In this document: positions 1 through 64,000 of the stretch, piece after piece
How the letters are laid out: every line of letters starts with the position of its first letter
Numbering within the stretch: the stretch's first letter is position 1
Assembly (NCBI GenBank): GCA_017557435.1
Contig: JAFYYR010000015.1
Location: 1 to 64,000, forward strand
Source: Pseudobutyrivibrio sp.
GTDB taxonomy: Bacteria > Bacillota > Clostridia > Lachnospirales > Lachnospiraceae
Length of the DNA: 64,000 nt
Direction of reading: 5' to 3'
Program-made: the position numbers and the translations under genes
The notes under the pieces: generated by a model
Databases searched by the model: none
What the model saw: the letters and a program-made list of their open reading frames with translations, nothing else
Told to the model about the DNA's origin: nothing

Positions 1-249
1 AACCAACATAGCCGAAAACTGATTCAACGGATATCGTTCTGTACCACCACGCATATATTTGTTAAGGAACACAGGTGCTCCCCCGGGATAGCCATATTCC
101 TCAAACTGATGGAGCATAATGCCAGTGAAATTGACAAGACTAATTCTTTGAAGAACTGAAAAATCTGCCCACCGAACGATCAAGCAGACAAGTGCTACTC
201 CCGCTGGAAAAAGCCCTACTTCATACCAATGCCTACAAAACCATTTCAC
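1..249 (-). CDS. HXXEE domain-containing membrane protein (partial, 3' end outside window)
   Basis: An open frame runs from a GTG at 247-249 to the window edge (83 codons visible, no stop). A GGAGGT ribosome site at 258-263, 8 nt before the GTG, fixes the start. The visible product begins MKWFCRHWYEVGLFPAG, followed by a hydrophobic stretch and the signature HQFEEYGYPGG and RYPLNQFSAM. This pattern is typical of the HXXEE family of small multi-pass membrane proteins of unknown function. It is the last of three small genes (HIT, GNAT, HXXEE) that follow virD4. The family call rests on the HxxEE and PGG motifs alone, because only the first third of the protein is present. Confidence 0.7.
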   Translation of the reverse strand, partial: MKWFCRHWYEVGLFPAGVALVCLIVRWADFSVLQRISLVNFTGIMLHQFEEYGYPGGAPVFLNKYMRGGTERYPLNQFSAMLV

Positions 250-324
250 TATATGTCACCTCCAAAAGCCATTTCGTTTAGTCCATGAAATTCAAAGATA
301 ATTGTTTTATCAAACTGGAATTTG

Positions 325-765
325 TCAATCCAGTCGCATATCAAATGCTTTCTTTGATGCACCATCAAAGCCTATATTCTCATAAAACTGATGTGCTTCT
401 GTTCGGGCTTTCCCACTTTGCAAAATCACTTTGTAACAATGATGTTCCTTTGCAAACTCAATTGCCATATCTATTACACGTGATGCCAGGCCAAGTTTTC
501 TATAAGCTTTATCTGTAACGACATTTTCTATAAAACAGATACCTCGACCACCCCGTGTAAGGTTTGGTATATAAACAACATAACAGGTTGATACGACCTT
601 GCCGTCATCAATTGCACCGTAATACTGGATATTTGAATCAGCATCAATCTCTTTCCAGACTTTTTCATACATGTCTACAGTGCACTCATCATCGTCTGCA
701 TCAAGCTGTTTATATAATTCAAGCAAAGAATATAAATCTGATACCTTTAGCCTTCTAAATTCCAT
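325..765 (-). CDS. GNAT family N-acetyltransferase
   Basis: This 146-aa single-domain protein has the length of a GNAT acetyltransferase, which moves the acetyl group of acetyl-CoA to an amine. The acetyl-CoA-binding region is visible as ENVVTDKAYRKLGLASRV (about residues 80-97), where the R-x-x-G/L-x-A/S element replaces the classical Q/RxxGxG/A. The C-terminal HQFYENIGF matches the usual helix and beta-7 of the fold. The substrate cannot be told from sequence. The gene lies 27 bp downstream of the HIT gene and is probably cotranscribed with it. Its Shine-Dalgarno is weak (AAGG). Confidence 0.85.
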   Translation of the reverse strand: MEFRRLKVSDLYSLLELYKQLDADDDECTVDMYEKVWKEIDADSNIQYYGAIDDGKVVSTCYVVYIPNLTRGGRGICFIENVVTDKAYRKLGLASRVIDMAIEFAKEHHCYKVILQSGKARTEAHQFYENIGFDGASKKAFDMRLD

Positions 766-792
766 TTATCATAACCTTCTTACAAATTCGAA

Positions 793-1257
793 TTATCTTT
801 TCATTAAAACATCAAGTTCTTTGGATAGTGCTTCCTTCATTTCTTGTAGTTCATCATCAGTAGGTCTGTTATCATCTGAATACATTTTTTCAAGAGGATA
901 ACACCATACCGGCCCCTTACCGTTGTTACCATATCCATCTATATCTCCGGACACTCTAGGGAACAAGTGCCAATGAAGATGAGCGTCTCCGTTTCCAAGA
1001 CTCTCATAGTTCATCTTTTCAGCGCCGAATGCATTCCTAACAGCTTCTGATACCATAACCATTTCTTCAAGGTACTTTGATCTAAACTCTGGTGCCAGAT
1101 CAAACAATTCAACTACATGCTTTTTACATAAGAATAGTGAATATCCCTTAAAATGCTGATGATCCCCTATAACCACATATCCTGTTTCAAGTTCTTTCAC
1201 AAAGTATGGATTGTTTCCTTCTTTTATTAGTTTAATTCTGTCGCATATAATACACAT
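793..1257 (-). CDS. HIT family protein
   Basis: The product is a histidine-triad nucleotide hydrolase or transferase of about 154 aa. The catalytic motif HLHWHLFPR is complete, with the three histidines at about residues 93, 95 and 97. The N-terminus has a CxxC (MCIICDR) as in many HIT proteins that bind zinc. The frame is open 14 codons further upstream, but AGGGGGA lies just before the ATG at 1257, so that start is preferred. A TATAAT lies about 50 bp upstream (1308-1313). Substrates of HIT proteins are nucleotide conjugates; the exact one is unknown here. The gene follows virD4 behind its own likely promoter, which looks like cargo rather than part of the transfer operon. Confidence 0.85.
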   Translation of the reverse strand: MCIICDRIKLIKEGNNPYFVKELETGYVVIGDHQHFKGYSLFLCKKHVVELFDLAPEFRSKYLEEMVMVSEAVRNAFGAEKMNYESLGNGDAHLHWHLFPRVSGDIDGYGNNGKGPVWCYPLEKMYSDDNRPTDDELQEMKEALSKELDVLMKR

Positions 1258-1307
1258 AAAATTCCCCCTGAAAATCACGATTTGTATATCTCTCCTCACT
1301 GCATTCC

Positions 1308-1313
1308 ATTATA
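1308..1313 (-). promoter_or_regulatory. Candidate -10 element for the HIT-GNAT-HXXEE genes
   Basis: A perfect TATAAT (read on the minus strand) lies in the 86-bp gap between virD4 and the HIT gene, about 50 bp before the chosen HIT start. No convincing -35 hexamer is seen 16-18 bp upstream, so this is a tentative call. Confidence 0.4.
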
Positions 1314-1343
1314 CATGAAGTGCAGCGAGAAGAAATGCATTTT

Positions 1344-3089
1344 CTATACTTTTATCACATCAAAAACCTCACCAGATTTAACTTTCAGCGTCTGATGCAC
1401 GAACTGTTGGATATCCAACTTGTTCCTATCATCATACTCCCCAGTCTCCTTATAAAGTGGATGCTGTGTCACATCATATTTGTCCGACAAAAATGGTCGT
1501 ACTCCTCGAAGCTGCAGAATGCACTTGTCACCGTCCATTACCGCAAGCTCATCGATAGTCATTAAATCCTTGCCACTCTTCTGGTAGTTCATGGAATAGG
1601 ATGGGTTGTTACCACGGCTTTCACCGGTGGAATACATATCAATGGTCTCCTTGCCAAGAGCCTGAGATAAATCCTTTAGTGTGGTTGGTTCGGTACCGCC
1701 AAGGAATAACTGGGAATCCATGTTTCCTATTATCGTATCTGCATTATCCTTATAAATTGCTTTCAACTGTGACTTTGCCTGTAGAAATAAGCAAGCACTA
1801 ATTTCACGGCTTCGGATAGTGGCTACAAGCTTCTCCAGGTTAGGAATCTGGCCAATGTTTGCTGTTTCATCAATGAGGCAGCGTACATGAACCGGAAGCC
1901 TTCCCTTATACACGTTGTATGCCTTATCACAAAGCAAATTGAAGAGCTGGCTATAAATCATGGATATTAGAAAGTTAAAGGTCGGGTCAGTATCACTCAT
2001 CACAAGGAAAAGTGCTGTCTTTCGATCACCTAAGGTATCCAGTTCCAATTCATCGTACATTGTAATCTCTCGTACCTGATCCAAATCAAACGGAGCAAGA
2101 CGAGCACCACAGCTAACAAGGATAGACTTTGCTGTCTTTCCAGCAGCTAGCTTGTACTTCTTATATTGCCTTACTGCAAAGTGCTTTGGATTCTTTTTCT
2201 CCAGCTCGTTAAACATCATATCTACCGGATTTTCGTAGTCCTCATCGTCCTCTCGAACCTCAGATGCATTCAAAAACTCCAGCAATGTATTGAAGTTCTG
2301 CTCTTCCTCCGGAGCCTCATAATGGATATATCCAATGAGTGCACAATACAAAAGCGTCTCGGCTTTCTGCCAAAATTCATCACCTGCTTTTCCATCACCC
2401 TTCGTATTTGCGATAAGCGTATTCACAAGCTTCAGAATATCGTTATCACAACGAATATAGGCAAATGGATTGTAGTGCATACTCTTCTTAAAATTGATGG
2501 TATTGAATATCTTCACTCGATACCCATGCTTCAGTAATGTCTTTCCGGTATTGATAACCACATCCCCCTTCGGGTCCGTGACTACATAGGAAGAATGCAT
2601 CTGTAAAAGGTTTGGAATCAAAAAGAATCTGGTCTTACCGGAACCAGATCCACCTGTAATGAGTACATTCTTATTTCTAGCGTACTTCCATTTCTTTGGG
2701 CGGCTGTTCATCATCAGTCGCTCGGTCTGAGTAAGGATGATGTTATCCTTAAAGTTCGGAGCCACAAAAGGCTCTATATCCTGCGCATTTCCCCATCTGG
2801 CAGTTCCATACTCTGCACCATGGCGATATTTCTTCGCGTTTTTTCCTTTAATATAAACGACAACCTTCAACAAAACACCACAGAAAATACCCACCATCAA
2901 ATCAAAGGAATTGAGGCTTGGCATCAGATTCGCAAATGCGATAGGCAGTGTCTCAGCTAAGGCTGATACCTCATTGACTGCTTTCACTGTCTGAGCAAGT
3001 CGCCAGACTTCTCCCAGATTTGTTGCAAATAGTCCCACCAGAACATACGGGATATTCAGCAAGATGAATCGTTTCTGTTTCTTTGTCAT
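1344..3089 (-). CDS. virD4: VirD4-like conjugal transfer coupling protein (CD1115 family)
   Basis: This 581-aa protein belongs to the VirD4/TraG coupling ATPases that bring the relaxosome to a type IV secretion channel. Hydrophobic segments lie at about residues 8-25 and 62-80. The Walker A GGSGSGKT is at residues 146-153, a Walker B with LIDETANIG near residue 400, and the TraG/TraM-binding C-terminal part includes FLQAKSQL. Length and C-terminus agree with full-length CD1115-type proteins of clostridial conjugative elements. Its start overlaps pcfB by 4 bp (ATGA), so translation is coupled. Normally a Maff2/PrgI/VirB4 set follows; here HIT and GNAT genes follow instead, so the transfer operon is rearranged, carries cargo here, or continues elsewhere. 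Confidence 0.93.
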   Translation of the reverse strand: MTKKQKRFILLNIPYVLVGLFATNLGEVWRLAQTVKAVNEVSALAETLPIAFANLMPSLNSFDLMVGIFCGVLLKVVVYIKGKNAKKYRHGAEYGTARWGNAQDIEPFVAPNFKDNIILTQTERLMMNSRPKKWKYARNKNVLITGGSGSGKTRFFLIPNLLQMHSSYVVTDPKGDVVINTGKTLLKHGYRVKIFNTINFKKSMHYNPFAYIRCDNDILKLVNTLIANTKGDGKAGDEFWQKAETLLYCALIGYIHYEAPEEEQNFNTLLEFLNASEVREDDEDYENPVDMMFNELEKKNPKHFAVRQYKKYKLAAGKTAKSILVSCGARLAPFDLDQVREITMYDELELDTLGDRKTALFLVMSDTDPTFNFLISMIYSQLFNLLCDKAYNVYKGRLPVHVRCLIDETANIGQIPNLEKLVATIRSREISACLFLQAKSQLKAIYKDNADTIIGNMDSQLFLGGTEPTTLKDLSQALGKETIDMYSTGESRGNNPSYSMNYQKSGKDLMTIDELAVMDGDKCILQLRGVRPFLSDKYDVTQHPLYKETGEYDDRNKLDIQQFVHQTLKVKSGEVFDVIKV

Positions 3090-3562
3090 CGCGTCATCTC
3101 CTGTGCTCTGTTGATATTCTTCTGAGGCTGCTTCTTGGCAATCTCAATAAACTTCTGAAGCTTCTTAATTACACTTGGCTTTTCCTTCATCTTCATCATC
3201 TTCAAGCTGTATTCATTGACCACAGCCTCCATGGCATCCATGTCTTTGGCTTTGAAAAAAGCCGTGTACACCGGCGGGTCCACCTGCTTATTCTTCATAA
3301 TGGCAAAATCCACACCGTACTTCTTGGCAATACGTTCAAACTTACGAATACCTACATCACCAATCTCCATGCTACTAACGCCCTGATTCTGCTTTAGTAG
3401 CTCATCAATGGATTGCTTACCAACGATATGATCATCATGTTTCCATATTTTCATATCCTTATGATGCATATGCAGCCGGATTCCAGCTATCAAAGCACGG
3501 GCGGAAAGCTGTATGGTTGATACTGCAAGTCGGACAGTTTTCTCTTCTACTTCTTCCTGCAT
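3086..3562 (-). CDS. pcfB: PcfB family (DUF3801) conjugation accessory protein
   Basis: The 158-aa product matches PcfB/DUF3801, a small partner of the coupling protein in Gram-positive conjugation. In pCF10 it helps dock the relaxosome on PcfC. Visible features are the helical N-terminus (EEKTVRLAVSTIQLSARAL), the central AKKYGVDFAIMKNK segment and the PPVYTAFFKAKD region characteristic of DUF3801. A TTG is in frame one codon upstream, but AGGAGG followed by 7 nt points to the ATG at 3562. The stop overlaps the virD4 start by 4 bp, as expected for coupled partners. Confidence 0.85.
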   Translation of the reverse strand: MQEEVEEKTVRLAVSTIQLSARALIAGIRLHMHHKDMKIWKHDDHIVGKQSIDELLKQNQGVSSMEIGDVGIRKFERIAKKYGVDFAIMKNKQVDPPVYTAFFKAKDMDAMEAVVNEYSLKMMKMKEKPSVIKKLQKFIEIAKKQPQKNINRAQEMTR

Positions 3563-3573
3563 CAAATCACCTC

Positions 3574-4497
3574 CTATCGGGTTAAATCTCTATCACGTTT
3601 CCGCTGCCACTGTTCCAATAGCTTGATGATGGTATCTTCCATCTGCTTTGGCGTATAAGACTTTGGGAAGTATTTCTTCAAAGTGTCATGTTTTAGAGTG
3701 ACTCGGTCCAAGTCCTGCTTCTTCTCTTCTGAGAGGATGATGTTCATGCCTTCCTGGGTAATCTCGCCATTTAGTGCTAACTTCTTAATTCGCTGAGCCT
3801 GAGATAATGAAGGAATCGCCTGAGCATAATCAATGGCTGAAAGTAAATCCTTCTGCTGCGCTTCATTCAAAAAAGAAAGCTCGTAGGCTGGATTGAAGCC
3901 CATAAGCTTATCATCTACTAACTGGAGAAGTTCCGGATGAAGGTTGGTAAGGCGGATATAACGAGCTATCTGGTTACGACTAACACCTACTTCATCAGCC
4001 ATCACAGCATCACTACGTAACTTTGTCCCAATTTGGGACAAAGTTAAATCTCTACGCTTGCCCTGATGTTTCATCGCCTCCAGCTTCATCTTAAAAGCAA
4101 AAGCTCGCTCACTTGGAAGAATCTCTTCCCTTTGCAAATTGCTATCTACCATAAGGATTGTGGCTGCATCATCATCTAAATCCCGAACAATACAAGGAAG
4201 TGTTTCTAACCCTGCTCTTTCACAGGCATGATGTCTTCGATGTCCTGACAGGATTTCAAAGCCTCCATCGCCGTCCGGTCGTACGATAGCTGGTTGCAAT
4301 ACACCAAACTCTTGAATGGACTCCACTGTTTTTTCCATATCAGCATCATCACGAACCTTAAAGGGATGGTTCCGAAAGGGATGCAGTTCTCCAAGTGGAA
4401 TATCTACAACCGTATCAGCCTTGCCATCAGTAGCTGCGGCGCCACCAAAGATATCATCGTAACTGCTCAGCTGAATGTTTGAGTGCTCTTTCTTCAT
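3574..4497 (-). CDS. parB: ParB/RepB/Spo0J family partition protein
   Basis: This 307-aa CTP-dependent DNA-binding clamp works with ParA in partition. The N-terminal ParB/Srx domain carries FGVLQPAIVRP and the GHRRHHACERAG box near residue 90. A central helix-turn-helix follows (MADEVGVSRNQIARYIRL). The C-terminal third is lysine-rich (WQRKRDRDLTR). The gene overlaps the end of parA by 44 bp and has an AGGAGG site inside parA. Conjugative elements of this class carry parA-parB next to the initiator for maintenance of the excised form. A perfect 27-nt palindrome lies inside the coding sequence (see findings). Confidence 0.92.
   Translation of the reverse strand: MKKEHSNIQLSSYDDIFGGAAATDGKADTVVDIPLGELHPFRNHPFKVRDDADMEKTVESIQEFGVLQPAIVRPDGDGGFEILSGHRRHHACERAGLETLPCIVRDLDDDAATILMVDSNLQREEILPSERAFAFKMKLEAMKHQGKRRDLTLSQIGTKLRSDAVMADEVGVSRNQIARYIRLTNLHPELLQLVDDKLMGFNPAYELSFLNEAQQKDLLSAIDYAQAIPSLSQAQRIKKLALNGEITQEGMNIILSEEKKQDLDRVTLKHDTLKKYFPKSYTPKQMEDTIIKLLEQWQRKRDRDLTR
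4019..4045. repeat. Perfect 27-nt palindrome inside parB
   Basis: Two 13-nt arms (aactttgtcccaa and its exact complement ttgggacaaagtt) flank one central t at 4032. It encodes part of the SQIGTKLRSD segment of ParB, so coding constraint could contribute. It does not match the canonical Spo0J parS (TGTTTCACGTGAAACA), but its size and symmetry suit a protein-binding site. Confidence 0.7.
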
Positions 4498-5278
4498 TCT
4501 TCAACACCTCCTTCGTCAATTTCTTATAGGCTTCTGCAACCTTACCCTTTGGATCATGGGCAAAAATGCTTTTTCCCTCGGCACTGATTTCAGCTGCTCG
4601 AACCGAGTGTGGAATCTCTGTGTTATACACCTTCAGCTTGCTACCATAGGTGTCTCTAATCAGGTTACTGATGTCTTTGGCATAATTGGTACGGTTATCA
4701 ACCATAGTCAGCAATATGCCATCGATTTTTAACTTAGGATTTATCTGTCTGCGGACTTTATTCACCGTCTGCAACAGCTGCTCCAAGCCTTTGGCTGATA
4801 AATACTGAGCCTGTACCGGAATAACCAGCTTATCCGCAGCTGCTAACGCATTTACGGTAAGCATTCCAAGGGAAGGCATACAATCAATCAGTACATAATC
4901 GTAATTCTGCTTAACAGAATCGATATAGTCCTTCAGCACCTTTTCCCTACTCATGACATTTACCAGCGATACTTCCATACCAGATAGGGAGATATTGGCT
5001 GGCATCAAGTCCACGCCTTCGGGATGATGAAGGATTCCTTCACCAGGCTCAATTGGCTGCTCCTGCAATACCTTTGCCATGATATCTGCTACCGTCACCG
5101 GAAGTTCATCTGCTCTTGGATGTCCTAAACTGATGGTCAGTGAACCCTGCGGATCCATATCCACCAGAAGGACCTTTTTCCCTTCCGCCGCAAGACCGAT
5201 TCCTAAGTTCTCGGTGCTTTGCGTCTTTCCTGTACCGCCCTTTTGATTCACAAGGGCTATTACTGTTGGTTTACTCAT
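4454..5278 (-). CDS. parA: ParA/Soj family partition ATPase
   Basis: This 274-aa deviant Walker A ATPase drives segregation together with ParB. The P-loop KGGTGKT is at about residues 13-19, followed by LLVDMDPQGSLT and the Walker B-like YVLIDCMPSLGMLT. AGGAGG five bases before the ATG at 5278 selects that start over the in-frame GTG one codon earlier. It is the first of the overlapping pair parA-parB and follows the initiator gene by 36 bp, an arrangement shared by Tn1549-like conjugative elements. Confidence 0.94.
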   Translation of the reverse strand: MSKPTVIALVNQKGGTGKTQSTENLGIGLAAEGKKVLLVDMDPQGSLTISLGHPRADELPVTVADIMAKVLQEQPIEPGEGILHHPEGVDLMPANISLSGMEVSLVNVMSREKVLKDYIDSVKQNYDYVLIDCMPSLGMLTVNALAAADKLVIPVQAQYLSAKGLEQLLQTVNKVRRQINPKLKIDGILLTMVDNRTNYAKDISNLIRDTYGSKLKVYNTEIPHSVRAAEISAEGKSIFAHDPKGKVAEAYKKLTKEVLKNEERALKHSAEQLR

Positions 5279-5314
5279 CACATCCTCCTAAATCTCTCAT
5301 CACTGTTGAGAGTT

Positions 5315-6238
5315 TTAAATCAGCCCCTCTGCCATATCGTGATTCACCATGGCTTTATAATGCGCATCCATTGTCATGGGCGCGTTATAAAGCACTGCAA
5401 TCAGATATTGGCGCATATTGGTAATCTCAGTCGTGTTCTTATTCATCCGCTCCAAGACATACTCAATATGCATACTATTAAGTTTTAAAAACTGGCTTTT
5501 CACCAGATTCATTGATTTCTGCTCTCTGCCTACAAGAATCTTGTCCTTGGAAGAACAAACCACATCCAGGATGATGGCTGCTATCTCATCAAGAAAGTCC
5601 CTTTCATGCGGATAGCGTTCTTTCAAAATGTCCAAAGAGATGTTGTCGTCTATCAACCTCTTATACTGTTCTGTAGTATCCATCGCATCTCTTCTGTTCT
5701 GTTCGGTATGGGGACCATCATCCCAATGTAGCCTTATTGGATTAGAAGAGAACTGAATAGAATCAGTATCACTAGAATCAGTATTATTTAAGTCAGTATT
5801 ATTAGATTGTAATTCCGACAACTCTTGAGTTTTCTTTTCGACAACTCCTGAATTGTCATTTTGACAATTCTTGAATTTTCCATCCGGTGGACCGGTAGTA
5901 AAGTTCTTCACGTAGATCAGATTTGGCTTGCTGAGTCCCTGACGTTTCTTTTCTATGAGGCCGCATTCCTCCAATTCCTTCATGATTGCAACTGCCTTTT
6001 TACTGCCGCAGCTTAATGTGTCCTGCACCTCCTCTATCGTATAGACGATATAGACACGGCTTTCTTCATCCAGCCAGCCATTCTCTTGTGACAGGCACAT
6101 GCGGTCCAGTAACAGGCCGTACAATAGCTTCGATTCTGCAGATAACCTTTTGAAGCGTTCTTCTTTAAACAGAGCTTTTGGCACTCTTATAAATGAAAAA
6201 AGGTCGCTCTCGCGACCATAGAAATATTCAAACGTCAT
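5315..6238 (-). CDS. Replication initiator protein A (RepA N-terminal domain)
   Basis: The 307-aa product starts with the RepA_N winged-helix domain (FIRVPKALFKEERFKRLSAESKLLYGLLLDRM, about residues 17-48, with the second part ending LIEKKRQG near 105). A polar asparagine/serine/threonine-rich linker follows (residues 125-165), then a C-terminal helical domain like those of clostridial conjugative elements. It probably starts autonomous replication of the excised circle. Its ATG overlaps the stop of the upstream 42-aa cysteine peptide by 4 bp, so the two are translationally coupled. Confidence 0.88.
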   Translation of the reverse strand: MTFEYFYGRESDLFSFIRVPKALFKEERFKRLSAESKLLYGLLLDRMCLSQENGWLDEESRVYIVYTIEEVQDTLSCGSKKAVAIMKELEECGLIEKKRQGLSKPNLIYVKNFTTGPPDGKFKNCQNDNSGVVEKKTQELSELQSNNTDLNNTDSSDTDSIQFSSNPIRLHWDDGPHTEQNRRDAMDTTEQYKRLIDDNISLDILKERYPHERDFLDEIAAIILDVVCSSKDKILVGREQKSMNLVKSQFLKLNSMHIEYVLERMNKNTTEITNMRQYLIAVLYNAPMTMDAHYKAMVNHDMAEGLI

Positions 6239-6363
6239 TTCTGCTTCCTCTTTTCCTTTAATTCTTTGATAATCTTACGGGTGCACCAGCCAATACATGG
6301 CTGATGCATCCCATATGGACAACCTTTGCAAGCAGCGGGCTTTTTCCAGCCGCTCCATCCCAT
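6235..6363 (-). CDS. 42-aa cysteine-rich small protein of the conjugative element
   Basis: A complete 42-codon frame starts at the ATG in a TAATG overlap with the stop of the DUF5688 gene and ends in an ATGA overlap with the RepA start. It is therefore wedged between two real genes with coupled translation on both sides. The peptide begins MGWSGWKKPAACKGC, has four cysteines (C12, C15, C23, C27) in a CxxC-x7-CxxxC layout that could bind a metal, and ends in a lysine-rich helix (KELKEKRKQK). I do not recognise a family. The overlaps are the main evidence that it is translated; a DNA-binding or initiator-accessory role is only a guess. Confidence 0.75.
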   Translation of the reverse strand: MGWSGWKKPAACKGCPYGMHQPCIGWCTRKIIKELKEKRKQK

Positions 6364-7394
6364 TACAAAGCTTCGCCTCCTCTCGCAATTGGACGAGAGC
6401 CAATATCCTTCGCAATGTGCTCATGGCTCTTCTCCTGAAGCTTATCCAATGTGGATTCGCGCTTTCTGGTGGACATGCGCTCCTCGTACTTTTCAGCAAG
6501 TTCGAAGACTTTCTCCTTGGAATCATAGTGATATACGCTATCGGTAAGGAGATCTTCTGGAGCTACCTGAGTCTCATTTACCTCTTTGACCATGTCCTCC
6601 AAACGGTTAATATCAAAAGTTCCATCATCTCTTACAAGCAAAATTTCATGGATAGATGAAGGCAAAATATAGAAGTCGCCTCCTACTCGCTCAGCCGCCT
6701 GTTCCATGAAGTTCTCATAGGCAAGGACGCTGGCGCCCTGAATCTTATCCGGTACCGTAGCTACAAATAATGGATCATCTGGGAGCACCGGAATCATGTC
6801 CTTGGCCTCCGATCCCATCATCTCTAAGAGAGTCTCAGCCATAGTCTGAATCACTGCTGGGCGCATTACCGGAGCATACTGTAATGCATCTGCATGAAGC
6901 TGCTCTGCTGTGATACCATAGTTATCAAGCATCTGATTGGTGATTAAGATAGAGCCTCTGCCATCATCACCGGAATCCACCACAAAGCGATATACCACCG
7001 CCATGTCCTCAATTTCCTTGTGTGGAACCTTCTCCAAAAGTTCAGCATTACGAGCCGCTGATACCACTTCCATGGAAAGGGTCTCCTTCATGTGATCGTA
7101 ATCCTGAAGGGCCTCAAGATTGAAATCTGGGCGATCATGAAGAGCTCTGTCAGCCTTCTCAGCAACTTCACTTACTAAGGTGTCATAGCTCATGCCTCTG
7201 TCATAACGCTCGTAGATTTCATTCATGTTGAGGTTTACGCCAATGATTGCATCCTCAGGCTTTACAGTGACTGCCTCATAATTCTGGTTCATCTTCTGAA
7301 CCGCATTAAGGTCGACACTGAACTTCTCGCCTCCAGCTTCTAATCTCTCCTTCAAATCCTCCACAAACTGCTCTTTGAATTTCTCGTACTCCAT
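6363..7394 (-). CDS. DUF5688 family protein
   Basis: This 343-aa cytoplasmic protein is of the DUF5688 type found at the head of clostridial conjugative elements. It has an N-terminal FKEQFVEDLKERL helix, the central PHKEIEDMAVVYRF and SILITNQMLDNYGI segments and a GGDFYILPSSIHEILLV region near residue 240. Its biochemical role is unknown. It has a strong AGGAGG site, opens the operon and is coupled to the small cysteine peptide by a TAATG junction. Position and family mark the leading end of the mobile element's plasmid-like module. Confidence 0.8.
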   Translation of the reverse strand: MEYEKFKEQFVEDLKERLEAGGEKFSVDLNAVQKMNQNYEAVTVKPEDAIIGVNLNMNEIYERYDRGMSYDTLVSEVAEKADRALHDRPDFNLEALQDYDHMKETLSMEVVSAARNAELLEKVPHKEIEDMAVVYRFVVDSGDDGRGSILITNQMLDNYGITAEQLHADALQYAPVMRPAVIQTMAETLLEMMGSEAKDMIPVLPDDPLFVATVPDKIQGASVLAYENFMEQAAERVGGDFYILPSSIHEILLVRDDGTFDINRLEDMVKEVNETQVAPEDLLTDSVYHYDSKEKVFELAEKYEERMSTRKRESTLDKLQEKSHEHIAKDIGSRPIARGGEAL

Positions 7395-7437
7395 TTCGTA
7401 CCTCCTTTGAATAGTGAATAGTTACCGCGCATAGGCG

Positions 7438-7470
7438 CAAAAAAAGAGCAGCTATCTTTCGATAACTGCT
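7438..7470 (-). terminator. Rho-independent terminator of the 7511-8041 GNAT gene
   Basis: A 10-bp stem (7447-7456 with 7461-7470, one G-T/C mismatch) closes a 4-nt loop. On the minus strand it is followed by CTTTTTTT. It lies 41 bp after the stop of the GNAT gene and separates it from the DUF5688 operon. Confidence 0.85.
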
Positions 7471-7510
7471 ATGTAACATTCATTATTCAATTAGATCGAC
7501 AAACTAAAAT

Positions 7511-8041
7511 TTATACGACTGTCGTCTCTCCACGAAAGATTACCGATACATGAGTAATCTTGTTTTCGGAATCTGGATATTCCTTTTCAAAATGCATGCC
7601 TATAGATTCTGCAGTCTTGTAAGAACCAACATTTGTATATTTGCAATATGAATAGAGTGCAGGATAATCTGTGTTAGCAAATGCCCAGTCTCGTACAGCT
7701 GCAGCTGCTTCCTTAGCATAACCTTTACGCTGATAATCTGCTCGAATGTGATAACCAATCTCTGGGAGCATTTCTCCCTCAATATTCTGAAGTGTCAATC
7801 CACAGTCACCAATCATCTCTCCTGTATCTTTCAAACATACAGCCCATAGGCCAAAACCATTCTCGCGATATCGATTCATGTTTCTTTCAATCCAATCGCT
7901 AACTCTTTTCTCGTCAAAAGTATATGGATAATGTTGCATGATGTCCCTATCAGCAAGAACTTTGTATAATGCTTCAAAATCATCATTATTCATCTCCCGA
8001 AGATACAATCTTTCTGTTTCCAATATAATTCCTTGTTCCAT
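7511..8041 (-). CDS. GNAT family acetyltransferase, RimJ/RimL type
   Basis: The 176-aa protein shows the RimJ/RimL-like subgroup layout: an N-terminal LETERLYLREMNNDDFEALYKVL, then EIGYHIRADYQRKGYAKEA, which contains the acetyl-CoA-binding Q/RxxGxA (RKGYAKEA) near residue 110. It ends with NVGSYKTAESIGMHFEKEY. Members acetylate protein N-termini, ribosomal proteins or small amines. AGGAGG precedes the ATG. It is a single-gene unit with its own terminator and lies between the XRE regulator and the conjugation module, so it may be element cargo. Confidence 0.88.
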   Translation of the reverse strand: MEQGIILETERLYLREMNNDDFEALYKVLADRDIMQHYPYTFDEKRVSDWIERNMNRYRENGFGLWAVCLKDTGEMIGDCGLTLQNIEGEMLPEIGYHIRADYQRKGYAKEAAAAVRDWAFANTDYPALYSYCKYTNVGSYKTAESIGMHFEKEYPDSENKITHVSVIFRGETTVV

Positions 8042-8144
8042 TTATGTCCCTCCTAAAGTTGCCAAACAATTCTTCAAACTGCGATTTGTTAATTTCACTG
8101 CCTTCTATTATAGCTAATCCTCATACATCAAGAAATACCAAATC

Positions 8145-8480
8145 CTATATTAATCCCGCTATTCTCTGTTTCAGTACCCAGACAACATCCTCCTTATCTT
8201 TATCTCCAAGCTGATCAAAGATTCGATACAAAGAAATGTATCTATTAAATAGGATTTGTTCTTCAGATTGCTCTACATATTCTTCTAATAGAAGTTCTCG
8301 GACATCCACTTGGTAGATTCTAGAAAACTGAATAATCTCATCTGATGTTACCTGGCGTTCATTTGCTTCAATAGCTCTCAATGTTCTATCCGAGATATGC
8401 ATATATTTAGCTGCTTCACTCTGAGAAAATCCTCGTTCTTCTCTTATCACTTTTAATTGATTTGCTGTAAATCGACTCAT
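8145..8480 (-). CDS. XRE-family helix-turn-helix regulator
   Basis: The 111-aa product has a Cro/C1-type HTH at residues 4-60 (LKVIREERGFSQSEAAKYMHISDRTLRAIE), then an acidic helical tail. AAAGGAGG lies 8 nt before the ATG. Upstream are repeated 13-nt boxes that overlap a possible promoter (-35 TTCAAA, -10 TAAAAT), which suggests autoregulation. It may control the mobile element or the adjacent GNAT gene. Confidence 0.88.
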   Translation of the reverse strand: MSRFTANQLKVIREERGFSQSEAAKYMHISDRTLRAIEANERQVTSDEIIQFSRIYQVDVRELLLEEYVEQSEEQILFNRYISLYRIFDQLGDKDKEDVVWVLKQRIAGLI

Positions 8481-8541
8481 ACCAAAACCTCCTTTGACCG
8501 GAAGAAATCCTCCGGTTTTGAAAAAATCACCTTATTTTCAT

Positions 8542-8611
8542 GTCCTATTTTGAATAAATTTTAAAAATAAAAGTCCTATTTTGAAAGAATGGGACTTCAA
8601 AAATAGGACTG
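8542..8611 (-). promoter_or_regulatory. Operator-like repeats in the xre promoter region
   Basis: Two identical copies of gtcctattttgaa lie at 8542-8554 and 8573-8585 (31 bp apart, about three helical turns). A third, inverted copy with one extra a lies at about 8596-8610. On the minus strand one copy overlaps a plausible promoter (TTCAAA, 16 bp, TAAAAT). Binding of the XRE protein is inferred from position only. Confidence 0.55.
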
Positions 8612-8630
8612 TTACTACCACACTTTTTTA

Positions 8631-8664
8631 GGTAAAAATATAGAGAGTCCGAAGACTCTCTATA
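8631..8664 (-). terminator. Rho-independent terminator downstream of ppdK
   Basis: A perfect 11-bp stem (8639-8649 with 8654-8664) has a 4-nt cgaa loop. On the minus strand it is followed by TTTTTACC. It lies 120 bp past the ppdK stop. Confidence 0.85.
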
Positions 8665-8783
8665 CTTTAAAACCCGTTATTTCCGGGCTTTCGCAGATTT
8701 TTAAATCTGTATTTTTCCCTTTAATTCAAGGAAAAATCGACTTTTTTAACCTCTACAAAAGCCCTTTTATTTTTAGGTACTTA

Positions 8784-11423
8784 TTAATGTTTTTCGGCGA
8801 TAGCAGCCTGAGCTGCTGCAAGTCTTGCGATAGGTACTCTGAATGGAGAGCATGATACATAGTCAAGACCAATCTTGTGGCAGAATTCTACTGAAGATGG
8901 ATCTCCACCGTGCTCACCGCAGATACCTACGTGAAGCTTAGGATTAACTGGCTTACCAAGCTTGATAGCTGTCTCCATAAGCTTACCAACACCTGTCTGG
9001 TCAAGCTTAGCAAATGGGTCGTTCTCGAAGATCTTTGTGTCATAGTAAGCATTTAAGAACTTACCAGCATCATCACGAGAGAAACCAAATGTCATCTGTG
9101 TAAGGTCGTTTGTACCGAAGCAGAAGAAGTCTGCCTCTGCAGCGATCTCATCAGCTGTAAGAGCAGCACGTGGGATCTCGATCATTGTACCAACCTCGTA
9201 CTCAAGCTTAGCACCAGCAGCAGCGATCTCTGCATCAGCTGTCTCTACAACTACCTGCTTAACGTACTTAAGCTCCTTAACCTCACATACAAGTGGGATC
9301 ATGATTTCTGGCTTAACATTCCAATCTGGATGAGCCTTCTGAACTTCAAGTGCTGCACGGATAACAGCCTTTGTCTGCATCTTAGCAATTGAAGGATATG
9401 TAACAGCAAGACGGCATCCTCTGTGACCCATCATTGGGTTGAACTCATGAAGTGAGTCGATGATAGCCTTGATTTCCTCTACTGACTTATTCTTAGCATC
9501 AGCAAGCTTCTTGATATCAGCTTCCTCTGTAGGAACGAACTCGTGAAGTGGTGGATCAAGGAATCTGATTGTAACTGGGCATCCCTCAAGTGCCTCATAA
9601 AGAGCCTTGAAGTCTCCCTGCTGGTAAGGAAGAATCTTCTCGAGAGCTTCCTCACGCTCTTCCTCTGTATCTGAGCAGATCATCTCACGGAATGCTGCAA
9701 TTCTGTCAGCCTCGAAGAACATGTGCTCTGTACGGCAAAGACCGATACCTTCTGCACCAAGCTCTCTAGCCTTCTTAGCATCAGCTGGAGTATCTGCATT
9801 TGTACGAACCTTAAGTTTTCTGAACTCGTCAGCCCAAGCCATAACACGGCCGAACTCACCAGCGATAACAGCGTCAACTGTTGGGATGATACCAGCGTAG
9901 ATGTTACCTGTTGTACCATCGATAGAGATCTCTGATCCCTCTGTAAATGTTGTGCCTGCAAGAGTGAACTTCTTGTTCTCCTCATCCATGTTGATGTCGC
10001 CGCAACCAGATACACAGCATGTACCCATACCACGAGCAACAACGGCAGCGTGTGATGTCATACCACCACGAACTGTAAGGATACCCTGAGCAGCCTTCAT
10101 ACCTGTGATATCTTCTGGAGATGTCTCAAGACGTACAAGAACTACCTTCTCTCCTCTAGCAGCCCAAGCCTCTGCGTCATCAGCTGTAAATACAACCTTA
10201 CCGCAAGCAGCACCTGGAGATGCACCAAGACCCTTACCAAGTGGAGTTGCAGCCTTAAGAGCAGCAGCCTCGAACTGTGGGTGAAGAAGTGTATCAAGGT
10301 TACGTGGGTCGATCATTGCTACAGCCTCTTCTGGAGTCTTGTGTCCCTCATCAACGAGGTCGCAAGCGATCTTAAGAGCAGCTGGAGCTGTTCTCTTACC
10401 GTTACGGCACTGGAGCATGTAAAGCTTCTTGTTCTCTACTGTGAACTCCATATCCTGCATATCATGGTAGTGATTCTCAAGAGTCTCACATACCTTGATG
10501 AACTCTGCGTATGCCTCTGGGAACTCCTTCTCCATCTGAGCGATTGGCATTGGTGTACGAACACCAGCAACTACGTCCTCGCCCTGTGCGTTGATAAGAA
10601 ACTCACCCATAAGCTTGTTCTCGCCTGTAGCTGGGTCACGAGTAAATGCAACACCAGTACCAGACTCATTATTTAAGTTACCGAATACCATAGGCATTAC
10701 GTTAACTGCTGTACCCCATGAATAAGGGATATCGTTGTCTCTTCTGTAAACGTTTGCACGAGGGTTATCCCATGAACGGAATACTGCCTCGATAGCGAGC
10801 TTTAACTGCTCTACTGGATCTGAAGGGAAATCAGAACCGAGCTGATTCTTGTACTCAGCCTTGAACTGCTCAGCAAGTTCCTTAAGATCTGCTGCAGTAA
10901 GGTCTACGTCAAACTTAACACCCTTCTTTTCCTTCATCTCATCGATGAGCTGCTCGAAGTACTTCTTACCTACTTCCATAACTACATCTGAGAACATCTG
11001 AATAAATCTTCTGTATGAATCGTATACGAAACGCTCGAAAGCTGGATCTGGATTACCAGCGATCATAGCTGCTACTACTTCATCATTAAGACCAAGATTA
11101 AGGATTGTATCCATCATACCTGGCATAGATGCACGCGCACCTGAACGAACTGAAACGAGAAGTGGATTCTTAAGGTCACCGAACTTCTTGCCGTTAATCT
11201 CCTCCATCTTCTTAACGCCGTCCATAGCCTGAGCCATGATCTCGTCGTTAATCTTACGGCCGTCCTCATAGTACTGTGTACAAGCCTCTGTTGTGATTGT
11301 GAAACCCTGTGGAACTGGTAACCCAATACTTGTCATCTCTGCAAGGTTTGCACCCTTACCACCGAGAAGATTACGCATTGTCATGTCACCTTCGCTAAAC
11401 ATATAAACCCATTTGTTAGCCAT
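8784..11423 (-). CDS. ppdK: Pyruvate, phosphate dikinase
   Basis: This 879-aa enzyme interconverts pyruvate + ATP + Pi and PEP + AMP + PPi. The length is exactly that of bacterial PPDK. The N-terminal ATP-grasp domain opens with GGKGANLAEMTSIGLPVPQGF. The phospho-accepting histidine lies in GGMTSHAAVVARGMG (about residue 456). The C-terminal PEP/pyruvate barrel includes EIMIPLVCEVKELK and the catalytic-cysteine motif VGICGEHGGDP. An AGGAGG site precedes the ATG. It stands alone between two terminators. In anaerobic Firmicutes it usually works in PPi-linked glycolysis. Confidence 0.97.
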   Translation of the reverse strand: MANKWVYMFSEGDMTMRNLLGGKGANLAEMTSIGLPVPQGFTITTEACTQYYEDGRKINDEIMAQAMDGVKKMEEINGKKFGDLKNPLLVSVRSGARASMPGMMDTILNLGLNDEVVAAMIAGNPDPAFERFVYDSYRRFIQMFSDVVMEVGKKYFEQLIDEMKEKKGVKFDVDLTAADLKELAEQFKAEYKNQLGSDFPSDPVEQLKLAIEAVFRSWDNPRANVYRRDNDIPYSWGTAVNVMPMVFGNLNNESGTGVAFTRDPATGENKLMGEFLINAQGEDVVAGVRTPMPIAQMEKEFPEAYAEFIKVCETLENHYHDMQDMEFTVENKKLYMLQCRNGKRTAPAALKIACDLVDEGHKTPEEAVAMIDPRNLDTLLHPQFEAAALKAATPLGKGLGASPGAACGKVVFTADDAEAWAARGEKVVLVRLETSPEDITGMKAAQGILTVRGGMTSHAAVVARGMGTCCVSGCGDINMDEENKKFTLAGTTFTEGSEISIDGTTGNIYAGIIPTVDAVIAGEFGRVMAWADEFRKLKVRTNADTPADAKKARELGAEGIGLCRTEHMFFEADRIAAFREMICSDTEEEREEALEKILPYQQGDFKALYEALEGCPVTIRFLDPPLHEFVPTEEADIKKLADAKNKSVEEIKAIIDSLHEFNPMMGHRGCRLAVTYPSIAKMQTKAVIRAALEVQKAHPDWNVKPEIMIPLVCEVKELKYVKQVVVETADAEIAAAGAKLEYEVGTMIEIPRAALTADEIAAEADFFCFGTNDLTQMTFGFSRDDAGKFLNAYYDTKIFENDPFAKLDQTGVGKLMETAIKLGKPVNPKLHVGICGEHGGDPSSVEFCHKIGLDYVSCSPFRVPIARLAAAQAAIAEKH

Positions 11424-11547
11424 TACAAAATCCTCCTAAAAATATAAATAACGATACTGAAACCGCCTGTATTTAAACGGGGTTGCAGACGGTCCTTTTC
11501 TATTGAAACACAAATTGTACCCCACTTCAAACAATTTTGTCTGTAAA

Positions 11548-11606
11548 AATAACAGAAAAACAGCAGCGATTTTTGTGCAATATTTTCACACTATTCGCTG
11601 CTGTTT
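11548..11606 (-). terminator. Terminator of the secY2-gtfB operon
   Basis: A 12-bp perfect stem (11558-11569 with 11595-11606) encloses a 25-nt loop. On the minus strand a TTTTTCTG tract follows. It begins 9 bp after the gtfB stop. Confidence 0.8.
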
Positions 11607-11614
11607 ACTGTCAT

Positions 11615-12958
11615 TTAAAAAATATAGTCTCTTTTTTCTGCCGCAAGCCCCTGTTCATGCTGTTTTCTGACTGCTTTGTCCATTGCATCTTTGCTGTCTA
11701 GTAAGCTTTTTATCCGCCCCGCTAATTGTTTATAATCGTTCGACAAATAAACGTTTTCGTCGGCTATGTATTCCTTTGAATGGATTGTCTCTTTAAAGGC
11801 AAAAATAATCTGGTTGTTAAAAAAGGCACGTCTTGTGGCTTCAACTATCTCGCCCTCATGATTTATATCAAGGAAAATGTCACATTCAACAAAGAGCCTA
11901 TCCAGTGTAGCCATTTTCACATTAGGATACATAATTACATTCTCATACTGTTCGTGAGAAAGAAGCTTTGCTGACATCTCCGTCAATGCTGTCACATGGA
12001 ACTTCACCATTGGCAGTGCTTCAAGCAATTCCTTAAGCTTCTCTACATTTTCAGTGTTAGTACAAATGAGGGCTGATGGCCTGCCTAGATTTTCCCTGTT
12101 AAAGGTGTAAATGAATCCAAGCTCTGAAATCATATCCTTTGGCGCCTTAAGCTCCATAAGTCGATTGTAGGCCTGCCTGTTTTGAACTATCACCCTCTGG
12201 CATCGGTTAGATTTTTTATCGAAAATAATCTGCATATTTCCAGGAATATCTTGGCCCACATTCTCCTGCCAAAAGAGAATATCTCCCTTTTCACCCTGGA
12301 CATCCGCCAAAGCATTTGAAACAAAAAATGGCACTGAAAGAGAATTAAAGAATATTCTGTTATTCTCCCAGCCCTGGCTGCAGATAAAATATTTTACAAA
12401 CTCGGTGCGGTTCTTAAATATCAAAGTCTGACCATCTACATTTAGCACAATGTCACTGGTTACGAAGTTTTCAATGATTACCTCCCGGCCCTCTGCATCA
12501 AAATATGACTTGTTCACCTTTTGAGATTTCTTGTTAAATGTGGTGAGGGCGTACTTGCATCCATATTTGTTGTAATGCTCAGAAATACGCACATTGCCAG
12601 CCTCATCAAGCCAGTCCACGATTTTAACCAAGCGCTTGTTTTTAGGCTCAGCATAAAAAATACGACCACGCTCTCTACTTTTGTCATGAATGGAACCACT
12701 GGTGTTATTGCCACTTATCTCCCAAAAATCAGGCACCTCCACCTGATTGAAATAGCGGGGCTTTTGATTCTTCTTAGAAAAATCTCCCAAGTAGAACTCA
12801 AAAACATTAATCACACCATCAGGCAAAAATCCCTCATCATTAATGACTACAGCCTGAAAATCCAGGTCTGCATTCTTGAAGGATTCCACCAAATCCTGGC
12901 TACCCTTATTAAAGTAATCCATGAGAAGTATTATTTTTTGTTCACTACTTCTTTCCAC
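11615..12958 (-). CDS. gtfB: Accessory Sec glycosylation chaperone GtfB
   Basis: This 447-aa protein matches GtfB, the catalytically degenerate GT-B partner of GtfA. In streptococcal loci the GtfA-GtfB complex adds the first GlcNAc residues to serines and threonines of SRRP adhesins before export. The N-terminal pattern KIILLMDYFNKGSQDLVESF...VVINDEGFLPDGV is diagnostic of the family. The C-terminal Rossmann half is recognisable (ALICTNTENVEKLKELLEALP, FVECDIFLDINHEGEIVEA). A GTG start at 12958 inside gtfA has GGAG upstream and keeps the first beta strand. It overlaps gtfA by 28 bp and ends the operon. Confidence 0.92.
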   Translation of the reverse strand: MERSSEQKIILLMDYFNKGSQDLVESFKNADLDFQAVVINDEGFLPDGVINVFEFYLGDFSKKNQKPRYFNQVEVPDFWEISGNNTSGSIHDKSRERGRIFYAEPKNKRLVKIVDWLDEAGNVRISEHYNKYGCKYALTTFNKKSQKVNKSYFDAEGREVIIENFVTSDIVLNVDGQTLIFKNRTEFVKYFICSQGWENNRIFFNSLSVPFFVSNALADVQGEKGDILFWQENVGQDIPGNMQIIFDKKSNRCQRVIVQNRQAYNRLMELKAPKDMISELGFIYTFNRENLGRPSALICTNTENVEKLKELLEALPMVKFHVTALTEMSAKLLSHEQYENVIMYPNVKMATLDRLFVECDIFLDINHEGEIVEATRRAFFNNQIIFAFKETIHSKEYIADENVYLSNDYKQLAGRIKSLLDSKDAMDKAVRKQHEQGLAAEKRDYIF

Positions 12959-14427
12959 TTAGACTCCACCTCACTAGTCAAATATGCCTTAGCCTTCTTG
13001 TAGGAATGCTCAGAAAATGCATCCATATCGCTGTCTATAAATAGCTTTTTAATAGCCTCCACCAACTTCTTCTGGCGCCTTGTACTTTCCATACCGATGG
13101 AATATGGAATCTTAAAACCATTTTTTCCATCATCAATAAATGCCTTGTTTCCATAGCGCACATCAAAGCCTATTATTGGGAGACCTGAACCTACAGCCTC
13201 CATAAGGGTCAGTCCAAAGCCCTCACTGGTAGATGCAGAAAAATATGCCTGATACTTGATGTACACATCCTCTAGATTCTGCTGTCCCATCAGATGTATA
13301 TAGTCAGAGGCTCCAAGCTTTTTAATCTGAGCCTGCAAATCAGCTGCCGCACCACCTTTTCCGTAAATATCTAGGGTGATATCCGGAATATCCTTTCTGG
13401 CCTCAGCAACTGCTGCAACCAGCCAATCCACATGCTTTTCTGTGGCAAGTCGAGATGCTGTAATAGCAGAATGCGGCTTTCTAGGCTCTGTCGGCTTTTT
13501 CAACTCGTCCAAACTGCCTACTGGGATTGTGTATACTGTAGGCTTCACACCAGAATATTTTTCAAACTGCTCTATCAAAAGCTGCCTCTGGTTCTCTGTG
13601 GCAGTCACATAAAAATCAATATGCTTATTCATGGAGAAGGTGTATTCATAGTAGTTATTCCAGAGAATATTATCTTCATCTGTAGCACCCTCACTAAAAT
13701 GATCTGCATGGATAACTACACCAACTTTGGCATCTCCCTTTTTTTCAAGTATAGCCTGAGCCTGGCCAGTAGCTCTATCAATAATAACAATGTCATCCGC
13801 CGTAAGCTCCAAGCGAGAAGTCATATAGCCTATTAACTCCTCCTTTGAGCAGATAACTTTATCTGGGAACTTGTACATTACCACATCATCATCGATAATC
13901 TCCTCGTATGCAACAGAGCCATCTCGATTGAAATATCTCCTGTGATAAAGATGGGCCTTTCCATCTAGAGGACCATAATACTCGCTGAAAATTCGCCCTG
14001 AGGTAAAATAGTCCTTTCGAATGAGGCAACCTGCAGAGACCATCTCCACTCTGTGCACAAGCTCATTTTTATCATCAGTAAAATAAACTCTATAGAAATT
14101 ACCCTGGCCCTCAAAAATCAATTTGCCAATATTTCCATCACGCTCATAGGTAAAGCTTTTGCCAGCTATAGTGGCCTTCAAATCATCAAGAGTAAATGTC
14201 ACAGGCTCTGGCACATAGTCAGAGAAAAATGTGTACAGCCAAATGATTTCCTCGTCAAGAAAACCGATATTTCTAGTCATATCGATGAGATTATCCCGAG
14301 AAAACATATCGGTAAATATGAACTTTGCCTCGGCTTTAATTTTCCTGAAAATCTTTGCTCTGTAGGCCTGAGCATACTCAACACCTGATGAAGCCCAACC
14401 TATTCCTAAGTTGAAATTGTAAATCAT
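12931..14427 (-). CDS. gtfA: Accessory Sec O-GlcNAc transferase GtfA
   Basis: This 498-aa GT4-type glycosyltransferase begins MIYNFNLGIGWASSGVEYAQAYRAKIF, the GtfA hallmark. The C-terminal Rossmann domain holds AITASRLATEKHVDWLVAAVAEA and the EGFGLTLMEA EX7E nucleotide-sugar motif near residue 402. With GtfB it should attach GlcNAc to the serine-rich repeats of the two SRRPs (starts 27042 and 34849) in the cytoplasm. It lies 11 bp after secA2 and overlaps gtfB, matching the canonical secA2-gtfA-gtfB order. Confidence 0.94.
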   Translation of the reverse strand: MIYNFNLGIGWASSGVEYAQAYRAKIFRKIKAEAKFIFTDMFSRDNLIDMTRNIGFLDEEIIWLYTFFSDYVPEPVTFTLDDLKATIAGKSFTYERDGNIGKLIFEGQGNFYRVYFTDDKNELVHRVEMVSAGCLIRKDYFTSGRIFSEYYGPLDGKAHLYHRRYFNRDGSVAYEEIIDDDVVMYKFPDKVICSKEELIGYMTSRLELTADDIVIIDRATGQAQAILEKKGDAKVGVVIHADHFSEGATDEDNILWNNYYEYTFSMNKHIDFYVTATENQRQLLIEQFEKYSGVKPTVYTIPVGSLDELKKPTEPRKPHSAITASRLATEKHVDWLVAAVAEARKDIPDITLDIYGKGGAAADLQAQIKKLGASDYIHLMGQQNLEDVYIKYQAYFSASTSEGFGLTLMEAVGSGLPIIGFDVRYGNKAFIDDGKNGFKIPYSIGMESTRRQKKLVEAIKKLFIDSDMDAFSEHSYKKAKAYLTSEVESKWKEVVNKK

Positions 14428-14438
14428 GAAAGCCTCCG

Positions 14439-16787
14439 TTATGGCAATAAAATGTGTAACTTATTTTTCTTATCAAGACGCACCTCAGATAGAAGTACGT
14501 TTCGAATAATATTTTTCTTAACTGTCGCCTCCATTTTTCTGAAGGACTCTAGCGCCTCTGCGTGATACTCATACATAAGGTTTCTCTGGGCAGAGCTACG
14601 TCCGGAAACTGCGGCCTGTAGCTGCTGTAAATAGTCAACCTGCTCAATCCAAGCATCATCGATAGCTGATAGGGCAGAGATTCTCACGAAATCATTCATA
14701 GCATTCTTAGAATTGAGAGTGTCCAACTTTTCCTGGAAGGACTTCTCCACTCTGGCCATAATGTATGCCTTAACTCTGGACTTGTTCTTGTAGTCCATCA
14801 CATTTACTTCTCTATCCATGCTATAGGAAATGTTATCCAGTAAAAATCTCTTTAGGGCAGGACCATCCAAATTAGGATTCTCCTTAAGGAACGAGTCCAC
14901 ATTGTCCTCTGCTATTGCAATAAGCCTTTCCTTTTCCAGAGTGCCACCATCAAGAAGCATATCTCTAGTGTCGTACATAAGCTTACGCTCTAGCTGCAGA
15001 ACAATATCATAGTCCTTGGCAGTCTTTCTGTTGGTGCTGCCTACCTCTTCATTAATACGTTGGGCATTGTTAACGATTCGCTTTACTCGTCTATCGCTAA
15101 TCTTGCGCTTGCCCTCTATATATTTTTTAAGCTTTTCAGGGTCGGTACCCTTCTCAACAATATCATCCTCTAGAGAAACAATAAATCGACTATAGCCTGG
15201 GTCACCCTGACGGCCTGCTCGTCCTCTGGCCTGACGCTCATCTCGAATATTAAGCATTCGACCTACACCGATAACTGCCAGACCACCAAGCTCCTTAACA
15301 CCTGCTCCAAGCTTAATATCAGTACCACGGCCTGCCATAGAAGTAGCCACAGTCATGGCGCCCATCTGGCCTGCCTCCTTTATGATATCAGCCTCCCAGA
15401 AGGCATTGTTAGCATTTAAAACAGAATGTGGAATACCCTTTTCAACCAATAAATGGGAAATGATTTCTGTATCGGAAATCATAGTGGTCACTATAAGCAC
15501 AGGCTGACCTGTGTCATGCTTTTTAAGAGCCAGCCTGATTGCTGCCTCAAATTGCTTCTTGGAATCGCTGAAATACCAGTCAGGACAGTCCACACGCTGT
15601 ATAGGATTGTTGGTAGGGATAACCACTACCTTTTTACCGTACACGTCATAAAGCTCATCCTTGGCATCATAAATGGTTCCACTCATGCCAGACATCTTAG
15701 GGAACATTGAAAAGAAATTCTGATAGGTGATGGATGCCATAGAACGGTTCTCCTGAGTAATTTCCACCTGCTCCTTGCACTCAATGGCCTGATGCTGTCC
15801 ACCTCTTAGCTTAACGCCCTTAAGCATACGACCGGAGCTGGCATCAATAAGCGCCACTTCACCAGACTCAGAAATCATGTACTCAGTACCCTTTTCAATA
15901 ATCATATGTGCTCTAAGAGCAAGTACCAGATGACGATAAATCTCAAAATACTCAGGAGCAAAAATATTGTCTATGCCAAAATAACTCTCAGCATACTCAA
16001 GTCCCTTCTCAGTGAACCATACATTTTTCTCCTCTACCTCGTAATCCTCATCCTCCTTTAAGGTTCTGATGAAGAAGTCAGCAGTCTCATATAGATTAGA
16101 CTGGACACGAGGAGCACCAGAAATAACAAGAGGTGTGCTGGCACTATCAAGAAGTACCGAGTCAGCCTCATCGATAATTATGTAATTGAACTCACGCAAA
16201 AATCTCTCTTTTGAAGACTTCACCAAATTGTTAATCAGATAATCAAATCCCAATGCTGAGTGGGTGGTATATACGATATCGCAGGCGTAGATTTCCTTTT
16301 TCTCATCATTTTCAAATTTCTCGGACTCATCACGCTTAACACCTGCTGCAATTGTAAGTCCCATAAACTCATAGGCTGGTCCCATCTCCTCAGCGTCACG
16401 AAGAGCCAAGTACTCATTATTTGTAACAAGGATTGCCCCCTTGCCCTCTAGACCATTTAGGTACATAGGAAGTGTAGCTGTAAGAGTCTTGCCCTCACCG
16501 GTGTTCATCTCTGCAAGATAACCCTTGTGAAGAGCTATCCCTGCCATAATCTGAACATCAAATGGGTACATATGAAGCACACGGTAATCCGCCTCGCACA
16601 TAGCAGCAAAAGCCTCAGGCATAATGTCATCAAGAGTCTTGCCATCTGCAAGTCGCTGCTTAAACTCCTTAGTCTTTGCCTGAAGCTGCTCATCAGTAAG
16701 GGCTGCCACCTGTTCCTTGTAGCTTTTAACCTTTTTCAGTTCTCTTTGAAGTTTTTTTACTATCGACCTAGTCTTTTTAATTTTCAT
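14439..16787 (-). CDS. secA2: Accessory Sec translocation motor SecA2
   Basis: This 782-aa ATPase belongs to the SecA2 group that moves SRRPs through SecY2. The Walker A MNTGEGKT is near residues 97-104, IIIDEADSVL near 205, and SMAGRGTDIKLG in the second motor domain. The protein ends soon after the helical scaffold (KKNKLHILLP). It lacks the cysteine-rich zinc tail of housekeeping SecA, as expected for SecA2. It lies within a tight operon (1-bp gap to asp3, 11 bp to gtfA). Confidence 0.96.
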   Translation of the reverse strand: MKIKKTRSIVKKLQRELKKVKSYKEQVAALTDEQLQAKTKEFKQRLADGKTLDDIMPEAFAAMCEADYRVLHMYPFDVQIMAGIALHKGYLAEMNTGEGKTLTATLPMYLNGLEGKGAILVTNNEYLALRDAEEMGPAYEFMGLTIAAGVKRDESEKFENDEKKEIYACDIVYTTHSALGFDYLINNLVKSSKERFLREFNYIIIDEADSVLLDSASTPLVISGAPRVQSNLYETADFFIRTLKEDEDYEVEEKNVWFTEKGLEYAESYFGIDNIFAPEYFEIYRHLVLALRAHMIIEKGTEYMISESGEVALIDASSGRMLKGVKLRGGQHQAIECKEQVEITQENRSMASITYQNFFSMFPKMSGMSGTIYDAKDELYDVYGKKVVVIPTNNPIQRVDCPDWYFSDSKKQFEAAIRLALKKHDTGQPVLIVTTMISDTEIISHLLVEKGIPHSVLNANNAFWEADIIKEAGQMGAMTVATSMAGRGTDIKLGAGVKELGGLAVIGVGRMLNIRDERQARGRAGRQGDPGYSRFIVSLEDDIVEKGTDPEKLKKYIEGKRKISDRRVKRIVNNAQRINEEVGSTNRKTAKDYDIVLQLERKLMYDTRDMLLDGGTLEKERLIAIAEDNVDSFLKENPNLDGPALKRFLLDNISYSMDREVNVMDYKNKSRVKAYIMARVEKSFQEKLDTLNSKNAMNDFVRISALSAIDDAWIEQVDYLQQLQAAVSGRSSAQRNLMYEYHAEALESFRKMEATVKKNIIRNVLLSEVRLDKKNKLHILLP

Positions 16788-16788
16788 C

Positions 16789-17220
16789 TTATATTTCTTC
16801 TATGGTTACTGAATGGTAAACAAATTCTTTCATACCTGCATTTATCAACTGCATTTTGTAACTGTAGGTTTTAAGAGGACAAGAAAACTCTGCCTCCGTA
16901 CCTCTAATAGTAAAATCTCCTGCCTCGCGCTCATATCTGTCCAGAAATACCAGTCTCACCAGGCAGCCTTTGCCATCCTTGGTGTCTATATTTATCTTAA
17001 TCCTATAGCGGCTCTCACCGTCTATAATAGGCAGCGATGGCTCAATTCTTTGAGCCTGATAATTGGTCAAAGAATACCACTGCTTGATAACTGTGCCCGG
17101 TGGCATCAGCTCATTTTTAAACCTGACACAATTTCTCGCCTCATAATCAATTTTCGAGCCATAGAGATAGGTATCAGAACTATATTCATTCCAATAGATT
17201 GTCCAAATCGCTTTTTCCAT
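16789..17220 (-). CDS. asp3: Accessory Sec system protein Asp3
   Basis: This 143-aa protein has the Asp3 signature: an N-terminal IYWNEYSSDTYLYGSKIDYE, then RFKNELMPPGTVIKQWYS and NYQAQRIEPSLPIIDGESRYRI. Asp3 forms the Asp1-Asp2-Asp3 complex that binds SRRP cargo and SecA2 at the membrane. It is directly adjacent to asp1 and secA2. The canonical neighbour asp2 is missing between asp1 and asp3 and is found instead at 27207-28703. Confidence 0.9.
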   Translation of the reverse strand: MEKAIWTIYWNEYSSDTYLYGSKIDYEARNCVRFKNELMPPGTVIKQWYSLTNYQAQRIEPSLPIIDGESRYRIKINIDTKDGKGCLVRLVFLDRYEREAGDFTIRGTEAEFSCPLKTYSYKMQLINAGMKEFVYHSVTIEEI

Positions 17221-18825
17221 TTATTTCTCCAATGAATCCATTACATCTTTCCATTTGCCTAGAAGCTTTTTAGTGGTAAATCTCTGGGCAATATCATAGG
17301 AATACACCTTGGCCTGATTCCAGTTGTAAAGAGAATCTAAGAAATACTCAAGTGCTGCTGGAATCTGTTCAAAATCAGTAACTACAAATCCGTTGTACAT
17401 ATTTTGCATGTACTGAGTCTCTCGCCTAATAATCTGTGGGATAGCACTACTGATACAGTTTATCTGCAAAAAGAGATCCGGATTGTGGCGCATATCAACC
17501 ATAATACGCTGCTCTCTGATGCATCTACTAACAGAAAGCTCATCCACACACTGCTCCACAAAAAATCTCACAGGCACCTGCTCTTCTTCAATCTCCTGCT
17601 CGTTTTCAGCAGTGTCATCCTCAACCTGATCTGGAATAACCATCCGCCTGTCAAAACCAGCAGCCTCTAATATCTCTGCAATTCTGGCTAAAAGTCTGTC
17701 TGGCAAATCATACTCTGCGTTTCTAGTGAAAATATGAACCATGGCATTCTCATTAGTCAGAATGTAGTTAGCAAGCTGAACCATCAATGTGATAAATCTA
17801 TCCTCCGACAGATTGTCTACTGGAACGAGAATCTTCTGTACCGTAAGCTGCTGACTGATACCAAAATCCATTCGTGAATCATAGGGAGAAATGTCGATGA
17901 CTTTTGTCAATTCCTCATCCATATCCCTAAGTAGGTATCTAGTAGTAGCCTCAGAATCCGTAACTACGTATCCCGCCTTTTTCACCATATCCTTATTGTC
18001 TAGATGATCCCTCATTCGATAGCGATCACCGTAAAATGACAATATCAACTTTCTTTTTTCTACAAACTCTTTCATTACCTGCACATTTAATTCGTGCATG
18101 GCCACACAGAAAACATCATCCTCATCTCTCACTTCTAGATTGGCAGACATCACTTCTTGAATGACATCCTTCATACTGTCGTAGGTGAGCTTTTTAAATT
18201 CTCTACGCTCGGAGCCACCATCTTTTGAGATAAGAAATGTATTGGACTTTTCATTGATTTCCACACGACCAGTGGCCGCATATTCTCTAAGCTTTATGTT
18301 GCCCTTTTCTGTGAGGTAATCCGTATATGCGATAATGCCGTTATCGTAAACTTCTGTAGAAGAAACAAATCCTCTATCGTCATAAATATTTCTACGGCTC
18401 AATGAGCCAGCATTATACATACTAACTTCGATAGGGTTGCCAGCTTCACCAAAATTAATCTCTGCGTATTTAACATTTTCAAGATATGCAACCACCACAA
18501 ATGGTGTATAGACAAACTCTATATTGTCCGGCCAGCTCAAGTTATGGAAAGAAAATACCGCTGCCTTTCTTCTCTCCACCTCCTGAATGGCATCAAAACA
18601 AGACCAGTATGGCGCATGAAAAACTCCCTGGCGATGGAGGAAATGACGGAAATTCGGAGTGTGACTCAAAAGCAAAATCTTGAAATCACGCATACCGTTA
18701 CGGTAGAACATCTGCACCTGCTTTACTGTATCGTCAAACTCAGTGTGCATTCTACGAGTATGCCAACTCTGCTCAGACTCGCGCCATTTATTCTGTTGAT
18801 ACCAAGCTGGAATAAAATAAAGCAT
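17221..18825 (-). CDS. asp1: Accessory Sec system protein Asp1
   Basis: The product is about 534 aa and belongs to Asp1, a GT-B-like scaffold of the Asp complex. The opening MLYFIPAWYQQNKWRESEQSWHTRR is diagnostic of Asp1. The frame is open 17 codons further upstream, but AGGAG lies just before the ATG at 18825 and the family start aligns there. The C-terminal half reads as a degenerate glycosyltransferase-like Rossmann domain (KILVPVDNLSEDRFITLMVQLANYI). It follows secY2 by about 75 bp and joins asp3 without a gap. Confidence 0.93.
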   Translation of the reverse strand: MLYFIPAWYQQNKWRESEQSWHTRRMHTEFDDTVKQVQMFYRNGMRDFKILLLSHTPNFRHFLHRQGVFHAPYWSCFDAIQEVERRKAAVFSFHNLSWPDNIEFVYTPFVVVAYLENVKYAEINFGEAGNPIEVSMYNAGSLSRRNIYDDRGFVSSTEVYDNGIIAYTDYLTEKGNIKLREYAATGRVEINEKSNTFLISKDGGSERREFKKLTYDSMKDVIQEVMSANLEVRDEDDVFCVAMHELNVQVMKEFVEKRKLILSFYGDRYRMRDHLDNKDMVKKAGYVVTDSEATTRYLLRDMDEELTKVIDISPYDSRMDFGISQQLTVQKILVPVDNLSEDRFITLMVQLANYILTNENAMVHIFTRNAEYDLPDRLLARIAEILEAAGFDRRMVIPDQVEDDTAENEQEIEEEQVPVRFFVEQCVDELSVSRCIREQRIMVDMRHNPDLFLQINCISSAIPQIIRRETQYMQNMYNGFVVTDFEQIPAALEYFLDSLYNWNQAKVYSYDIAQRFTTKKLLGKWKDVMDSLEK

Positions 18826-18900
18826 AATGTCTCCTAAATCTACTGGAAAGCACAGCATTGATAATTGCCTTTGCAAAGGCTGTGCTGCAAAAACTATTTT

Positions 18901-20169
18901 TTAAATAAAGGGTACGTAGGCATCGTAGTCACGAACCGCCCTAAACTCTCTATAAAGATTACAGTTGATACTAGCCATAGCGATGATAATAGATGGCAAA
19001 CTGATAAGGGATGCATCTATAAATCCTCTAATATGAAGCCCCAGTGGAAGCCCTAGGAAAATACTCATGAAAAATGCTGAAAATATAGCTATCGAAAAAA
19101 CTCTATTGCTAATAAATCTACGAGTCTTCTTGCCTGCCTTAAGTCCAGTGATACTATCTCCAGATTTTTGTAAATTCTCAGCTAGATTCTTTGGACTGAT
19201 GAAAATAAATGAAAAAACCACCGTAATGAAATAAAGTACAGCAATATAAACGCCTAGACCCAGTGGATGGGTGGTGTCCATATTTTCACTAGCCCAAGCT
19301 AGAGTAGAATTATTCGGAAATACCATAGATAAAAATTGGCAGGTATAAACTGGCAGCATGAAAAATGCTGATGAAAACATAACCGGCATCATACCAATTG
19401 GATTTAATTTAATAGGTATATAGTTCTTGTCTGAATAAATACTATGGATAGAAATACGCTGCATAGGAATTCGGTACTCACTGTTTTCAAAAATAATAGT
19501 GATAAGCAGTGCAACTACGCTGATACCTCCTACAACATGAAGCTCCTTGATAGGTGCTCCCTTAACAGTATTAACCACGCTATCCAAAATATTTACATAG
19601 ATAAGTACAGTCTGACCGCCTATTCCGTATTTACCATTTCTAGTAGCAAGCCACAAGATTACAAATGAACCTGTAATCATCTGTACTGCAGCTACTATCT
19701 TGGCAGCAATCAGTTGTATTCCTCCATCATAAACAAAAAGAGTGGATTGAGCTGTGAGCACAGCCTGAATAGATGCCCAAATAAGCATCAAAATAAGAGT
19801 CGCCCTAGTGGTCTTCCTAGGTGAAGTGTGAGCCTTGCTATCTGCACTCTTAAAGGACACAACCACCTGCACAAAAAGCATGGAAAACATAAAAGGCGAA
19901 ATACCAAGAGCAAAAATACTAGTCCTGTATCTATCACCACCGATAGTCTGCATAATCAAATCTTCTGCATCATTTCTAAATGCAGCATAGGCATCCAAAT
20001 CCACACCATACAGTGGAAGCTCTCTACCTATGAGATACACAGTCATAATTATCAGCGTGAATATTAATTTTTGAATAAGTGTTTTTGGAAAAAATCGTTT
20101 CTTCAATTTCCCGCCCCATACGTATATTGTATATAAACTATTATAATTCACTACGCGGGCATATTCCAT
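18901..20169 (-). CDS. secY2: Accessory Sec channel protein SecY2
   Basis: This multi-pass SecY paralogue of up to 422 aa has about ten hydrophobic segments. SecY landmarks are LPLYGVDLDAY in the first loop, GISPFMFSMLFVQ (TM2), IPIKLNPIGMMPVMFSSAFFMLP (TM7) and SPKNLAENLQKSGDSITGLKAGK before TM9. The ATG at 20169 has no ribosome site. A TTG at 20104-20106, giving LKKRFFPKTLIQKL, follows a G-rich stretch and fits normal SecY N-termini better, so the true start is uncertain. It heads the operon secY2-asp1-asp3-secA2-gtfA-gtfB. Confidence 0.93.
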   Translation of the reverse strand: MEYARVVNYNSLYTIYVWGGKLKKRFFPKTLIQKLIFTLIIMTVYLIGRELPLYGVDLDAYAAFRNDAEDLIMQTIGGDRYRTSIFALGISPFMFSMLFVQVVVSFKSADSKAHTSPRKTTRATLILMLIWASIQAVLTAQSTLFVYDGGIQLIAAKIVAAVQMITGSFVILWLATRNGKYGIGGQTVLIYVNILDSVVNTVKGAPIKELHVVGGISVVALLITIIFENSEYRIPMQRISIHSIYSDKNYIPIKLNPIGMMPVMFSSAFFMLPVYTCQFLSMVFPNNSTLAWASENMDTTHPLGLGVYIAVLYFITVVFSFIFISPKNLAENLQKSGDSITGLKAGKKTRRFISNRVFSIAIFSAFFMSIFLGLPLGLHIRGFIDASLISLPSIIIAMASINCNLYREFRAVRDYDAYVPFI

Positions 20170-20203
20170 AAGTTAACAGAAAAATACCAATTAATACTAG
20201 AAA

Positions 20204-20281
20204 CAAAAAACTCCGGCACCCCTCAATCTCTAGCTCCCCCTCAAGTGAAGGGGGAGTTTAGATTAAGAGCGTAACCGGAGT
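20204..20281 (-). terminator. Compound terminator after gdhA
   Basis: An outer stem (20210-20216 with 20275-20281, actccgg/ccggagt) is followed on the minus strand by TTTTTTG. It encloses aatct/agatt (20225-20229 with 20260-20264) and a strong ctccccc/gggggag hairpin (20234-20240 with 20250-20256). It lies 22 bp past the gdhA stop. Confidence 0.85.
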
Positions 20282-20302
20282 ATCTCAGTCTATTATATTA
20301 AA

Positions 20303-21730
<1,428 letters not shown>

Positions 21731-21739
21731 CTAGAGACG

Positions 21740-21768
21740 ATTTTACATCATTTAACACTTTAGTGCAA
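21740..21768 (-). promoter_or_regulatory. gdhA promoter
   Basis: On the minus strand, TTGCAC (21763-21768), a 17-bp spacer and TAAAAT (21740-21745) form a good sigma-A-type promoter. It lies between the yitT-family terminator and gdhA. Confidence 0.65.
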
Positions 21769-21778
21769 TAAATTTTTT

Positions 21779-21811
21779 CAAAAAATCCACCTATTCTTTT
21801 AATAGGTGGAT
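21779..21811 (-). terminator. Terminator of the YitT-family gene
   Basis: A perfect 11-bp stem (21785-21795 with 21801-21811) with a 5-nt loop is followed on the minus strand by TTTTTTG. It lies about 10 bp past the stop. Confidence 0.9.
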
Positions 21812-21820
21812 AAATCTCCT

Positions 21821-22672
21821 CTATAAATACTTCTTTTGCTCAGTAAAACCGCGGCCTTTCACCTCAGAAACACGACTTATGATGATAAATGCCTCTGGGT
21901 CAATATCGTGTACAATTCGCTCTGTGCGAGCCAATTCTCTTGTGGAAACAATTGAAAGTGTAATCTCTGTATCCTTAGCAAGATATCCTGTACGACCATA
22001 CATAACTGTAACGCCACGATCTATGTCCTGAAGAATTGCTCTTCTAATTTCATCATGCTTTTTGCTGACTATCTTAATCTGTCTCTTTGATTTACCGAGA
22101 ATCAGTGTCTTATCTAATGTAAGAGTGTATATAATGACAAGAATTATTCCGTAGAGGACCTTTGTCTTGTCGGTAAAAAGCGCCTGCACCCCTAAAATAA
22201 ATAGATCACAAGCCCACATAACTCCAGAAATAGGAAGACCAAAGTACTTATTTAATAGGATAGGTGGAATATCCATACCACCTGTTGATGCACCTGTTCT
22301 TATTACAATGCCAAGGCTTGCGCCAATCATAAGGCCGCCAAAGACAGTACAAAGCACAATATCCTCTATTGGAGAATAATTAGCCGCAATCATCTCTGCT
22401 ATATGTATTTCTATTGGTAAGCAAAATGTGGAAAGTAATGTATTGGCTGCAAATCGATGTCCCATCAATCGCCAGCCAATCAGAAATAGCATAGTATTTA
22501 TGATAAATACTACATAAGATGTACGAAATCCAAAAGTGTGATGAAAGAACAAGGCAAGACCGGTACCACCGCCAGTAATAAGCCCTGATGGCTCAATGAA
22601 AAATGCTACCGCCAATGCGTAAACAAAATTCCCTAATACTACGATTAAAGCTGTTTTAATTATCTGCTTCAT
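21821..22672 (-). CDS. YitT family membrane protein (DUF161 + DUF2179)
   Basis: This protein of about 283 aa has five or six membrane segments in its first 190 residues (IEPSGLITGGGTGLALFF, GASLGIVIRTGASTGGMDIPP) and a cytoplasmic DUF2179 domain (RGVTVMYGRTGYLAKDTEITLSIVSTRE...DPEAFIIIS). The family is widespread in Firmicutes and of unknown transport function. The ATG at 22672 is taken over the GTG one codon earlier; the Shine-Dalgarno is weak. A strong promoter (CTGACA, 17 bp, TACAAT) and a terminator frame it as a single-gene unit. Confidence 0.9.
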   Translation of the reverse strand: MKQIIKTALIVVLGNFVYALAVAFFIEPSGLITGGGTGLALFFHHTFGFRTSYVVFIINTMLFLIGWRLMGHRFAANTLLSTFCLPIEIHIAEMIAANYSPIEDIVLCTVFGGLMIGASLGIVIRTGASTGGMDIPPILLNKYFGLPISGVMWACDLFILGVQALFTDKTKVLYGIILVIIYTLTLDKTLILGKSKRQIKIVSKKHDEIRRAILQDIDRGVTVMYGRTGYLAKDTEITLSIVSTRELARTERIVHDIDPEAFIIISRVSEVKGRGFTEQKKYL

Positions 22673-22709
22673 CACAACACCGCTTTCATTATTATTTCAA
22701 ACAGCTGTG

Positions 22710-22738
22710 ATTGTACACCAATTGCGGACATTTGTCAG
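22710..22738 (-). promoter_or_regulatory. Promoter of the YitT-family gene
   Basis: On the minus strand, CTGACA (22733-22738), a 17-bp spacer and TACAAT (22710-22715) match a sigma-A promoter. It begins 38 bp before the gene. Its spacer includes part of a 13-mer also found in the gdhA leader. Confidence 0.65.
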
Positions 22739-22777
22739 CACAGCACGGTAACGCGTTAGCAGACTAAAGTATAACAA

Positions 22778-23245
22778 CTATAATCCAAGGAAATGCATAC
22801 GACCGTCATCCCTCTTTTTAGGTGCGTTCTTAGGCTTCTCTCCCACATCAGGATTGAAGTAGATGCCCTTAAGATTATTAGTGCGATTGCGTATGCAGTC
22901 AGGACAAAAACGTCCGTAGCGTATACTACAACCGCATGATTCGCATTCTATGTAAACTACACTTCCCTCAGGAATCTCAAGTCTTCCTTCCTTAAGCATA
23001 GCGTTAATCATATCCACAGGAACCCCTGTGTTCTCAGAAATAACTATAGCAGGGCTAGCACCGTTTTCATCTATGTAATCCTTAACCTTGCCAAAATCGT
23101 CCACTTCCTGATGGCCGCAGTCATAGCACTCATAACGACCACCACCTATATATTTGATGCGTCCCTTACATTTGGAGCATCTAGTAGGCTTGCGCTCCAT
23201 GAACTCTTTAACAAATTTCTCTTTTTCAGGGTTTTTACCTGCCAT
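22778..23245 (-). CDS. YvyF-like (TIGR03826) zinc-ribbon protein
   Basis: This protein of about 155 aa has four CxxC knuckles. CSKC and CYDC form an N-terminal ribbon (about residues 23-43), and CESCGC and CPDC a C-terminal one. Between them lies a helix-turn-helix-like stretch VISENTGVPVDMINAMLKEGRLEIPEGS. This layout matches YvyF/FlgM-region proteins near flagellar operons, for which no enzyme activity is known. The start at 23245 is chosen because AGGA, overlapping the upstream stop, lies 5 nt before it. It is the last gene of a three-gene run with two membrane proteins of unknown function. Confidence 0.72.
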   Translation of the reverse strand: MAGKNPEKEKFVKEFMERKPTRCSKCKGRIKYIGGGRYECYDCGHQEVDDFGKVKDYIDENGASPAIVISENTGVPVDMINAMLKEGRLEIPEGSVVYIECESCGCSIRYGRFCPDCIRNRTNNLKGIYFNPDVGEKPKNAPKKRDDGRMHFLGL

Positions 23246-23256
23246 TAAAATCCTCA

Positions 23257-23985
23257 CTATAAATCAAATTCATCTGTAACACTCTCGTCGAGAGGAGGCA
23301 ACTGAGCCGCATCGCCTTCTAAGCCCTCGCGAATTAATTTCCAGTTCTTAAGGAACCAGACTGTCTGAGCTGGATGCTTGTAAAGTGAAAGCATCTGAGC
23401 TCCCTCATATTTGTGTGGGAACACAAGAGGAATATTAGTAGAACGTGATGTGGTAAAGTAAATCACGTGAGTGAAGTCATTGTTCTCCAAATACTCTGGT
23501 GTAACACAATAGTAAATATACTCGCCGTAGTCTGTATTATAATAGAAAGTCATCTCAGGCTGGTCAACCTCCATAGGCTCCATGCCTGTAACATTAAACT
23601 CATCTACTCGAATAGATTTAACATCCTCATCCTCCTCATCATCGGAAGTAGCTTTCTCAACTGACTTCTTCCATCTCTTGGCCTCCATAGGGTCCATTAG
23701 CCCAGCAAAGAAACGGTCTTCCTGCTCAACAGTCTCAGAATCCTCCTCGTTCTCAGCAGGGTCCTTACCTGTCTTGAGCCAAAAGTTAATGATGTTGAGA
23801 TTTTTATTAAGCTGTCTTGTGTGTTGTGCGTATAGCTTGTCATCTTTTTCCATTTTAGAAATATATGACTCGTACTCAGCCTCTACTGCTCGTCTAGTAT
23901 TCTTCTGCTTGAAATAGACAGGCATCAAAAACAAAAGCATCACGCCTATTGCACAAACAAATATATTAACTGTAAGCCAATCCAT
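23257..23985 (-). CDS. Membrane-anchored protein of unknown function
   Basis: I do not recognise this 242-aa protein. It has one N-terminal membrane segment (VNIFVCAIGVMLLFLMPVYF, residues 6-25), a charged coiled-coil-like stretch (30-65), an acidic linker with EEDSETVEQED and SDDEEDEDV, and a compact C-terminal domain (TFYYNTDYGEYIYYCVTPEYL onward) with many aromatic residues. It lies between a C-terminally anchored coiled-coil protein and the YvyF-like gene and shares their operon, so the three may act together at the membrane. Confidence 0.75.
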   Translation of the reverse strand: MDWLTVNIFVCAIGVMLLFLMPVYFKQKNTRRAVEAEYESYISKMEKDDKLYAQHTRQLNKNLNIINFWLKTGKDPAENEEDSETVEQEDRFFAGLMDPMEAKRWKKSVEKATSDDEEDEDVKSIRVDEFNVTGMEPMEVDQPEMTFYYNTDYGEYIYYCVTPEYLENNDFTHVIYFTTSRSTNIPLVFPHKYEGAQMLSLYKHPAQTVWFLKNWKLIREGLEGDAAQLPPLDESVTDEFDL

Positions 23986-24003
23986 AGTATAAACTCCAAT
24001 AAT

Positions 24004-24438
24004 CTAGAAAAAAATTGAATAGCCCAACAATCCTATCAAACACAATAGTAACAATGTATTAATCGCTGTAAACACAGAAAAAATCCTGATGTCTCGCTGC
24101 TGCTTTTTTACTCCGTCATGATTATAGACTGATTCCAAATTAAGCTCAAATTCCTTAATTAGATTGTCCATCTGTGCCTTAACTGGCTTAGTGTAGTCCA
24201 GGGCATCCTGCAGATTCTGAATCTTAGTCTGTACGTTTCTACAAAGCTTCTCATTAGTGGTCTGAGACTCATAGATCTTTTGTTTTATTTCTCCATTTTC
24301 AATAGCATAGAGCTGTAAAAGCTGCTGCAACTCAAACACTTCGCCCTGAAGTCTATCTATTTCTTGACGAATATCATCTTCAGCCATGCCTATGTATCTA
24401 TGCTTAAAAATAGATTTTCCAGAAAATTCTCCCTTCAT
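24004..24438 (-). CDS. Coiled-coil protein with C-terminal membrane anchor, unknown function
   Basis: The product is about 144 aa. After a basic N-terminus, residues 20-105 form a long predicted coiled coil (AEDDIRQEIDRLQGEVFELQ). A single C-terminal membrane segment follows (IFSVFTAINTLLLLCLIGLLGYSIFF), so the protein would be tail-anchored with its coiled coil in the cytoplasm. GGGAGG six bases before the ATG at 24438 sets the start. It is first in the operon with the 23257-23985 and YvyF-like genes. No family recognised. Confidence 0.75.
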   Translation of the reverse strand: MKGEFSGKSIFKHRYIGMAEDDIRQEIDRLQGEVFELQQLLQLYAIENGEIKQKIYESQTTNEKLCRNVQTKIQNLQDALDYTKPVKAQMDNLIKEFELNLESVYNHDGVKKQQRDIRIFSVFTAINTLLLLCLIGLLGYSIFF

Positions 24439-24558
24439 AAGCATCCTCCCGTCAAAAAATTCATATAGTATAGCATAGTAATCTACTTAAATATTATCAC
24501 TTTTTACTATTATTTGTATAGTGCATTTATAAAATATACAAAATATAGTACTTCAGCA

Positions 24559-24630
24559 CTGAGAAAGAAGTCTGAAAGACTTCCATTATGAATGAGGGTG
24601 GAGTTACTGTGAATAGTAACTATCTCTCAG
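24559..24630. other. Unassigned structured element (possible three-way junction)
   Basis: An outer stem ctgaga/tctcag (24559-24564 with 24625-24630) encloses two hairpins: gaagtct/agacttc (24567-24573 with 24577-24583) and agttact/agtaact (24602-24608 with 24615-24621). It lies between the terminator of the SRRP gene and the start of the next operon. It matches no riboswitch or ribozyme core that I know. Confidence 0.45.
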
Positions 24631-24634
24631 CAGG

Positions 24635-24663
24635 AAAAAAGCCAGGCCTATAATCGGCCTGGC
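24635..24663 (-). terminator. Terminator of the short SRRP gene
   Basis: The stem gccaggcc/ggcctggc (24641-24648 with 24656-24663) has a 7-nt loop and on the minus strand is followed by TTTTTTCC. It lies 15 bp past the stop. Confidence 0.9.
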
Positions 24664-24678
24664 TTAAAACTCTTTAGA

Positions 24679-27042
24679 TTACTTTTCTTCTTTAGATTCT
24701 TTTCTGCGTTTTGCTGCTACAAATAGTCCTGTGAGACCTCCAATAATTGGAAGTGATGCTCCAGCCCAACCATTTGGACCAAGTTCACCATATCTAGCAA
24801 CCTGATCATCATCGATGCCTGTGATTACATCTACATTTGCAGGTGCATCTACAATATCATCATCAAGAATCTCCTGATCAAGTACTGCAAGTGGAACTCT
24901 TGCATCATTATCTATAGGTGTAATTACTGCTGCCTGTCTATATGTGTTGCCTGCTGCTACATTTGTATCAACACGGCCTGCTGCATCACTGATATACTCT
25001 GTTGCTGCATTAGAAATTGTAATGCTCTCTGAGCCCTCAATTGCTTCTGATGCGCTAATTGATGTACTTGCAGATGCTGATTCTGAAGCGCTTGTTGATG
25101 CTGATGTAGAGCCACTCTGTGATGAAGCTACAGATGCTGACTCAGATGCTGATACTGAAGCACTTTCTGAAGCTGCTGTGGAAGCACTGTTTGCTGCACT
25201 CTCTGATGTAGATGCACTTGTTGATGCTGATTCACTTGCTGCTTTCTCTGATTCAGCTGTGCTTATAGATGCCGATGTGCTTGCAAGTGCAGCACTCTCT
25301 GATGCAGATGTACTTGCTGCAAGGCTGTCCTTCTTTGCAGTGCTAGCCGATTCTGAAGTCTGGTATAACTGACTTCTTAATGAAGCAAGAGTTCCAGAAG
25401 TAGATAAAAATTCAGATGTACTACCTTTAACACTGTCAGAAAAGGCTGCTACATTATTGCTAAGAGCAGTTGAAGTACTATCATAACCGCTCAAGCTAGA
25501 AATCATGTTGTCACGCTCAGATGCCTGAGAATGATAGGTTGCCTCACTGTACCAATCAGTACCCTTAATCATATTGCCTTTGGCATCCTTGTCAAACTCG
25601 TAATTATATCTATCACATGAAATCTTTTTTACTACCGTACCATCAGGCTTTACATAGTTTACAAATACTTCCTTTGAACCTCTTGGAGTAGAAGTCTGTA
25701 CGTATGCTTTTCTTAAAATATTGATTCCTGATACGCCAGGTGCATAATCTTCTGCAGAAATACCATTAATACTATTCTGGGAATCCTTTAAAATTGATAC
25801 ACCATCAAGTCCCATTGTTACATAGTCGTAATACTCTTCCTGGTAATTTCCTTCAACATCTATATACTTTACAACTAATCTCTTCTCATAGTAATTACTT
25901 CCGTACCATCCAGTATGTAAATTACCATTTTGGATATTAGCATAAAGAATTTTGCCCTCAACCAAGAGCTTATATTCAATCATGGCTTCAGCCAATGGGC
26001 GAGCATAGTTTTCATAATAATTGCTCATTGTAAGCTGAGGCTTATTTGTAGCTGCAATTGCTTCTCTTTGAACTTTTTCTGCATGCTTAAGAGCTTCAAC
26101 CTTAAGCTGAGTTTCTTCTACACCGTTATTACTATAACCATATGTAATAAAGTTTTCTGATGTAGCTACATATTCGCTTGCTGCTTCACTTTCAGCAATT
26201 GATAAACTTTCTGATGCAGCTGCCTGACTTGCAGAATTTGACTCAGATATATATGTTAACTGAGATTCTTCTGTAGAAATAGATTCACTTGCAGATACGA
26301 TTTCCTCATCAGTTACCTCAGAAGTACTTTCTGATGTACTCTCTGATGTCGAAGATGCTTCAGTATCACTACCTGCTTCTAAAGGCGCATTTGGATCCAG
26401 TGTTGCAGTATCTGGTGTCTGCTGTGCTGGAGCTGGTGCTGCAAGCATTTTTACATTTCTGGTTGGAGCTACAGTACGAAGCTGTACCTTTGAAGCAGAA
26501 ATATCAGTAGTAACTTCATTTTCATCTAACTGGTTTTCATTTGCTGCTGGTTCAGCCGCTGGTGCGCCTGCACCTTCTTCAGATCCTTCCTGACCTTCTG
26601 CTACTGGTGCTGCCGGTTCTGCTGCTGGCGCGCCTGCACCTTCTTCAGATCCTTCCTGACCTTCACCCTCTGCTGCTGGAGCCTGTGCTGCGCCTGAGAC
26701 GTCACCCTCCTGACCTTCACCTTCTACTGCTGCTGGTGCGGCTGGAGCTTCAGCTGGAACTTCAGCTGGTGCTTCTGCTGGTGCTTCCGGTGTTACCTCT
26801 GCTTCTGGTGTTGCTGCCTGTGTCTCTGGCGCTACCTGCGCTGAAACTGTAGGCTCTTGTGATGTTGTCTCATCAGGTGCCTCTTGTGCTGCTTCAGGTG
26901 CAGAATCATATACTACTTCTTCGCCTGTTGTTTCTATTTCATGTGCATACGCCAAGCCCATATTAGAAAAAACGCTGGCGCCCCCAACTGCTGTGCCAGT
27001 GATTACGATTCCTTTTACGAGATCCTGTACTTTCTTACCCAT
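24679..27042 (-). CDS. Short serine-rich repeat surface protein (accessory Sec cargo)
   Basis: This 787-aa SRRP begins with a glycine-rich signal peptide (VITGTAVGGASVF, about residues 13-25, ending LAYA) of the kind routed to SecA2/SecY2. A proline/alanine/glutamate-rich region (40-175, with repeated EGQEGSEEGAGAPAAEPA) comes next, then a first Ser/Glu region. Next is a folded domain of about 240 residues (YYENYARPLAEAMIEY onward) that resembles one in the 1657-aa SRRP, and a second Ser-Ala-Ser-Glu region (about 560-670). The C-terminus (ASLPIIGGLTGLFVAAKRRK) is a membrane anchor with no LPXTG. It is preceded by the TTGGCA direct-repeat promoter and its own terminator follows. It likely acts as a glycosylated adhesin. 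Confidence 0.85.
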   Translation of the reverse strand: MGKKVQDLVKGIVITGTAVGGASVFSNMGLAYAHEIETTGEEVVYDSAPEAAQEAPDETTSQEPTVSAQVAPETQAATPEAEVTPEAPAEAPAEVPAEAPAAPAAVEGEGQEGDVSGAAQAPAAEGEGQEGSEEGAGAPAAEPAAPVAEGQEGSEEGAGAPAAEPAANENQLDENEVTTDISASKVQLRTVAPTRNVKMLAAPAPAQQTPDTATLDPNAPLEAGSDTEASSTSESTSESTSEVTDEEIVSASESISTEESQLTYISESNSASQAAASESLSIAESEAASEYVATSENFITYGYSNNGVEETQLKVEALKHAEKVQREAIAATNKPQLTMSNYYENYARPLAEAMIEYKLLVEGKILYANIQNGNLHTGWYGSNYYEKRLVVKYIDVEGNYQEEYYDYVTMGLDGVSILKDSQNSINGISAEDYAPGVSGINILRKAYVQTSTPRGSKEVFVNYVKPDGTVVKKISCDRYNYEFDKDAKGNMIKGTDWYSEATYHSQASERDNMISSLSGYDSTSTALSNNVAAFSDSVKGSTSEFLSTSGTLASLRSQLYQTSESASTAKKDSLAASTSASESAALASTSASISTAESEKAASESASTSASTSESAANSASTAASESASVSASESASVASSQSGSTSASTSASESASASTSISASEAIEGSESITISNAATEYISDAAGRVDTNVAAGNTYRQAAVITPIDNDARVPLAVLDQEILDDDIVDAPANVDVITGIDDDQVARYGELGPNGWAGASLPIIGGLTGLFVAAKRRKESKEEK
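25025..25370 (-). repeat. Serine-rich repeat-coding region of the short SRRP
   Basis: The DNA is degenerate tandem repeats of the gctgatgc/gcagatgt type, coding for SASESAS-like units on the minus strand. This is the expected GlcNAc acceptor region for GtfA-GtfB. Confidence 0.8.
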
Positions 27043-27119
27043 ACTACTATCTCCTTTACTCGCCCTATCTTGTTCTCTTATAAGGTATATCGGTCGAATA
27101 TTATCTTTTCTGTAAAGGT

Positions 27120-27192
27120 ATTATAGAAATTAAGTATGAAAAAACAATGTACAAAATGTTTACATTCTGCCAAATTTACGCCGTTCTTGCCA
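27120..27192 (-). promoter_or_regulatory. Direct-repeat activator site plus -10 for the short SRRP gene
   Basis: Read on the minus strand, two half-sites (TGGCAAGAACG and TTGGCAGAATG) start 20 bp apart at + positions 27168-27173 and 27187-27192. Exactly 42 nt after the proximal one is TATAAT (27120-27125), with only a weak -35. The layout recurs at 34909-34982 and 58584-58656. Confidence 0.7.
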
Positions 27193-27206
27193 TAGGCCAC
27201 AAAGCA

Positions 27207-28703
27207 CTATTCTCGGTAAAAATCTTCCTTCAAAACTCTTTCATATTGGCCCTTAAACCAGGCGCCAATACCTGCAGTGTTATCGTTATGTCGTCCGTGT
27301 AAACCCTTGCCATAAACCTGCACACCAGCAGAATTTAGCTCTGACAAAAGGGTCTCATAGGCGGTGTCATCATAATCATCTTCGAACATGTAAGAGACAA
27401 TGAATTTGGTATGACTAAAGTCAGTGTTACGGATTTTGCTCCACACTCTTTCATTTAAAGATTCCACTCCTGCCATTGTCATATCCCCAGAGAACTTCTG
27501 GAGCAAATCAAGGGAAGTAGGGAATCCTCCCGGTCTCTTAAGTCTTTCATTCTGAGCAATATTTCCAAGGCTAGCTAGTGGCTTGCCCAATATAAGCGCA
27601 TGTGGCTTCAAATCACATCCGTAGTACATAGAACCGATGGTTCCCATGGAGATTCCTGATAAAATCAAATCACCTGGATAAAATCCTAGCTTACTTAAAT
27701 ATTTATCTATTATCTTAACCATGGTGCGCTCAAACTCTGGCGAGCCCATATAGAATCCACCACCCTCAAAACGCTGCTCCGCTAATAATAGGAAAGGACA
27801 TCCCATTTTTCTCATCATGTAATATCCCTCGAAGCCTTCCATGGTCTTGTATCCTGAAAAATAAACTGCAAGAGGTGGCTTCAAATCACCTGGATCAAAA
27901 TATGCAAATATTTCCTCTCGCTCGGAGGTCACATATCTTTCTCCTCCTACCATAAATTCTCCTATATCCCATCTGGAGATTCTATCGTGGAGTCCAATTA
28001 TTTCCAGATGGCCACTTCCCACTGCTCTAAGGGAACAGAAAATTGATCCAGCACCATTTCTTCCTTCTATACGAACTTCATTTTTTAAATCCTCTTCTGA
28101 GAATTCCCAGGAATCAAGTACTTCAGAAAGACTACCTGATACAAACTGCTTGATTGAAAGGGATATTTCTACCCCTTCATCCTTTTTATATTCCAACCAA
28201 AAATCAATAGCCTGGCCCTCCTCTAGAGGAATATTGCCTCGCCAAAAAGCTATCTGCTTCATCTCATAACCATAGTCACCATCAAGACTGACGCTATATT
28301 GGCCATTCCATTTAACCTGCCCCTTAAATCCATTAGCTATTCCTACAGAGCCTGGGTTAAATTTCTCGCCATAAGGCTTACTGAAATATTTTTTTGCTTC
28401 ATTATTAATGAAATCCTGAATGTTGTAGGTAGGCAAAAGCTTGCCCATGCGCTGTTCAAACAATAGCCCATTGGCCTCATCCAGTTCAAAGCTATCCACA
28501 GCAAAAAGACAGTAGGAATATGACATATCCTTAACTGCCTTTATCTCATCAGGTTCTAGATTTCTCTCTAGAACAACTATTTCATATATTTCCTTTTTAT
28601 ATTTCACTTTGCCATCGGCAAAAATATGCTTTATATATGAAGGAAAGCTATACTTATTTTTCCAATCTTCAGTTCCAATTTGTAGTATTCGTATTTTCTC
28701 CAT
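27207..28703 (-). CDS. asp2: Accessory Sec system protein Asp2 (acetyltransferase-like)
   Basis: This 498-aa protein matches Asp2, which binds SRRP cargo with Asp1 and Asp3 and in streptococci also O-acetylates GlcNAc on the adhesin. The N-terminal half is a beta-rich domain (RILQIGTEDW, ISLSIKQFVSG). The C-terminal half is an alpha/beta-hydrolase with PPLAVYFSGYKTMEGFEGYYM, nucleophile Ser in LSGISMGTIGS (near residue 352) and the catalytic His in KGLHGRHND (near 470). A triad Asp or Glu is likely in SYMFEDDYDDTA. Unlike the usual asp1-asp2-asp3 order it lies 8 kb from its partners, between the short SRRP and a GT-C-like gene. Confidence 0.9.
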   Translation of the reverse strand: MEKIRILQIGTEDWKNKYSFPSYIKHIFADGKVKYKKEIYEIVVLERNLEPDEIKAVKDMSYSYCLFAVDSFELDEANGLLFEQRMGKLLPTYNIQDFINNEAKKYFSKPYGEKFNPGSVGIANGFKGQVKWNGQYSVSLDGDYGYEMKQIAFWRGNIPLEEGQAIDFWLEYKKDEGVEISLSIKQFVSGSLSEVLDSWEFSEEDLKNEVRIEGRNGAGSIFCSLRAVGSGHLEIIGLHDRISRWDIGEFMVGGERYVTSEREEIFAYFDPGDLKPPLAVYFSGYKTMEGFEGYYMMRKMGCPFLLLAEQRFEGGGFYMGSPEFERTMVKIIDKYLSKLGFYPGDLILSGISMGTIGSMYYGCDLKPHALILGKPLASLGNIAQNERLKRPGGFPTSLDLLQKFSGDMTMAGVESLNERVWSKIRNTDFSHTKFIVSYMFEDDYDDTAYETLLSELNSAGVQVYGKGLHGRHNDNTAGIGAWFKGQYERVLKEDFYRE

Positions 28704-28714
28704 AATGCACTATT

Positions 28715-28743
28715 AGCCTAGCCAGCATAACGCCAGCTAGGCT
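28715..28743. repeat. Hairpin between the GT-C-like gene and asp2
   Basis: An 8-bp stem agcctagc/gctaggct (28715-28722 with 28736-28743) with extra partial pairing inside the loop lies 12 bp before the asp2 start. There is no T-tract on the minus strand, so it is more likely an attenuator or mRNA-processing structure than a full terminator. Confidence 0.5.
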
Positions 28744-28756
28744 CCTTTATTATTTT

Positions 28757-29779
28757 TTAATATTCTCTTTCCTCTACTTTTAGTCCCACAGCCTTGTCAA
28801 TAAGTGAGAATACACCTGCAATAGGAACTATGTATACGGCCTTTGAAAGCTCTTTAAATGTGCTTAAGTTATCGCCCTGAATTGCGATTACAACAAATGT
28901 CACAATAGTAAATCCAATCCAGAAACAGTATGTAGAGAACTTTTCTCCCAAAAATACTTTTACAATTGTAACTACAACAAGAACCGCAAAAAGAATAATC
29001 CATGGACTTCCGCAAATAATCTTCATGCCTTCAGCAAATCCGCCAATGTTATTCATGTTGTATACAACAACATCCTGGAAGAAATCTTTTGCATTCTTAA
29101 AATACCAAAGATAAAGTCCCATTGGAACTCCTACTGTAATCAGTCCTTCAAATACTGATACGTAAAAAGCTCGGTATTCTTTGCCCTCTAGGCCATCTAC
29201 CTTGAACTTGATAGCAAAGAAAATCAGTAAGACAACCCAGATAAAGATGTATCCTGGCTGCAAGAAAAATACTAAGCCCAAATCAATAGTGAGCAAATAT
29301 GTATGATATGACAAAAATCCCTGCTGAAGCTGTCTTGCTACATGATAGCATGTTAATGTAAGGATGAAGAACATCATCTCTTCTGCGCCTGCATGAGTAA
29401 GTGCGCCCCACTCAAACACAGTTAAAATACCTGCAGAAATCATTGCAAAAATCTCTGATGTAAATAATTTTGCAGTCTTGTACTGGAATAACACAAGGAA
29501 AAATATTCCAACTGTTTCCATTATAAAGTGAACTATATGAGTATCTGTTGGAAGATAGCCTAGTCCATAGAACTCGAAAAGAACTGGACCATAATTTCCA
29601 TCTACCTCCACATAGGCTAAAAATCCATCGCGAATCTGATGTGCAATATCAAGAATTCCCTCCTGCATTGCTGTAAATGCATTATTCATCCATGGATTTA
29701 GTGGGCTAGACAACGAAATAACAAATGTTATCGCAAGAACCCCAAAAAATTCTAAACATCTTTTAAGCTTTTTATTCAT
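28757..29779 (-). CDS. Multi-pass membrane protein, GT-C glycosyltransferase-like
   Basis: This protein of about 340 aa has eight to ten membrane segments. The first long loop contains RDGFLAYVEVDGNYGPVLFEFYGLGYL, and the next membrane helices are followed by QYKTAKLFTSEIFAMISAGIL. This layout (acidic first loop, then a G-P motif before TM2 and a basic A-R/K-L turn) resembles PMT/ArnT-like GT-C enzymes that use lipid-linked sugars outside the membrane. The start at 29779 is set by GGAGG 8 nt upstream. It lies between the large SRRP and asp2, so a role in extracytoplasmic glycan work on SRRPs is possible, but activity is not shown. Confidence 0.6.
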   Translation of the reverse strand: MNKKLKRCLEFFGVLAITFVISLSSPLNPWMNNAFTAMQEGILDIAHQIRDGFLAYVEVDGNYGPVLFEFYGLGYLPTDTHIVHFIMETVGIFFLVLFQYKTAKLFTSEIFAMISAGILTVFEWGALTHAGAEEMMFFILTLTCYHVARQLQQGFLSYHTYLLTIDLGLVFFLQPGYIFIWVVLLIFFAIKFKVDGLEGKEYRAFYVSVFEGLITVGVPMGLYLWYFKNAKDFFQDVVVYNMNNIGGFAEGMKIICGSPWIILFAVLVVVTIVKVFLGEKFSTYCFWIGFTIVTFVVIAIQGDNLSTFKELSKAVYIVPIAGVFSLIDKAVGLKVEEREY

Positions 29780-29795
29780 TCCCCTATCCTCCATA

Positions 29796-29832
29796 AAATA
29801 ATTTAGAGAGTGACAAAGTATATCACTCTCTA
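29796..29832 (-). terminator. Hairpin after the large SRRP gene
   Basis: A perfect 10-bp stem tagagagtga/tcactctcta (29804-29813 with 29823-29832) is followed on the minus strand by AATTATTTT. It is probably a moderate terminator that lets some transcription pass into the GT-C-like gene and asp2. Confidence 0.7.
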
Positions 29833-29875
29833 ATTATAATTCACTTTAAACTACATTCTGTAAAGAATTTGTGAA

Positions 29876-32800
29876 TTATTTCTCATTTTTGGCTTTTACA
29901 GCCTCAGTCTTAGCTTCCTTCTTATCTTTTGCTTTCTTTCCAGCTAATGCACTGATTATAATGAGAATCCAATACCACCAAACTCTTCCAGCAAGACCAC
30001 TCTTAGAAATTGCAAGAGGAGTCTCCTCGTCTTCGATTGTAGTAAGGTCTCCGTCTCCAACATTTGCTAAGGTCTGATCATCATCGAGAACTACAGCAAG
30101 TGGTACCTGCTCGTCTGCAATTCCCTGAATCTCATCACCTTCAAGCTCATTAAAGTTAGAAACTCGTGAAACTGTATTATTTGTAACCTCATTAAATGAA
30201 GTTGTATTTGTATTTTCTGTTGTGCTTCCTGCTACACCATTGCTCTCAGATGCAGAACCATTTGAACCAGCGCCACTGCCTGAGTTGTCATTTGAAGTGC
30301 TTGCTGCTGCAGAGTTGCTTGCACTAGCTGATGCCGACTCAGAAGCTGATGTGCTAGCTGATGTAGATGCGCTTTCACTTGCAGATGTGCTAGTTGATGC
30401 ACTCTCAGATGCTGATGTACTTGCACTTGTTGATGCTGACTCAGATGCTGATGTACTTGCGCTTGTTGATGCACTAGCAGATACTGATGCGCTCTCGCTC
30501 TCACTTACTGATGTTGACTCAGACTGGCTAAGTGAAGCTGATGTACTTGCTGACTCTGAAGCACTTAAGCTAGCTGATGCAGACTGTCTCTCAGAGTTGC
30601 TGATGCTCATACTCTCTGAAAGGCTTAAGCTTACAGAAAGTGACATGCTCTCAGATACAGAAGTACTTGCGCTCTCAGAAAGTGAAGCCGATGTGCTTGC
30701 TGACTCTGACAAGCTAGCTGATGTAGATGCACTCTCGCTTGCTGATATAGAAGCAGATGTGCTCTCGCTAAGTGATGCACTTGTTGATGCTGACTCACTT
30801 AATGAAGCTGAAGTACTTGCACTTGTTGAAGCACTTTCGCTTGCGCTTGTTGATTCAGATAAGCTTACGCTCATTGAAACACTCTGGCTCTCAAGCTCAC
30901 TTATTCTTGCAGAGGCACTTGCTGACTCTGACTCTCTTATGCTCTCAGAGATGCTTGCTGACTCTGATAAACTTGCTGATGTTGAAGCACTCTCGCTTGC
31001 TGATGTACTTGCACTTATTGATGCACTTGTGCTTGCTGATTCACTAGCTGATGCTGAGCTGCTTGCACTTGCTGATGCACTCTCAGATGCTGATGTGCTA
31101 CCGCTAAGTGATGCTGATGTTGATGCAGACTCACTTGCTGATGTACTTGCAGATGCTGAAGTACTTGTGCTTGTTGATGCACTCTCAGATGCTGATGTGC
31201 TTGCACTTGTTGATGCACTTGTGCTCGCTGATTCACTAGCTGATACTGAGCTGCTTGCACTTGCTGATGCACTCTCAGATGCTGATGTGCTACCGCTAAG
31301 TGATGCTGATGTTGATGCAGACTCACTTGCTGATGTACTTGCAGATGCTGAAGTACTTGCGCTTGTTGATGCACTCTCAGAAGCTGATATGCTTGCACTT
31401 GTTGAAGCGCTTGTACTTGCTGATTCTGAAGCAGATGCACTAGTTGAAGCTGAAGTGCTAGCTGAAGTAGAAGCACTTTCACTTGCGCTAGCTGATTCAG
31501 ATAAGCTAATGCTCATTGAAACACTCTGGCTCTCAAGTTCACTTATTCTTGCAGAGGCGCTTGCTGACTCTGACTCTCTTATGCTCTCAGAGATACTTGC
31601 TGACTCTGATAAACTTGCTGATATTGATGCACTCTCGCTTGCTGAAGTGCTGGCACTTGTTGAAGCGCTCTCAGATGCTGATGCACTTGCGCTTGTTGAT
31701 GCGCTCTCAGATGCTGATGTGCTTGCGCTTGTTGATGCGCTTGTACTTGCTGATTCACTAGCTGATGCTGAGCTGCTTGCACTTGCTGATGAGCTCTCAG
31801 AAGCTGATGTGCTTGCGCTTGTTGATGCACTTGTACTTGCTGATTCACTAGCTGATGCTGAGCTGCTTGCACTTGCTGATGAGCTCTCAGATGCTGATGT
31901 GCTTGCGCTTGTTGATGCACTTGTACTTGCTGAAGTAGACGCGCTTGTGCTTGCTGATTCTGAAGCAGATGCGCTAGTTGAAGCTGAAGTGCTAGCTGAT
32001 GTAGAAGCACTTTCACTTGCGCTAGCTGATTCAGATAAGCTAATGCTCATTGAAACACTCTGGCTCTCAAGTTCACTTATTCTTGCAGAGGCACTTGCTG
32101 ACTCTGACTCTCTTATGCTCTCAGAGACGCTTGCTGACTCTGATAAACTTGCTGATGTTGATGCACTCTCAGAAGCTGATGTACTTGCACTTGTTGATGC
32201 ACTTGTTGATGCACTTGTACTTGCTGACTCGCTTGCTGATGCTGAAGTACTTGCGCTTGTTGATGCACTTGTGCTTGCTGACTCGCTTGCTGATGCTGAA
32301 GTACTTGCGCTTGTTGATGCACTTGTGCTTGCTGACTCGCTTGCTGATGCTGAGTTGCTTGCACTTGTTGATGCACTCTCAGAAGCTGATGTGCTTGCGC
32401 TTGTTGATGCACTTGTACTTGCTGACTCACTAGCTGATGCTGATGTGCTTGCACTTGTTGATGCACTCTCAGATGCTGAAGTGCTGGCGCTTGTTGATGC
32501 GCTTGTACTTGCTGACTCACTAGCTGATGCTGATGTGCTTGCACTTGTTGAAGCACTCTCAGATGCTGAAGTGCTGGCGCTTGTTGATGCGCTTGTACTT
32601 GCTGACTCGCTTGCTGATGCTGAGTTGCTTGCACTTGCTGATGCTGACTCAGATGCTGATGCACTAGCACTAGCAGATGCACTCTGGCTTGCTGAAATGC
32701 TTTCGCTTACATACTGTGAAAGGCTTGCACTAAGTGACTCGCTTATACTCTGGCTCATTGATGCGCTAGCTGAATTAGAAGCGCTCACTGACTCAGATCT

Positions 32801-34849
32801 TGAAAGAGATGCGCTGTCAGAAGCTGCTGCGCTCTCTGATAATGACTGGCTGCGTGACTCAGAAGTCTGTGCTGATGCAGATGCACTCTCTGAAATAGAC
32901 TCACTTCTTGACTGAGATGCCTGGTTTGATGCAGATGCACTTTCAGACATTGACTCACTTCTAGAAGCTGATGAGCTCTCAGATGCCTTAGCACTCTCGC
33001 TGATTGACTCTGTCCATGAATCAGACTCAGAAGAAACCTCTGATACTGTCTCACTTACTGACTCAGAAACTGAAGTGAACTCACTTCTCTCATGAGCGTA
33101 ATCATCTTTTCCCTTATCAAAATCATTGATTGAGAAGTATGTATATCCCTTTACTCCAAAGTTACCGTCTTTTGCCTGACCAGCATTATTGAAGTATGTA
33201 TCTGTGCTTTCCTTAGCCTTTGCTATAAAGCTATCCTTAAAATTAACGCTGTAGCTTGTTGAACTAGCTGATGTATATAATGTAACAGTCTGAGTCCAAT
33301 TGCTAGCACCGTGGTCATCTATAGTGGCTGTAAATGTATATGTGCCATTTCCATTATTTACGATTCTAGAATTTCTATAGAAATAAGTCTTACCACCAAT
33401 CTTGATTCTCTGGTTATTGTAAGAAACTGTATTTCCATTGCCATCTGTAAGTGTTGAATATGTTCCAACACCCTGAGAATTAGAAACAACTACACCAAGT
33501 GTATTGTCTGCAGAGTTTCTGCAAACACCTGATAGCTGTCCATTCCATACATTATCTGCAGATGAATAGCTACCTAAATCATGATAGATAACCTGACCAT
33601 CTTCAGAATAATAAATATTTGACCATGGATTGTTATTCTGAGCTACAACATTTTTTGTAGTTCCGTTATATGAATTCCAAGAAAGAGTAAATGAATCATC
33701 TTCCTGGATTGTAACCTTTACATCGTCAGCTACACGCTGTCCGTTTACATAGTAACGACATACTGTTGACTCAGTACCATCAGCAGCTGTCTCTGTTTCA
33801 TAATTCCATGTGAGAATATTGCCATTAGCATCTTTGTACTGGTTTGTCTTCTTAACAACCATGATTCCAGATACTACATTTGCATTATCATGCTCTCTAC
33901 CCTGAGCTGGGCTATCATAGAATCCAGGAACTAATGCATTTCCTGCTTTATCTATTGTTACATAATCAAAGTAAGCGTACTTTGTCTCGCCTGCTGCATC
34001 AACATATGTAACCTTTACGCCGTTAGTATTGTAGTTGCTGAAATCCCAATCACTATAAAGGATTTCGCCAACATAACCTTCCTGATAGAAAGAATACTGA
34101 ATAAGAAGGTTAGCAAGCTTATCGCCGTAACCATAGTAATTATTTGATCTATCGTCATGGTTAAGATACTGACCATTTCTGATAGCTCTCTGCTGTACTG
34201 CCTCAAGCTCTGCTCTTGCTTCCTCGATTTCCTTAATAAGGTTCTCAAGATAATCATCCTCTCCAGCTTCTGAGAATGAAGTTGAAGCTGAATCATATGA
34301 AGACTCTGCATCAGACATAGCTTCTGAAAGGCTCTCGCTCTCAGAACTGATTCTCTCAGATACTGACTCAGATGTGCTAGCAATTGACTCATTTTCTGAT
34401 GTTAATGATTCGGCTGCTGAATTTGATGTCGAAGAAATCTGTGATTCCTCTGTAGAAAAAGAAGTGCTAGCTGCTTCAGATTGAGCTGCTACTTCTGAAG
34501 AAACATCATCCCCCATTGTTCCTTGCGCTTCTACGTCTGCCCCCTCGGCATTTACCGCTGTCGCCTGAGCAGTTAAGTCAACCTCTTCAAGCTCTGTTGT
34601 GGTCTCCTCCACCACAGTCTCTTGGGTTGTCTCTTCCTGAACGCTCTCGACAGTAGTCTCGACAACTTCCCTTGCCTGCTCTTGGGTAACCTCTACTGTG
34701 ATAACCCCTCCAGCATTGGCGGCTGCTTGCTCTTCTCCAAGCTCGGCAGCATATGCTAAATTAGCGTCACCGAATACAGATGCACCACCAACTGTTGCGC
34801 CTGTAATGGCAACTCCTTTTAATAAATTTTCAACTTTTTTCTTTGACAT
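29876..34849 (-). CDS. Large serine-rich repeat surface protein (accessory Sec cargo)
   Basis: This 1657-aa SRRP is the likely main substrate of SecA2/SecY2. Layout: glycine-rich signal peptide ([16 protein letters not shown], about 11-26, ending LAYA); acidic and Val/Thr-rich stretch (35-130); short Ser region (130-200); folded non-repeat domain (about 200-600) with [21 protein letters not shown] and aromatic-rich beta segments; a very long SASESAST-type region (about 610-1560), interrupted three times by a charged module with [12 protein letters not shown]. The tail ([17 protein letters not shown] then KKAKDKK) is a membrane segment without an LPXTG motif. A direct-repeat promoter lies upstream. 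Presumed function: glycosylated adhesin or biofilm protein. Confidence 0.88.
30300..33070 (-). repeat. Serine-rich repeat-coding DNA of the large SRRP
   Basis: About 2.8 kb of short degenerate tandem repeats encode Ser-Ala-Ser-Thr/Glu units. Three nearly identical modules of about 110 bp, starting near 30861, 31503 and 32036, encode a stretch with [19 protein letters not shown]. This DNA is prone to slippage and recombination, and assemblies may collapse it. Confidence 0.9.
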
Positions 34850-34908
34850 ACTGTATAACCTCTCTCGTGTTATGACAAAAAATTAAATCTAACCTCAATG
34901 TAAGTGTT

Positions 34909-34982
34909 ATTGTATCACGTAAATTTTATTTTTAAAGTGCTTTAAGTAACTGTTCTTGCCAAATAATGGACGTTTTTGCCAA
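34909..34982 (-). promoter_or_regulatory. Direct-repeat activator site plus -10 for the large SRRP gene
   Basis: On the minus strand, half-sites TTGGCAAAAACG and TTGGCAAGAACA lie 20 bp apart (+ positions 34957-34962 and 34977-34982). Exactly 42 nt after the proximal half-site is TACAAT (34909-34914). The -35 is poor (TTTAAA at 16 bp), which fits activator-dependent transcription. Confidence 0.72.
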
Positions 34983-35041
34983 ATAATTATGTATCACACC
35001 ATTTTCACTGTTTTCATTATTTAATATAACGCTATTTTTGA

Positions 35042-35081
35042 GCGAAAAAAAGAGGACAAAGTAACCAATGTTACCCTGTCC
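35042..35081 (-). terminator. Terminator of the SipW-sortase fusion gene
   Basis: An interrupted stem (ggaca, 35054-35058, with tgtcc, 35077-35081; gtaac with gttac inside) is followed on the minus strand by CTCTTTTTTT. It lies about 20 bp past the stop and ends the pilus/fibre cluster. Confidence 0.85.
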
Positions 35082-35102
35082 CTATATGTCTATTTTAGAT
35101 AA

Positions 35103-36341
35103 TCAATAGGTTTCACAAAGGTAGCCATGCACTGTAAATCTCCTCCCCGATGTTGAACAAGTAGAAAGTGTGGTTACCTTATCTTTAGAAGATAGTTCCT
35201 TTCCTATTTCAATATCATCATACGAATGCTTAAGTAACTCACTGATATAATCACCAAACTCATCTGAATCTGAATAAGGCACGCCGTATACCCATGAGGC
35301 TGCATCCGTATCAAAATATGAGAATATCTCATATCTATACTTTTTATCCGCTGTTATAATCTGAAAATACTTATGATCCTGCAGATAGTTATCTTCTGTC
35401 TTATAGAACTTCAAGCTGCCAAACATTGAAAGATTTCTCATGTTGTGGCCATATATCACATTATGACTGTCTGCGAAATTAGGAAGGTTATATCCTTCCA
35501 GGAAAATACTACCTGCTGTAGCCCTGTCTCCGTCCATAGTCATACGTAAGTATTTATCATCATCACCTGAGTATAATATAGGATAGCTTATATCTGTTCC
35601 TTCAACGTATAGCCAACCTATTACATCAGGATTGATAGCCTGAAGCTTCGAAACATCGACATCCATCATATCATACCATTGCTGATTAGTCTCGGATATT
35701 TTTACATATTTTTCATTTAAATTGTTATATAAGCTATTGGACTTCTGATAACCCATATAAATAAATAGGAAACCAGCCAATGAACCAAACACAATTACAA
35801 GTCCTGTAAACAAGATAATCTTAGGATTAACCCCTGATTTCTTTTTCTTATCAGATTCATCTGCTGCCTTTTTATTTTTGGACTTATCGCCAGCGCTTGA
35901 AAGAATTGCACCAACTAGTACCATAACAATAGCCACTATCTTGCCTATAGGCTCTGATATAAATGAAGCTACATTTCCCATTAAAGGAAAATATTTCTCT
36001 GTCCTTCCTAATACATTGGTATAGGCCACAGGACTGAAATCAGCAGTTTCATTGGCGTCACCCTTTGTGGTAATAAGCATCTGCTCCTTATCAATAGACT
36101 CAACCCTATGGGTAACCACACTGGCTCCTGACTCAAATGAAATAATATCCCCTTCTGAAATCTCAGAGAAATCCACTGGCTTAACATAAACTATGGACCC
36201 AACCGGAATAGTCGGCTCCATTGAACCAGATATGACATTGTAGCTCTGGTATCCTATCAATTTAGGAAACACTATAGGCACAAATGCCACAATCACAATT
36301 ATTATTAATATGGTCCCTATTGTTCTTAATATTTTCTCCAT
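35103..36341 (-). CDS. SipW-type signal peptidase I fused to a class B sortase
   Basis: This 412-aa protein has two enzymes in one chain. Residues 1-150 are an ER/archaeal-type (SipW) signal peptidase: an N-terminal TM, nucleophile Ser40 in ISGSMEPTIPVGS, His78 in VVTHRV, the TKGDANETAD acidic box, and a second TM at 130-150. A lysine-rich linker (151-170) and a third TM (173-196) follow. Residues 235-412 are a class B sortase: VIGWLYVEGTDISYPIL, catalytic His299 in VIYGHN, Cys395 in TLSTCS and Arg400/401 in GRRFTVHG. An in-frame TTG ten codons upstream lies in the preceding terminator and is rejected. No Shine-Dalgarno is seen. It lies downstream of the TasA-like genes, its probable substrates. 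Confidence 0.9.
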   Translation of the reverse strand: MEKILRTIGTILIIIVIVAFVPIVFPKLIGYQSYNVISGSMEPTIPVGSIVYVKPVDFSEISEGDIISFESGASVVTHRVESIDKEQMLITTKGDANETADFSPVAYTNVLGRTEKYFPLMGNVASFISEPIGKIVAIVMVLVGAILSSAGDKSKNKKAADESDKKKKSGVNPKIILFTGLVIVFGSLAGFLFIYMGYQKSNSLYNNLNEKYVKISETNQQWYDMMDVDVSKLQAINPDVIGWLYVEGTDISYPILYSGDDDKYLRMTMDGDRATAGSIFLEGYNLPNFADSHNVIYGHNMRNLSMFGSLKFYKTEDNYLQDHKYFQIITADKKYRYEIFSYFDTDAASWVYGVPYSDSDEFGDYISELLKHSYDDIEIGKELSSKDKVTTLSTCSTSGRRFTVHGYLCETY

Positions 36342-36356
36342 AGGCCAATTATAGCA

Positions 36357-36385
36357 CAAAAAAGCGCCCAACCGAAGTTGAGCGC
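36357..36385 (-). terminator. Terminator before the SipW-sortase fusion gene
   Basis: A 9-bp stem (36364-36372 with 36377-36385, one G-T pair) with a cgaa loop is followed on the minus strand by TTTTTTTG. It lies 14 bp after the stop of the MucBP-like gene and only about 16 bp before the ATG of the fusion gene. Confidence 0.88.
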
Positions 36386-36398
36386 CATGTTTTACAAA

Positions 36399-37502
36399 TT
36401 ATTCTTTTGTATCCTTTTTCTCTTCTACCTTGGCAATAACAGCTTTGCGCTTGTTGTGTGCAACAAGGAGTGCAATAAGGATTATAACTATTGCAACTAT
36501 TGCAATCATAATTCCAATAATCATATTGCGTTTGAAATTATCTTTTGCAGTCTCGCCGTGCTTTGCTGTATCTGGGTCGTCGATATCGATTACATCGAGA
36601 GGTGTCTGCTCATCTTCAATTGTAGTAGTCTGATCAGCATCTCCACCGTCACCATTGTCCTCACCTGCATCTGCGTCAGCATCATCGCCACCTGCATTTG
36701 CACCGCCGTTACCACCGGCTGGACGTGTGTTTCTTCCACCATCTACTGTTCTAGTGCCACGGTTTACATACTGATACTCGTAAACTGGCTCTCCATAGAC
36801 TGTGTCTGACACGTAAGTTGTCTCATCAATATGATTAACTTTTCCATTGTACTTAGTGTACTGGAATGTGAATACTGTATTCTCTTTAAGTCCTTCTGAT
36901 GCTGTGCGATATAAAGCATCTGGATAATAATTATCAAGATGTCTTGCTGGAACTAAAATAATCTCGCCTAAAGTACCCCAGTAAACATCATCTGGAGCAA
37001 GTGCATTGCCATCAGCATCCACATATTTAACTGTGTAAGGAATTGTAGAGCCTACACCGTAAGCTACAACATAGTCCTCGTCACCCTTTACTGTGCTATT
37101 AAAATTCACAGCTCTATTACCAGCTGCATCCTGTGTAGCCTGAGTAACGATTGTATCTCCACCAGAAACTCTAAGACCACTAATATAATACTTAGTATTT
37201 CCAGTTTTCGCATTAGGACTAACCTTAATTAATTTATCTACAGAAACATCTATTTCATCTCCGTAGTTAAATCCAGAAATAGTGACCACGTCATCATTAA
37301 CTGATACTTGCTCATCACCATATTTTGCCTTAAGGGAAGCCACGCCATCATCAATAAATGAAGCATCTTCATTGTTACCGATGCGGATATTCACTCTGTA
37401 TGTATAGCTTTCAGCCTTTGCAATGTCAGGATTAAGATTTGCAAGAGTAAGCACAAAAACAAATGTAAGGATTAGGCCCAATAATCTCTTAGCTTTTTTC
37501 AT
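36399..37502 (-). CDS. MucBP-like surface protein with C-terminal membrane anchor
   Basis: This 367-aa exported protein has a signal peptide (LLGLILTFVFVLTLANL), a beta-rich N-terminal domain (to about 145), then a MucBP-like domain (IPYTVKYVDADGNALAPDDV to VFTFQYTKY, about 150-220). A glycine/aspartate-rich spacer (250-290) contains the acidic EDEQTPLDVIDIDD motif. It ends in one membrane segment (MIIGIMIAIVAIVIILIALLVA) with a basic tail and has no LPXTG. MucBP domains bind mucins or act as spacers. It is the last gene of the pilus/fibre operon before a terminator. Confidence 0.78.
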   Translation of the reverse strand: MKKAKRLLGLILTFVFVLTLANLNPDIAKAESYTYRVNIRIGNNEDASFIDDGVASLKAKYGDEQVSVNDDVVTISGFNYGDEIDVSVDKLIKVSPNAKTGNTKYYISGLRVSGGDTIVTQATQDAAGNRAVNFNSTVKGDEDYVVAYGVGSTIPYTVKYVDADGNALAPDDVYWGTLGEIILVPARHLDNYYPDALYRTASEGLKENTVFTFQYTKYNGKVNHIDETTYVSDTVYGEPVYEYQYVNRGTRTVDGGRNTRPAGGNGGANAGGDDADADAGEDNGDGGDADQTTTIEDEQTPLDVIDIDDPDTAKHGETAKDNFKRNMIIGIMIAIVAIVIILIALLVAHNKRKAVIAKVEEKKDTKE

Positions 37503-38318
37503 CTAGGCCACCTCCTCTTCTTTCCTGTCTCTTGTAATGATGAAATACCATAAAATCATCAAAAGACCTGCAAAAAGAGCTATTGCACATAAAACAAGTG
37601 GGAAAAGTGAATCGCCAGTAAGTGGATTGCCGCCATCAAGAGGAATAGAATCATCCTCGATAACAACCACTTCTGTACCACCATCAAGAGTATTAACTAC
37701 TCTCTTTACCACTGTATTATGCTGTTCTTCAGTATCACCTTCTCTAGCTGAATCTGTTGGCTCTGCGCCAAATTTAATCTCAAGCTGAGCAAGTGTAGAC
37801 ATATAGTTGTTAGTCTGTGAATTACCATCAAGAGTAACTGTAACTGTCACATTTCCTGATTCACCAACTCCAACAGAACCAAGGGAAAAATATGAACCCT
37901 CATTTCCATTTACCTGATTAAGACCTACAACGGCTGTAGCGTTCTCATCACCACCGATTGTCTCGCTGTCGAAAAGTGGCTGGTCGCTTCCAGAATATGT
38001 AATCTTGTATGTATAAGATCCACCTGTTGCTTTAGAGCCCTCTTCCAAAGTCTTAACAACATCAGCGCTCATGTAGAATGTAGCATCTGACTTAGATTCA
38101 TTTATATAATTTACAGTGTACTCAATTGTGTCGCCAGGCATTGTGTCAGAAATAACTGCCTTTGCTGGGTCATAATTTGATTTCATTGAAGAGCCAGTGT
38201 AAGTAACATCCCAAGGCTCTATTTTAAGTGTTTCAGCATGTGCTGTTGTTCCTGCAAAAGCGAAGCCTGCGGTCATCACCATGAGAGCAAGAACTATATT
38301 CAAATGTAACTTTTTCAT
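37503..38318 (-). CDS. TasA/camelysin-like surface protein with NPLTG sorting motif
   Basis: This 271-aa exported protein has a signal peptide ending TTAHA, then a beta-sandwich stretch with MPGDTIEYTVNYINESKSDATFYMSADVV, similar to TasA/camelysin-like and pilus backbone domains of Clostridia. Near the end is the acidic IEDDSIPLD motif, then NPLTGD at about residues 231-236, a membrane segment and the charged tail RDRKEEEVA. NPxTG-type signals are typical class B sortase targets, which fits the class B sortase fused to SipW downstream. It abuts the next gene with no gap. Confidence 0.75.
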   Translation of the reverse strand: MKKLHLNIVLALMVMTAGFAFAGTTAHAETLKIEPWDVTYTGSSMKSNYDPAKAVISDTMPGDTIEYTVNYINESKSDATFYMSADVVKTLEEGSKATGGSYTYKITYSGSDQPLFDSETIGGDENATAVVGLNQVNGNEGSYFSLGSVGVGESGNVTVTVTLDGNSQTNNYMSTLAQLEIKFGAEPTDSAREGDTEEQHNTVVKRVVNTLDGGTEVVVIEDDSIPLDGGNPLTGDSLFPLVLCAIALFAGLLMILWYFIITRDRKEEEVA

Positions 38319-38331
38319 TATTCTCTCCTAA

Positions 38332-39132
38332 TTAGTTAACTGCTGCTTCATTTATTGAAGTAATAACACCATTATCATCAACTTCTGCATGAACACCCCA
38401 TGCTCCAAGTATTGCCTCTTTAGCATTGTGTGTCTGAACTGCATCTACTCTGATTTCCACATAAAATGTCTTTCCATTGTACTGGTACTCGTCCACAACA
38501 ACACCAGTCTTATCACCATCAACTGTCTTAACATAAGTAAGAACTTCATTGTCGATTGTGATTGATTTGATAAGGTCATGGGACTCACCATAAGCAAGTG
38601 GCTTAGCTAAGTAATATACAGCTCCTTCACCTGCTTTTTCTGCCTCTGTCTTCTCGTCATCATCCTTATTAGATGTTTCTTCATACCAGCCAGAAGCAAT
38701 TTCAAGATCAATAAGCTTTGGATCAAGAATTGTATTCTTGCCATTATCATCCTTCCAGCTCTTTCTGACGTATACTCTAACGTACTCGTCATAGCCGCCT
38801 TCAGATGTATTTACCACTCTAACATTCTCAGCATAAGTCTTACCTACTGTGAAAGGAAGGTCATTGGACTTATCTGCATCATTAGTCTTCATTGCCTCAG
38901 CTATAGATGGAAATGTAAGTGAATCAGCCTCACCATCGCCATTATTAACCACTACATAATCATCACCCTGAAGCTCCTGAAGCTGTACCTCAAGCTGGGC
39001 TGTTGTAAAATCAACCTGCTCCGCTCTGCTTGAGTAAGTAATTGCCGCTCTTGTTGCTCCCACTGAACTACCTGCAACTACAAGCACTCCAACTGCAAGT
39101 ATTACAAGAGGATTCTTTACTATCTTTTTCAT
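38332..39132 (-). CDS. SipW-type exported TasA/camelysin-like protein
   Basis: This 266-aa protein has an N-terminus (VVAGSSVGATRAAITYSSRAEQVDF) of the SipW-dependent type, in which the cleavage site is followed by a conserved aromatic/Thr motif. The rest is a beta-rich domain with KTYAENVRVVNTSEGGYDEYVRVYVRKSW, the pattern of TasA/CalY-like fibre proteins. It has no C-terminal anchor, so it is likely released or polymerised. It overlaps the preceding gene at a TAATG junction. SipW-like cleavage by the downstream fusion protein is inferred. Confidence 0.78.
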   Translation of the reverse strand: MKKIVKNPLVILAVGVLVVAGSSVGATRAAITYSSRAEQVDFTTAQLEVQLQELQGDDYVVVNNGDGEADSLTFPSIAEAMKTNDADKSNDLPFTVGKTYAENVRVVNTSEGGYDEYVRVYVRKSWKDDNGKNTILDPKLIDLEIASGWYEETSNKDDDEKTEAEKAGEGAVYYLAKPLAYGESHDLIKSITIDNEVLTYVKTVDGDKTGVVVDEYQYNGKTFYVEIRVDAVQTHNAKEAILGAWGVHAEVDDNGVITSINEAAVN

Positions 39133-39710
39133 TAGTTCTCACCCTCCTCTTGATTTGTAGTTGTCTCTGTGCCTTCTGTCTCGTTACTTGTTGATTCAGA
39201 GAACTTAGCATCATAGTCGCTGCGACTCATAACTGTCTTAGTCCAATCAACTGACACATTGCCATCAGCATCATAAATAGCAAGTGATGCTTCCTGAACA
39301 ATTACTACGTTAAAGCTCTCTTCAACAGCTGTGTTGTCCTTAACCGAAATCTTAAGCTGTAATTCTGGTGCAGTCTCATGAGCCTTAACTACATCCTTGT
39401 AATAGTAGTAGCCATCTTCCTTAAGCTCCCAGCCAGCTGATGTATTAACAGCAACTTCTGCATTATAATTGCTACCGTATACAGCCTTAACTCTGATAAA
39501 CACATCATAATTACCTGTGTTCTCAACCGTAATATGCTTAACCAAACCATCAACAGTCTCATGTGGAGTAAGTCTTGAATCTCCAAGAGAAAGTATTACA
39601 CCACCAGTTGCCTGCTTAGTGTCTGTAAAATATGCCATTGTAGTTTTTACTGACGCCAAACTCACAAGTGCTAGAGCTGCGGCAATCATAAAATACTTTT
39701 TAAACTTCAT
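39132..39710 (-). CDS. SipW-dependent-type (TasA/CotN family) exported protein
   Basis: This 192-aa protein has a classic SipW-class start: a hydrophobic core (YFMIAAALALVSLASV), TTMAYFTDTKQATGGVI just at and after the cleavage site, then VKHITVENTGNYDVFIRVKAVYG. AYFTD is the family hallmark. The tail is Glu/Thr-rich (ESTSNETEGTETTTN). It is probably a fibre subunit or accessory subunit. It is translationally coupled to the next TasA-like gene (TAATG) and 3 bp from the minor pilin gene. Confidence 0.85.
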   Translation of the reverse strand: MKFKKYFMIAAALALVSLASVKTTMAYFTDTKQATGGVILSLGDSRLTPHETVDGLVKHITVENTGNYDVFIRVKAVYGSNYNAEVAVNTSAGWELKEDGYYYYKDVVKAHETAPELQLKISVKDNTAVEESFNVVIVQEASLAIYDADGNVSVDWTKTVMSRSDYDAKFSESTSNETEGTETTTNQEEGEN

Positions 39711-39713
39711 ACT

Positions 39714-40784
39714 TTAATTGCCTCCCTCTAAATTGTTTCCTGTGTAGTTATAATTTACAGTAGCAAGTCCATCAACTGTAGTCTCAACTTTTTCAAATGT
39801 ATTTACTACGCTAATTCCACCTTCTTTAAGATGCTCATCATAATCATTTGTAAATTCTACAGTACCTGTCTCTCCAGCCTTTAAATCCTCAATTGTCTGA
39901 GTCTTATTCTCCTCTACATCGATAGTGTAGCTGGCACCTGAATAAACCTCTGTAACAGTGATTGTTGTTCCTGCTGGAACCTTGTCAATAGTAATCGACT
40001 TTGTAAAAGCTCCATCTACATAATTGTCATTTTTATCAAATGTAAGTGTGTAGACGTTGCTAAAAACTGTCTTTTCATCTCTTGTTGCCTCAACATCATA
40101 TATGAAGCTTGCTGTTCCAAGAGAATCATTGAAAGTCTTTAAATTCTTAGTAATAGTAACCTTGCCATATTTAGGCTTAGCTTCTGATTTAAGTAAAAAG
40201 CTTGCATCATACTTCCACTCATCACTGCCAGAACCAAGTGTTATATAGTCACTTGTTGGGGCATATAAAATGTATGATGTAAATGTATAGTTAAAATCAT
40301 TGTCAGAACAATCCTGTGGAACAAAAAGGTAAATACCTGCGCCATTTGCTATAGTAGCTGTAGCATTTGTAAGGCCATCCTTTGTCTTAGTAGCTTTAAT
40401 TGTATCAGTAGGCTTAACTGCATCTGATTGTGCAACTGGCTTTACCTTTTCTACTATCTTAGTTTTAACTTCCTCTTCAGAAGTCTTATTTGTTAAAACT
40501 GAAAGGTCTGCGCCACTGTTTGCAAAGTCAGCAGTCAATCCCTTGATATTGCCGCTTTCATCAAGCTCTGCGATTTTATATAAATCAATGACTATCTCGC
40601 CCTCAAAGCTTGTGGCAAACTGAGAATTATCTCCTGCACCAATGGCAGCAGATATATGAACATCTGCAGTCAAATCAATATGACCAGCAGCATTTACTCG
40701 ATAGGCTCCAAACGAAGACGCAAGTGTAACTACTGTCGCAGCGATCGCTATAAGTTTTTTTCTACTAAACCCTAAATTTTTCAC
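39714..40784 (-). CDS. Minor pilin-like protein with Cna-B/DUF5979-type domain
   Basis: This 356-aa exported protein starts at a GTG (GGGAG upstream) that overlaps the sortase stop. After the signal peptide (KLIAIAATVVTLASSFGAYRVNA), residues 25-200 form an FctA-like pilin region (FEGEIVIDLYKIAELD, NGAGIYLFVPQD). Residues 205-325 form a DUF5979/Cna-B-like repeat (YGKVTITKNLKTF, TITVTEVYSGASYTID with the E-box Glu in TVTEVY). There is no LPXTG or C-terminal TM, so it may be incorporated by its neighbours or use another anchor. It lies between the sortases and the TasA-like genes. Confidence 0.75.
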   Translation of the reverse strand: MKNLGFSRKKLIAIAATVVTLASSFGAYRVNAAGHIDLTADVHISAAIGAGDNSQFATSFEGEIVIDLYKIAELDESGNIKGLTADFANSGADLSVLTNKTSEEEVKTKIVEKVKPVAQSDAVKPTDTIKATKTKDGLTNATATIANGAGIYLFVPQDCSDNDFNYTFTSYILYAPTSDYITLGSGSDEWKYDASFLLKSEAKPKYGKVTITKNLKTFNDSLGTASFIYDVEATRDEKTVFSNVYTLTFDKNDNYVDGAFTKSITIDKVPAGTTITVTEVYSGASYTIDVEENKTQTIEDLKAGETGTVEFTNDYDEHLKEGGISVVNTFEKVETTVDGLATVNYNYTGNNLEGGN

Positions 40785-41683
40785 TGAGCTCTCCCTTCAG
40801 CTTTCTTATTACTCTTTTTGAATAACTTTCGAATTATAAGAATAAGAATAATTGCAACGATTAAACCAGCTATGCCGATAATCACGTAATAATTCTTAAC
40901 AGTTTCTACAACAGCCTCGGCACCCTTTGGAGGTTCATCCTCTCCTAAGTATTCAACTCTTGTGCCTCTAACTAAAAGTCTGTGGGTGTTAACACCATAT
41001 GGTGTACATGTAAACAAAGTAACGTAATCTTTGCCAGGCTCCACTTTCATTGCTTCAGCAAGAGTATTAATATCCTCTGCTGGTATTGCCTCCGAAATCT
41101 CGTCTACCTGATAGGCAAGTGTTTCATCTAAAACATGGATGTAAAACTTGTCTCCAACCTGAAGCTGGTCAATATTTGTAAATAGCTCTGCACTAGGCAA
41201 GCCTCTATGACCAACTATTACTGAATGTGTACTCTCGCCTCCAATTGGAAGTGCTGTACCATTCATATGTCCAACTGCCGTCTGGATGTACTCATCAAAA
41301 GTACCATGCATAATGGACAACTTAACTTTTATTTTTGGAATGGACAAATAGCCCATAACTCCATCGCCATTAATATTTAAAACTGAAAAGTACTCTGAAT
41401 TCAAAAACTCTTCAGTTGGTTTAACTGCATTTCCATCAGCAGCTGCTCCAAATGCATCTGTGCCAATGGCGTTTTCAGTAATATTTGCATTAAATGCCCT
41501 AGCAGCATCCCAGTAAGCGGAATAATCTTCCTCAGTCATCTGGCTGAGAGAATCCTCATACTCACGGATAACAGTGCTCTGCACATAATTGTTCCATTCG
41601 TTTGAAATGGTTGGATAAGCTAAAAATCCCACGCCAACGATGAATAATAAAATTACAAAAAACCTAACTAATTTCTGTTTCAC
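40781..41683 (-). CDS. srtC2: Class C (pilus) sortase, second copy
   Basis: This 300-aa transpeptidase has an N-terminal TM, catalytic His in VIVGHRGLPSAELFTN, Cys in TLFTCTPYGVNTHRLLVRGTR with the conserved Arg, and a C-terminal TM (YYVIIGIAGLIVAIILILIIRKLF). The class C signature TCTPYGVNTHRL is complete. It starts at GTG in a GTGA overlap with the first sortase. Class C sortases polymerise pilins; two copies in a row suggest separate tip and shaft, or backbone and ancillary, specificities. Confidence 0.94.
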   Translation of the reverse strand: MKQKLVRFFVILLFIVGVGFLAYPTISNEWNNYVQSTVIREYEDSLSQMTEEDYSAYWDAARAFNANITENAIGTDAFGAAADGNAVKPTEEFLNSEYFSVLNINGDGVMGYLSIPKIKVKLSIMHGTFDEYIQTAVGHMNGTALPIGGESTHSVIVGHRGLPSAELFTNIDQLQVGDKFYIHVLDETLAYQVDEISEAIPAEDINTLAEAMKVEPGKDYVTLFTCTPYGVNTHRLLVRGTRVEYLGEDEPPKGAEAVVETVKNYYVIIGIAGLIVAIILILIIRKLFKKSNKKAEGRAQ

Positions 41684-42555
41684 GCCTGTTCCTTTTTTGT
41701 GCGCTTTCTGTCATATAAGTAAAGTAAAAGAATAAATGCACCTACAATTGCAAGTCCTACAATTACCCATAAAAGATAATTAGTGTGAAGACTTACTGCT
41801 CCAAAAGTAGGAGTCTTAGCATCTGCAAGAAGTGTTGGTGTATACTCTACTCTGTGACCTGTAACCATAAGTCTCTCAGTATTTACACCGTATGGTGTAC
41901 ATGTAATAAGAGTACATAGGTCCTTGCCTGGCTGAACTGCAAGTAGGCTAGTATCATCAGGCTCAACCACTTCAATATTATCTACTTCATAAGCATAGTA
42001 CTCGCCCATGATGATAATGAAGAAATCCTCGCCAACCTCCACCTTATCAAGATCTGTAAAAAGTGTGGCACTTGGCAGACCTCTGTGAGCACTAAGTACT
42101 GAATGTGTATCAGGACCTCCTATTGGAAGTGAACTTCCCTCTAGATGTCCTACACCGATTTGAAGCACATCATCATTTGTTGTATGGAAAATAGGAAGCT
42201 TTACATTGATACTAGGTATCTGAATGTATCCCATTATTCCGTCATCATTTGCATTTAAAATGCTCATATAATTGCTATCTACGCCATTGGCCTCCGCCTC
42301 TGCAAAGGAATCTGGCAAGATACTTGGAAGTAATTCCTCGTTGTATACAGTTGCTCTATCAAGCTCAGCTTGTACATCAAGGGTTCCTTCCTGGATTGCT
42401 GCCTCGACTGTTGCCTCATAATCTTTAACAAGTGTAGCTTGTACGTGATTATTCCATGCGTTGGCAACTAGCGGGTACACCAGCAAGGACAAACCAGCAA
42501 GCATGAGAGCGCCGATGGCTATAGTCTTATAGTATTTTAGAAAAAATGCCTTCAT
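41680..42555 (-). CDS. srtC1: Class C (pilus) sortase, first copy
   Basis: This pilus sortase of about 291 aa has N- and C-terminal TMs, LPDSFAEA in the lid region, SVLSAHRGLPSATLFTD with the catalytic His, and TLITCTPYGVNTERLMVTGHR with Cys and Arg. The ATG at 42555 (MKAFFLKYYKTIAIG) is chosen because GGAGAGG lies upstream; the open frame extends ten codons further. It follows the LPFTGG pilin after a strong hairpin, the usual position of a dedicated pilin polymerase. Confidence 0.94.
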   Translation of the reverse strand: MKAFFLKYYKTIAIGALMLAGLSLLVYPLVANAWNNHVQATLVKDYEATVEAAIQEGTLDVQAELDRATVYNEELLPSILPDSFAEAEANGVDSNYMSILNANDDGIMGYIQIPSINVKLPIFHTTNDDVLQIGVGHLEGSSLPIGGPDTHSVLSAHRGLPSATLFTDLDKVEVGEDFFIIIMGEYYAYEVDNIEVVEPDDTSLLAVQPGKDLCTLITCTPYGVNTERLMVTGHRVEYTPTLLADAKTPTFGAVSLHTNYLLWVIVGLAIVGAFILLLYLYDRKRTKKEQA

Positions 42556-42583
42556 TATTGCTGTCCTCTCCTTGGTGCTGTAC

Positions 42584-42605
42584 ACCCTGGCATAGACGCC
42601 AGGGT
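42584..42605 (-). repeat. Intercistronic hairpin between major pilin and sortase
   Basis: A perfect 8-bp stem accctggc/gccagggt (42584-42591 with 42598-42605) with a 6-nt loop and no T-tract lies between the pilin stop and the sortase start. Such hairpins often stabilise or partly terminate the pilin transcript, giving more pilin than sortase. Confidence 0.7.
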
Positions 42606-42656
42606 TGCACCAATTATATTTATCTAAGTACCAGTTAGATTAAATATCAGTTCTAA

Positions 42657-44099
42657 TTACTTAGAAGCCTTCTTCTTTGTTGCAAAGAAAAGTGCTGCTG
42701 CGATAGCCATGATAGCTACACCGAGTACTGTAAAGATTGTTGTACCCATACCACCAGTGAATGGAAGCTGTACAAGCTTAGAATCGATGAACTGTGCCTC
42801 ACCAACGAACTCCTCGTCTGCTGAAGCCTGATCAAGTGATACTGTGCCGTTGAAAGCTGCTTCCTTAATCTGTGGGTTGATTGTCCATGTCTCTGGAGCC
42901 TTTGTCTCCTTGAAGAAGTATGTGTTCATAACAAGCTTTCCATCTACTTCGTCAGCTACATCAAAACCAAATGCAGAAGCTGTTGCCTTACCATTAGCAT
43001 CCTTTGCTGTAACGATAGGAGTAGCCTTTGTCTCATCATCTGTCCAACCTGTAAGCTTGTTGTTTGAATCAAGTACAGCATACTCATACTTGTCTTCGCC
43101 AACCTTCTTGAGGATGATGAACTCAGCGCCCTCAAGTGGATTCTCTTCGTCATCTAACTTCTCTACTACAAGCTTTCCTGTGTAAGAATATACTCTTGTT
43201 GTATCGAAATCATCACCTGGCTGATGACTTGGTGTAATTGTGTAAGCATCGTTGTAAATCTTTACATCTAAAGCGATAGCCTTGTATGTAAATGTGATTA
43301 CTTCGTTTGCATGAGCGTTACCTTCAACAAGGTAGTTAAGGTCTAACTCAAATCCGTTGTCAACAACGTCTACTGACTTAACCTCTGTTGTATCGCCATA
43401 AGCAACTGTGATATCAAGCTTGCCATCAGCATTTACTGAATATGCACCACCTGTGATGTGATCAACAAGTGCAAACTTCTTTGTAACGATTTCATTAGCC
43501 TTTACATATGGAATTGTTGTCTCAACTGTGTATGTGATTTCCTTTTCATCAACTGTTGAAGCATACTTGTCATCCTCAGTCTTCTTTACCTTCTTTGGCT
43601 CACTCTTAGCTGAAAGAGACTCTGTAGACTTAGCAACATAGTTACCATTAGCATCCTTTACTACAGTTACAGCAACCATAGCGTTGAACTCAAGATCTCC
43701 ATCAAAGTTAGCAACCTTGAAGAAGTAAGCACCAGCCTTAAGGCCTGAGAATGTAGCAACACCATTTGTGATTGTTGCAGAAGCATCAACTTTAGTATCA
43801 GCCTTGAATGCTGCAGCTAAAGCCTTAGCATCTTCTGGTGTCATCTCGATTGGCTGAGTATCATCATTTGTAGGAACTGCCTTGTAAGCATCCTTTGCCC
43901 AGTCAACTACCTGAATTGCATTGTTCTCGTCTACAGAAGCAATCTGATATGCGTTTACAGTATAACCATTAGCTACTGTAGGAAAATTGTTAATTGTAAG
44001 TGTTGTTGTGTTGTTCTCTGCGGCAAAAGCAGTAATGCTCATTGCCATCATCATTACTGTCGCAAGCGCAAGAGCAACGATTTTTCTGATTTTTTTCAT
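42657..44099 (-). CDS. Major pilin subunit (SpaA/FctA type, LPFTGG)
   Basis: This 480-aa exported protein has signal peptide KKIRKIVALALATVMMMAMSITAFA, an N-terminal pilin domain (ENNTTTLTINNFPTVANGYT), a fimbrial isopeptide-forming D2-like domain (about 175-310), then a SpaA/Cna-B domain (GKLVVEKLDDEENPLEGAEF) with E-box YFFKETKAPETW. It ends in LPFTGG (about residue 447), a TM and KKKASK. All features suit a sortase-polymerised backbone pilin. A pilin lysine is probably in SAKSEPKKVKK near residue 165. It lies directly after the tip adhesin gene. Confidence 0.93.
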   Translation of the reverse strand: MKKIRKIVALALATVMMMAMSITAFAAENNTTTLTINNFPTVANGYTVNAYQIASVDENNAIQVVDWAKDAYKAVPTNDDTQPIEMTPEDAKALAAAFKADTKVDASATITNGVATFSGLKAGAYFFKVANFDGDLEFNAMVAVTVVKDANGNYVAKSTESLSAKSEPKKVKKTEDDKYASTVDEKEITYTVETTIPYVKANEIVTKKFALVDHITGGAYSVNADGKLDITVAYGDTTEVKSVDVVDNGFELDLNYLVEGNAHANEVITFTYKAIALDVKIYNDAYTITPSHQPGDDFDTTRVYSYTGKLVVEKLDDEENPLEGAEFIILKKVGEDKYEYAVLDSNNKLTGWTDDETKATPIVTAKDANGKATASAFGFDVADEVDGKLVMNTYFFKETKAPETWTINPQIKEAAFNGTVSLDQASADEEFVGEAQFIDSKLVQLPFTGGMGTTIFTVLGVAIMAIAAALFFATKKKASK

Positions 44100-44115
44100 T
44101 TTTTCTCTCCTTTTT

Positions 44116-47100
44116 TTATTTGTTGTTTTTATTGTTTTTCTTTGATTTATATAACAACAGCGCCGCCCCCATCATTAACAGAACTCCGCCGATTGTATAT
44201 ACATAGACTCCCCTTCCACCTGTCTCAGGTAGAGTATAAGCAACAACATCGAAGAAACTATATTCATATGTTGCGATGTTGCCTGCTTTGCTTACGGTAG
44301 CATGTACTACCTTGTTTGAAGACTTAATCCTTACAGATACGCCCTCATATTTTTCATATGTGACAATCCACTCTTCTTTGCTAAGTGCAAAGCTCTTTGG
44401 TGCCTTTGTCTCTCTGAGGATGTATGTGCCATCCTGAACTGTCTGAGGCTTTGAATGCTCAGAATCTGGATTTTCAACTTCCCAGAGACTATTAAACCAA
44501 AGGATTTCTCCCTGACTATTTGTTACACCGTAGAATACAGTGAATGTATCATCAGCATTTCTTAACTCAAACTGTGCTCCAGCAAGAGTTTCGTATGTAT
44601 TAGCATTTCTCTTTACAATCTTAAATTCATAAGACTGCTTAAGCTCATTTACAACCTTTACTTGGCTGTCCTTTCCACTCTCTACATTAACTGATGTAGT
44701 TCTTTCTATAAGAGAAAGTGCTTGCTCAGCTCCATCTACAACCTGATACATTGTAGTTTCGTATCTTTCTAAGTCAGCCTTCTCGTATTCACCATTTGCA
44801 TTCTTGTCGTAAACATAGCACTCTGTAACTCTATATTCGCCTGGAAGCAAATCGGTGATTGTAAATGACTGGTCAGCAAAAATATTAAATGCATCATTGC
44901 TGTAGCCTACTCCAAGCAGTTTATTTCCGTTGTAGTAAGAAATAATATTGGTCTGAATCACTCCAATTGTAATTGGACTAACAACTTCTGTTGTACCATC
45001 CTCAAGAACTCGCTCTACCTTGATTCCATACATGGTATCTGTAGAAGCATTTGTTGAATTACCAGTGAGTTTCTTTTCAATTGTAAGAGAACCCTTTACA
45101 TTCTTGTTTGTAAATGTATGTGTCTCATTACCAAGCTTTTCAACAGAAACCTGAGCAATTGTCTTTGGTGAAAGAATAAAATCAAGTCCTGTTCTGTCAT
45201 AACCGTAATTGCTTGAATAGAAGTTACCCTTTGAATTACTAATTGTGACTGGGCACTCAACCTTTGCTGTTGTGAAAAGATTTGCACCGCTTAAATCAAC
45301 ATAACCATTTCTAGGATTGTAAGTTCCTGTATAGTACATAGCCACGTTTCTATATGGCTCGTGTTCGCCGCCTACCTTTTCGCTTGATGGCTTGTAGTAT
45401 CTAGAATCCTGTGGATAGTATGAATTGCTGTCGATAATAACAAGCTTTGTATCGCTTGAGCCCTCATACTTAACCTTGAATGCTAAAACTGAATTCTGGC
45501 CTAGCTTCTGAGAATCAGCTCTCCACTCGTAGCCGTTCTGCTTAGTCATCTGAACACTCTTTGAATCAGCAACCCATCTGTAGCTGTCATCATAGTATCC
45601 GATGAGTGTTATTCGACCGCTATTTCCATCTAAATCGTAGATGTTAGTGATTCTTCTACCAGAATCATCGCCATCTGAAACAGCATCTACTTCAATATCT
45701 AAGTGGCTGTACTGCTCTCCACCCTCAGTAGCAGGTGAAGGAATTAAAATTTCTTCTGTAATGTTAGTATTTTCTGTATAAGTAACATCGTGATCTGTTA
45801 ACTCATATCCAATAATTTCTCGCTCTTCAACATTCCAGCTGATAATCTGTGTACAATCCTCATCAGCGAAAATCTTCAGATTCTCAATTGTGCGAGTCCA
45901 ATTATCATCCTTTGTTACTACTACAGGAGTAATTGCAGCTTCTTTGCTATCACAGACTGTTCCATCAAGTTTGATGTACTTTACACCAGAATCATCTGCA
46001 AATGTACCGTATACATCGAATGTGATGTTGTCTGGTCTGCTAGTTGAATTATTGTCATCCCATTCCTTTTTGATTGTAAGGTTCTTCTTGTATGACTCAT
46101 TCTTGAAGTTCTTGATTGTAGTAATTTCTTTTTTATTCTGGTCATCCTTCTTGTAAATCTTGAATGAACCCTGTGTCTTTGATTTAACAGCTCCATCTAT
46201 TATAGAAGAAGTACCATTTACAACCTCTACAACGTAGATAGTCTTGCTTACTCGATAACCCTTTGGAGCTACCATCTCTTTCATATAGTAGGTACCAGCC
46301 TCTACATCAGAGAATGTAACCTTACCATTTGCATCAGATGTAGCTGTGTAAAGAGCTGTGCCCTTGCACTCTGTATCAGCCTCACCGTAGAGACCAAACT
46401 CTGCGCCTGCTAAAGCACGTCCAGCTCCGTCAGCCTTGTTGAAATATACATCTGTAGGAACTGCTATATTCTGATTTTTAAAGTTAAATGTAATCTTGCA
46501 GTTTGATAAGGAAGCACCACGCTCAAGGTAGAAGAATGTAAGTGTATGTCCACCCTTAGCCAAAGCCTTGCGTCCTTCTTCAACTGTCTTGTAACCTAAA
46601 ACATTTGTATAAAGGTTTGTTGTGCTCCGTGAGCCTCTGTTAACTACAGATCTAGCTGCAGAATCAACAATACAATCACCTGTTGCAAAATTGATTCGTC
46701 CTGATACAACGCCGTGGATACCACCAATATCAAGAGCTAACTTGTTATCAATGAATACCCATACATCATCATCACCAGAGAATTCAAAGACTGTATCTTT
46801 TCCATTGTCATCCTTGCCATTTTCAGCGATGTTGAAGTTAACCTGTAAATTCATACCGAAATGTGGCTCATCCTTAGTACCAGAGAATGGCCAGAACTGA
46901 CCTTCACTATCATTTCTCTGAGTACGAGTCATTCGGTTATTTGGCTCATCAAATGAGTAATCGTTTACCTTAGAATCAAATGTGTAATATCCATTTTCAA
47001 AATAGAAAGGAATAGCTACATTTCTGTATGCTAAAATATCATCTTTTCTATCCCAATATGTATTAGCTCCAGTTCTAGATGCGAAAAGCCAAGAATCTGG

Positions 47101-48840
47101 ATCAAAAATAGGTGCTACAGCATAGTTAAATGTAGGCATGTTGTTAGATAATGTATTGCCTACGATACCCTGGTATGCTGTTGGATTATCTGTAGATGAA
47201 TTAGTATTACATCTGTTCCATGGCTGGTAGTATGCTGAACCATTTGTGATAATATCTCCACCATCATGGAAAATTAATGCATTGTTAGCATTTCCTGTTC
47301 TAAGAGATGCATTGTTAATTGAATCCTTGCTATAGTTGAAAAGATTAGCTGAGAAATACTTGTCATCAGCAATCTCTCTATTATCTTGGTATACAAAGAA
47401 AACATTTACAGTTGTTCTCTTGGCTGCTTCACTAGAACTATTTGCACCCTCTGCAATATACTGCCAGTTATTCTCACCCTGTCCATAAATAGTAGCTGCC
47501 CAGTACAATCGACCTGGGTCATATTTATAACTTATATTTGTAACCTGACGCTTATCTGCAAGATATGCACCTCTATATGTATATCCCTCTACAGAAAGTT
47601 GTCTGGCAAGTGTTGTAAAGTAATTGTAGTTAGTTGCCGATACACGACATGACAAATTTTCATTTGCTGGAATGTTGTCGTAAGTTTCAATCTGACCAGT
47701 TACACTCTCAATTGGGTTACCATACTGGTCAACTGCATAAAGATTAAGTGTCTGAGTATTTTTCGCGTGATTATTATCTTTCCATATGATGGTTCCTACT
47801 TTTTTATCTGTGCTAACAGTTGTCCACTTAATGGCAAAAACTGAGAAGCTCTCTGTCTCAAATGAAACATCTACTGTAGAAATATCATCACCAGTCTCCA
47901 CTGATGTGGTAGACTCCTCTGTCAAATCAACAGCCTCTGTAGAATCACTATTTTCCTCGAAGTGAACGATACCTACATCTGTACCTTCAAGCTCCTCATC
48001 TGTCTCAGGTGCCTTTAAGCTTACGATGTTAACTGAAACGCTTCCATCCTTTGGCTCTACTTTGCCATCCTCATTCATAAGAGAAATATCATAAGCCAAA
48101 AATGCTTTAAGCTCCTTGCCAGATTCTTCAGCATCCTCAGAAAGTGAAGTAGCTACCTCTTCCAACTGGTCCTCATCAGTTACTTTTTCGGCCTTAACTT
48201 CTGTGGCACCATTAAGTACGCTCTTCTTTGCTGTGACAGTGACAATGACCTCATCGTTTTCGAACTCAAGAGTTATTTCCTTGTCCTCATCTTCGATTTC
48301 CTCTTTTTTGTATCCACAATGAATACAGATTCCATCTTCATCGAACTCACACTCTTCAGCTTCTTCGATGATTTCGCCGCATTCCTTGCAGCGCTTGATA
48401 TGAGTTCCATCACCATTTGACTCGTACTCGAATTTCTCGTGCTTGCATTTCTTTTCATCCTCAAGCTCCTCATCTTCAAGCTCATCGTCTTCAGCCTCCT
48501 CATCAGTAGCCTCAGCCTCATCGGCTACTGACTCGTCCTCTGACCCATTATTAATTTGTTCCTCCTGGGAATCATTTGATGTAGCATCTCCATCATGATT
48601 ATCAGAAGTTGCATCACCAGAAACGGATGCGTCCTCCTCGGAGCTGCTAGTGGCATCATCTTCTGCTCTCCCTGCTTCAGAAGATGAGACCTCTTCAGAA
48701 TTATCATTAACTGAGTACTCAGCAGCAACGACTTCGTTATCACCCTCCGCATAGGCTACTATCGGTGACGATAAAGCGAGCGCTGTTGCAAGTCCCAAAG
48801 ACAGTATTCTATTAAGCATAGTCAACTTTTTCATAGACAT
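44116..48840 (-). CDS. Giant pilus tip adhesin with fibro-slime and Cna-B domains (LPETGG)
   Basis: This 1574-aa exported protein begins with a signal peptide (to about residue 31) and an acidic low-complexity stretch. A four-cysteine zinc-ribbon-like motif (CKHE, CKECG, CIHCGY, residues 132-176) follows. A fibro-slime/PA14-like domain lies near 650-800 (FSGDDDVWVFIDNKLALDIGGIHG, LTFFYLERGASLSNCKI). SpaA/Cna-B domains follow from about 800 (ADGAGRALAGAEFGLYG; LTIKKEWDDNN; FKIVKRNANTYETLAGAQF). It ends in LPETGG near 1537, a TM and KKNNKNNK. GGGAG lies 5 nt before the ATG. It is the first gene of the pilus operon and probably the tip subunit. Confidence 0.92.
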   Translation of the reverse strand: MSMKKLTMLNRILSLGLATALALSSPIVAYAEGDNEVVAAEYSVNDNSEEVSSSEAGRAEDDATSSSEEDASVSGDATSDNHDGDATSNDSQEEQINNGSEDESVADEAEATDEEAEDDELEDEELEDEKKCKHEKFEYESNGDGTHIKRCKECGEIIEEAEECEFDEDGICIHCGYKKEEIEDEDKEITLEFENDEVIVTVTAKKSVLNGATEVKAEKVTDEDQLEEVATSLSEDAEESGKELKAFLAYDISLMNEDGKVEPKDGSVSVNIVSLKAPETDEELEGTDVGIVHFEENSDSTEAVDLTEESTTSVETGDDISTVDVSFETESFSVFAIKWTTVSTDKKVGTIIWKDNNHAKNTQTLNLYAVDQYGNPIESVTGQIETYDNIPANENLSCRVSATNYNYFTTLARQLSVEGYTYRGAYLADKRQVTNISYKYDPGRLYWAATIYGQGENNWQYIAEGANSSSEAAKRTTVNVFFVYQDNREIADDKYFSANLFNYSKDSINNASLRTGNANNALIFHDGGDIITNGSAYYQPWNRCNTNSSTDNPTAYQGIVGNTLSNNMPTFNYAVAPIFDPDSWLFASRTGANTYWDRKDDILAYRNVAIPFYFENGYYTFDSKVNDYSFDEPNNRMTRTQRNDSEGQFWPFSGTKDEPHFGMNLQVNFNIAENGKDDNGKDTVFEFSGDDDVWVFIDNKLALDIGGIHGVVSGRINFATGDCIVDSAARSVVNRGSRSTTNLYTNVLGYKTVEEGRKALAKGGHTLTFFYLERGASLSNCKITFNFKNQNIAVPTDVYFNKADGAGRALAGAEFGLYGEADTECKGTALYTATSDANGKVTFSDVEAGTYYMKEMVAPKGYRVSKTIYVVEVVNGTSSIIDGAVKSKTQGSFKIYKKDDQNKKEITTIKNFKNESYKKNLTIKKEWDDNNSTSRPDNITFDVYGTFADDSGVKYIKLDGTVCDSKEAAITPVVVTKDDNWTRTIENLKIFADEDCTQIISWNVEEREIIGYELTDHDVTYTENTNITEEILIPSPATEGGEQYSHLDIEVDAVSDGDDSGRRITNIYDLDGNSGRITLIGYYDDSYRWVADSKSVQMTKQNGYEWRADSQKLGQNSVLAFKVKYEGSSDTKLVIIDSNSYYPQDSRYYKPSSEKVGGEHEPYRNVAMYYTGTYNPRNGYVDLSGANLFTTAKVECPVTISNSKGNFYSSNYGYDRTGLDFILSPKTIAQVSVEKLGNETHTFTNKNVKGSLTIEKKLTGNSTNASTDTMYGIKVERVLEDGTTEVVSPITIGVIQTNIISYYNGNKLLGVGYSNDAFNIFADQSFTITDLLPGEYRVTECYVYDKNANGEYEKADLERYETTMYQVVDGAEQALSLIERTTSVNVESGKDSQVKVVNELKQSYEFKIVKRNANTYETLAGAQFELRNADDTFTVFYGVTNSQGEILWFNSLWEVENPDSEHSKPQTVQDGTYILRETKAPKSFALSKEEWIVTYEKYEGVSVRIKSSNKVVHATVSKAGNIATYEYSFFDVVAYTLPETGGRGVYVYTIGGVLLMMGAALLLYKSKKNNKNNK

Positions 48841-48919
48841 TGTTACTCCCTTTTCTTAAACACATCTTCCTACATTCAAGTCTTTCCAAAAGAAAGATGT
48901 GTTCAACATGTGTCCGAAT

Positions 48920-48983
48920 AGTATATTACGGCACATTTTTTTTATTTAAAAGATGTCTGGCAATAAGTGTCATTTTTTGGCAA
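48920..48983 (-). promoter_or_regulatory. Inverted direct-repeat site and -10 upstream of the pilus operon
   Basis: On the plus strand, CTGGCAATAAG and TTGGCAAAAAA half-sites lie 20 bp apart (48958-48963 and 48978-48983). This is the same spacing as at the SRRP genes but the opposite orientation to the gene. A TATACT -10 candidate is at 48920-48925, 32 nt from the nearer half-site. The repeat partly overlaps the T-tract of the upstream terminator, so chance similarity is possible. Confidence 0.45.
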
Positions 48984-49012
48984 AAAATAACTCCAGGACT
49001 ATTTCCTGGAGT
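48979..49012 (-). terminator. Terminator upstream of the pilus operon
   Basis: A perfect 9-bp stem actccagga/tcctggagt (48990-48998 with 49004-49012) is followed on the minus strand by TATTTTTTGCC. It ends transcription coming from the GT2 gene. Confidence 0.85.
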
Positions 49013-49076
49013 AATATATACCAATTTGAACTATGCTGTTTAGTGAATTATTTACTATAACTTTTAGGGCAAACCT

Positions 49077-49220
49077 GATGATTAGTTGAATCCTGGGGTT
49101 TAACTGTGCTCAATGTAAAGCACAGTTAAATTTTGCTTCGCAAAACAATGATTATGAAACCTTCGATTTATAATCATTGCCTGTTACGGATTTAATTAAT
49201 CTTGATGATTAATTAAATCC
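49077..49220. mobile_element. MITE-like hairpin array at the 3' end of the GT2 gene
   Basis: Four successive hairpins lie here: 49099-49110 with 49119-49130 (12 bp); 49131-49136 with 49140-49145; 49147-49155 with 49170-49178; and 49188-49201 with 49207-49220 (14 bp, overlapping the GT2 stop). gatgattaRttRaatcct occurs at 49077-49094 and again at 49204-49221, and its complement at about 49188-49201, giving TIR-like ends. No transposase is present. Confidence 0.4.
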
Positions 49221-50225
49221 TACTACCTTCTGTGCAATCTTGTAGGCTGATACAGAGATGAAACGTCCTGTATGGCCTGGAAGATTAGTAGTGCCGCAAA
49301 GGATTCCGTAGCGAAGCTTCTTATATATAAACTCATCCTTTGACTTGATGTAACTCCAAAGGTCGTGGCGTTTCTGCTGGTGTTCCTTAGTGCCGCTCTT
49401 CATAAGAAGCACTGTAGACACAACTGTAATCATCTCAAGATAGTTAAACATATATTTTTTAACATGCTCATTCTCAATATTCTTGTAGTCAAATGACTCA
49501 AGCATAAGCTTGTTAACTTTAATCTGCTGATCGATACGGCTAATCATAACCTTTTCATTAACTGACTGGTCCTCACGACCGATGTAGTAACGATAGAACT
49601 CTACATCAAGATAGTACATAGTCTTAACATAAGGAAGTGGATAGAATACATAGAGGTTGTCCACATAGAATGTATGCTTTGGAAGCTCTAGTCCACATTC
49701 TCTTAAAAGTTCTGTACGATAAATAACTGAGTGCATGAGAATGTACTGACCCTTTTTGAAGCGACCTGTCTCATCCCATGTAAAGTATCTGTCCTTAGGA
49801 AGGTTAGAGTAAGACATAACCTTTTTATGAATAGCGCCTTCCTTTTCGTATACGTAATTAGAAATAAGCATATCAAGCTCTTTTTCTTCATCAACTGTGC
49901 GACGAAGAACATCGAGAATCTTGTCATAAGCTTTCTCATCTACCCAGTCGTCAGAGTCAACTACCTTGAAGTAACGACCAGTGGCATTCTTAAGACCAGT
50001 ATTAACAGCCTGGCCATGTCCACCATTCTCCTGATGAACTGCCTTAATAATAGAAGGATGCTCTGCTGCAAGTCTATCTGCTATTTCAGCTGTGTTATCC
50101 TTTTGACTACCATCATCTACAATGATAATCTCTACTTCCTCTCCACCGTGTAAAAGTGTCTCAACACAGTGTTCCATATATGCAGCTGAATTATAACAAG
50201 GTACTGCAAAAGATAATAATTTCAT
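49209..50225 (-). CDS. Family 2 glycosyltransferase
   Basis: This 338-aa GT-A enzyme begins LLSFAVPCYNSAAYMEHCVETLL. It has IIIVDDGSQKDNT and the DXD-like FKVVDSDDWVDEKAY near residue 90, with NGGHGQAVNTGL between them. The C-terminal half is helical. Such enzymes move sugars from nucleotide donors to surface polysaccharides or lipids; the acceptor is unknown. GGAG precedes the ATG. The final codons and stop lie inside a 14-bp inverted repeat that may come from an inserted MITE. Confidence 0.9.
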   Translation of the reverse strand: MKLLSFAVPCYNSAAYMEHCVETLLHGGEEVEIIIVDDGSQKDNTAEIADRLAAEHPSIIKAVHQENGGHGQAVNTGLKNATGRYFKVVDSDDWVDEKAYDKILDVLRRTVDEEKELDMLISNYVYEKEGAIHKKVMSYSNLPKDRYFTWDETGRFKKGQYILMHSVIYRTELLRECGLELPKHTFYVDNLYVFYPLPYVKTMYYLDVEFYRYYIGREDQSVNEKVMISRIDQQIKVNKLMLESFDYKNIENEHVKKYMFNYLEMITVVSTVLLMKSGTKEHQQKRHDLWSYIKSKDEFIYKKLRYGILCGTTNLPGHTGRFISVSAYKIAQKVVGFN

Positions 50226-50242
50226 AAAAATCTCCTCATAAA

Positions 50243-50827
50243 CTAAATTACATCTAAAATGCGATGTAGTAACATCTCAATGCTAACGCCCCAAAGAAGT
50301 AATGCGCCAGCCACATAAGCTATTGTCTTAATCTCAAATCCGTAGTGAAGTCCTGTGTAGAAACCACATACAACCATCACCACTGAAATTACAAATATAA
50401 TTATTATTACCTGCCAAACGGTAACTCCCACAAGTCCACACACGCAACCAGCTGCTGCAGTGTAGATGCTAGACATAACAACCAGTCTAATGTAATCCCA
50501 GACTCTAATTGTATCACGTCTGCGCTCCTGTACAAACTTGCGCTGAACAGCCTTAACAATAAGTCGCATTCCAAGTAATGCAAGAACTATGGCTGCAACT
50601 GCCTCGCCATAGTAGATTGGATTAGGTATATATCCATTAGTGGACAATCCCCAGCAAATCAAATATCCAACCAAATAGAATATCAACTCAACTGCTGCAA
50701 CAACCACGCAGGCAATTATTAATGTCTTCTTTTTTATATTGGCAAGCATTGCACCCTGTATCTCCATTGCAGCAAATACATCAAGCAATATACCAGCCAT
50801 TATTAGCATATTTTCTAACCAGCTCAT
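50243..50827 (-). CDS. Six-TM membrane protein, MntP-like
   Basis: This protein of about 194 aa has six hydrophobic segments in a 3+3 pattern. The N-terminal IMAGILLDVFAAMEIQGAML resembles the acidic first helix of MntP manganese exporters (GxxxDAFAVSxxxG), and the second half repeats the layout around TAAAGCVCGLVGVTVW. The ATG at 50827 is used (GGAG upstream); a TTG lies seven codons earlier. It is cotranscribed with the GT2 gene. The MntP link is tentative. Confidence 0.55.
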   Translation of the reverse strand: MSWLENMLIMAGILLDVFAAMEIQGAMLANIKKKTLIIACVVVAAVELIFYLVGYLICWGLSTNGYIPNPIYYGEAVAAIVLALLGMRLIVKAVQRKFVQERRRDTIRVWDYIRLVVMSSIYTAAAGCVCGLVGVTVWQVIIIIFVISVVMVVCGFYTGLHYGFEIKTIAYVAGALLLWGVSIEMLLHRILDVI

Positions 50828-50948
50828 ATACAAATACGCTCCAATCAATCACAAAAGATATCTATATTATAATGTATATATTTTCTCCAAAAATATTCAA
50901 TCATTAAAAGTAGTGTTAACACAAGCTACAAAAATCAGCTTTTGTATT

Positions 50949-51521
50949 CTACTTATCCATATTGGAAATAACCTGAATAATAGGGCTATGGAAAATCTTC
51001 ACATAGACATCTGCAAGCTCATCTACTGGCGAATCCATACCTCTCATAATCCACTGAATTGTAACCCATGAAATAGTATGGGCTAAAAATTCCGATACAA
51101 GTTTCTCATCAAGCCACTCATAATTGGCAATGCTAAGCAAACTATCAATATCAATATATTTCTTTACCAGGTTAGCCACGCATCTGTTAAAAATCTCATT
51201 GAAGGAATTCTGTCCCTCAAGCTGAGCAGCTCTTCTGTAAAAATCCTTGCCCTTGTAAATGGTAGTCAAAAGCAAGGTGATACCCTCTCTAAGCATTCCA
51301 TTTGCAAGAAGAGGCTCAATAGGAGCAAAAAGCTCGTTGACAGTAATCCATTCAAGAAGCTCATACTTATCCTGGAAATGATTGTAAAAAGTAGGACGAA
51401 TAACTCCTGCTTTATTGGTAATCTCTTTTATTGTAATCTTATCAATTGGCTTGGTGGCCGCCAGCTCCTTCAAGCTCTCAGCCAACACGATGTCAATTGC
51501 ATTCTGCGTTTGATTATTCAT
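50949..51521 (-). CDS. TetR/AcrR family regulator
   Basis: This 190-aa repressor has an N-terminal TetR HTH (KPIDKITIKEITNKAGVIRPTFYNHFQDKYELL, about 24-56). Its helical ligand domain has WVTIQWIMRGMDSPVDELADVY near the end, like the DhaS-type subgroup. It is the third gene of an operon with a DUF308 membrane protein and a 77-aa protein, and probably controls that operon or a nearby transport function. Confidence 0.9.
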   Translation of the reverse strand: MNNQTQNAIDIVLAESLKELAATKPIDKITIKEITNKAGVIRPTFYNHFQDKYELLEWITVNELFAPIEPLLANGMLREGITLLLTTIYKGKDFYRRAAQLEGQNSFNEIFNRCVANLVKKYIDIDSLLSIANYEWLDEKLVSEFLAHTISWVTIQWIMRGMDSPVDELADVYVKIFHSPIIQVISNMDK

Positions 51522-51530
51522 TAATGCTCC

Positions 51531-51764
51531 TTAAGAATCCTGATATTCCACTGATACATAGAATCCCTTTGGGGTTTCTTTGATATCTACTACCTTCCCT
51601 TCCTTGGCAGAAATACGCTGAAGTGTAGTATAGTTGCCTGACATGGCATAGGACCTGCCCAGCACATAGTAGTATGAATTAGGCAACTCATATTCTGTAA
51701 TGGAAAGCACATCTCCAATCTCAAGAAGCCCTGTGCGTTCCATCTTAAATTCCATTTGTCCCAT
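51531..51764 (-). CDS. Small protein of unknown function
   Basis: This 77-aa soluble, probably all-beta protein (MERTGLLEIGDVLSITEYEL, AKEGKVVDIKETPKGFYVSVEY) overlaps the DUF308 stop in a TAATG junction and ends 9 bp before the tetR start. I do not recognise a family. Its place between two well-supported genes and the coupled start argue that it is real. Confidence 0.7.
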   Translation of the reverse strand: MGQMEFKMERTGLLEIGDVLSITEYELPNSYYYVLGRSYAMSGNYTTLQRISAKEGKVVDIKETPKGFYVSVEYQDS

Positions 51765-52381
51765 TAGACATTTTCCTCTTTTGTCTCTTCCTCTACCACT
51801 TCTTCTACAACTTCCTCCTCTACAATTGTAGAATCAACAATCATAGCAGAAGTTGATTTTCTAACCTTGTGGACAAAGAATATATCTGTCACACCATCAA
51901 ATACCATCATAAGACCAATTAGCCAAACAATAGTAGCGATAATATCAAATGCCATTGCGATACATAAAAGGCCAAGTACAATATTGACTACTGCACCTAT
52001 AAATAATAGAAGGGAACCTCCCTGCTTTGTCTTAAGAACCTCAAAGCCCATGCCCAAATCCTGAACACCATGTACCACCAAAATAACACCGATGGCAATA
52101 GGTATTATATTAATGAAGATGTTACCCTTTGGAGACATAAACATCCAAATACCAAGAATAGCAAGTATAGCCCCCACTACAATCCCCATAACATTTTTAG
52201 AATTCTCAAAAACCTGACTGATTATAATAGCAACTCCAGCTAAAATAATAATGCCTGCAATGATACGGCTAAGAAACTCTGTAGTCTCTGTAGGGAATGC
52301 CATTAAAAGCACACCAATGATAATGCTAATCACTGCTGAAATTGTAATATTAAGTCTAAGTCCTTTGATTTTTTCTTTCAT
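51764..52381 (-). CDS. DUF308 (HdeD-like) membrane protein
   Basis: This 205-aa protein has six membrane helices in three similar pairs (VISIIIGVLLMAFPTETTEFLSRIIAGIIILAG first), a hallmark of HdeD/DUF308 proteins linked to acid and envelope stress. The last 35 residues are acidic (VEEEVVEEVVEEETKEENV). It leads the operon with the 77-aa protein and the TetR regulator. Confidence 0.87.
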   Translation of the reverse strand: MKEKIKGLRLNITISAVISIIIGVLLMAFPTETTEFLSRIIAGIIILAGVAIIISQVFENSKNVMGIVVGAILAILGIWMFMSPKGNIFINIIPIAIGVILVVHGVQDLGMGFEVLKTKQGGSLLLFIGAVVNIVLGLLCIAMAFDIIATIVWLIGLMMVFDGVTDIFFVHKVRKSTSAMIVDSTIVEEEVVEEVVEEETKEENV

Positions 52382-52397
52382 CCCTCTACCTCCAATG

Positions 52398-52430
52398 AAG
52401 AAAAGTGTTGAGCCTTTTGACCCAACACTT
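52398..52430 (-). terminator. Terminator of the degV gene
   Basis: The stem aagtgttg/caacactt (52403-52410 with 52423-52430) extends inward with partial pairs and is followed on the minus strand by TTCTTC. It lies just past the DegV stop. Confidence 0.75.
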
Positions 52431-52435
52431 TATTA

Positions 52436-53323
52436 TTAATGTTCTTTTTTGCAGCCCCAGAAACCAATAGCAACTGTACCTGGGCCTGTGTGTGCACCAA
52501 TTGTAGGTCCTATATCGAAAATACGAATCTTCTCTTTGAGCTTAGGGAATTCTGCCTCAAGCATGTCTGCCATCTCTCTGGCATCCTCATAACATACTGA
52601 ATGAGTGATGAAAATATTCTCATCATAGTCAGAACCATTCTCGATGCGCTCCTTGATAGCTGCAAGAGCTGCCTTCTTAACCATCTTCTTACCACGGCAC
52701 TTCTGACGTGGAATTAATTTACCCTCATCATTAATATTCATAAGTGGGCAGATATTAAGAGCTGTACCAAACCAACCAGATACCTTTGATACTCTACCAC
52801 CTCTGATAAGGAAGGTTAAATCTGTTGTAAAGAACCATGTATTCTGATTCTGAACATGCTCTGCAGCCCAGCTGCAAAGATCATCAAAGCTATATCCCTC
52901 ATCGCGAAGGCTCGCAAGCTTGTCCATGAAAAGTCCATAACCAGATGATGCTGTCAAACTATCGATAACCACAACCTTTCTATCTGGGAACTCTTCCTTC
53001 ATCTCCTCTGCTGCAATACGAGCAGAATTCAAAACTCCTGAGATACCACTAGAAAGTGTCAAATGAATGACATCCTTGCCCTGTGAAAGGAATCCTCTAA
53101 AATACTCTGTAAATGCATCTGCATTAACCTGTGAAGTCTTAGTCATAGCTCCATCAACCATTGCCTGATAGAAATCCTGAACTGACATAGACTTAAATAA
53201 ATCATCAACATATTCTTTGCCATCTAAATAATAGTGAAAGCAAATATATTCGATATTTTTCTCTTTAAGATATTCGGCTGTTACGTCCGCTGTCGAACAG
53301 CAACTAATAATGTAATCTCCCAT
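52436..53323 (-). CDS. DegV family fatty acid-binding protein
   Basis: This DegV/FakB-like protein of about 295 aa binds a single fatty acid for FakA kinase. The family signature begins MGDYIISCCSTADVTAEYL; the central part has KTSQVNADAFTEYFRGFL and HLTLSSGISGVLNSARIA, and a late GPTIGAHTGPGTVAIGFWG forms the lipid pocket. The ATG at 53323 matches the family start; the frame is open 24 codons further into the upstream gene's end. Confidence 0.93.
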   Translation of the reverse strand: MGDYIISCCSTADVTAEYLKEKNIEYICFHYYLDGKEYVDDLFKSMSVQDFYQAMVDGAMTKTSQVNADAFTEYFRGFLSQGKDVIHLTLSSGISGVLNSARIAAEEMKEEFPDRKVVVIDSLTASSGYGLFMDKLASLRDEGYSFDDLCSWAAEHVQNQNTWFFTTDLTFLIRGGRVSKVSGWFGTALNICPLMNINDEGKLIPRQKCRGKKMVKKAALAAIKERIENGSDYDENIFITHSVCYEDAREMADMLEAEFPKLKEKIRIFDIGPTIGAHTGPGTVAIGFWGCKKEH

Positions 53324-53384
53324 TTTTATACCTGTTCCTTTGTTACTAAATCTATAGCCTGTTTGAGTATACCCCATCTCGATA

Positions 53385-53876
53385 TTAAAATGCAACCTTG
53401 ATACGACTACAAATCATACCTGAAAGTATACCAATCACAACACCTGAAATAGTTCCGATAGCAATAAGTACAGGAAGATAGAAAACTAACTCCCTGGTCT
53501 CCATAAGCACCATAGCAACCATTATCTGTCCAATATTGTGAAAAACGCCACCTAAAACGCTAACACCTGTGATGGAAAACTTCTTAGATGACTTTCCAAC
53601 TAGCATAGCTATAAAAGAAAGCAATGCTCCTGCTGCACTATACATAGCCATTGCCATATTGGAAAAAGTAAGTGCCACCAAAAGAACTCTAATAAGGGAT
53701 AAAGCAAAAGCTCTCTTGTATCCTATCTTGTAAATGGCCACCAAAGTAACTATATTTGCAAGTCCTACTTTTGCTCCCGGTATACCTATATTAATTGGAA
53801 GCAAGTACTCTACATAGGACAGCACAAATGCCAGGGCTATTAAAAGTCCAAGCATGGCAATATCTTTTGTCTTCAT
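53385..53876 (-). CDS. Gx transporter family protein (heptaprenyl diphosphate synthase component I-like)
   Basis: This 163-aa protein has five or six TMs and the family pattern LIALAFVLSYVEYLLPINIGIPGAKVGLANIVTLVAIY and GVFHNIGQIMVAM. It is often paired with a NusG domain II protein in Clostridia, as here (12-bp gap), sometimes near redox (RNF/ApbE) genes. The substrate is unknown; the name heptaprenyl diphosphate synthase is historical. Confidence 0.9.
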   Translation of the reverse strand: MKTKDIAMLGLLIALAFVLSYVEYLLPINIGIPGAKVGLANIVTLVAIYKIGYKRAFALSLIRVLLVALTFSNMAMAMYSAAGALLSFIAMLVGKSSKKFSITGVSVLGGVFHNIGQIMVAMVLMETRELVFYLPVLIAIGTISGVVIGILSGMICSRIKVAF

Positions 53877-53888
53877 AATCTGCTCCTA

Positions 53889-54266
53889 TTAATTAGTAGC
53901 TGCATCAATCTCGCTATCCTGCCCACCTACAACTGTAACTGTCAGCTTATGAGGTAGGCAGACCACCGAATCTCCTGAATAATGAATAGCACGATGATTA
54001 ACACATATCTTGTCTGGGCAATCTGCTTCTTCAATAGATGCCTTGCCATCTGAAATCACTAAGATATTATAACCACCATCAGGGCTATCAATCCGCTCCT
54101 TAATATCCTCATCTAAAGGATAGGTGCCATATAATTCTCCGTCTATTTTTACTTCCACATAGGCGCTATCATCAGTATGGCTCTTTTGCCAAAGCGTCAT
54201 ACCTCCGTAGAAAAATAGCGCCAGTATTAAAATCCCAAAGATTAAAATCAAATCATTCTTTTTCAT
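53889..54266 (-). CDS. NusG domain II-containing membrane-anchored protein
   Basis: This 125-aa protein has an N-terminal membrane helix (LILIFGILILALFFYG), then an extracytoplasmic beta domain with EVKIDGELYGTYPLDED and the Cys-containing EADCPDKICVNHRAIHYSGDSVVCLPHKLTV, the NusG-II fingerprint. It lies 1 bp past the debranching enzyme stop and 12 bp before the Gx transporter gene. The exact function is not known; conserved cysteines suggest metal or redox contact. Confidence 0.9.
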   Translation of the reverse strand: MKKNDLILIFGILILALFFYGGMTLWQKSHTDDSAYVEVKIDGELYGTYPLDEDIKERIDSPDGGYNILVISDGKASIEEADCPDKICVNHRAIHYSGDSVVCLPHKLTVTVVGGQDSEIDAATN

Positions 54267-54267
54267 T

Positions 54268-56373
54268 TTATTTATTTAAGAGAGCATAAGCTCTAAGTAT
54301 CTCACCAACAGACCAGGCCTGAGCGAAACATCCTCTGCCAGCATGTGGCTCATCACCATCAAAAATCTCGGAAACAGAACCAATGCAGTTGCTAAATAGA
54401 TGCTGCTCTATTGGCTCAAACATTGCTTTTGCCTCCTCTATAGACTGGGCGCTTCCTCCACCCACTTTTAGGTAGCTTTCAATAAATGCTCCCAGCAAAA
54501 ATCCCCATGCTGTACCCTGATGATATGCATGGTCTCTCTTCTCTAGGCTGCCCTGATAAGTGCCCTGATAATTCTCATCCTCTGTATCAAGCGAGCGAAG
54601 ACCTACTCCCACGTATAGTCGTTCCTTTAAAACTCTAACAATTGATTTTTCCTTTTCAATATCAAGCATTGTAAATGGAAGGCTTACTGCAAATATCTGA
54701 TTAGGTCTAAGTGTGGCATCCTTGAAATCCTCTCCAATTACGTCGTAGAGATAACCACCCTCTTCATACCAAAATTCCTCATTGAAAGCTTCCTTTACCC
54801 ACATAGCAAGCTGGCTACAACCACCTGCGTATGCAAGATAATTCTCTGGCTTGTCATGGGTACGTCTTGCGATTCCTCGTGAAATCTCCTCCATTGTCAT
54901 AAGGGCATTGTACCAAAGAGCATTTATCTCAACTGGCTTGCCGTGTCTAGGAGTTACCACCTCATCACCGATGCGCACATCCATCCATGTAACCTGATCA
55001 AGCCCTGAGCCTGCTGTCATAAGGGCATCGTCATCCATGCCTATTGAAAACTGTGTGCCCTTGCGGTAGGCTGCCATAATCTCCTGGAGGCTTGAGTAAA
55101 GATAATCCTCCACAAATTTCCATGCCTCATCCGTATCTACGTATTTCAAATAATTGTACACTGCGTAGAAATACCATAATGAAGCATCTGCTGTATTGTA
55201 AAGAGGCTCCTTGCCATTGTCTGGGAACATGTTAGGAACCAATCCATTTTTAATGCATTTAGAAAATGAAAGCAAAATAGATTTGGCATCGTCATATCGA
55301 CCTGTCTCAAGACATAATCCAGTGAAGGCAATCATTGTGTCCCTGCCCCAATCTGTAAACCAAGGATAACCGGCCATAATTGTCTTTTTGCCAGTGGACA
55401 ATCTATCAACAATAAACTGATCTGCTGCAACAGTAAGAATCTGGCCAAGCTCCTCCTCATCAGTAAATCCTGACTTTTCGATTAACTCATCCACACGATT
55501 CTTAGCCTTTTCTATTTCAATAAAAGCTGTATCTATCTCAACTTCTGGAATATCTAACCACTCGATTTTCTTTCTGCCTACCTGGTCGCGAACGTCAACT
55601 GTGCAGACAAAAGAAGCTCTTGAAACTCCACCTGCATCAACTTCCATTACAAAATCATATGGCTTAAGGTGACAGTCCAAAGCCTCAGCATCATTGTCAA
55701 TCTCAAACTGAAGCTCCATATTTTCATCGTAAATATTGTTGCGCTTTACCATCTCACAGCCAGCGCTAACAAGCGATACTCTAACATTTTTATTGCTTAC
55801 TGGAGAATAGTAAAACCCTGTATTGCCTGTAGCCTCATCTCTAATCTCCCCAAATGCACTTTCAGGAAGCTCGTACTTAAGGCTCTCTACAGTCATATGC
55901 TCACCATGGTCTCTGTAATTCATAAGAGGAGTAATTACAACACCTGCTGCAGGTCCATTATTTTCTAACGTATATGCGATAACGCATTGATTCTTACCCT
56001 GTACCAAAGCTATGGTCTTAGTAAGTCGCATACCACCTGCTTCGTATACAAAATTAACAGTACCATCATAAGTAAAACTCTTAAGATGCATATTGCCCTG
56101 ATTAAATTCGCTGGCGTATGGTCCCTTGTGCTGGGCAGTGGTCAAATCATAGATTCTGCTACCACATACAAGACGCTCATTAGTTTTGGAAAAAACTAGA
56201 AATCTCTCAACTGGAGGATGAATGCTGGCAATGAGATAGCCCTGCTGAGTTCTCATGTGAGAACCAATAATACTGCTTGCTGCGTAACTGCCTAGGCCAT
56301 TGGTCAAAAGCCACTCTCTATAGATATTTTTTTTATAGTTGGTTAACTTATCAAAAACGAATTCGTATTTCAT
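54268..56373 (-). CDS. Glycogen debranching enzyme (amylo-alpha-1,6-glucosidase)
   Basis: This 701-aa enzyme has an N-terminal GDE_N domain (KKNIYREWLLTNGLGSYAASSIIG; IHPPVERFLVFSKTNERLVCG) and a C-terminal (alpha/alpha)6 barrel of the GH133/GDE_C type (AGYPWFTDWGRDTMIAFTGL; DDDALMTAGSGLDQVTWMDVRIG; HAYHQGTAWGFLLGAF). It removes alpha-1,6 branches of glycogen and pairs functionally with the phosphoglucomutase further upstream. No signal peptide, so cytoplasmic. Confidence 0.94.
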   Translation of the reverse strand: MKYEFVFDKLTNYKKNIYREWLLTNGLGSYAASSIIGSHMRTQQGYLIASIHPPVERFLVFSKTNERLVCGSRIYDLTTAQHKGPYASEFNQGNMHLKSFTYDGTVNFVYEAGGMRLTKTIALVQGKNQCVIAYTLENNGPAAGVVITPLMNYRDHGEHMTVESLKYELPESAFGEIRDEATGNTGFYYSPVSNKNVRVSLVSAGCEMVKRNNIYDENMELQFEIDNDAEALDCHLKPYDFVMEVDAGGVSRASFVCTVDVRDQVGRKKIEWLDIPEVEIDTAFIEIEKAKNRVDELIEKSGFTDEEELGQILTVAADQFIVDRLSTGKKTIMAGYPWFTDWGRDTMIAFTGLCLETGRYDDAKSILLSFSKCIKNGLVPNMFPDNGKEPLYNTADASLWYFYAVYNYLKYVDTDEAWKFVEDYLYSSLQEIMAAYRKGTQFSIGMDDDALMTAGSGLDQVTWMDVRIGDEVVTPRHGKPVEINALWYNALMTMEEISRGIARRTHDKPENYLAYAGGCSQLAMWVKEAFNEEFWYEEGGYLYDVIGEDFKDATLRPNQIFAVSLPFTMLDIEKEKSIVRVLKERLYVGVGLRSLDTEDENYQGTYQGSLEKRDHAYHQGTAWGFLLGAFIESYLKVGGGSAQSIEEAKAMFEPIEQHLFSNCIGSVSEIFDGDEPHAGRGCFAQAWSVGEILRAYALLNK

Positions 56374-56445
56374 TATTTATTCTCCACTAATCACATCACA
56401 ACTCAACTATTCATTATATATAAAAAAGACTTTCTTGTGTAGACA

Positions 56446-56477
56446 AAAATAAGAGCTAGACCAATGGCCTAGCTCTT
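56446..56477 (-). terminator. Terminator of the 56489-58483 surface protein gene
   Basis: A 9-bp perfect stem aagagctag/ctagctctt (56451-56459 with 56469-56477) is followed on the minus strand by ATTTTTGTC. It lies 12 bp past the stop. Confidence 0.9.
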
Positions 56478-56488
56478 AGAAATATCAT

Positions 56489-58483
56489 TTACTTCTCTGA
56501 CTGGTTTTCCTGTTTTTTGATTTTGTAAGTAGTAGTTACTGCTGTAATAGCTGCGATGATTATCAGAATCCAATACCACCAGAATCTACCTACTAAATCT
56601 TCGATTATAGCCTTAGCTGTCTCTGTATCTTCAATTGTGATTGAAGAAGGAGTTTCTTCATCCAATGGCTCCTCTATAAGAACTGCTCCCATATCAGGTG
56701 CCAATGTGTCATCAGCCTCAATTACTCTAGCATTATTATCATTAGCTGCTGTAAGCTGTGGTTCTGGCAAAAGACCTGTTAAACCAAGAGGTATAAAAGT
56801 ATCTGGTATTGTAATTACGCCAACTGGATAATCTGTTGATCCACCGCCACCACCTGCCTGTGTAGGAGCTGGAGTTGACTCAGGAGTCTGTGACTCTGTT
56901 GGAGTTTCTGGCTCTACTGGTGTCTCTGGATTTACTGGAGTTTCTGGCTCTACTGGTGTCTCTGGCTCTACTGGTGTCTCTGGATTAACCGGATCTACTG
57001 GGTCTACTGGATCTACTGGGTCTACTGGATCTACTGGGTCTACTGGGTCTACTGGGTCTACCGGATCTACTGGATCTACTGGGTCTACTGGATCTACTGG
57101 GTCTACTGGATCTACTGGGTCTACTGGATCTACTGGATCTACTGGATCTACTGGAGTTACTACTGGGTAATTGTAAGAATTAACTTCTGTTATACCCTGA
57201 GTTCCATTTGTAGTAACCACATAAGTTCCACCCTTTTTGTAACGTATAATTGTTGTCTCATCTTTTACGTAACCAATTACTCTAATATTTGAGAAAGCTT
57301 CCTTTGTACTGGTTGTAAAATATGGGCTAAGTACATAACCACCTGATGGATTAGGAACTATCATGTACCATCCATCTCCCTGCCATAATCCATAATGGCT
57401 TCCGCTAGGTGTATCAATCATTGCTGCATATCTCGTATTAAGATCAGCACAATATGGAGGCAACATATCATTTATTGTATATGTTCCTGTTGGTGAGCTT
57501 ACCCACAAATCAGCCTGTGACTGAGGCTTGTATCCATAATAACTGTTTAAATGGCTATCATGTTCAAAAACATTTACATAGTCAGTTAAGCCAGCTGCTG
57601 TGTCAATACTATGACTTATATAATCTCTGCTTTGTTCTTTTGGCTGGAATGTATATGTGTAATCTACACCTAATTCCATATCCTTTACATAGTTGATAAA
57701 ACTACTTGTATCTTTAAAAGTCTTTTCCTGTCCTGGCTCAGTGCTTATAGCTATCTCTTTGATAGAAACAGTTCCTGATTCATCAACTCCACCAAAGATG
57801 TAATATGTATTATTGCCTTCATCATCTGTCACTACATAAACAGTATTTCCTTCTATATCTTCTGTAGTAACTGTTGTGTCTTCAAACTGTGCCATCAAAA
57901 GATTTGAAACAGAACCAGTGATATCTGCACCTTCCTCAGCATTTCTAATCTCATCTGCATAAGTATCTACAGGATTTATCTCATCCTCTGATGGCGCTCC
58001 ATCACCATCTTCAGGTTGACCATCTGGGTTTTCTCCATCTTCGTCATCACCTGGCTGACCATCAGGATTTTCTCCGTCTTCGTCATCGCCTGACTGACCA
58101 TCAGGATTTTCTCCGTCTTCGTCATCGCCTGGCTGGCCGTCTGGATTTTCTCCGTCTTCGTCATCGCCTGGCTGACCGTCTGGATTTTCTCCGTCTTCGT
58201 CATCGCCTGGCTGATCGTCTGGATTTTCTCCGTCTTCGTCATCGCCTGGCTGACCGTCTGGATTTTCTCCGTCTTCGTCATCGCCTGGCTGACCGTCTGG
58301 ATTTTCTCCGTCTTCGTCATCACCTGGCTGACCGTCTGGATTTTCTCCGTCTTCGCCGCCACCTTCGCCAAGCGCTTCTTCTGCAAAGGCTACATCAAAT
58401 TCGCTTCCAACACATGCACCACCAATAGCTGAACTTACTAAAACCGCTGCTATTAATATGCCATATAATCTTTTTCTAACCAT
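56489..58483 (-). CDS. Repeat-rich surface protein with GRxWWYW membrane tail
   Basis: This protein of about 664 aa is exported ([22 protein letters not shown]). Residues about 40-155 are nine tandem acidic units ([13 protein letters not shown]). A folded domain of about 330 residues follows ([20 protein letters not shown] to [15 protein letters not shown]), then about 16 VDP units and ETPVEP/NPETP repeats (490-560). A C-terminal region holds [16 protein letters not shown], then [18 protein letters not shown] and a basic tail like that of the large SRRP. No LPXTG. The ATG at 58483 is preferred because GGAG lies 8 nt upstream; a GTG overlaps that site. A direct-repeat promoter lies upstream. 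Role unknown, probably cell-surface adhesion. Confidence 0.82.
56995..57155 (-). repeat. VDP tandem repeat region
   Basis: About 16 copies of a 9-bp unit (tctactggR on the plus strand) encode a Val-Asp-Pro rod in the surface protein. Flanking 30-bp units (56905-56990) encode ETPVEP/NPETP. Confidence 0.92.
58008..58356 (-). repeat. 39-bp tandem repeats encoding the acidic spacer
   Basis: Nine near-identical 39-bp units encode 13-residue acidic segments ([13 protein letters not shown]) directly after the signal peptide. Some units differ by one residue (DDQP, GQS), so the copies are slightly diverged. Copy number may vary between strains. Confidence 0.92.
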
Positions 58484-58583
58484 ACCTGTCACTCCTTTCG
58501 TGGAATCAAAAAACCGCCCATGGTTCCGTCTAGGAAAAGAACAATTTAGTTACTTGATATAACATTCCTTGTTCTTTATAGAG

Positions 58584-58656
58584 AGTCTATCGTCAAAATG
58601 TGAACCTTTATTGATATGTAAAGTCACATCCTGCCAAAAGTCGTAACATGTTGCCA
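58584..58656 (-). promoter_or_regulatory. Direct-repeat activator site plus -10 for the repeat-rich surface protein
   Basis: On the minus strand, half-sites GTGGCAACATG and TTGGCAGGATG lie 20 bp apart (+ positions 58632-58637 and 58651-58656). TAGACT (58584-58589) starts exactly 42 nt after the proximal half-site, as at the two SRRP genes. Confidence 0.68.
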
Positions 58657-58707
58657 CGATCACAAAATATTCATAGATGTAGTGGGTACATCCCCTTTTA
58701 TACATGG

Positions 58708-58735
58708 AAAAAGCCCCAACATATAGTGTTGGGGC
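58708..58735 (-). terminator. Terminator of the phosphoglucomutase gene
   Basis: A perfect 9-bp stem gccccaaca/tgttggggc (58713-58721 with 58727-58735) is followed on the minus strand by TTTTTCC. Confidence 0.93.
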
Positions 58736-58753
58736 ATTGTTATTAAAATAACA

Positions 58754-60448
58754 TTATTCAACTGAATTAATAAGAGCAAATATCTCTTCTTTAATAGAAA
58801 CATTTACTTTTAATGCATTCTCTCTAGAGTCCTGATTAGAATAGAAGTAGAACTTAATCTTTGGCTCAGTACCTGATGGTCTGATTGCAAACCAAGAACC
58901 ATTCTCCAGGAAAATACGAATAGCATTCTGAGGTGGAATGTCCTCATAGCCATTAATGTAATCGATTACCTTTTCAACCTTTGAACCAGCGACCTCTGAA
59001 GGAATATTGTCTCTAAACCACTTCATCATACGCTGAATTCTCTGCGCACCAGGAATTCCTTCTAATATAATATTTGGCTCATCCTCTGCAAAGAATCCGT
59101 ATTTAGCGTAAATCTCCTGAAGTACATCCCAGAGTGTCTTGCCCTGCTTTCTATAATATGCAGCAGCCTCAGCAACCATCATACCTGCTGAGATACCATC
59201 CTTATCTCTGATATCCTCGCAAATAGCATATCCTACAGACTCCTCATAACCAAATAGGTATGTATAGCCATTATCATGTAAGTAAGGAATCTTACCACAG
59301 ATATTTTTAAATCCTGTAAGAGTCTCAAACATTTCTACGCCGTAAGCTTTTGCCATGATTGTAGAAAGTGTAGATGTAACAATGGACTTAACCATAGCTC
59401 CCTTGGCAGGAAGTGTGCCCGCATCCTTGTGGCCCTCAAGAACATAATTAACGAGAAGGTATCCTGTCTGGTTACCATTAAGAGGCACGTAGTTGCCCTG
59501 GCTGTCACGAATCTCTATAGCAAATCTGTCAGCATCTGGGTCTGTAGCCATAAGAAGCTCAGCGCCAAATTTGCGACCGTACTCCTCTGAAAGCATAAAT
59601 GCCTTAGGGTCCTCTGGATTAGGATAACCAACTGTAGTGAAATCAGGGTCTGGATTCTCCTGCTCTGGCACAATAGTCCAGTTAGAGAAACCTCTATCAT
59701 TTAACATCTGTCTAAATGGAATAGAACCACAGCCATTAAGTGGTGTATATACTAGAGGAATTGTAAGGTCAAGCTCATCACCCTCATGAATAGCGAGAGA
59801 TTCTATCTTATCAAGATACTCTCTGTCGAACTCTTCACCGAGGACAATAATCTTGCCAGATTTTACCCCCTCAGCAAAATCAGATTTTTTAACACCAGTC
59901 CAAATATCAACAGCCTTGATGCGCTCGTACATTCCATCAGCTATTTCAGATGATACCTGACAACCGTCGTCCCAGTATGCCTTGTAGCCATTGTACTCCT
60001 TAGGATTGTGGCTGGCTGTAATATTAATACCAGACACAGTTCCAAGTCTTCTTATCATAAATGCAAGTTCAGGAGTAGGTCTAAGGTCTGGGAAAACATA
60101 TACCTTTATTCCATTTGCAGCAAAAATACCTGCTGCAAGCTGTGAGAATTCTTTAGAAAAATGTCTAGGGTCGTGGGCGATAACTACACCCTTTTCCATA
60201 GCTTCCTTACCCTTAGACACTATAAAATCAGCAACCCCCTGTGTAGCCTTGCCTACTGTAAAGAAATTCATACGATTAGTACCAGCGCCTACCTTGCCTC
60301 GAAGACCTGCTGTACCAAATGACAAATCCTGATAGAAACGATCTTCCTTATCTTTTTCGTCATCTTTTATTGAAAGCAATTCCGCTTTTAGAGGGTCCGA
60401 ATCCAAAAGATGCTCAAGCCACTCATTATATCTAGAATTGTAATCCAT
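58754..60448 (-). CDS. pgcA: Phosphoglucomutase (alpha-D-phosphohexomutase superfamily)
   Basis: This mutase of about 564 aa interconverts glucose 1-phosphate and glucose 6-phosphate. It has the phosphoserine loop NITASHNPKEYNGYK near residue 145, the metal loop ATDPDADRFAIE near 303, the sugar-specificity GYEESVGY and the phosphate-binding RPSGTEPKIKFYF near the end. The ATG at 60448 (MDYNSRYNEW) follows AGGAGG; the frame is open 23 codons further but without a ribosome site. Flanked by its own terminator and that of the next gene. It complements the glycogen debranching enzyme. Confidence 0.96.
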   Translation of the reverse strand: MDYNSRYNEWLEHLLDSDPLKAELLSIKDDEKDKEDRFYQDLSFGTAGLRGKVGAGTNRMNFFTVGKATQGVADFIVSKGKEAMEKGVVIAHDPRHFSKEFSQLAAGIFAANGIKVYVFPDLRPTPELAFMIRRLGTVSGINITASHNPKEYNGYKAYWDDGCQVSSEIADGMYERIKAVDIWTGVKKSDFAEGVKSGKIIVLGEEFDREYLDKIESLAIHEGDELDLTIPLVYTPLNGCGSIPFRQMLNDRGFSNWTIVPEQENPDPDFTTVGYPNPEDPKAFMLSEEYGRKFGAELLMATDPDADRFAIEIRDSQGNYVPLNGNQTGYLLVNYVLEGHKDAGTLPAKGAMVKSIVTSTLSTIMAKAYGVEMFETLTGFKNICGKIPYLHDNGYTYLFGYEESVGYAICEDIRDKDGISAGMMVAEAAAYYRKQGKTLWDVLQEIYAKYGFFAEDEPNIILEGIPGAQRIQRMMKWFRDNIPSEVAGSKVEKVIDYINGYEDIPPQNAIRIFLENGSWFAIRPSGTEPKIKFYFYSNQDSRENALKVNVSIKEEIFALINSVE

Positions 60449-60469
60449 ATTTTTCCTCCTATATAAATA

Positions 60470-60506
60470 GAAAAATTCAGGGCCCAATAAGTTGAAGCCC
60501 TGAATT
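60470..60506 (-). terminator. Terminator of the clostripain-like gene
   Basis: A perfect 10-bp stem aattcagggc/gccctgaatt (60474-60483 with 60497-60506) is followed on the minus strand by TTTCTA. It lies about 40 bp past the stop. Confidence 0.88.
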
Positions 60507-60544
60507 AATATTAACATATATTGATTGTTTAAACTAGATTTAGT

Positions 60545-62887
60545 CTATACAGCATCTGAACGACCAAGGTAGGTTGCATCTGTTTCGTATTCGTTGCCAT
60601 ATATATCATAGACTGTATAGTAACCAAGTGTAGTATACTGTGCAAAATCAATTGTTGTATATGTAAGACTAAGTGTACTAGCCTGGAATGGATTACCTGC
60701 TATTGAATATGACACATCTCCTGAACTAGATAATTCATAGTATACCAAATCAATTTCATCATCTGAATATAGGTCATACATGTATGAACCTTCTTCTTCT
60801 GTTTCGTAGTCATATGTTGTATATCCCTGGATTGTACCTTCTGGGTGATCTTCATCGTAATAAACGTAAAGCAACGCACCCTCACCATTTACTGTAATAG
60901 GAATATAACCCATCTGTGACCATTCACCAGTATCTGGATTATTATAGAAATCTACACAGAAGTATCCAGCAAGATTGCCATTTACAAATGTCCATGACTC
61001 AGGATCTACTAAAGCAAGCCTTCCATCATCATCGGTTTTATATGTATAATCCTGACCTAAAAGGACGTATGAATCACCATCCTCTACCGCAAATGTAAGA
61101 GCTACATGATCGATAGCCTCCCAGTCAGAATCGCTAAGCTCTACAGCATAATAGTCGCCCATATCAACTAAGGCCAAACTACTGCTATTTACATTACCAG
61201 CGGAAGCTCCAGCAGTTGCATAGTCCATTGTGTACCAATCTCCAGCATAGGCACTAACGTACTCTTCACCCTCGAAATAAAGGGCTGCTGAAGCCATATT
61301 ATCGTAGAAATCAGTAATCGTTTGATCGTAATCTAACTCAACAAATTGCGTACGTCCTATATCGTAAGCCTGACATAGCTCAAATGGGCAATAAACCATA
61401 AGGCCGTGGCCATAAGCAAAATCACTTTCCGTATAGGATACAGCATTGACAGCTGAATTGATAAGTGTTGCTGCACTCTCATTTGTATCAAATGCCGTAG
61501 CTAAAGCAATTAAATCTACTGCGTCAATTCCCTCGTATGAACCGCAATTACCTCTAGCCCTTACGTAATCTCCAAATCCGCCTGCTTCTACTGCGCTCGC
61601 AACATCACCTATATAATCCACATAAGCAGTGTATACATCGTCAATATAGTCAAGACGAATAACTGACATGGAACCAACCAATCCATCATTATCAATATCA
61701 TCCATGTAATCCTGAACAATCTTTTCTGAGAATGTCTGAGCATCACCGTCAAGTATACCTAACCAGTTTGTATAATAGATACCCTTATTATTTACATAAC
61801 TCTCAGCACCTACCATGTATTTAGCATGTTCTTTGAGACATAAGCCCATCTCAAGTGTACATACGTTACATGCATCAAAAATAACTGCATCAAAATCAAC
61901 GCCCGACTTCTCAATCTCATTTCTGATTTCATAATCATAAAGAAGTTTGCTTGGGTCATTGCTAAGCTCATCACTACCAAAGCCAACAGGAATTCCGCCG
62001 CCGTGATCCCAAAGATCCAATGTATAATTCTCAGCTGGGAAATTTTCCTTGCAGTAAGTAATAAACTCGCAAAGAGCCCCTTCTTCAGTCATTGAAGTCT
62101 TACCAAGACTCTTCTCCTTATTTAACTTGCCGTTTCTAATTGAGAAAATAGTAACCTCTCCATCAGGAATATCTTTATTTTCCCATTTTTTGGCACCGCC
62201 GCACTGAAGAACTACATTACAGTTATCAGGAATATTCGCTTCAAGCATCTCCTTGATATCTCGAGAAGCAGCTCCACCGTATCTGCCTGACTCCAAGTCA
62301 CTTCCTACGATATAAACCATAAGAGTTCTAACTGCGCCATCTGCTGCTGTTGGCTCAACCTTTTCTTCTCTTTCGTCCTCGTCTCTATGTCTCTTATTTG
62401 AGGAATTACCGCCAGATGCAAATATTCCTACTATAATAGCTACAACAAGAACTAAAACTCCAATTATGATAGCAATTGTCTTGCCATTTCCGCCCTGTTT
62501 AGCAGCCTGTGGAGTCACCTGCGCTGGCTGCACTGGTCTTGGCTGTGGCTGCACTGGTCTTGGCTGTGGCTGCACTGTAGGTTGAGGAGTCACAGTAGGT
62601 TGTGGCGCTACAGGCTTTGGCTGTACTGTAGGCTGCACCTTCACCTCTGGCTGAGGTGTTGCTGTAGGCTGTGGTGCTACAGTAGGCTGCACCTTTACCT
62701 CTGGTTGAGGAGCTACTGTAGGCTGCACCTTCACCTCTGGCTGAGGAGCTACTGTAGGCTGTGGTGCTACAGGCTTTGGCTGTACTGTAGGCTGTGGCTT
62801 TACAACAGGCTTATCAACTGGTGTACCACAGTTCTTACAAAAGCTTGCCCCCTCATTAAGTTGTGTTCCGCATTTTTTACAAAACAT
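60545..62887 (-). CDS. Zinc-ribbon, Pro-rich, TM and clostripain (C11) protease fusion
   Basis: This 780-aa protein has a cytoplasmic zinc ribbon (Cys 3, 6, 17 and 20: FCKKCG and FCKNCG), a PQPTV/KPQP proline-rich spacer (25-130), and one membrane segment (KTIAIIIGVLVLVVAIIVGIF, about 135-157). A charged linker and an extracytoplasmic clostripain-like cysteine protease domain follow, with catalytic His near 293 (LDLWDHGGGIP) and Cys near 337 (IFDACNVCTLEM), and a beta-rich C-terminal half of about 300 residues (possibly binding). GGAG precedes the ATG. A TTGACA-17-TACACT promoter lies upstream. C11 enzymes cut after Arg or Lys; the substrate is unknown. Confidence 0.88.
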   Translation of the reverse strand: MFCKKCGTQLNEGASFCKNCGTPVDKPVVKPQPTVQPKPVAPQPTVAPQPEVKVQPTVAPQPEVKVQPTVAPQPTATPQPEVKVQPTVQPKPVAPQPTVTPQPTVQPQPRPVQPQPRPVQPAQVTPQAAKQGGNGKTIAIIIGVLVLVVAIIVGIFASGGNSSNKRHRDEDEREEKVEPTAADGAVRTLMVYIVGSDLESGRYGGAASRDIKEMLEANIPDNCNVVLQCGGAKKWENKDIPDGEVTIFSIRNGKLNKEKSLGKTSMTEEGALCEFITYCKENFPAENYTLDLWDHGGGIPVGFGSDELSNDPSKLLYDYEIRNEIEKSGVDFDAVIFDACNVCTLEMGLCLKEHAKYMVGAESYVNNKGIYYTNWLGILDGDAQTFSEKIVQDYMDDIDNDGLVGSMSVIRLDYIDDVYTAYVDYIGDVASAVEAGGFGDYVRARGNCGSYEGIDAVDLIALATAFDTNESAATLINSAVNAVSYTESDFAYGHGLMVYCPFELCQAYDIGRTQFVELDYDQTITDFYDNMASAALYFEGEEYVSAYAGDWYTMDYATAGASAGNVNSSSLALVDMGDYYAVELSDSDWEAIDHVALTFAVEDGDSYVLLGQDYTYKTDDDGRLALVDPESWTFVNGNLAGYFCVDFYNNPDTGEWSQMGYIPITVNGEGALLYVYYDEDHPEGTIQGYTTYDYETEEEGSYMYDLYSDDEIDLVYYELSSSGDVSYSIAGNPFQASTLSLTYTTIDFAQYTTLGYYTVYDIYGNEYETDATYLGRSDAV
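62545..62815 (-). repeat. Pro-Gln-Pro-Thr-Val repeat-coding region
   Basis: Degenerate tandem units (ctgtaggctgtgg and ctgtaggctgcacctt on the plus strand) encode PQPTVxPQP and PEVKVQPT spacers between the zinc ribbon and the membrane segment. Confidence 0.85.
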
Positions 62888-62933
62888 TATTTTTCTCCAA
62901 TCAACATTCGTTTTATTGTCATTATATGGTAGT

Positions 62934-62962
62934 AGTGTAATACTTATTCTTTTCTATGTCAA
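62934..62962 (-). promoter_or_regulatory. Promoter of the clostripain-like gene
   Basis: On the minus strand a perfect TTGACA (62957-62962), a 17-bp spacer and TACACT (62934-62939) lie 47 bp before the ATG. A nearer TATAAT also exists at about 62922-62927. Confidence 0.6.
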
Positions 62963-63009
62963 CACTGCAAATAAAATAAATTTCCCTTTTTAAAAGCTCT
63001 ATTTAAATA

Positions 63010-63041
63010 TAAAAAAGCTAGTAGTTTTTCAACTACTAGCT
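63010..63041 (-). terminator. Terminator of the CDF transporter gene
   Basis: A perfect 11-bp stem (63016-63026 with 63031-63041) with a tttc loop is followed on the minus strand by TTTTTTATA. It lies 6 bp past the stop. Confidence 0.92.
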
Positions 63042-63047
63042 ACTACT

Positions 63048-64000
63048 TTAATCACTAAGATCAACATCCATGTTCACACTAAATGTATAATCCGGATACT
63101 TCTCTTTCAAGGCCGCTACAATTTGGTGATAAGTAGCATCCCTATCTGGAGAATCAAATGTAATTACAACATCAAAACTCATAAGCTTTTGTGCTGGATC
63201 GTAGTAAAATCCATGAATCTGTTTTACATAATCAAAAGTCTTAACGTATCTTGCAATTTCTTTTTGAAGCATATCAGCCTCGGAATCCTTTTTATTTTTA
63301 CTATAGATTCCAATACCCTCTAGGGCAACACCAGTCTCCTTGAAAACCACGTATGCTATCTGGCGTTGAAGCTGGTCTAATCTAGTCATGGTCATATCCT
63401 CATCCACCTCGATATGGATGGAACCCACATATCTATCTGGCCCATAATTATGAAGACTCAAATCATAAGCACCAGAGACTTCATCAAAGGAAACCACTAT
63501 CCTCTTAACCTGATGAGAAAGCTCTATCTCAACACGCTCCCCCAGAATATGTGAAATGGTCTCAGAAATCATATCGTATCCAGCCTTAATGATGACAATG
63601 GAAATGATGGCACCAAGATACGCCTCAAGACTGACACCAAACTGGATAAATATAATAGCTGCCACTAAAGTTGAGGTGGAGATAACAGCATCAAGCTTGG
63701 CATCCTCTCCTGATGCTACAAGGGATTCAGATTTAACTGACTCTCCCACCTTTTTAACATAGGTGCCAAGAATAATTTTTACAAAAACAGCTACTGCAAC
63801 AATAAGAAGTGTCACTGTAGTATATTTTGGTAACTGTGGGTCTATTATTTTCTTAATAGACTCTACAAGTGAAGTGATACCTGCATAGCAAATGATAATA
63901 GCAATAACTGCTGTGCTGATATACTCAACTCGTCCATGTCCCAAAGGATGCTTTCTGTCTGGTGCCTTGTTGGCAAGCTTAGTTCCAACAATTGTAATAA
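63048..64000 (-). CDS. Cation diffusion facilitator (CDF) transporter, 5' end outside window
   Basis: The frame stays open to the window edge: before the first internal ATG the reading continues KLANKAPDRKHPLGHGRVEY, the CDF motif joining TM2 and TM3. At least 317 residues are visible. TM segments lie around IITIVGTKLANK, AVIAIIICYAGIT, TVTLLIVAVAVFVKIIL and TLVAAIIFIQFGVSLEAYLGAIISIVIIKAG. The second metal motif is EDAKLDAVIST. A cytoplasmic C-terminal domain (EVSGAYDLSLHNYGPDRYVGSIHIEVDEDMT) is present, with an extra 90-residue ferredoxin-like extension. It exports divalent metal (Zn, Mn or Fe). Confidence 0.93.
   Translation of the reverse strand, partial: ITIVGTKLANKAPDRKHPLGHGRVEYISTAVIAIIICYAGITSLVESIKKIIDPQLPKYTTVTLLIVAVAVFVKIILGTYVKKVGESVKSESLVASGEDAKLDAVISTSTLVAAIIFIQFGVSLEAYLGAIISIVIIKAGYDMISETISHILGERVEIELSHQVKRIVVSFDEVSGAYDLSLHNYGPDRYVGSIHIEVDEDMTMTRLDQLQRQIAYVVFKETGVALEGIGIYSKNKKDSEADMLQKEIARYVKTFDYVKQIHGFYYDPAQKLMSFDVVITFDSPDRDATYHQIVAALKEKYPDYTFSVNMDVDLSD

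Follow-up and report, generated by a model that had tools for sequence, protein, structure and literature searches.

The half-site consensus of LytTR-type regulators is [TA][AC][CA]GTTN[AG][TG]. VirR and ComE have direct-repeat operators at a fixed promoter distance, AgrA repeats show two-turn spacing, and a LytTR Regulatory System (LRS) has a LytTR regulator without a receiver domain. In PMC4227749, AgrA of Staphylococcus aureus (agr P2/P3) is described as a receiver plus LytTR protein with two direct repeats, the proximal one centered at about −60, at suboptimal core promoters. PMC6193735 describes, for the LRS HdrRM and BrsRM, direct repeats just upstream of the promoter of their own operon, with gaps of 11 to 13 bp and sequences that may depart from the LytTR consensus, and a regulator paired with a membrane inhibitor protein; a named LRS operon is given for P. 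ruminis. A partial literature search turned up no work that appeared to deal with how these rumen and gut bacteria regulate their serine-rich adhesins and sortase pili. Here, we describe direct-repeat site pairs in a Pseudobutyrivibrio genome that, judged from the sequence, are probably the operators of one LytTR-type response regulator (RR), P0005, and of one surface regulon.

P0005 shares with AgrA the receiver plus LytTR architecture and, in its putative operators, paired direct repeats at two-turn spacing, a proximal repeat near −60, and weak core promoters, and its homologues in other genera also have a GHKL kinase beside them; it differs in half-site (TYTGGCARGAACGTCA), in its predicted adhesin and pilin targets, in the use of both orientations, and, in Pseudobutyrivibrio, in a kinase of the hybrid HisKA/receiver/Hpt type. 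An LRS is alike in having a LytTR regulator and in its direct repeats, with their place before the promoter of the regulator's own operon, their gaps, and their possible departure from the consensus, but the receiver domain and the adjoining histidine kinase gene place P0005 outside that class. VirR and ComE likewise have fixed-distance direct repeats and differ in repeat sequence and targets. By eye, AACGTCAAT in the repeats of other genera fits the LytTR consensus at 8 of 9 positions, and the half-sites of the window fit it less well, with no plain match.

Genes and site pairs in the window

The window is the whole stretch of DNA analyzed (64,000 nucleotides). It contains the following genes of interest.

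14439..16787, minus strand: ATPase of the SecA type, probably the accessory Sec component SecA2 (context of the serine-rich repeat proteins [SRRPs])
17221..18876, minus strand: Asp1, accessory Sec
24679..27042, minus strand: 787-aa serine-rich surface protein with an N-terminus of SRRP type
27207..28703, minus strand: Asp2, accessory Sec, directly upstream of the site at 27165-27194
29876..34849, minus strand: SRRP of 1657 aa, with sub-threshold serine-rich matches in NCBIfam
35103..36371, minus strand: sortase-domain protein
40781-41683 and 41680-42585: two further sortases
44116..48840, minus strand: pilin-type protein, 1574 aa, SpaA-domain, LPXTG-anchored
56489..58483, minus strand: repeat-rich surface-type protein, 664 aa

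The window holds an accessory Sec/SRRP locus, in which the SecA-type ATPase occurs together with Asp1 and Asp2 and with a pair of serine-rich proteins. For the product of 24679..27042, NCBIfam gave matches to Sdr/Clf adhesins that scored far under the cut-off; for that of 56489..58483, nothing in Pfam or NCBIfam matched at the thresholds applied. The site pairs and their promoter elements are as follows.

27165..27194, minus strand: direct-repeat site pair, forward, upstream of the SRRP-type gene starting at 27042
27120..27125, minus strand: −10 TATAAT, 42 nt past the proximal TGGCA
34954..34983, minus strand: direct-repeat site pair, forward, upstream of the gene starting at 34849
34909..34914, minus strand: −10 TACAAT, 42 nt past the proximal TGGCA
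48956..48985, plus strand: fourth site pair, reversed relative to the gene starting at 48840
48923..48928, minus strand: candidate −10 TAATAT, 29 nt past TGCCA
58629..58658, minus strand: direct-repeat site pair, forward, 3 mismatches, upstream of the gene starting at 58483
58584..58589, minus strand: −10 TAGACT, 42 nt past the proximal TGGCA

Three of these pairs had been claimed in a sequence-only reading of the same DNA, and all are present on the minus strand with their halves 20 bp apart (27168-27192, 34957-34981, and 58632-58656), the second in the place given and ending at 34981 instead of 34982. The distance from the proximal TGGCA to the start of TATAAT, TACAAT, or TAGACT is exactly 42 nt in all three, as claimed. 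The window has four matches to TGGCA-N15-TGGCA; 100 dinucleotide shuffles averaged 0.16, and no shuffle had as many as 4. The fourth match (48958-48982, plus strand), absent from the earlier reading, lies upstream of the minus-strand pilin-type gene 44116-48840 and points away from it; TAATAT begins 29 nt on, and TATACT (32 nt) and TACTAT (34 nt) are close as well.

Motif and regulator in the genome and the genus

Used alone, bare TGGCA-N15-TGGCA was too loose to be specific, since 11 of its 18 genome matches lay inside open reading frames (ORFs). The extended pattern (TTTGGCARGA-N10-TTTGGCARGA, ≤3 mismatches) gave 9 genome matches, of which 7 were convincing, and a reversed control gave 0. 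In this whole-genome search, the 7 clean copies fell at surface genes, in the neighborhood of one LytTR regulator, and ahead of one 120-aa gene of no recognized kind; two of them lie on either side of the surface gene that immediately follows P0005 (contig C5, 82829-83539). All 7 have TANNNT at the register of their own orientation (forward, 42, 42, 42, and 43 nt; reversed, 28, 28, and 29 nt), registers that count only as a set because the pattern is loose. A spacing scan of this genome (TGGCA-N{5,32}-TTTGGCA) returned 32 matches over 28 spacings (reversed control, 6), and the 20-bp period accounted for 8/32 (Poisson P = 4e-6). The scan had been prompted by the four copies in the window; with these removed, the count was 4/28 (P = 0.013).

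The window yielded no LytTR gene, as the sequence-only reading had stated, and 10 were found elsewhere in the genome, P0005 among them with a motif copy adjoining. Pfam identified a receiver (Response_reg PF00072, 75.4 bits, residues 3-116) and a LytTR domain (PF04397, 35.9 bits against a cut-off of 22.6, residues 140-229), the latter the weakest score among the 10 LytTR genes; among the PDB sequence matches listed (60 of 168), the receiver part is what aligns. The N-terminal receiver and the C-terminal LytTR domain make P0005 a LytTR response regulator, and its putative operator, judged from the sequence, has the paired direct repeats of that class, spaced by about two turns. The hybrid histidine kinase (HisKA/receiver/Hpt) is encoded divergently from it. 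In the ∼3.2-kb loci examined, no site accompanies any of the remaining nine LytTR genes.

Among 29 Pseudobutyrivibrio genomes, the motif matched 196 times (2 to 11 each), against 24 (0 to 4 each) for the reversed pattern. An orthologue of the regulator occurs in 27/29, with the motif 6 to 125 bp away in 27/27; 25 of these sites carry TGGCA in both halves and 2 have one TGACA half. One genus locus with an RR homologue (L072) was without a site. Sites were fetched mainly with GGCA in both halves, those of G022 to G028 from a second listing, and apparent coding chance matches were dropped by eye. Promoters were compared at 109 sites (35 forward, 74 reversed) with gene assignments, the gene being the longest ORF at 60 to 240 nt, so that a few assignments are probably wrong (e.g., L082, L086, and L178). 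In these close relatives, SRRP-type promoters kept the motif and its register, with a −10 at 42 nt in 20/24 forward sites; the 42-nt rule is weak for forward sites before other genes (2/11). Reversed sites had a −10 at 28 nt in 19/22 cases at the RR locus (22 and not 27, after removal of two with a TGACA half and three duplicates of other rows), at 29 nt in 18/26 cases before pilin-like genes, and at peaks of 25 and 39 nt, not 28, before a small soluble-protein family (4 members).

Downstream ORFs were analyzed at 130 unique sites (≤3 mismatches, GGCA in both halves), of which 12 show ORF overlap when tested naively. At 21 of the 130 there was no ORF of at least 90 aa at 60 to 240 nt, and 8 of those 21 had a microprotein. 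This conserved ∼32-aa product, one target following the motif, is a new candidate player; two of its sequences had no match in NCBIfam. A crude signal-peptide rule fails to pick up the SRRP family, whose 19 sites were counted by their N-terminus; the baseline of the rule, 48/150 ORFs, was drawn partly from this window. Rfam on four loci returned three tRNAs and nothing else.

Sites in other genera

Ten convincing sites were found in 8 genomes of other genera, with an RR homologue adjoining 6/10; it also stood beside the site in 4/5 genomes that had no part in building the pattern. These homologues are distant (34 to 39% identity), the motif often precedes their operons (at L303, L306, L309, L312, and L313 it lies ahead of the RR or RR/kinase operon itself), and the neighboring kinase was GHKL in 6/6 tested. 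Four homologue loci (L308, L315, L316, and L317) were without a site. The full repeat outside the genus is nearer TYTGGCARGAACGTCA, and the −10 register is irregular. In 397 genomes, the cross-genus pattern gave 7 exact and 6 one-mismatch matches with the 20-bp period and 0 exact and 2 one-mismatch matches with a 19-bp control period; the strict pattern had no match in G000 or G020. A family-wide pattern with 2 mismatches, whose matches (150/299 genomes) are probably mostly chance, was the route to the G230 and G299 sites. Motif and regulator co-occurred at the genome level (Fisher P = 8e-5, a partly circular value). A LytTR match was absent in two of three homologues scanned and reached 20.7 bits (cut-off, 22.6) in the third; their DNA-binding half is therefore divergent, which makes LytTR control slightly less likely and control by a different regulator slightly more so.

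Proposed regulon and alternatives

The motif, its registers, the gene neighborhood, and the co-occurrence with the regulator are read directly from the DNA; binding, activation, and phosphorylation by the divergent kinase are what we infer from them. A P0005 dimer, phosphorylated by the divergently encoded hybrid kinase, would bind two direct repeats (in full, approximately TYTGGCARGAACGTCA, 20-bp period) in an operator centered roughly 47 to 50 bp upstream of the −10, and would bring in RNA polymerase at promoters whose −35 is poor. The genes turned on together would be those for serine-rich adhesins, for sortase-anchored pilins, and for the ∼32-aa microprotein, and the surface gene adjoining the regulator. 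The LytTR link and the surface targets of the sequence-only reading are supported, and its size of three genes is not, as the predicted regulon is larger; the motif also occurs reversed, at a fixed register of its own. The yield is a named regulator, a precise predicted operator, a promoter geometry that is fixed, and candidate targets gathered across 29 genomes.

The presence of both orientations is unusual for a polar dimer and counts against LytTR control, as do the lack of a plain half-site match to the LytTR consensus, the registers that depart from 42 or 28 nt, the homologue loci without a site, and the sites that lack a long ORF downstream or overlap one. With each repeat taken as a 20-bp tile, operator center to −10 is ∼49.5 bp at forward sites and 46.5 to 47.5 bp at reversed ones. 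We suggest tentatively, at somewhat less than even confidence, that the regulator acts from one position in both orientations and that the microprotein may feed back; the polar operator would be flipped with its position kept, with the forward form at accessory-Sec adhesins and the reversed form at pilins and at surface genes linked to the RR. Such geometry would bear on the way a LytTR activator gets to RNA polymerase. The palindrome TTTGNCAAA was rejected as the cause of both orientations, since the conserved RGAACGTCA on one side marks a polar half-site.

The two orientations and two registers could also mean that the regulator is a repressor, or that the orientations have opposite effects, and a TTG resembling a −35 is often retained at reversed promoters (by eye); we consider this unlikely, because the core promoter is left uncovered, with the sites upstream of it near the AgrA position (about −60; PMC4227749). 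Slightly less likely again is that the operators belong to another regulator, the LytTR gene being adjacent only via a neighboring surface gene, one of many targets. The RR-adjacent site of the genus does precede a surface gene as well, so that being adjacent does not by itself point to the RR, and some homologues lack a site; against this, other-genus sites precede the RR operon itself, and the own-genome site lies beside P0005 and no other LytTR gene.

That the repeats act as RNA, in a terminator loop or an attenuator, is very improbable: at the RR locus there is a strong hairpin with a T-run after it, and its loop does hold both reversed half-sites (two loci folded, z = −4.5 and −8.1), but forward sites lie upstream of their own −10 and hence outside that transcript, and motif and register recur at promoters with no such hairpin visible by eye. 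Chance similarity, for which the ORF-internal bare matches and the P of 0.013 could be cited, has a negligible probability given the shuffles, the registers, the link to the regulator, and the genus-wide conservation, whose counts already contradict it. A sigma-54 −24/−12 reading of TGGCA was rejected by eye for its misfit in spacing.

Direct-repeat sites in the window and its genome

The sequence-only reading had placed half-site pairs with a 20-bp period (TGGCA-N15-TGGCA) before three surface-protein genes, and all three are real and exactly positioned (27168–27192, 34957–34981 and 58632–58656), with the −10 exactly 42 nt past the proximal TGGCA in each promoter, as it had claimed. The pattern occurs four times in the window (0.16 expected; four reached in 0 of 100 shuffles). 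The additional pair, absent from that reading, is followed 29 nt on by TAATAT.

48958–48982, forward strand: fourth site pair
44116–48840, minus strand: SpaA-domain, LPXTG-anchored pilin-type protein, with the fourth site upstream and pointing away

The window also encodes a SecA-type ATPase, Asp1, Asp2 and three sortases, which makes it an adhesin-export and pilus region; the stretch 14439–44099 brings these accessory Sec genes and all three sortases together with two serine-rich proteins and one LPXTG protein.

In the 2.8-Mb genome the bare motif turned up 18 times, with 11 of these occurrences falling within ORFs. Among TGGCA/TTTGGCA pairs at 28 spacings, 8 of 32 had the 20-bp period (Poisson P = 4e-6), and 4 of 28 when window copies were removed (P = 0.013). 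The proposed whole-genome search, run with the extended motif (TTTGGCARGA-N10-TTTGGCARGA, ≤3 mismatches), returned nine matches, seven clean, and none for the reversed control. Four clean sites were in the window, two on contig C5, flanking a surface gene (L020 12227–14671), and one on contig C25, upstream of a 120-aa gene. All seven had a loose −10 (TANNNT) at an orientation-specific register (42, 42, 42 and 43 nt for forward sites, pointing toward their gene; 28, 28 and 29 nt for reversed sites, pointing away), with further TANNNT hexamers close by in most.

Regulator locus and a likely microprotein

No LytTR gene was found in the window, as had been stated, and the genome has 10. The suggested search outside the window found P0005 next to the C5 surface gene, on its upstream side; P0005 is a 237-aa response regulator (RR) with receiver and LytTR domains, divergent from P0007, a hybrid kinase that combines HisKA, HATPase, receiver and Hpt domains. 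No site was found in the ~3.2-kb loci examined around the other nine LytTR genes. Motif sequence, register, gene neighborhood and co-occurrence with the regulator are established by sequence, and the best explanation is probably a LytTR two-component system that would activate the surface genes as one regulon. Neither motif nor regulon appeared to be described, by title or abstract opening, among the matches listed from a partial coverage of the literature; PMC2914790 notes Butyrivibrio LytTR regulators located next to secreted GH3 enzymes.

At the RR locus (two loci folded), a long hairpin ending in a T-run has the half-sites in its loop; terminator and promoter overlap there.

L066 1380–1500: hairpin-loop site pair between RR and surface gene
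L020 14730–14870: hairpin-loop site pair between RR and surface gene

The second C5 site, after the surface gene, precedes a 33-aa ORF accompanied by an RBS-like sequence and a terminator, and conserved ~32-aa relatives (MKVLILKVKMFRTMVENHRTRRQLKKLE-like) bring the loci to 12.

L020 11878–11979, minus strand: 33-aa ORF
L075, L076, L080, L081, L083, L086, L087, L146, L185, L188, L197: ~32-aa ORFs

A reversed site lies 95–261 nt upstream in 9 of the 12, with none within 500 nt at L076, L146 and L188. Most copies are followed by a terminator-like stretch; two copies scanned had no NCBIfam match. Six of seven changed codons were synonymous in the closest pair, and amino-acid changes outnumbered silent ones in distant pairs. 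The ORF is likely a real microprotein.

Conservation and promoter registers in the genus

Across 29 Pseudobutyrivibrio genomes (named relatives so labelled, except one Butyrivibrio fibrisolvens 16/4), 27 carried a close RR orthologue (61–100% identity), each with a site 6–125 bp from it (two have one TGACA half); no such orthologue was found in G012 and G014 (81% and 83% complete). The order RR, site, surface gene held in all 13 named loci, and in nine of them another site follows the surface gene at a distance of no more than about 0.5 kb. All 29 genomes contained the extended motif, with 196 matches (2–11 each) versus 24 for the reversed control (0–4 each).

Among 130 unique collected sites (≤3 mismatches), 12 overlapped an ORF by a naive test and 109 had an ORF of at least 90 aa at 60–240 nt. 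Signal-peptide-like N termini were detected by a crude rule in 75 of these 109 (baseline, 48/150; P = 4e-9), and a further 19, missed by the rule, were of the serine-rich adhesin (SRRP) type. Exceptions to the surface-gene link included L131, L132, a conserved ~100-aa soluble protein (MQAKEKLEGFIENISDAEKEALYRALLKYK...) with a reversed site upstream (L141, L169, L175 and L210) and sites within ~700-aa ORFs (L168, L178, L179, L194 and L198); those at L179, L194 and L198, in three genomes, are good-looking.

Forward sites lie mainly upstream of the SRRP family. There the 42-nt register held in relatives (TANNNT in 20/24; mean over offsets, 1.6), but it was present at only 2/11 other forward sites. 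Reversed sites had TANNNT at 28 nt before the RR-locus gene (19/22) and at 29 nt in the pilin-like set (18/26). Binomial P was <1e-15 after 45 offsets in each of these three sets, whose related promoters are not independent. The four-member soluble-protein family peaked elsewhere, at 25 and 39 nt. Past the −10, some reversed-type promoters show by eye 11-bp direct repeats such as GTTCACATAACCGTCACA or GGACACAGAATGAACACA.

L076 11239, L079 11706, L080 10881, L087 (three sites), L118, L126, L170: 11-bp direct repeats

These resemble boxes of OmpR-type regulators, and a second regulator at such promoters is possible. The putative operator center lies about 49.5 or 46.5–47.5 bp from the −10 (20-bp tiles, by arithmetic), close to the AgrA operator position, reported as about −60 in PMC4227749.

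Other genera of the family

RR homologues (E ≤ 1e-40) were present in 7 of 297 non-genus family genomes, two with the motif near RR (G084 and G310). A cross-genus pattern, built from G084, G310, G299 and genus sites, matched 13 times, in 9 of 397 genomes (G000 and G020 had no match), against 0 for the reversed control; 10 of the 13, in 8 genomes, were judged convincing. The repeat in other genera is TYTGGCARGAACGTCA. RR-motif co-occurrence across genomes gave a Fisher P of 8e-5, partly circular for G084 and G310. RR homologues at L308, L315, L316 and L317 had no site, and at L314 the site was 1.4 kb away.

An RR homologue (34–39% identity) adjoined six of the 10 convincing sites (L303, L306, L307, L309, L312 and L313), five of which precede RR or an RR/kinase operon. 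RR was adjacent in four of five genomes that had no part in pattern building. The homologues at L303, L312 and L313 align with P0005 over nearly their whole length; of three scanned against Pfam LytTR, two had no match and one fell just below the cut-off, so the DNA-binding half is divergent. The site adjoins a kinase at L310 and large secreted proteins at L305, L307 and L311, with an ambiguous neighborhood at L304, and kinases of the other-genus loci were GHKL in all six tested.
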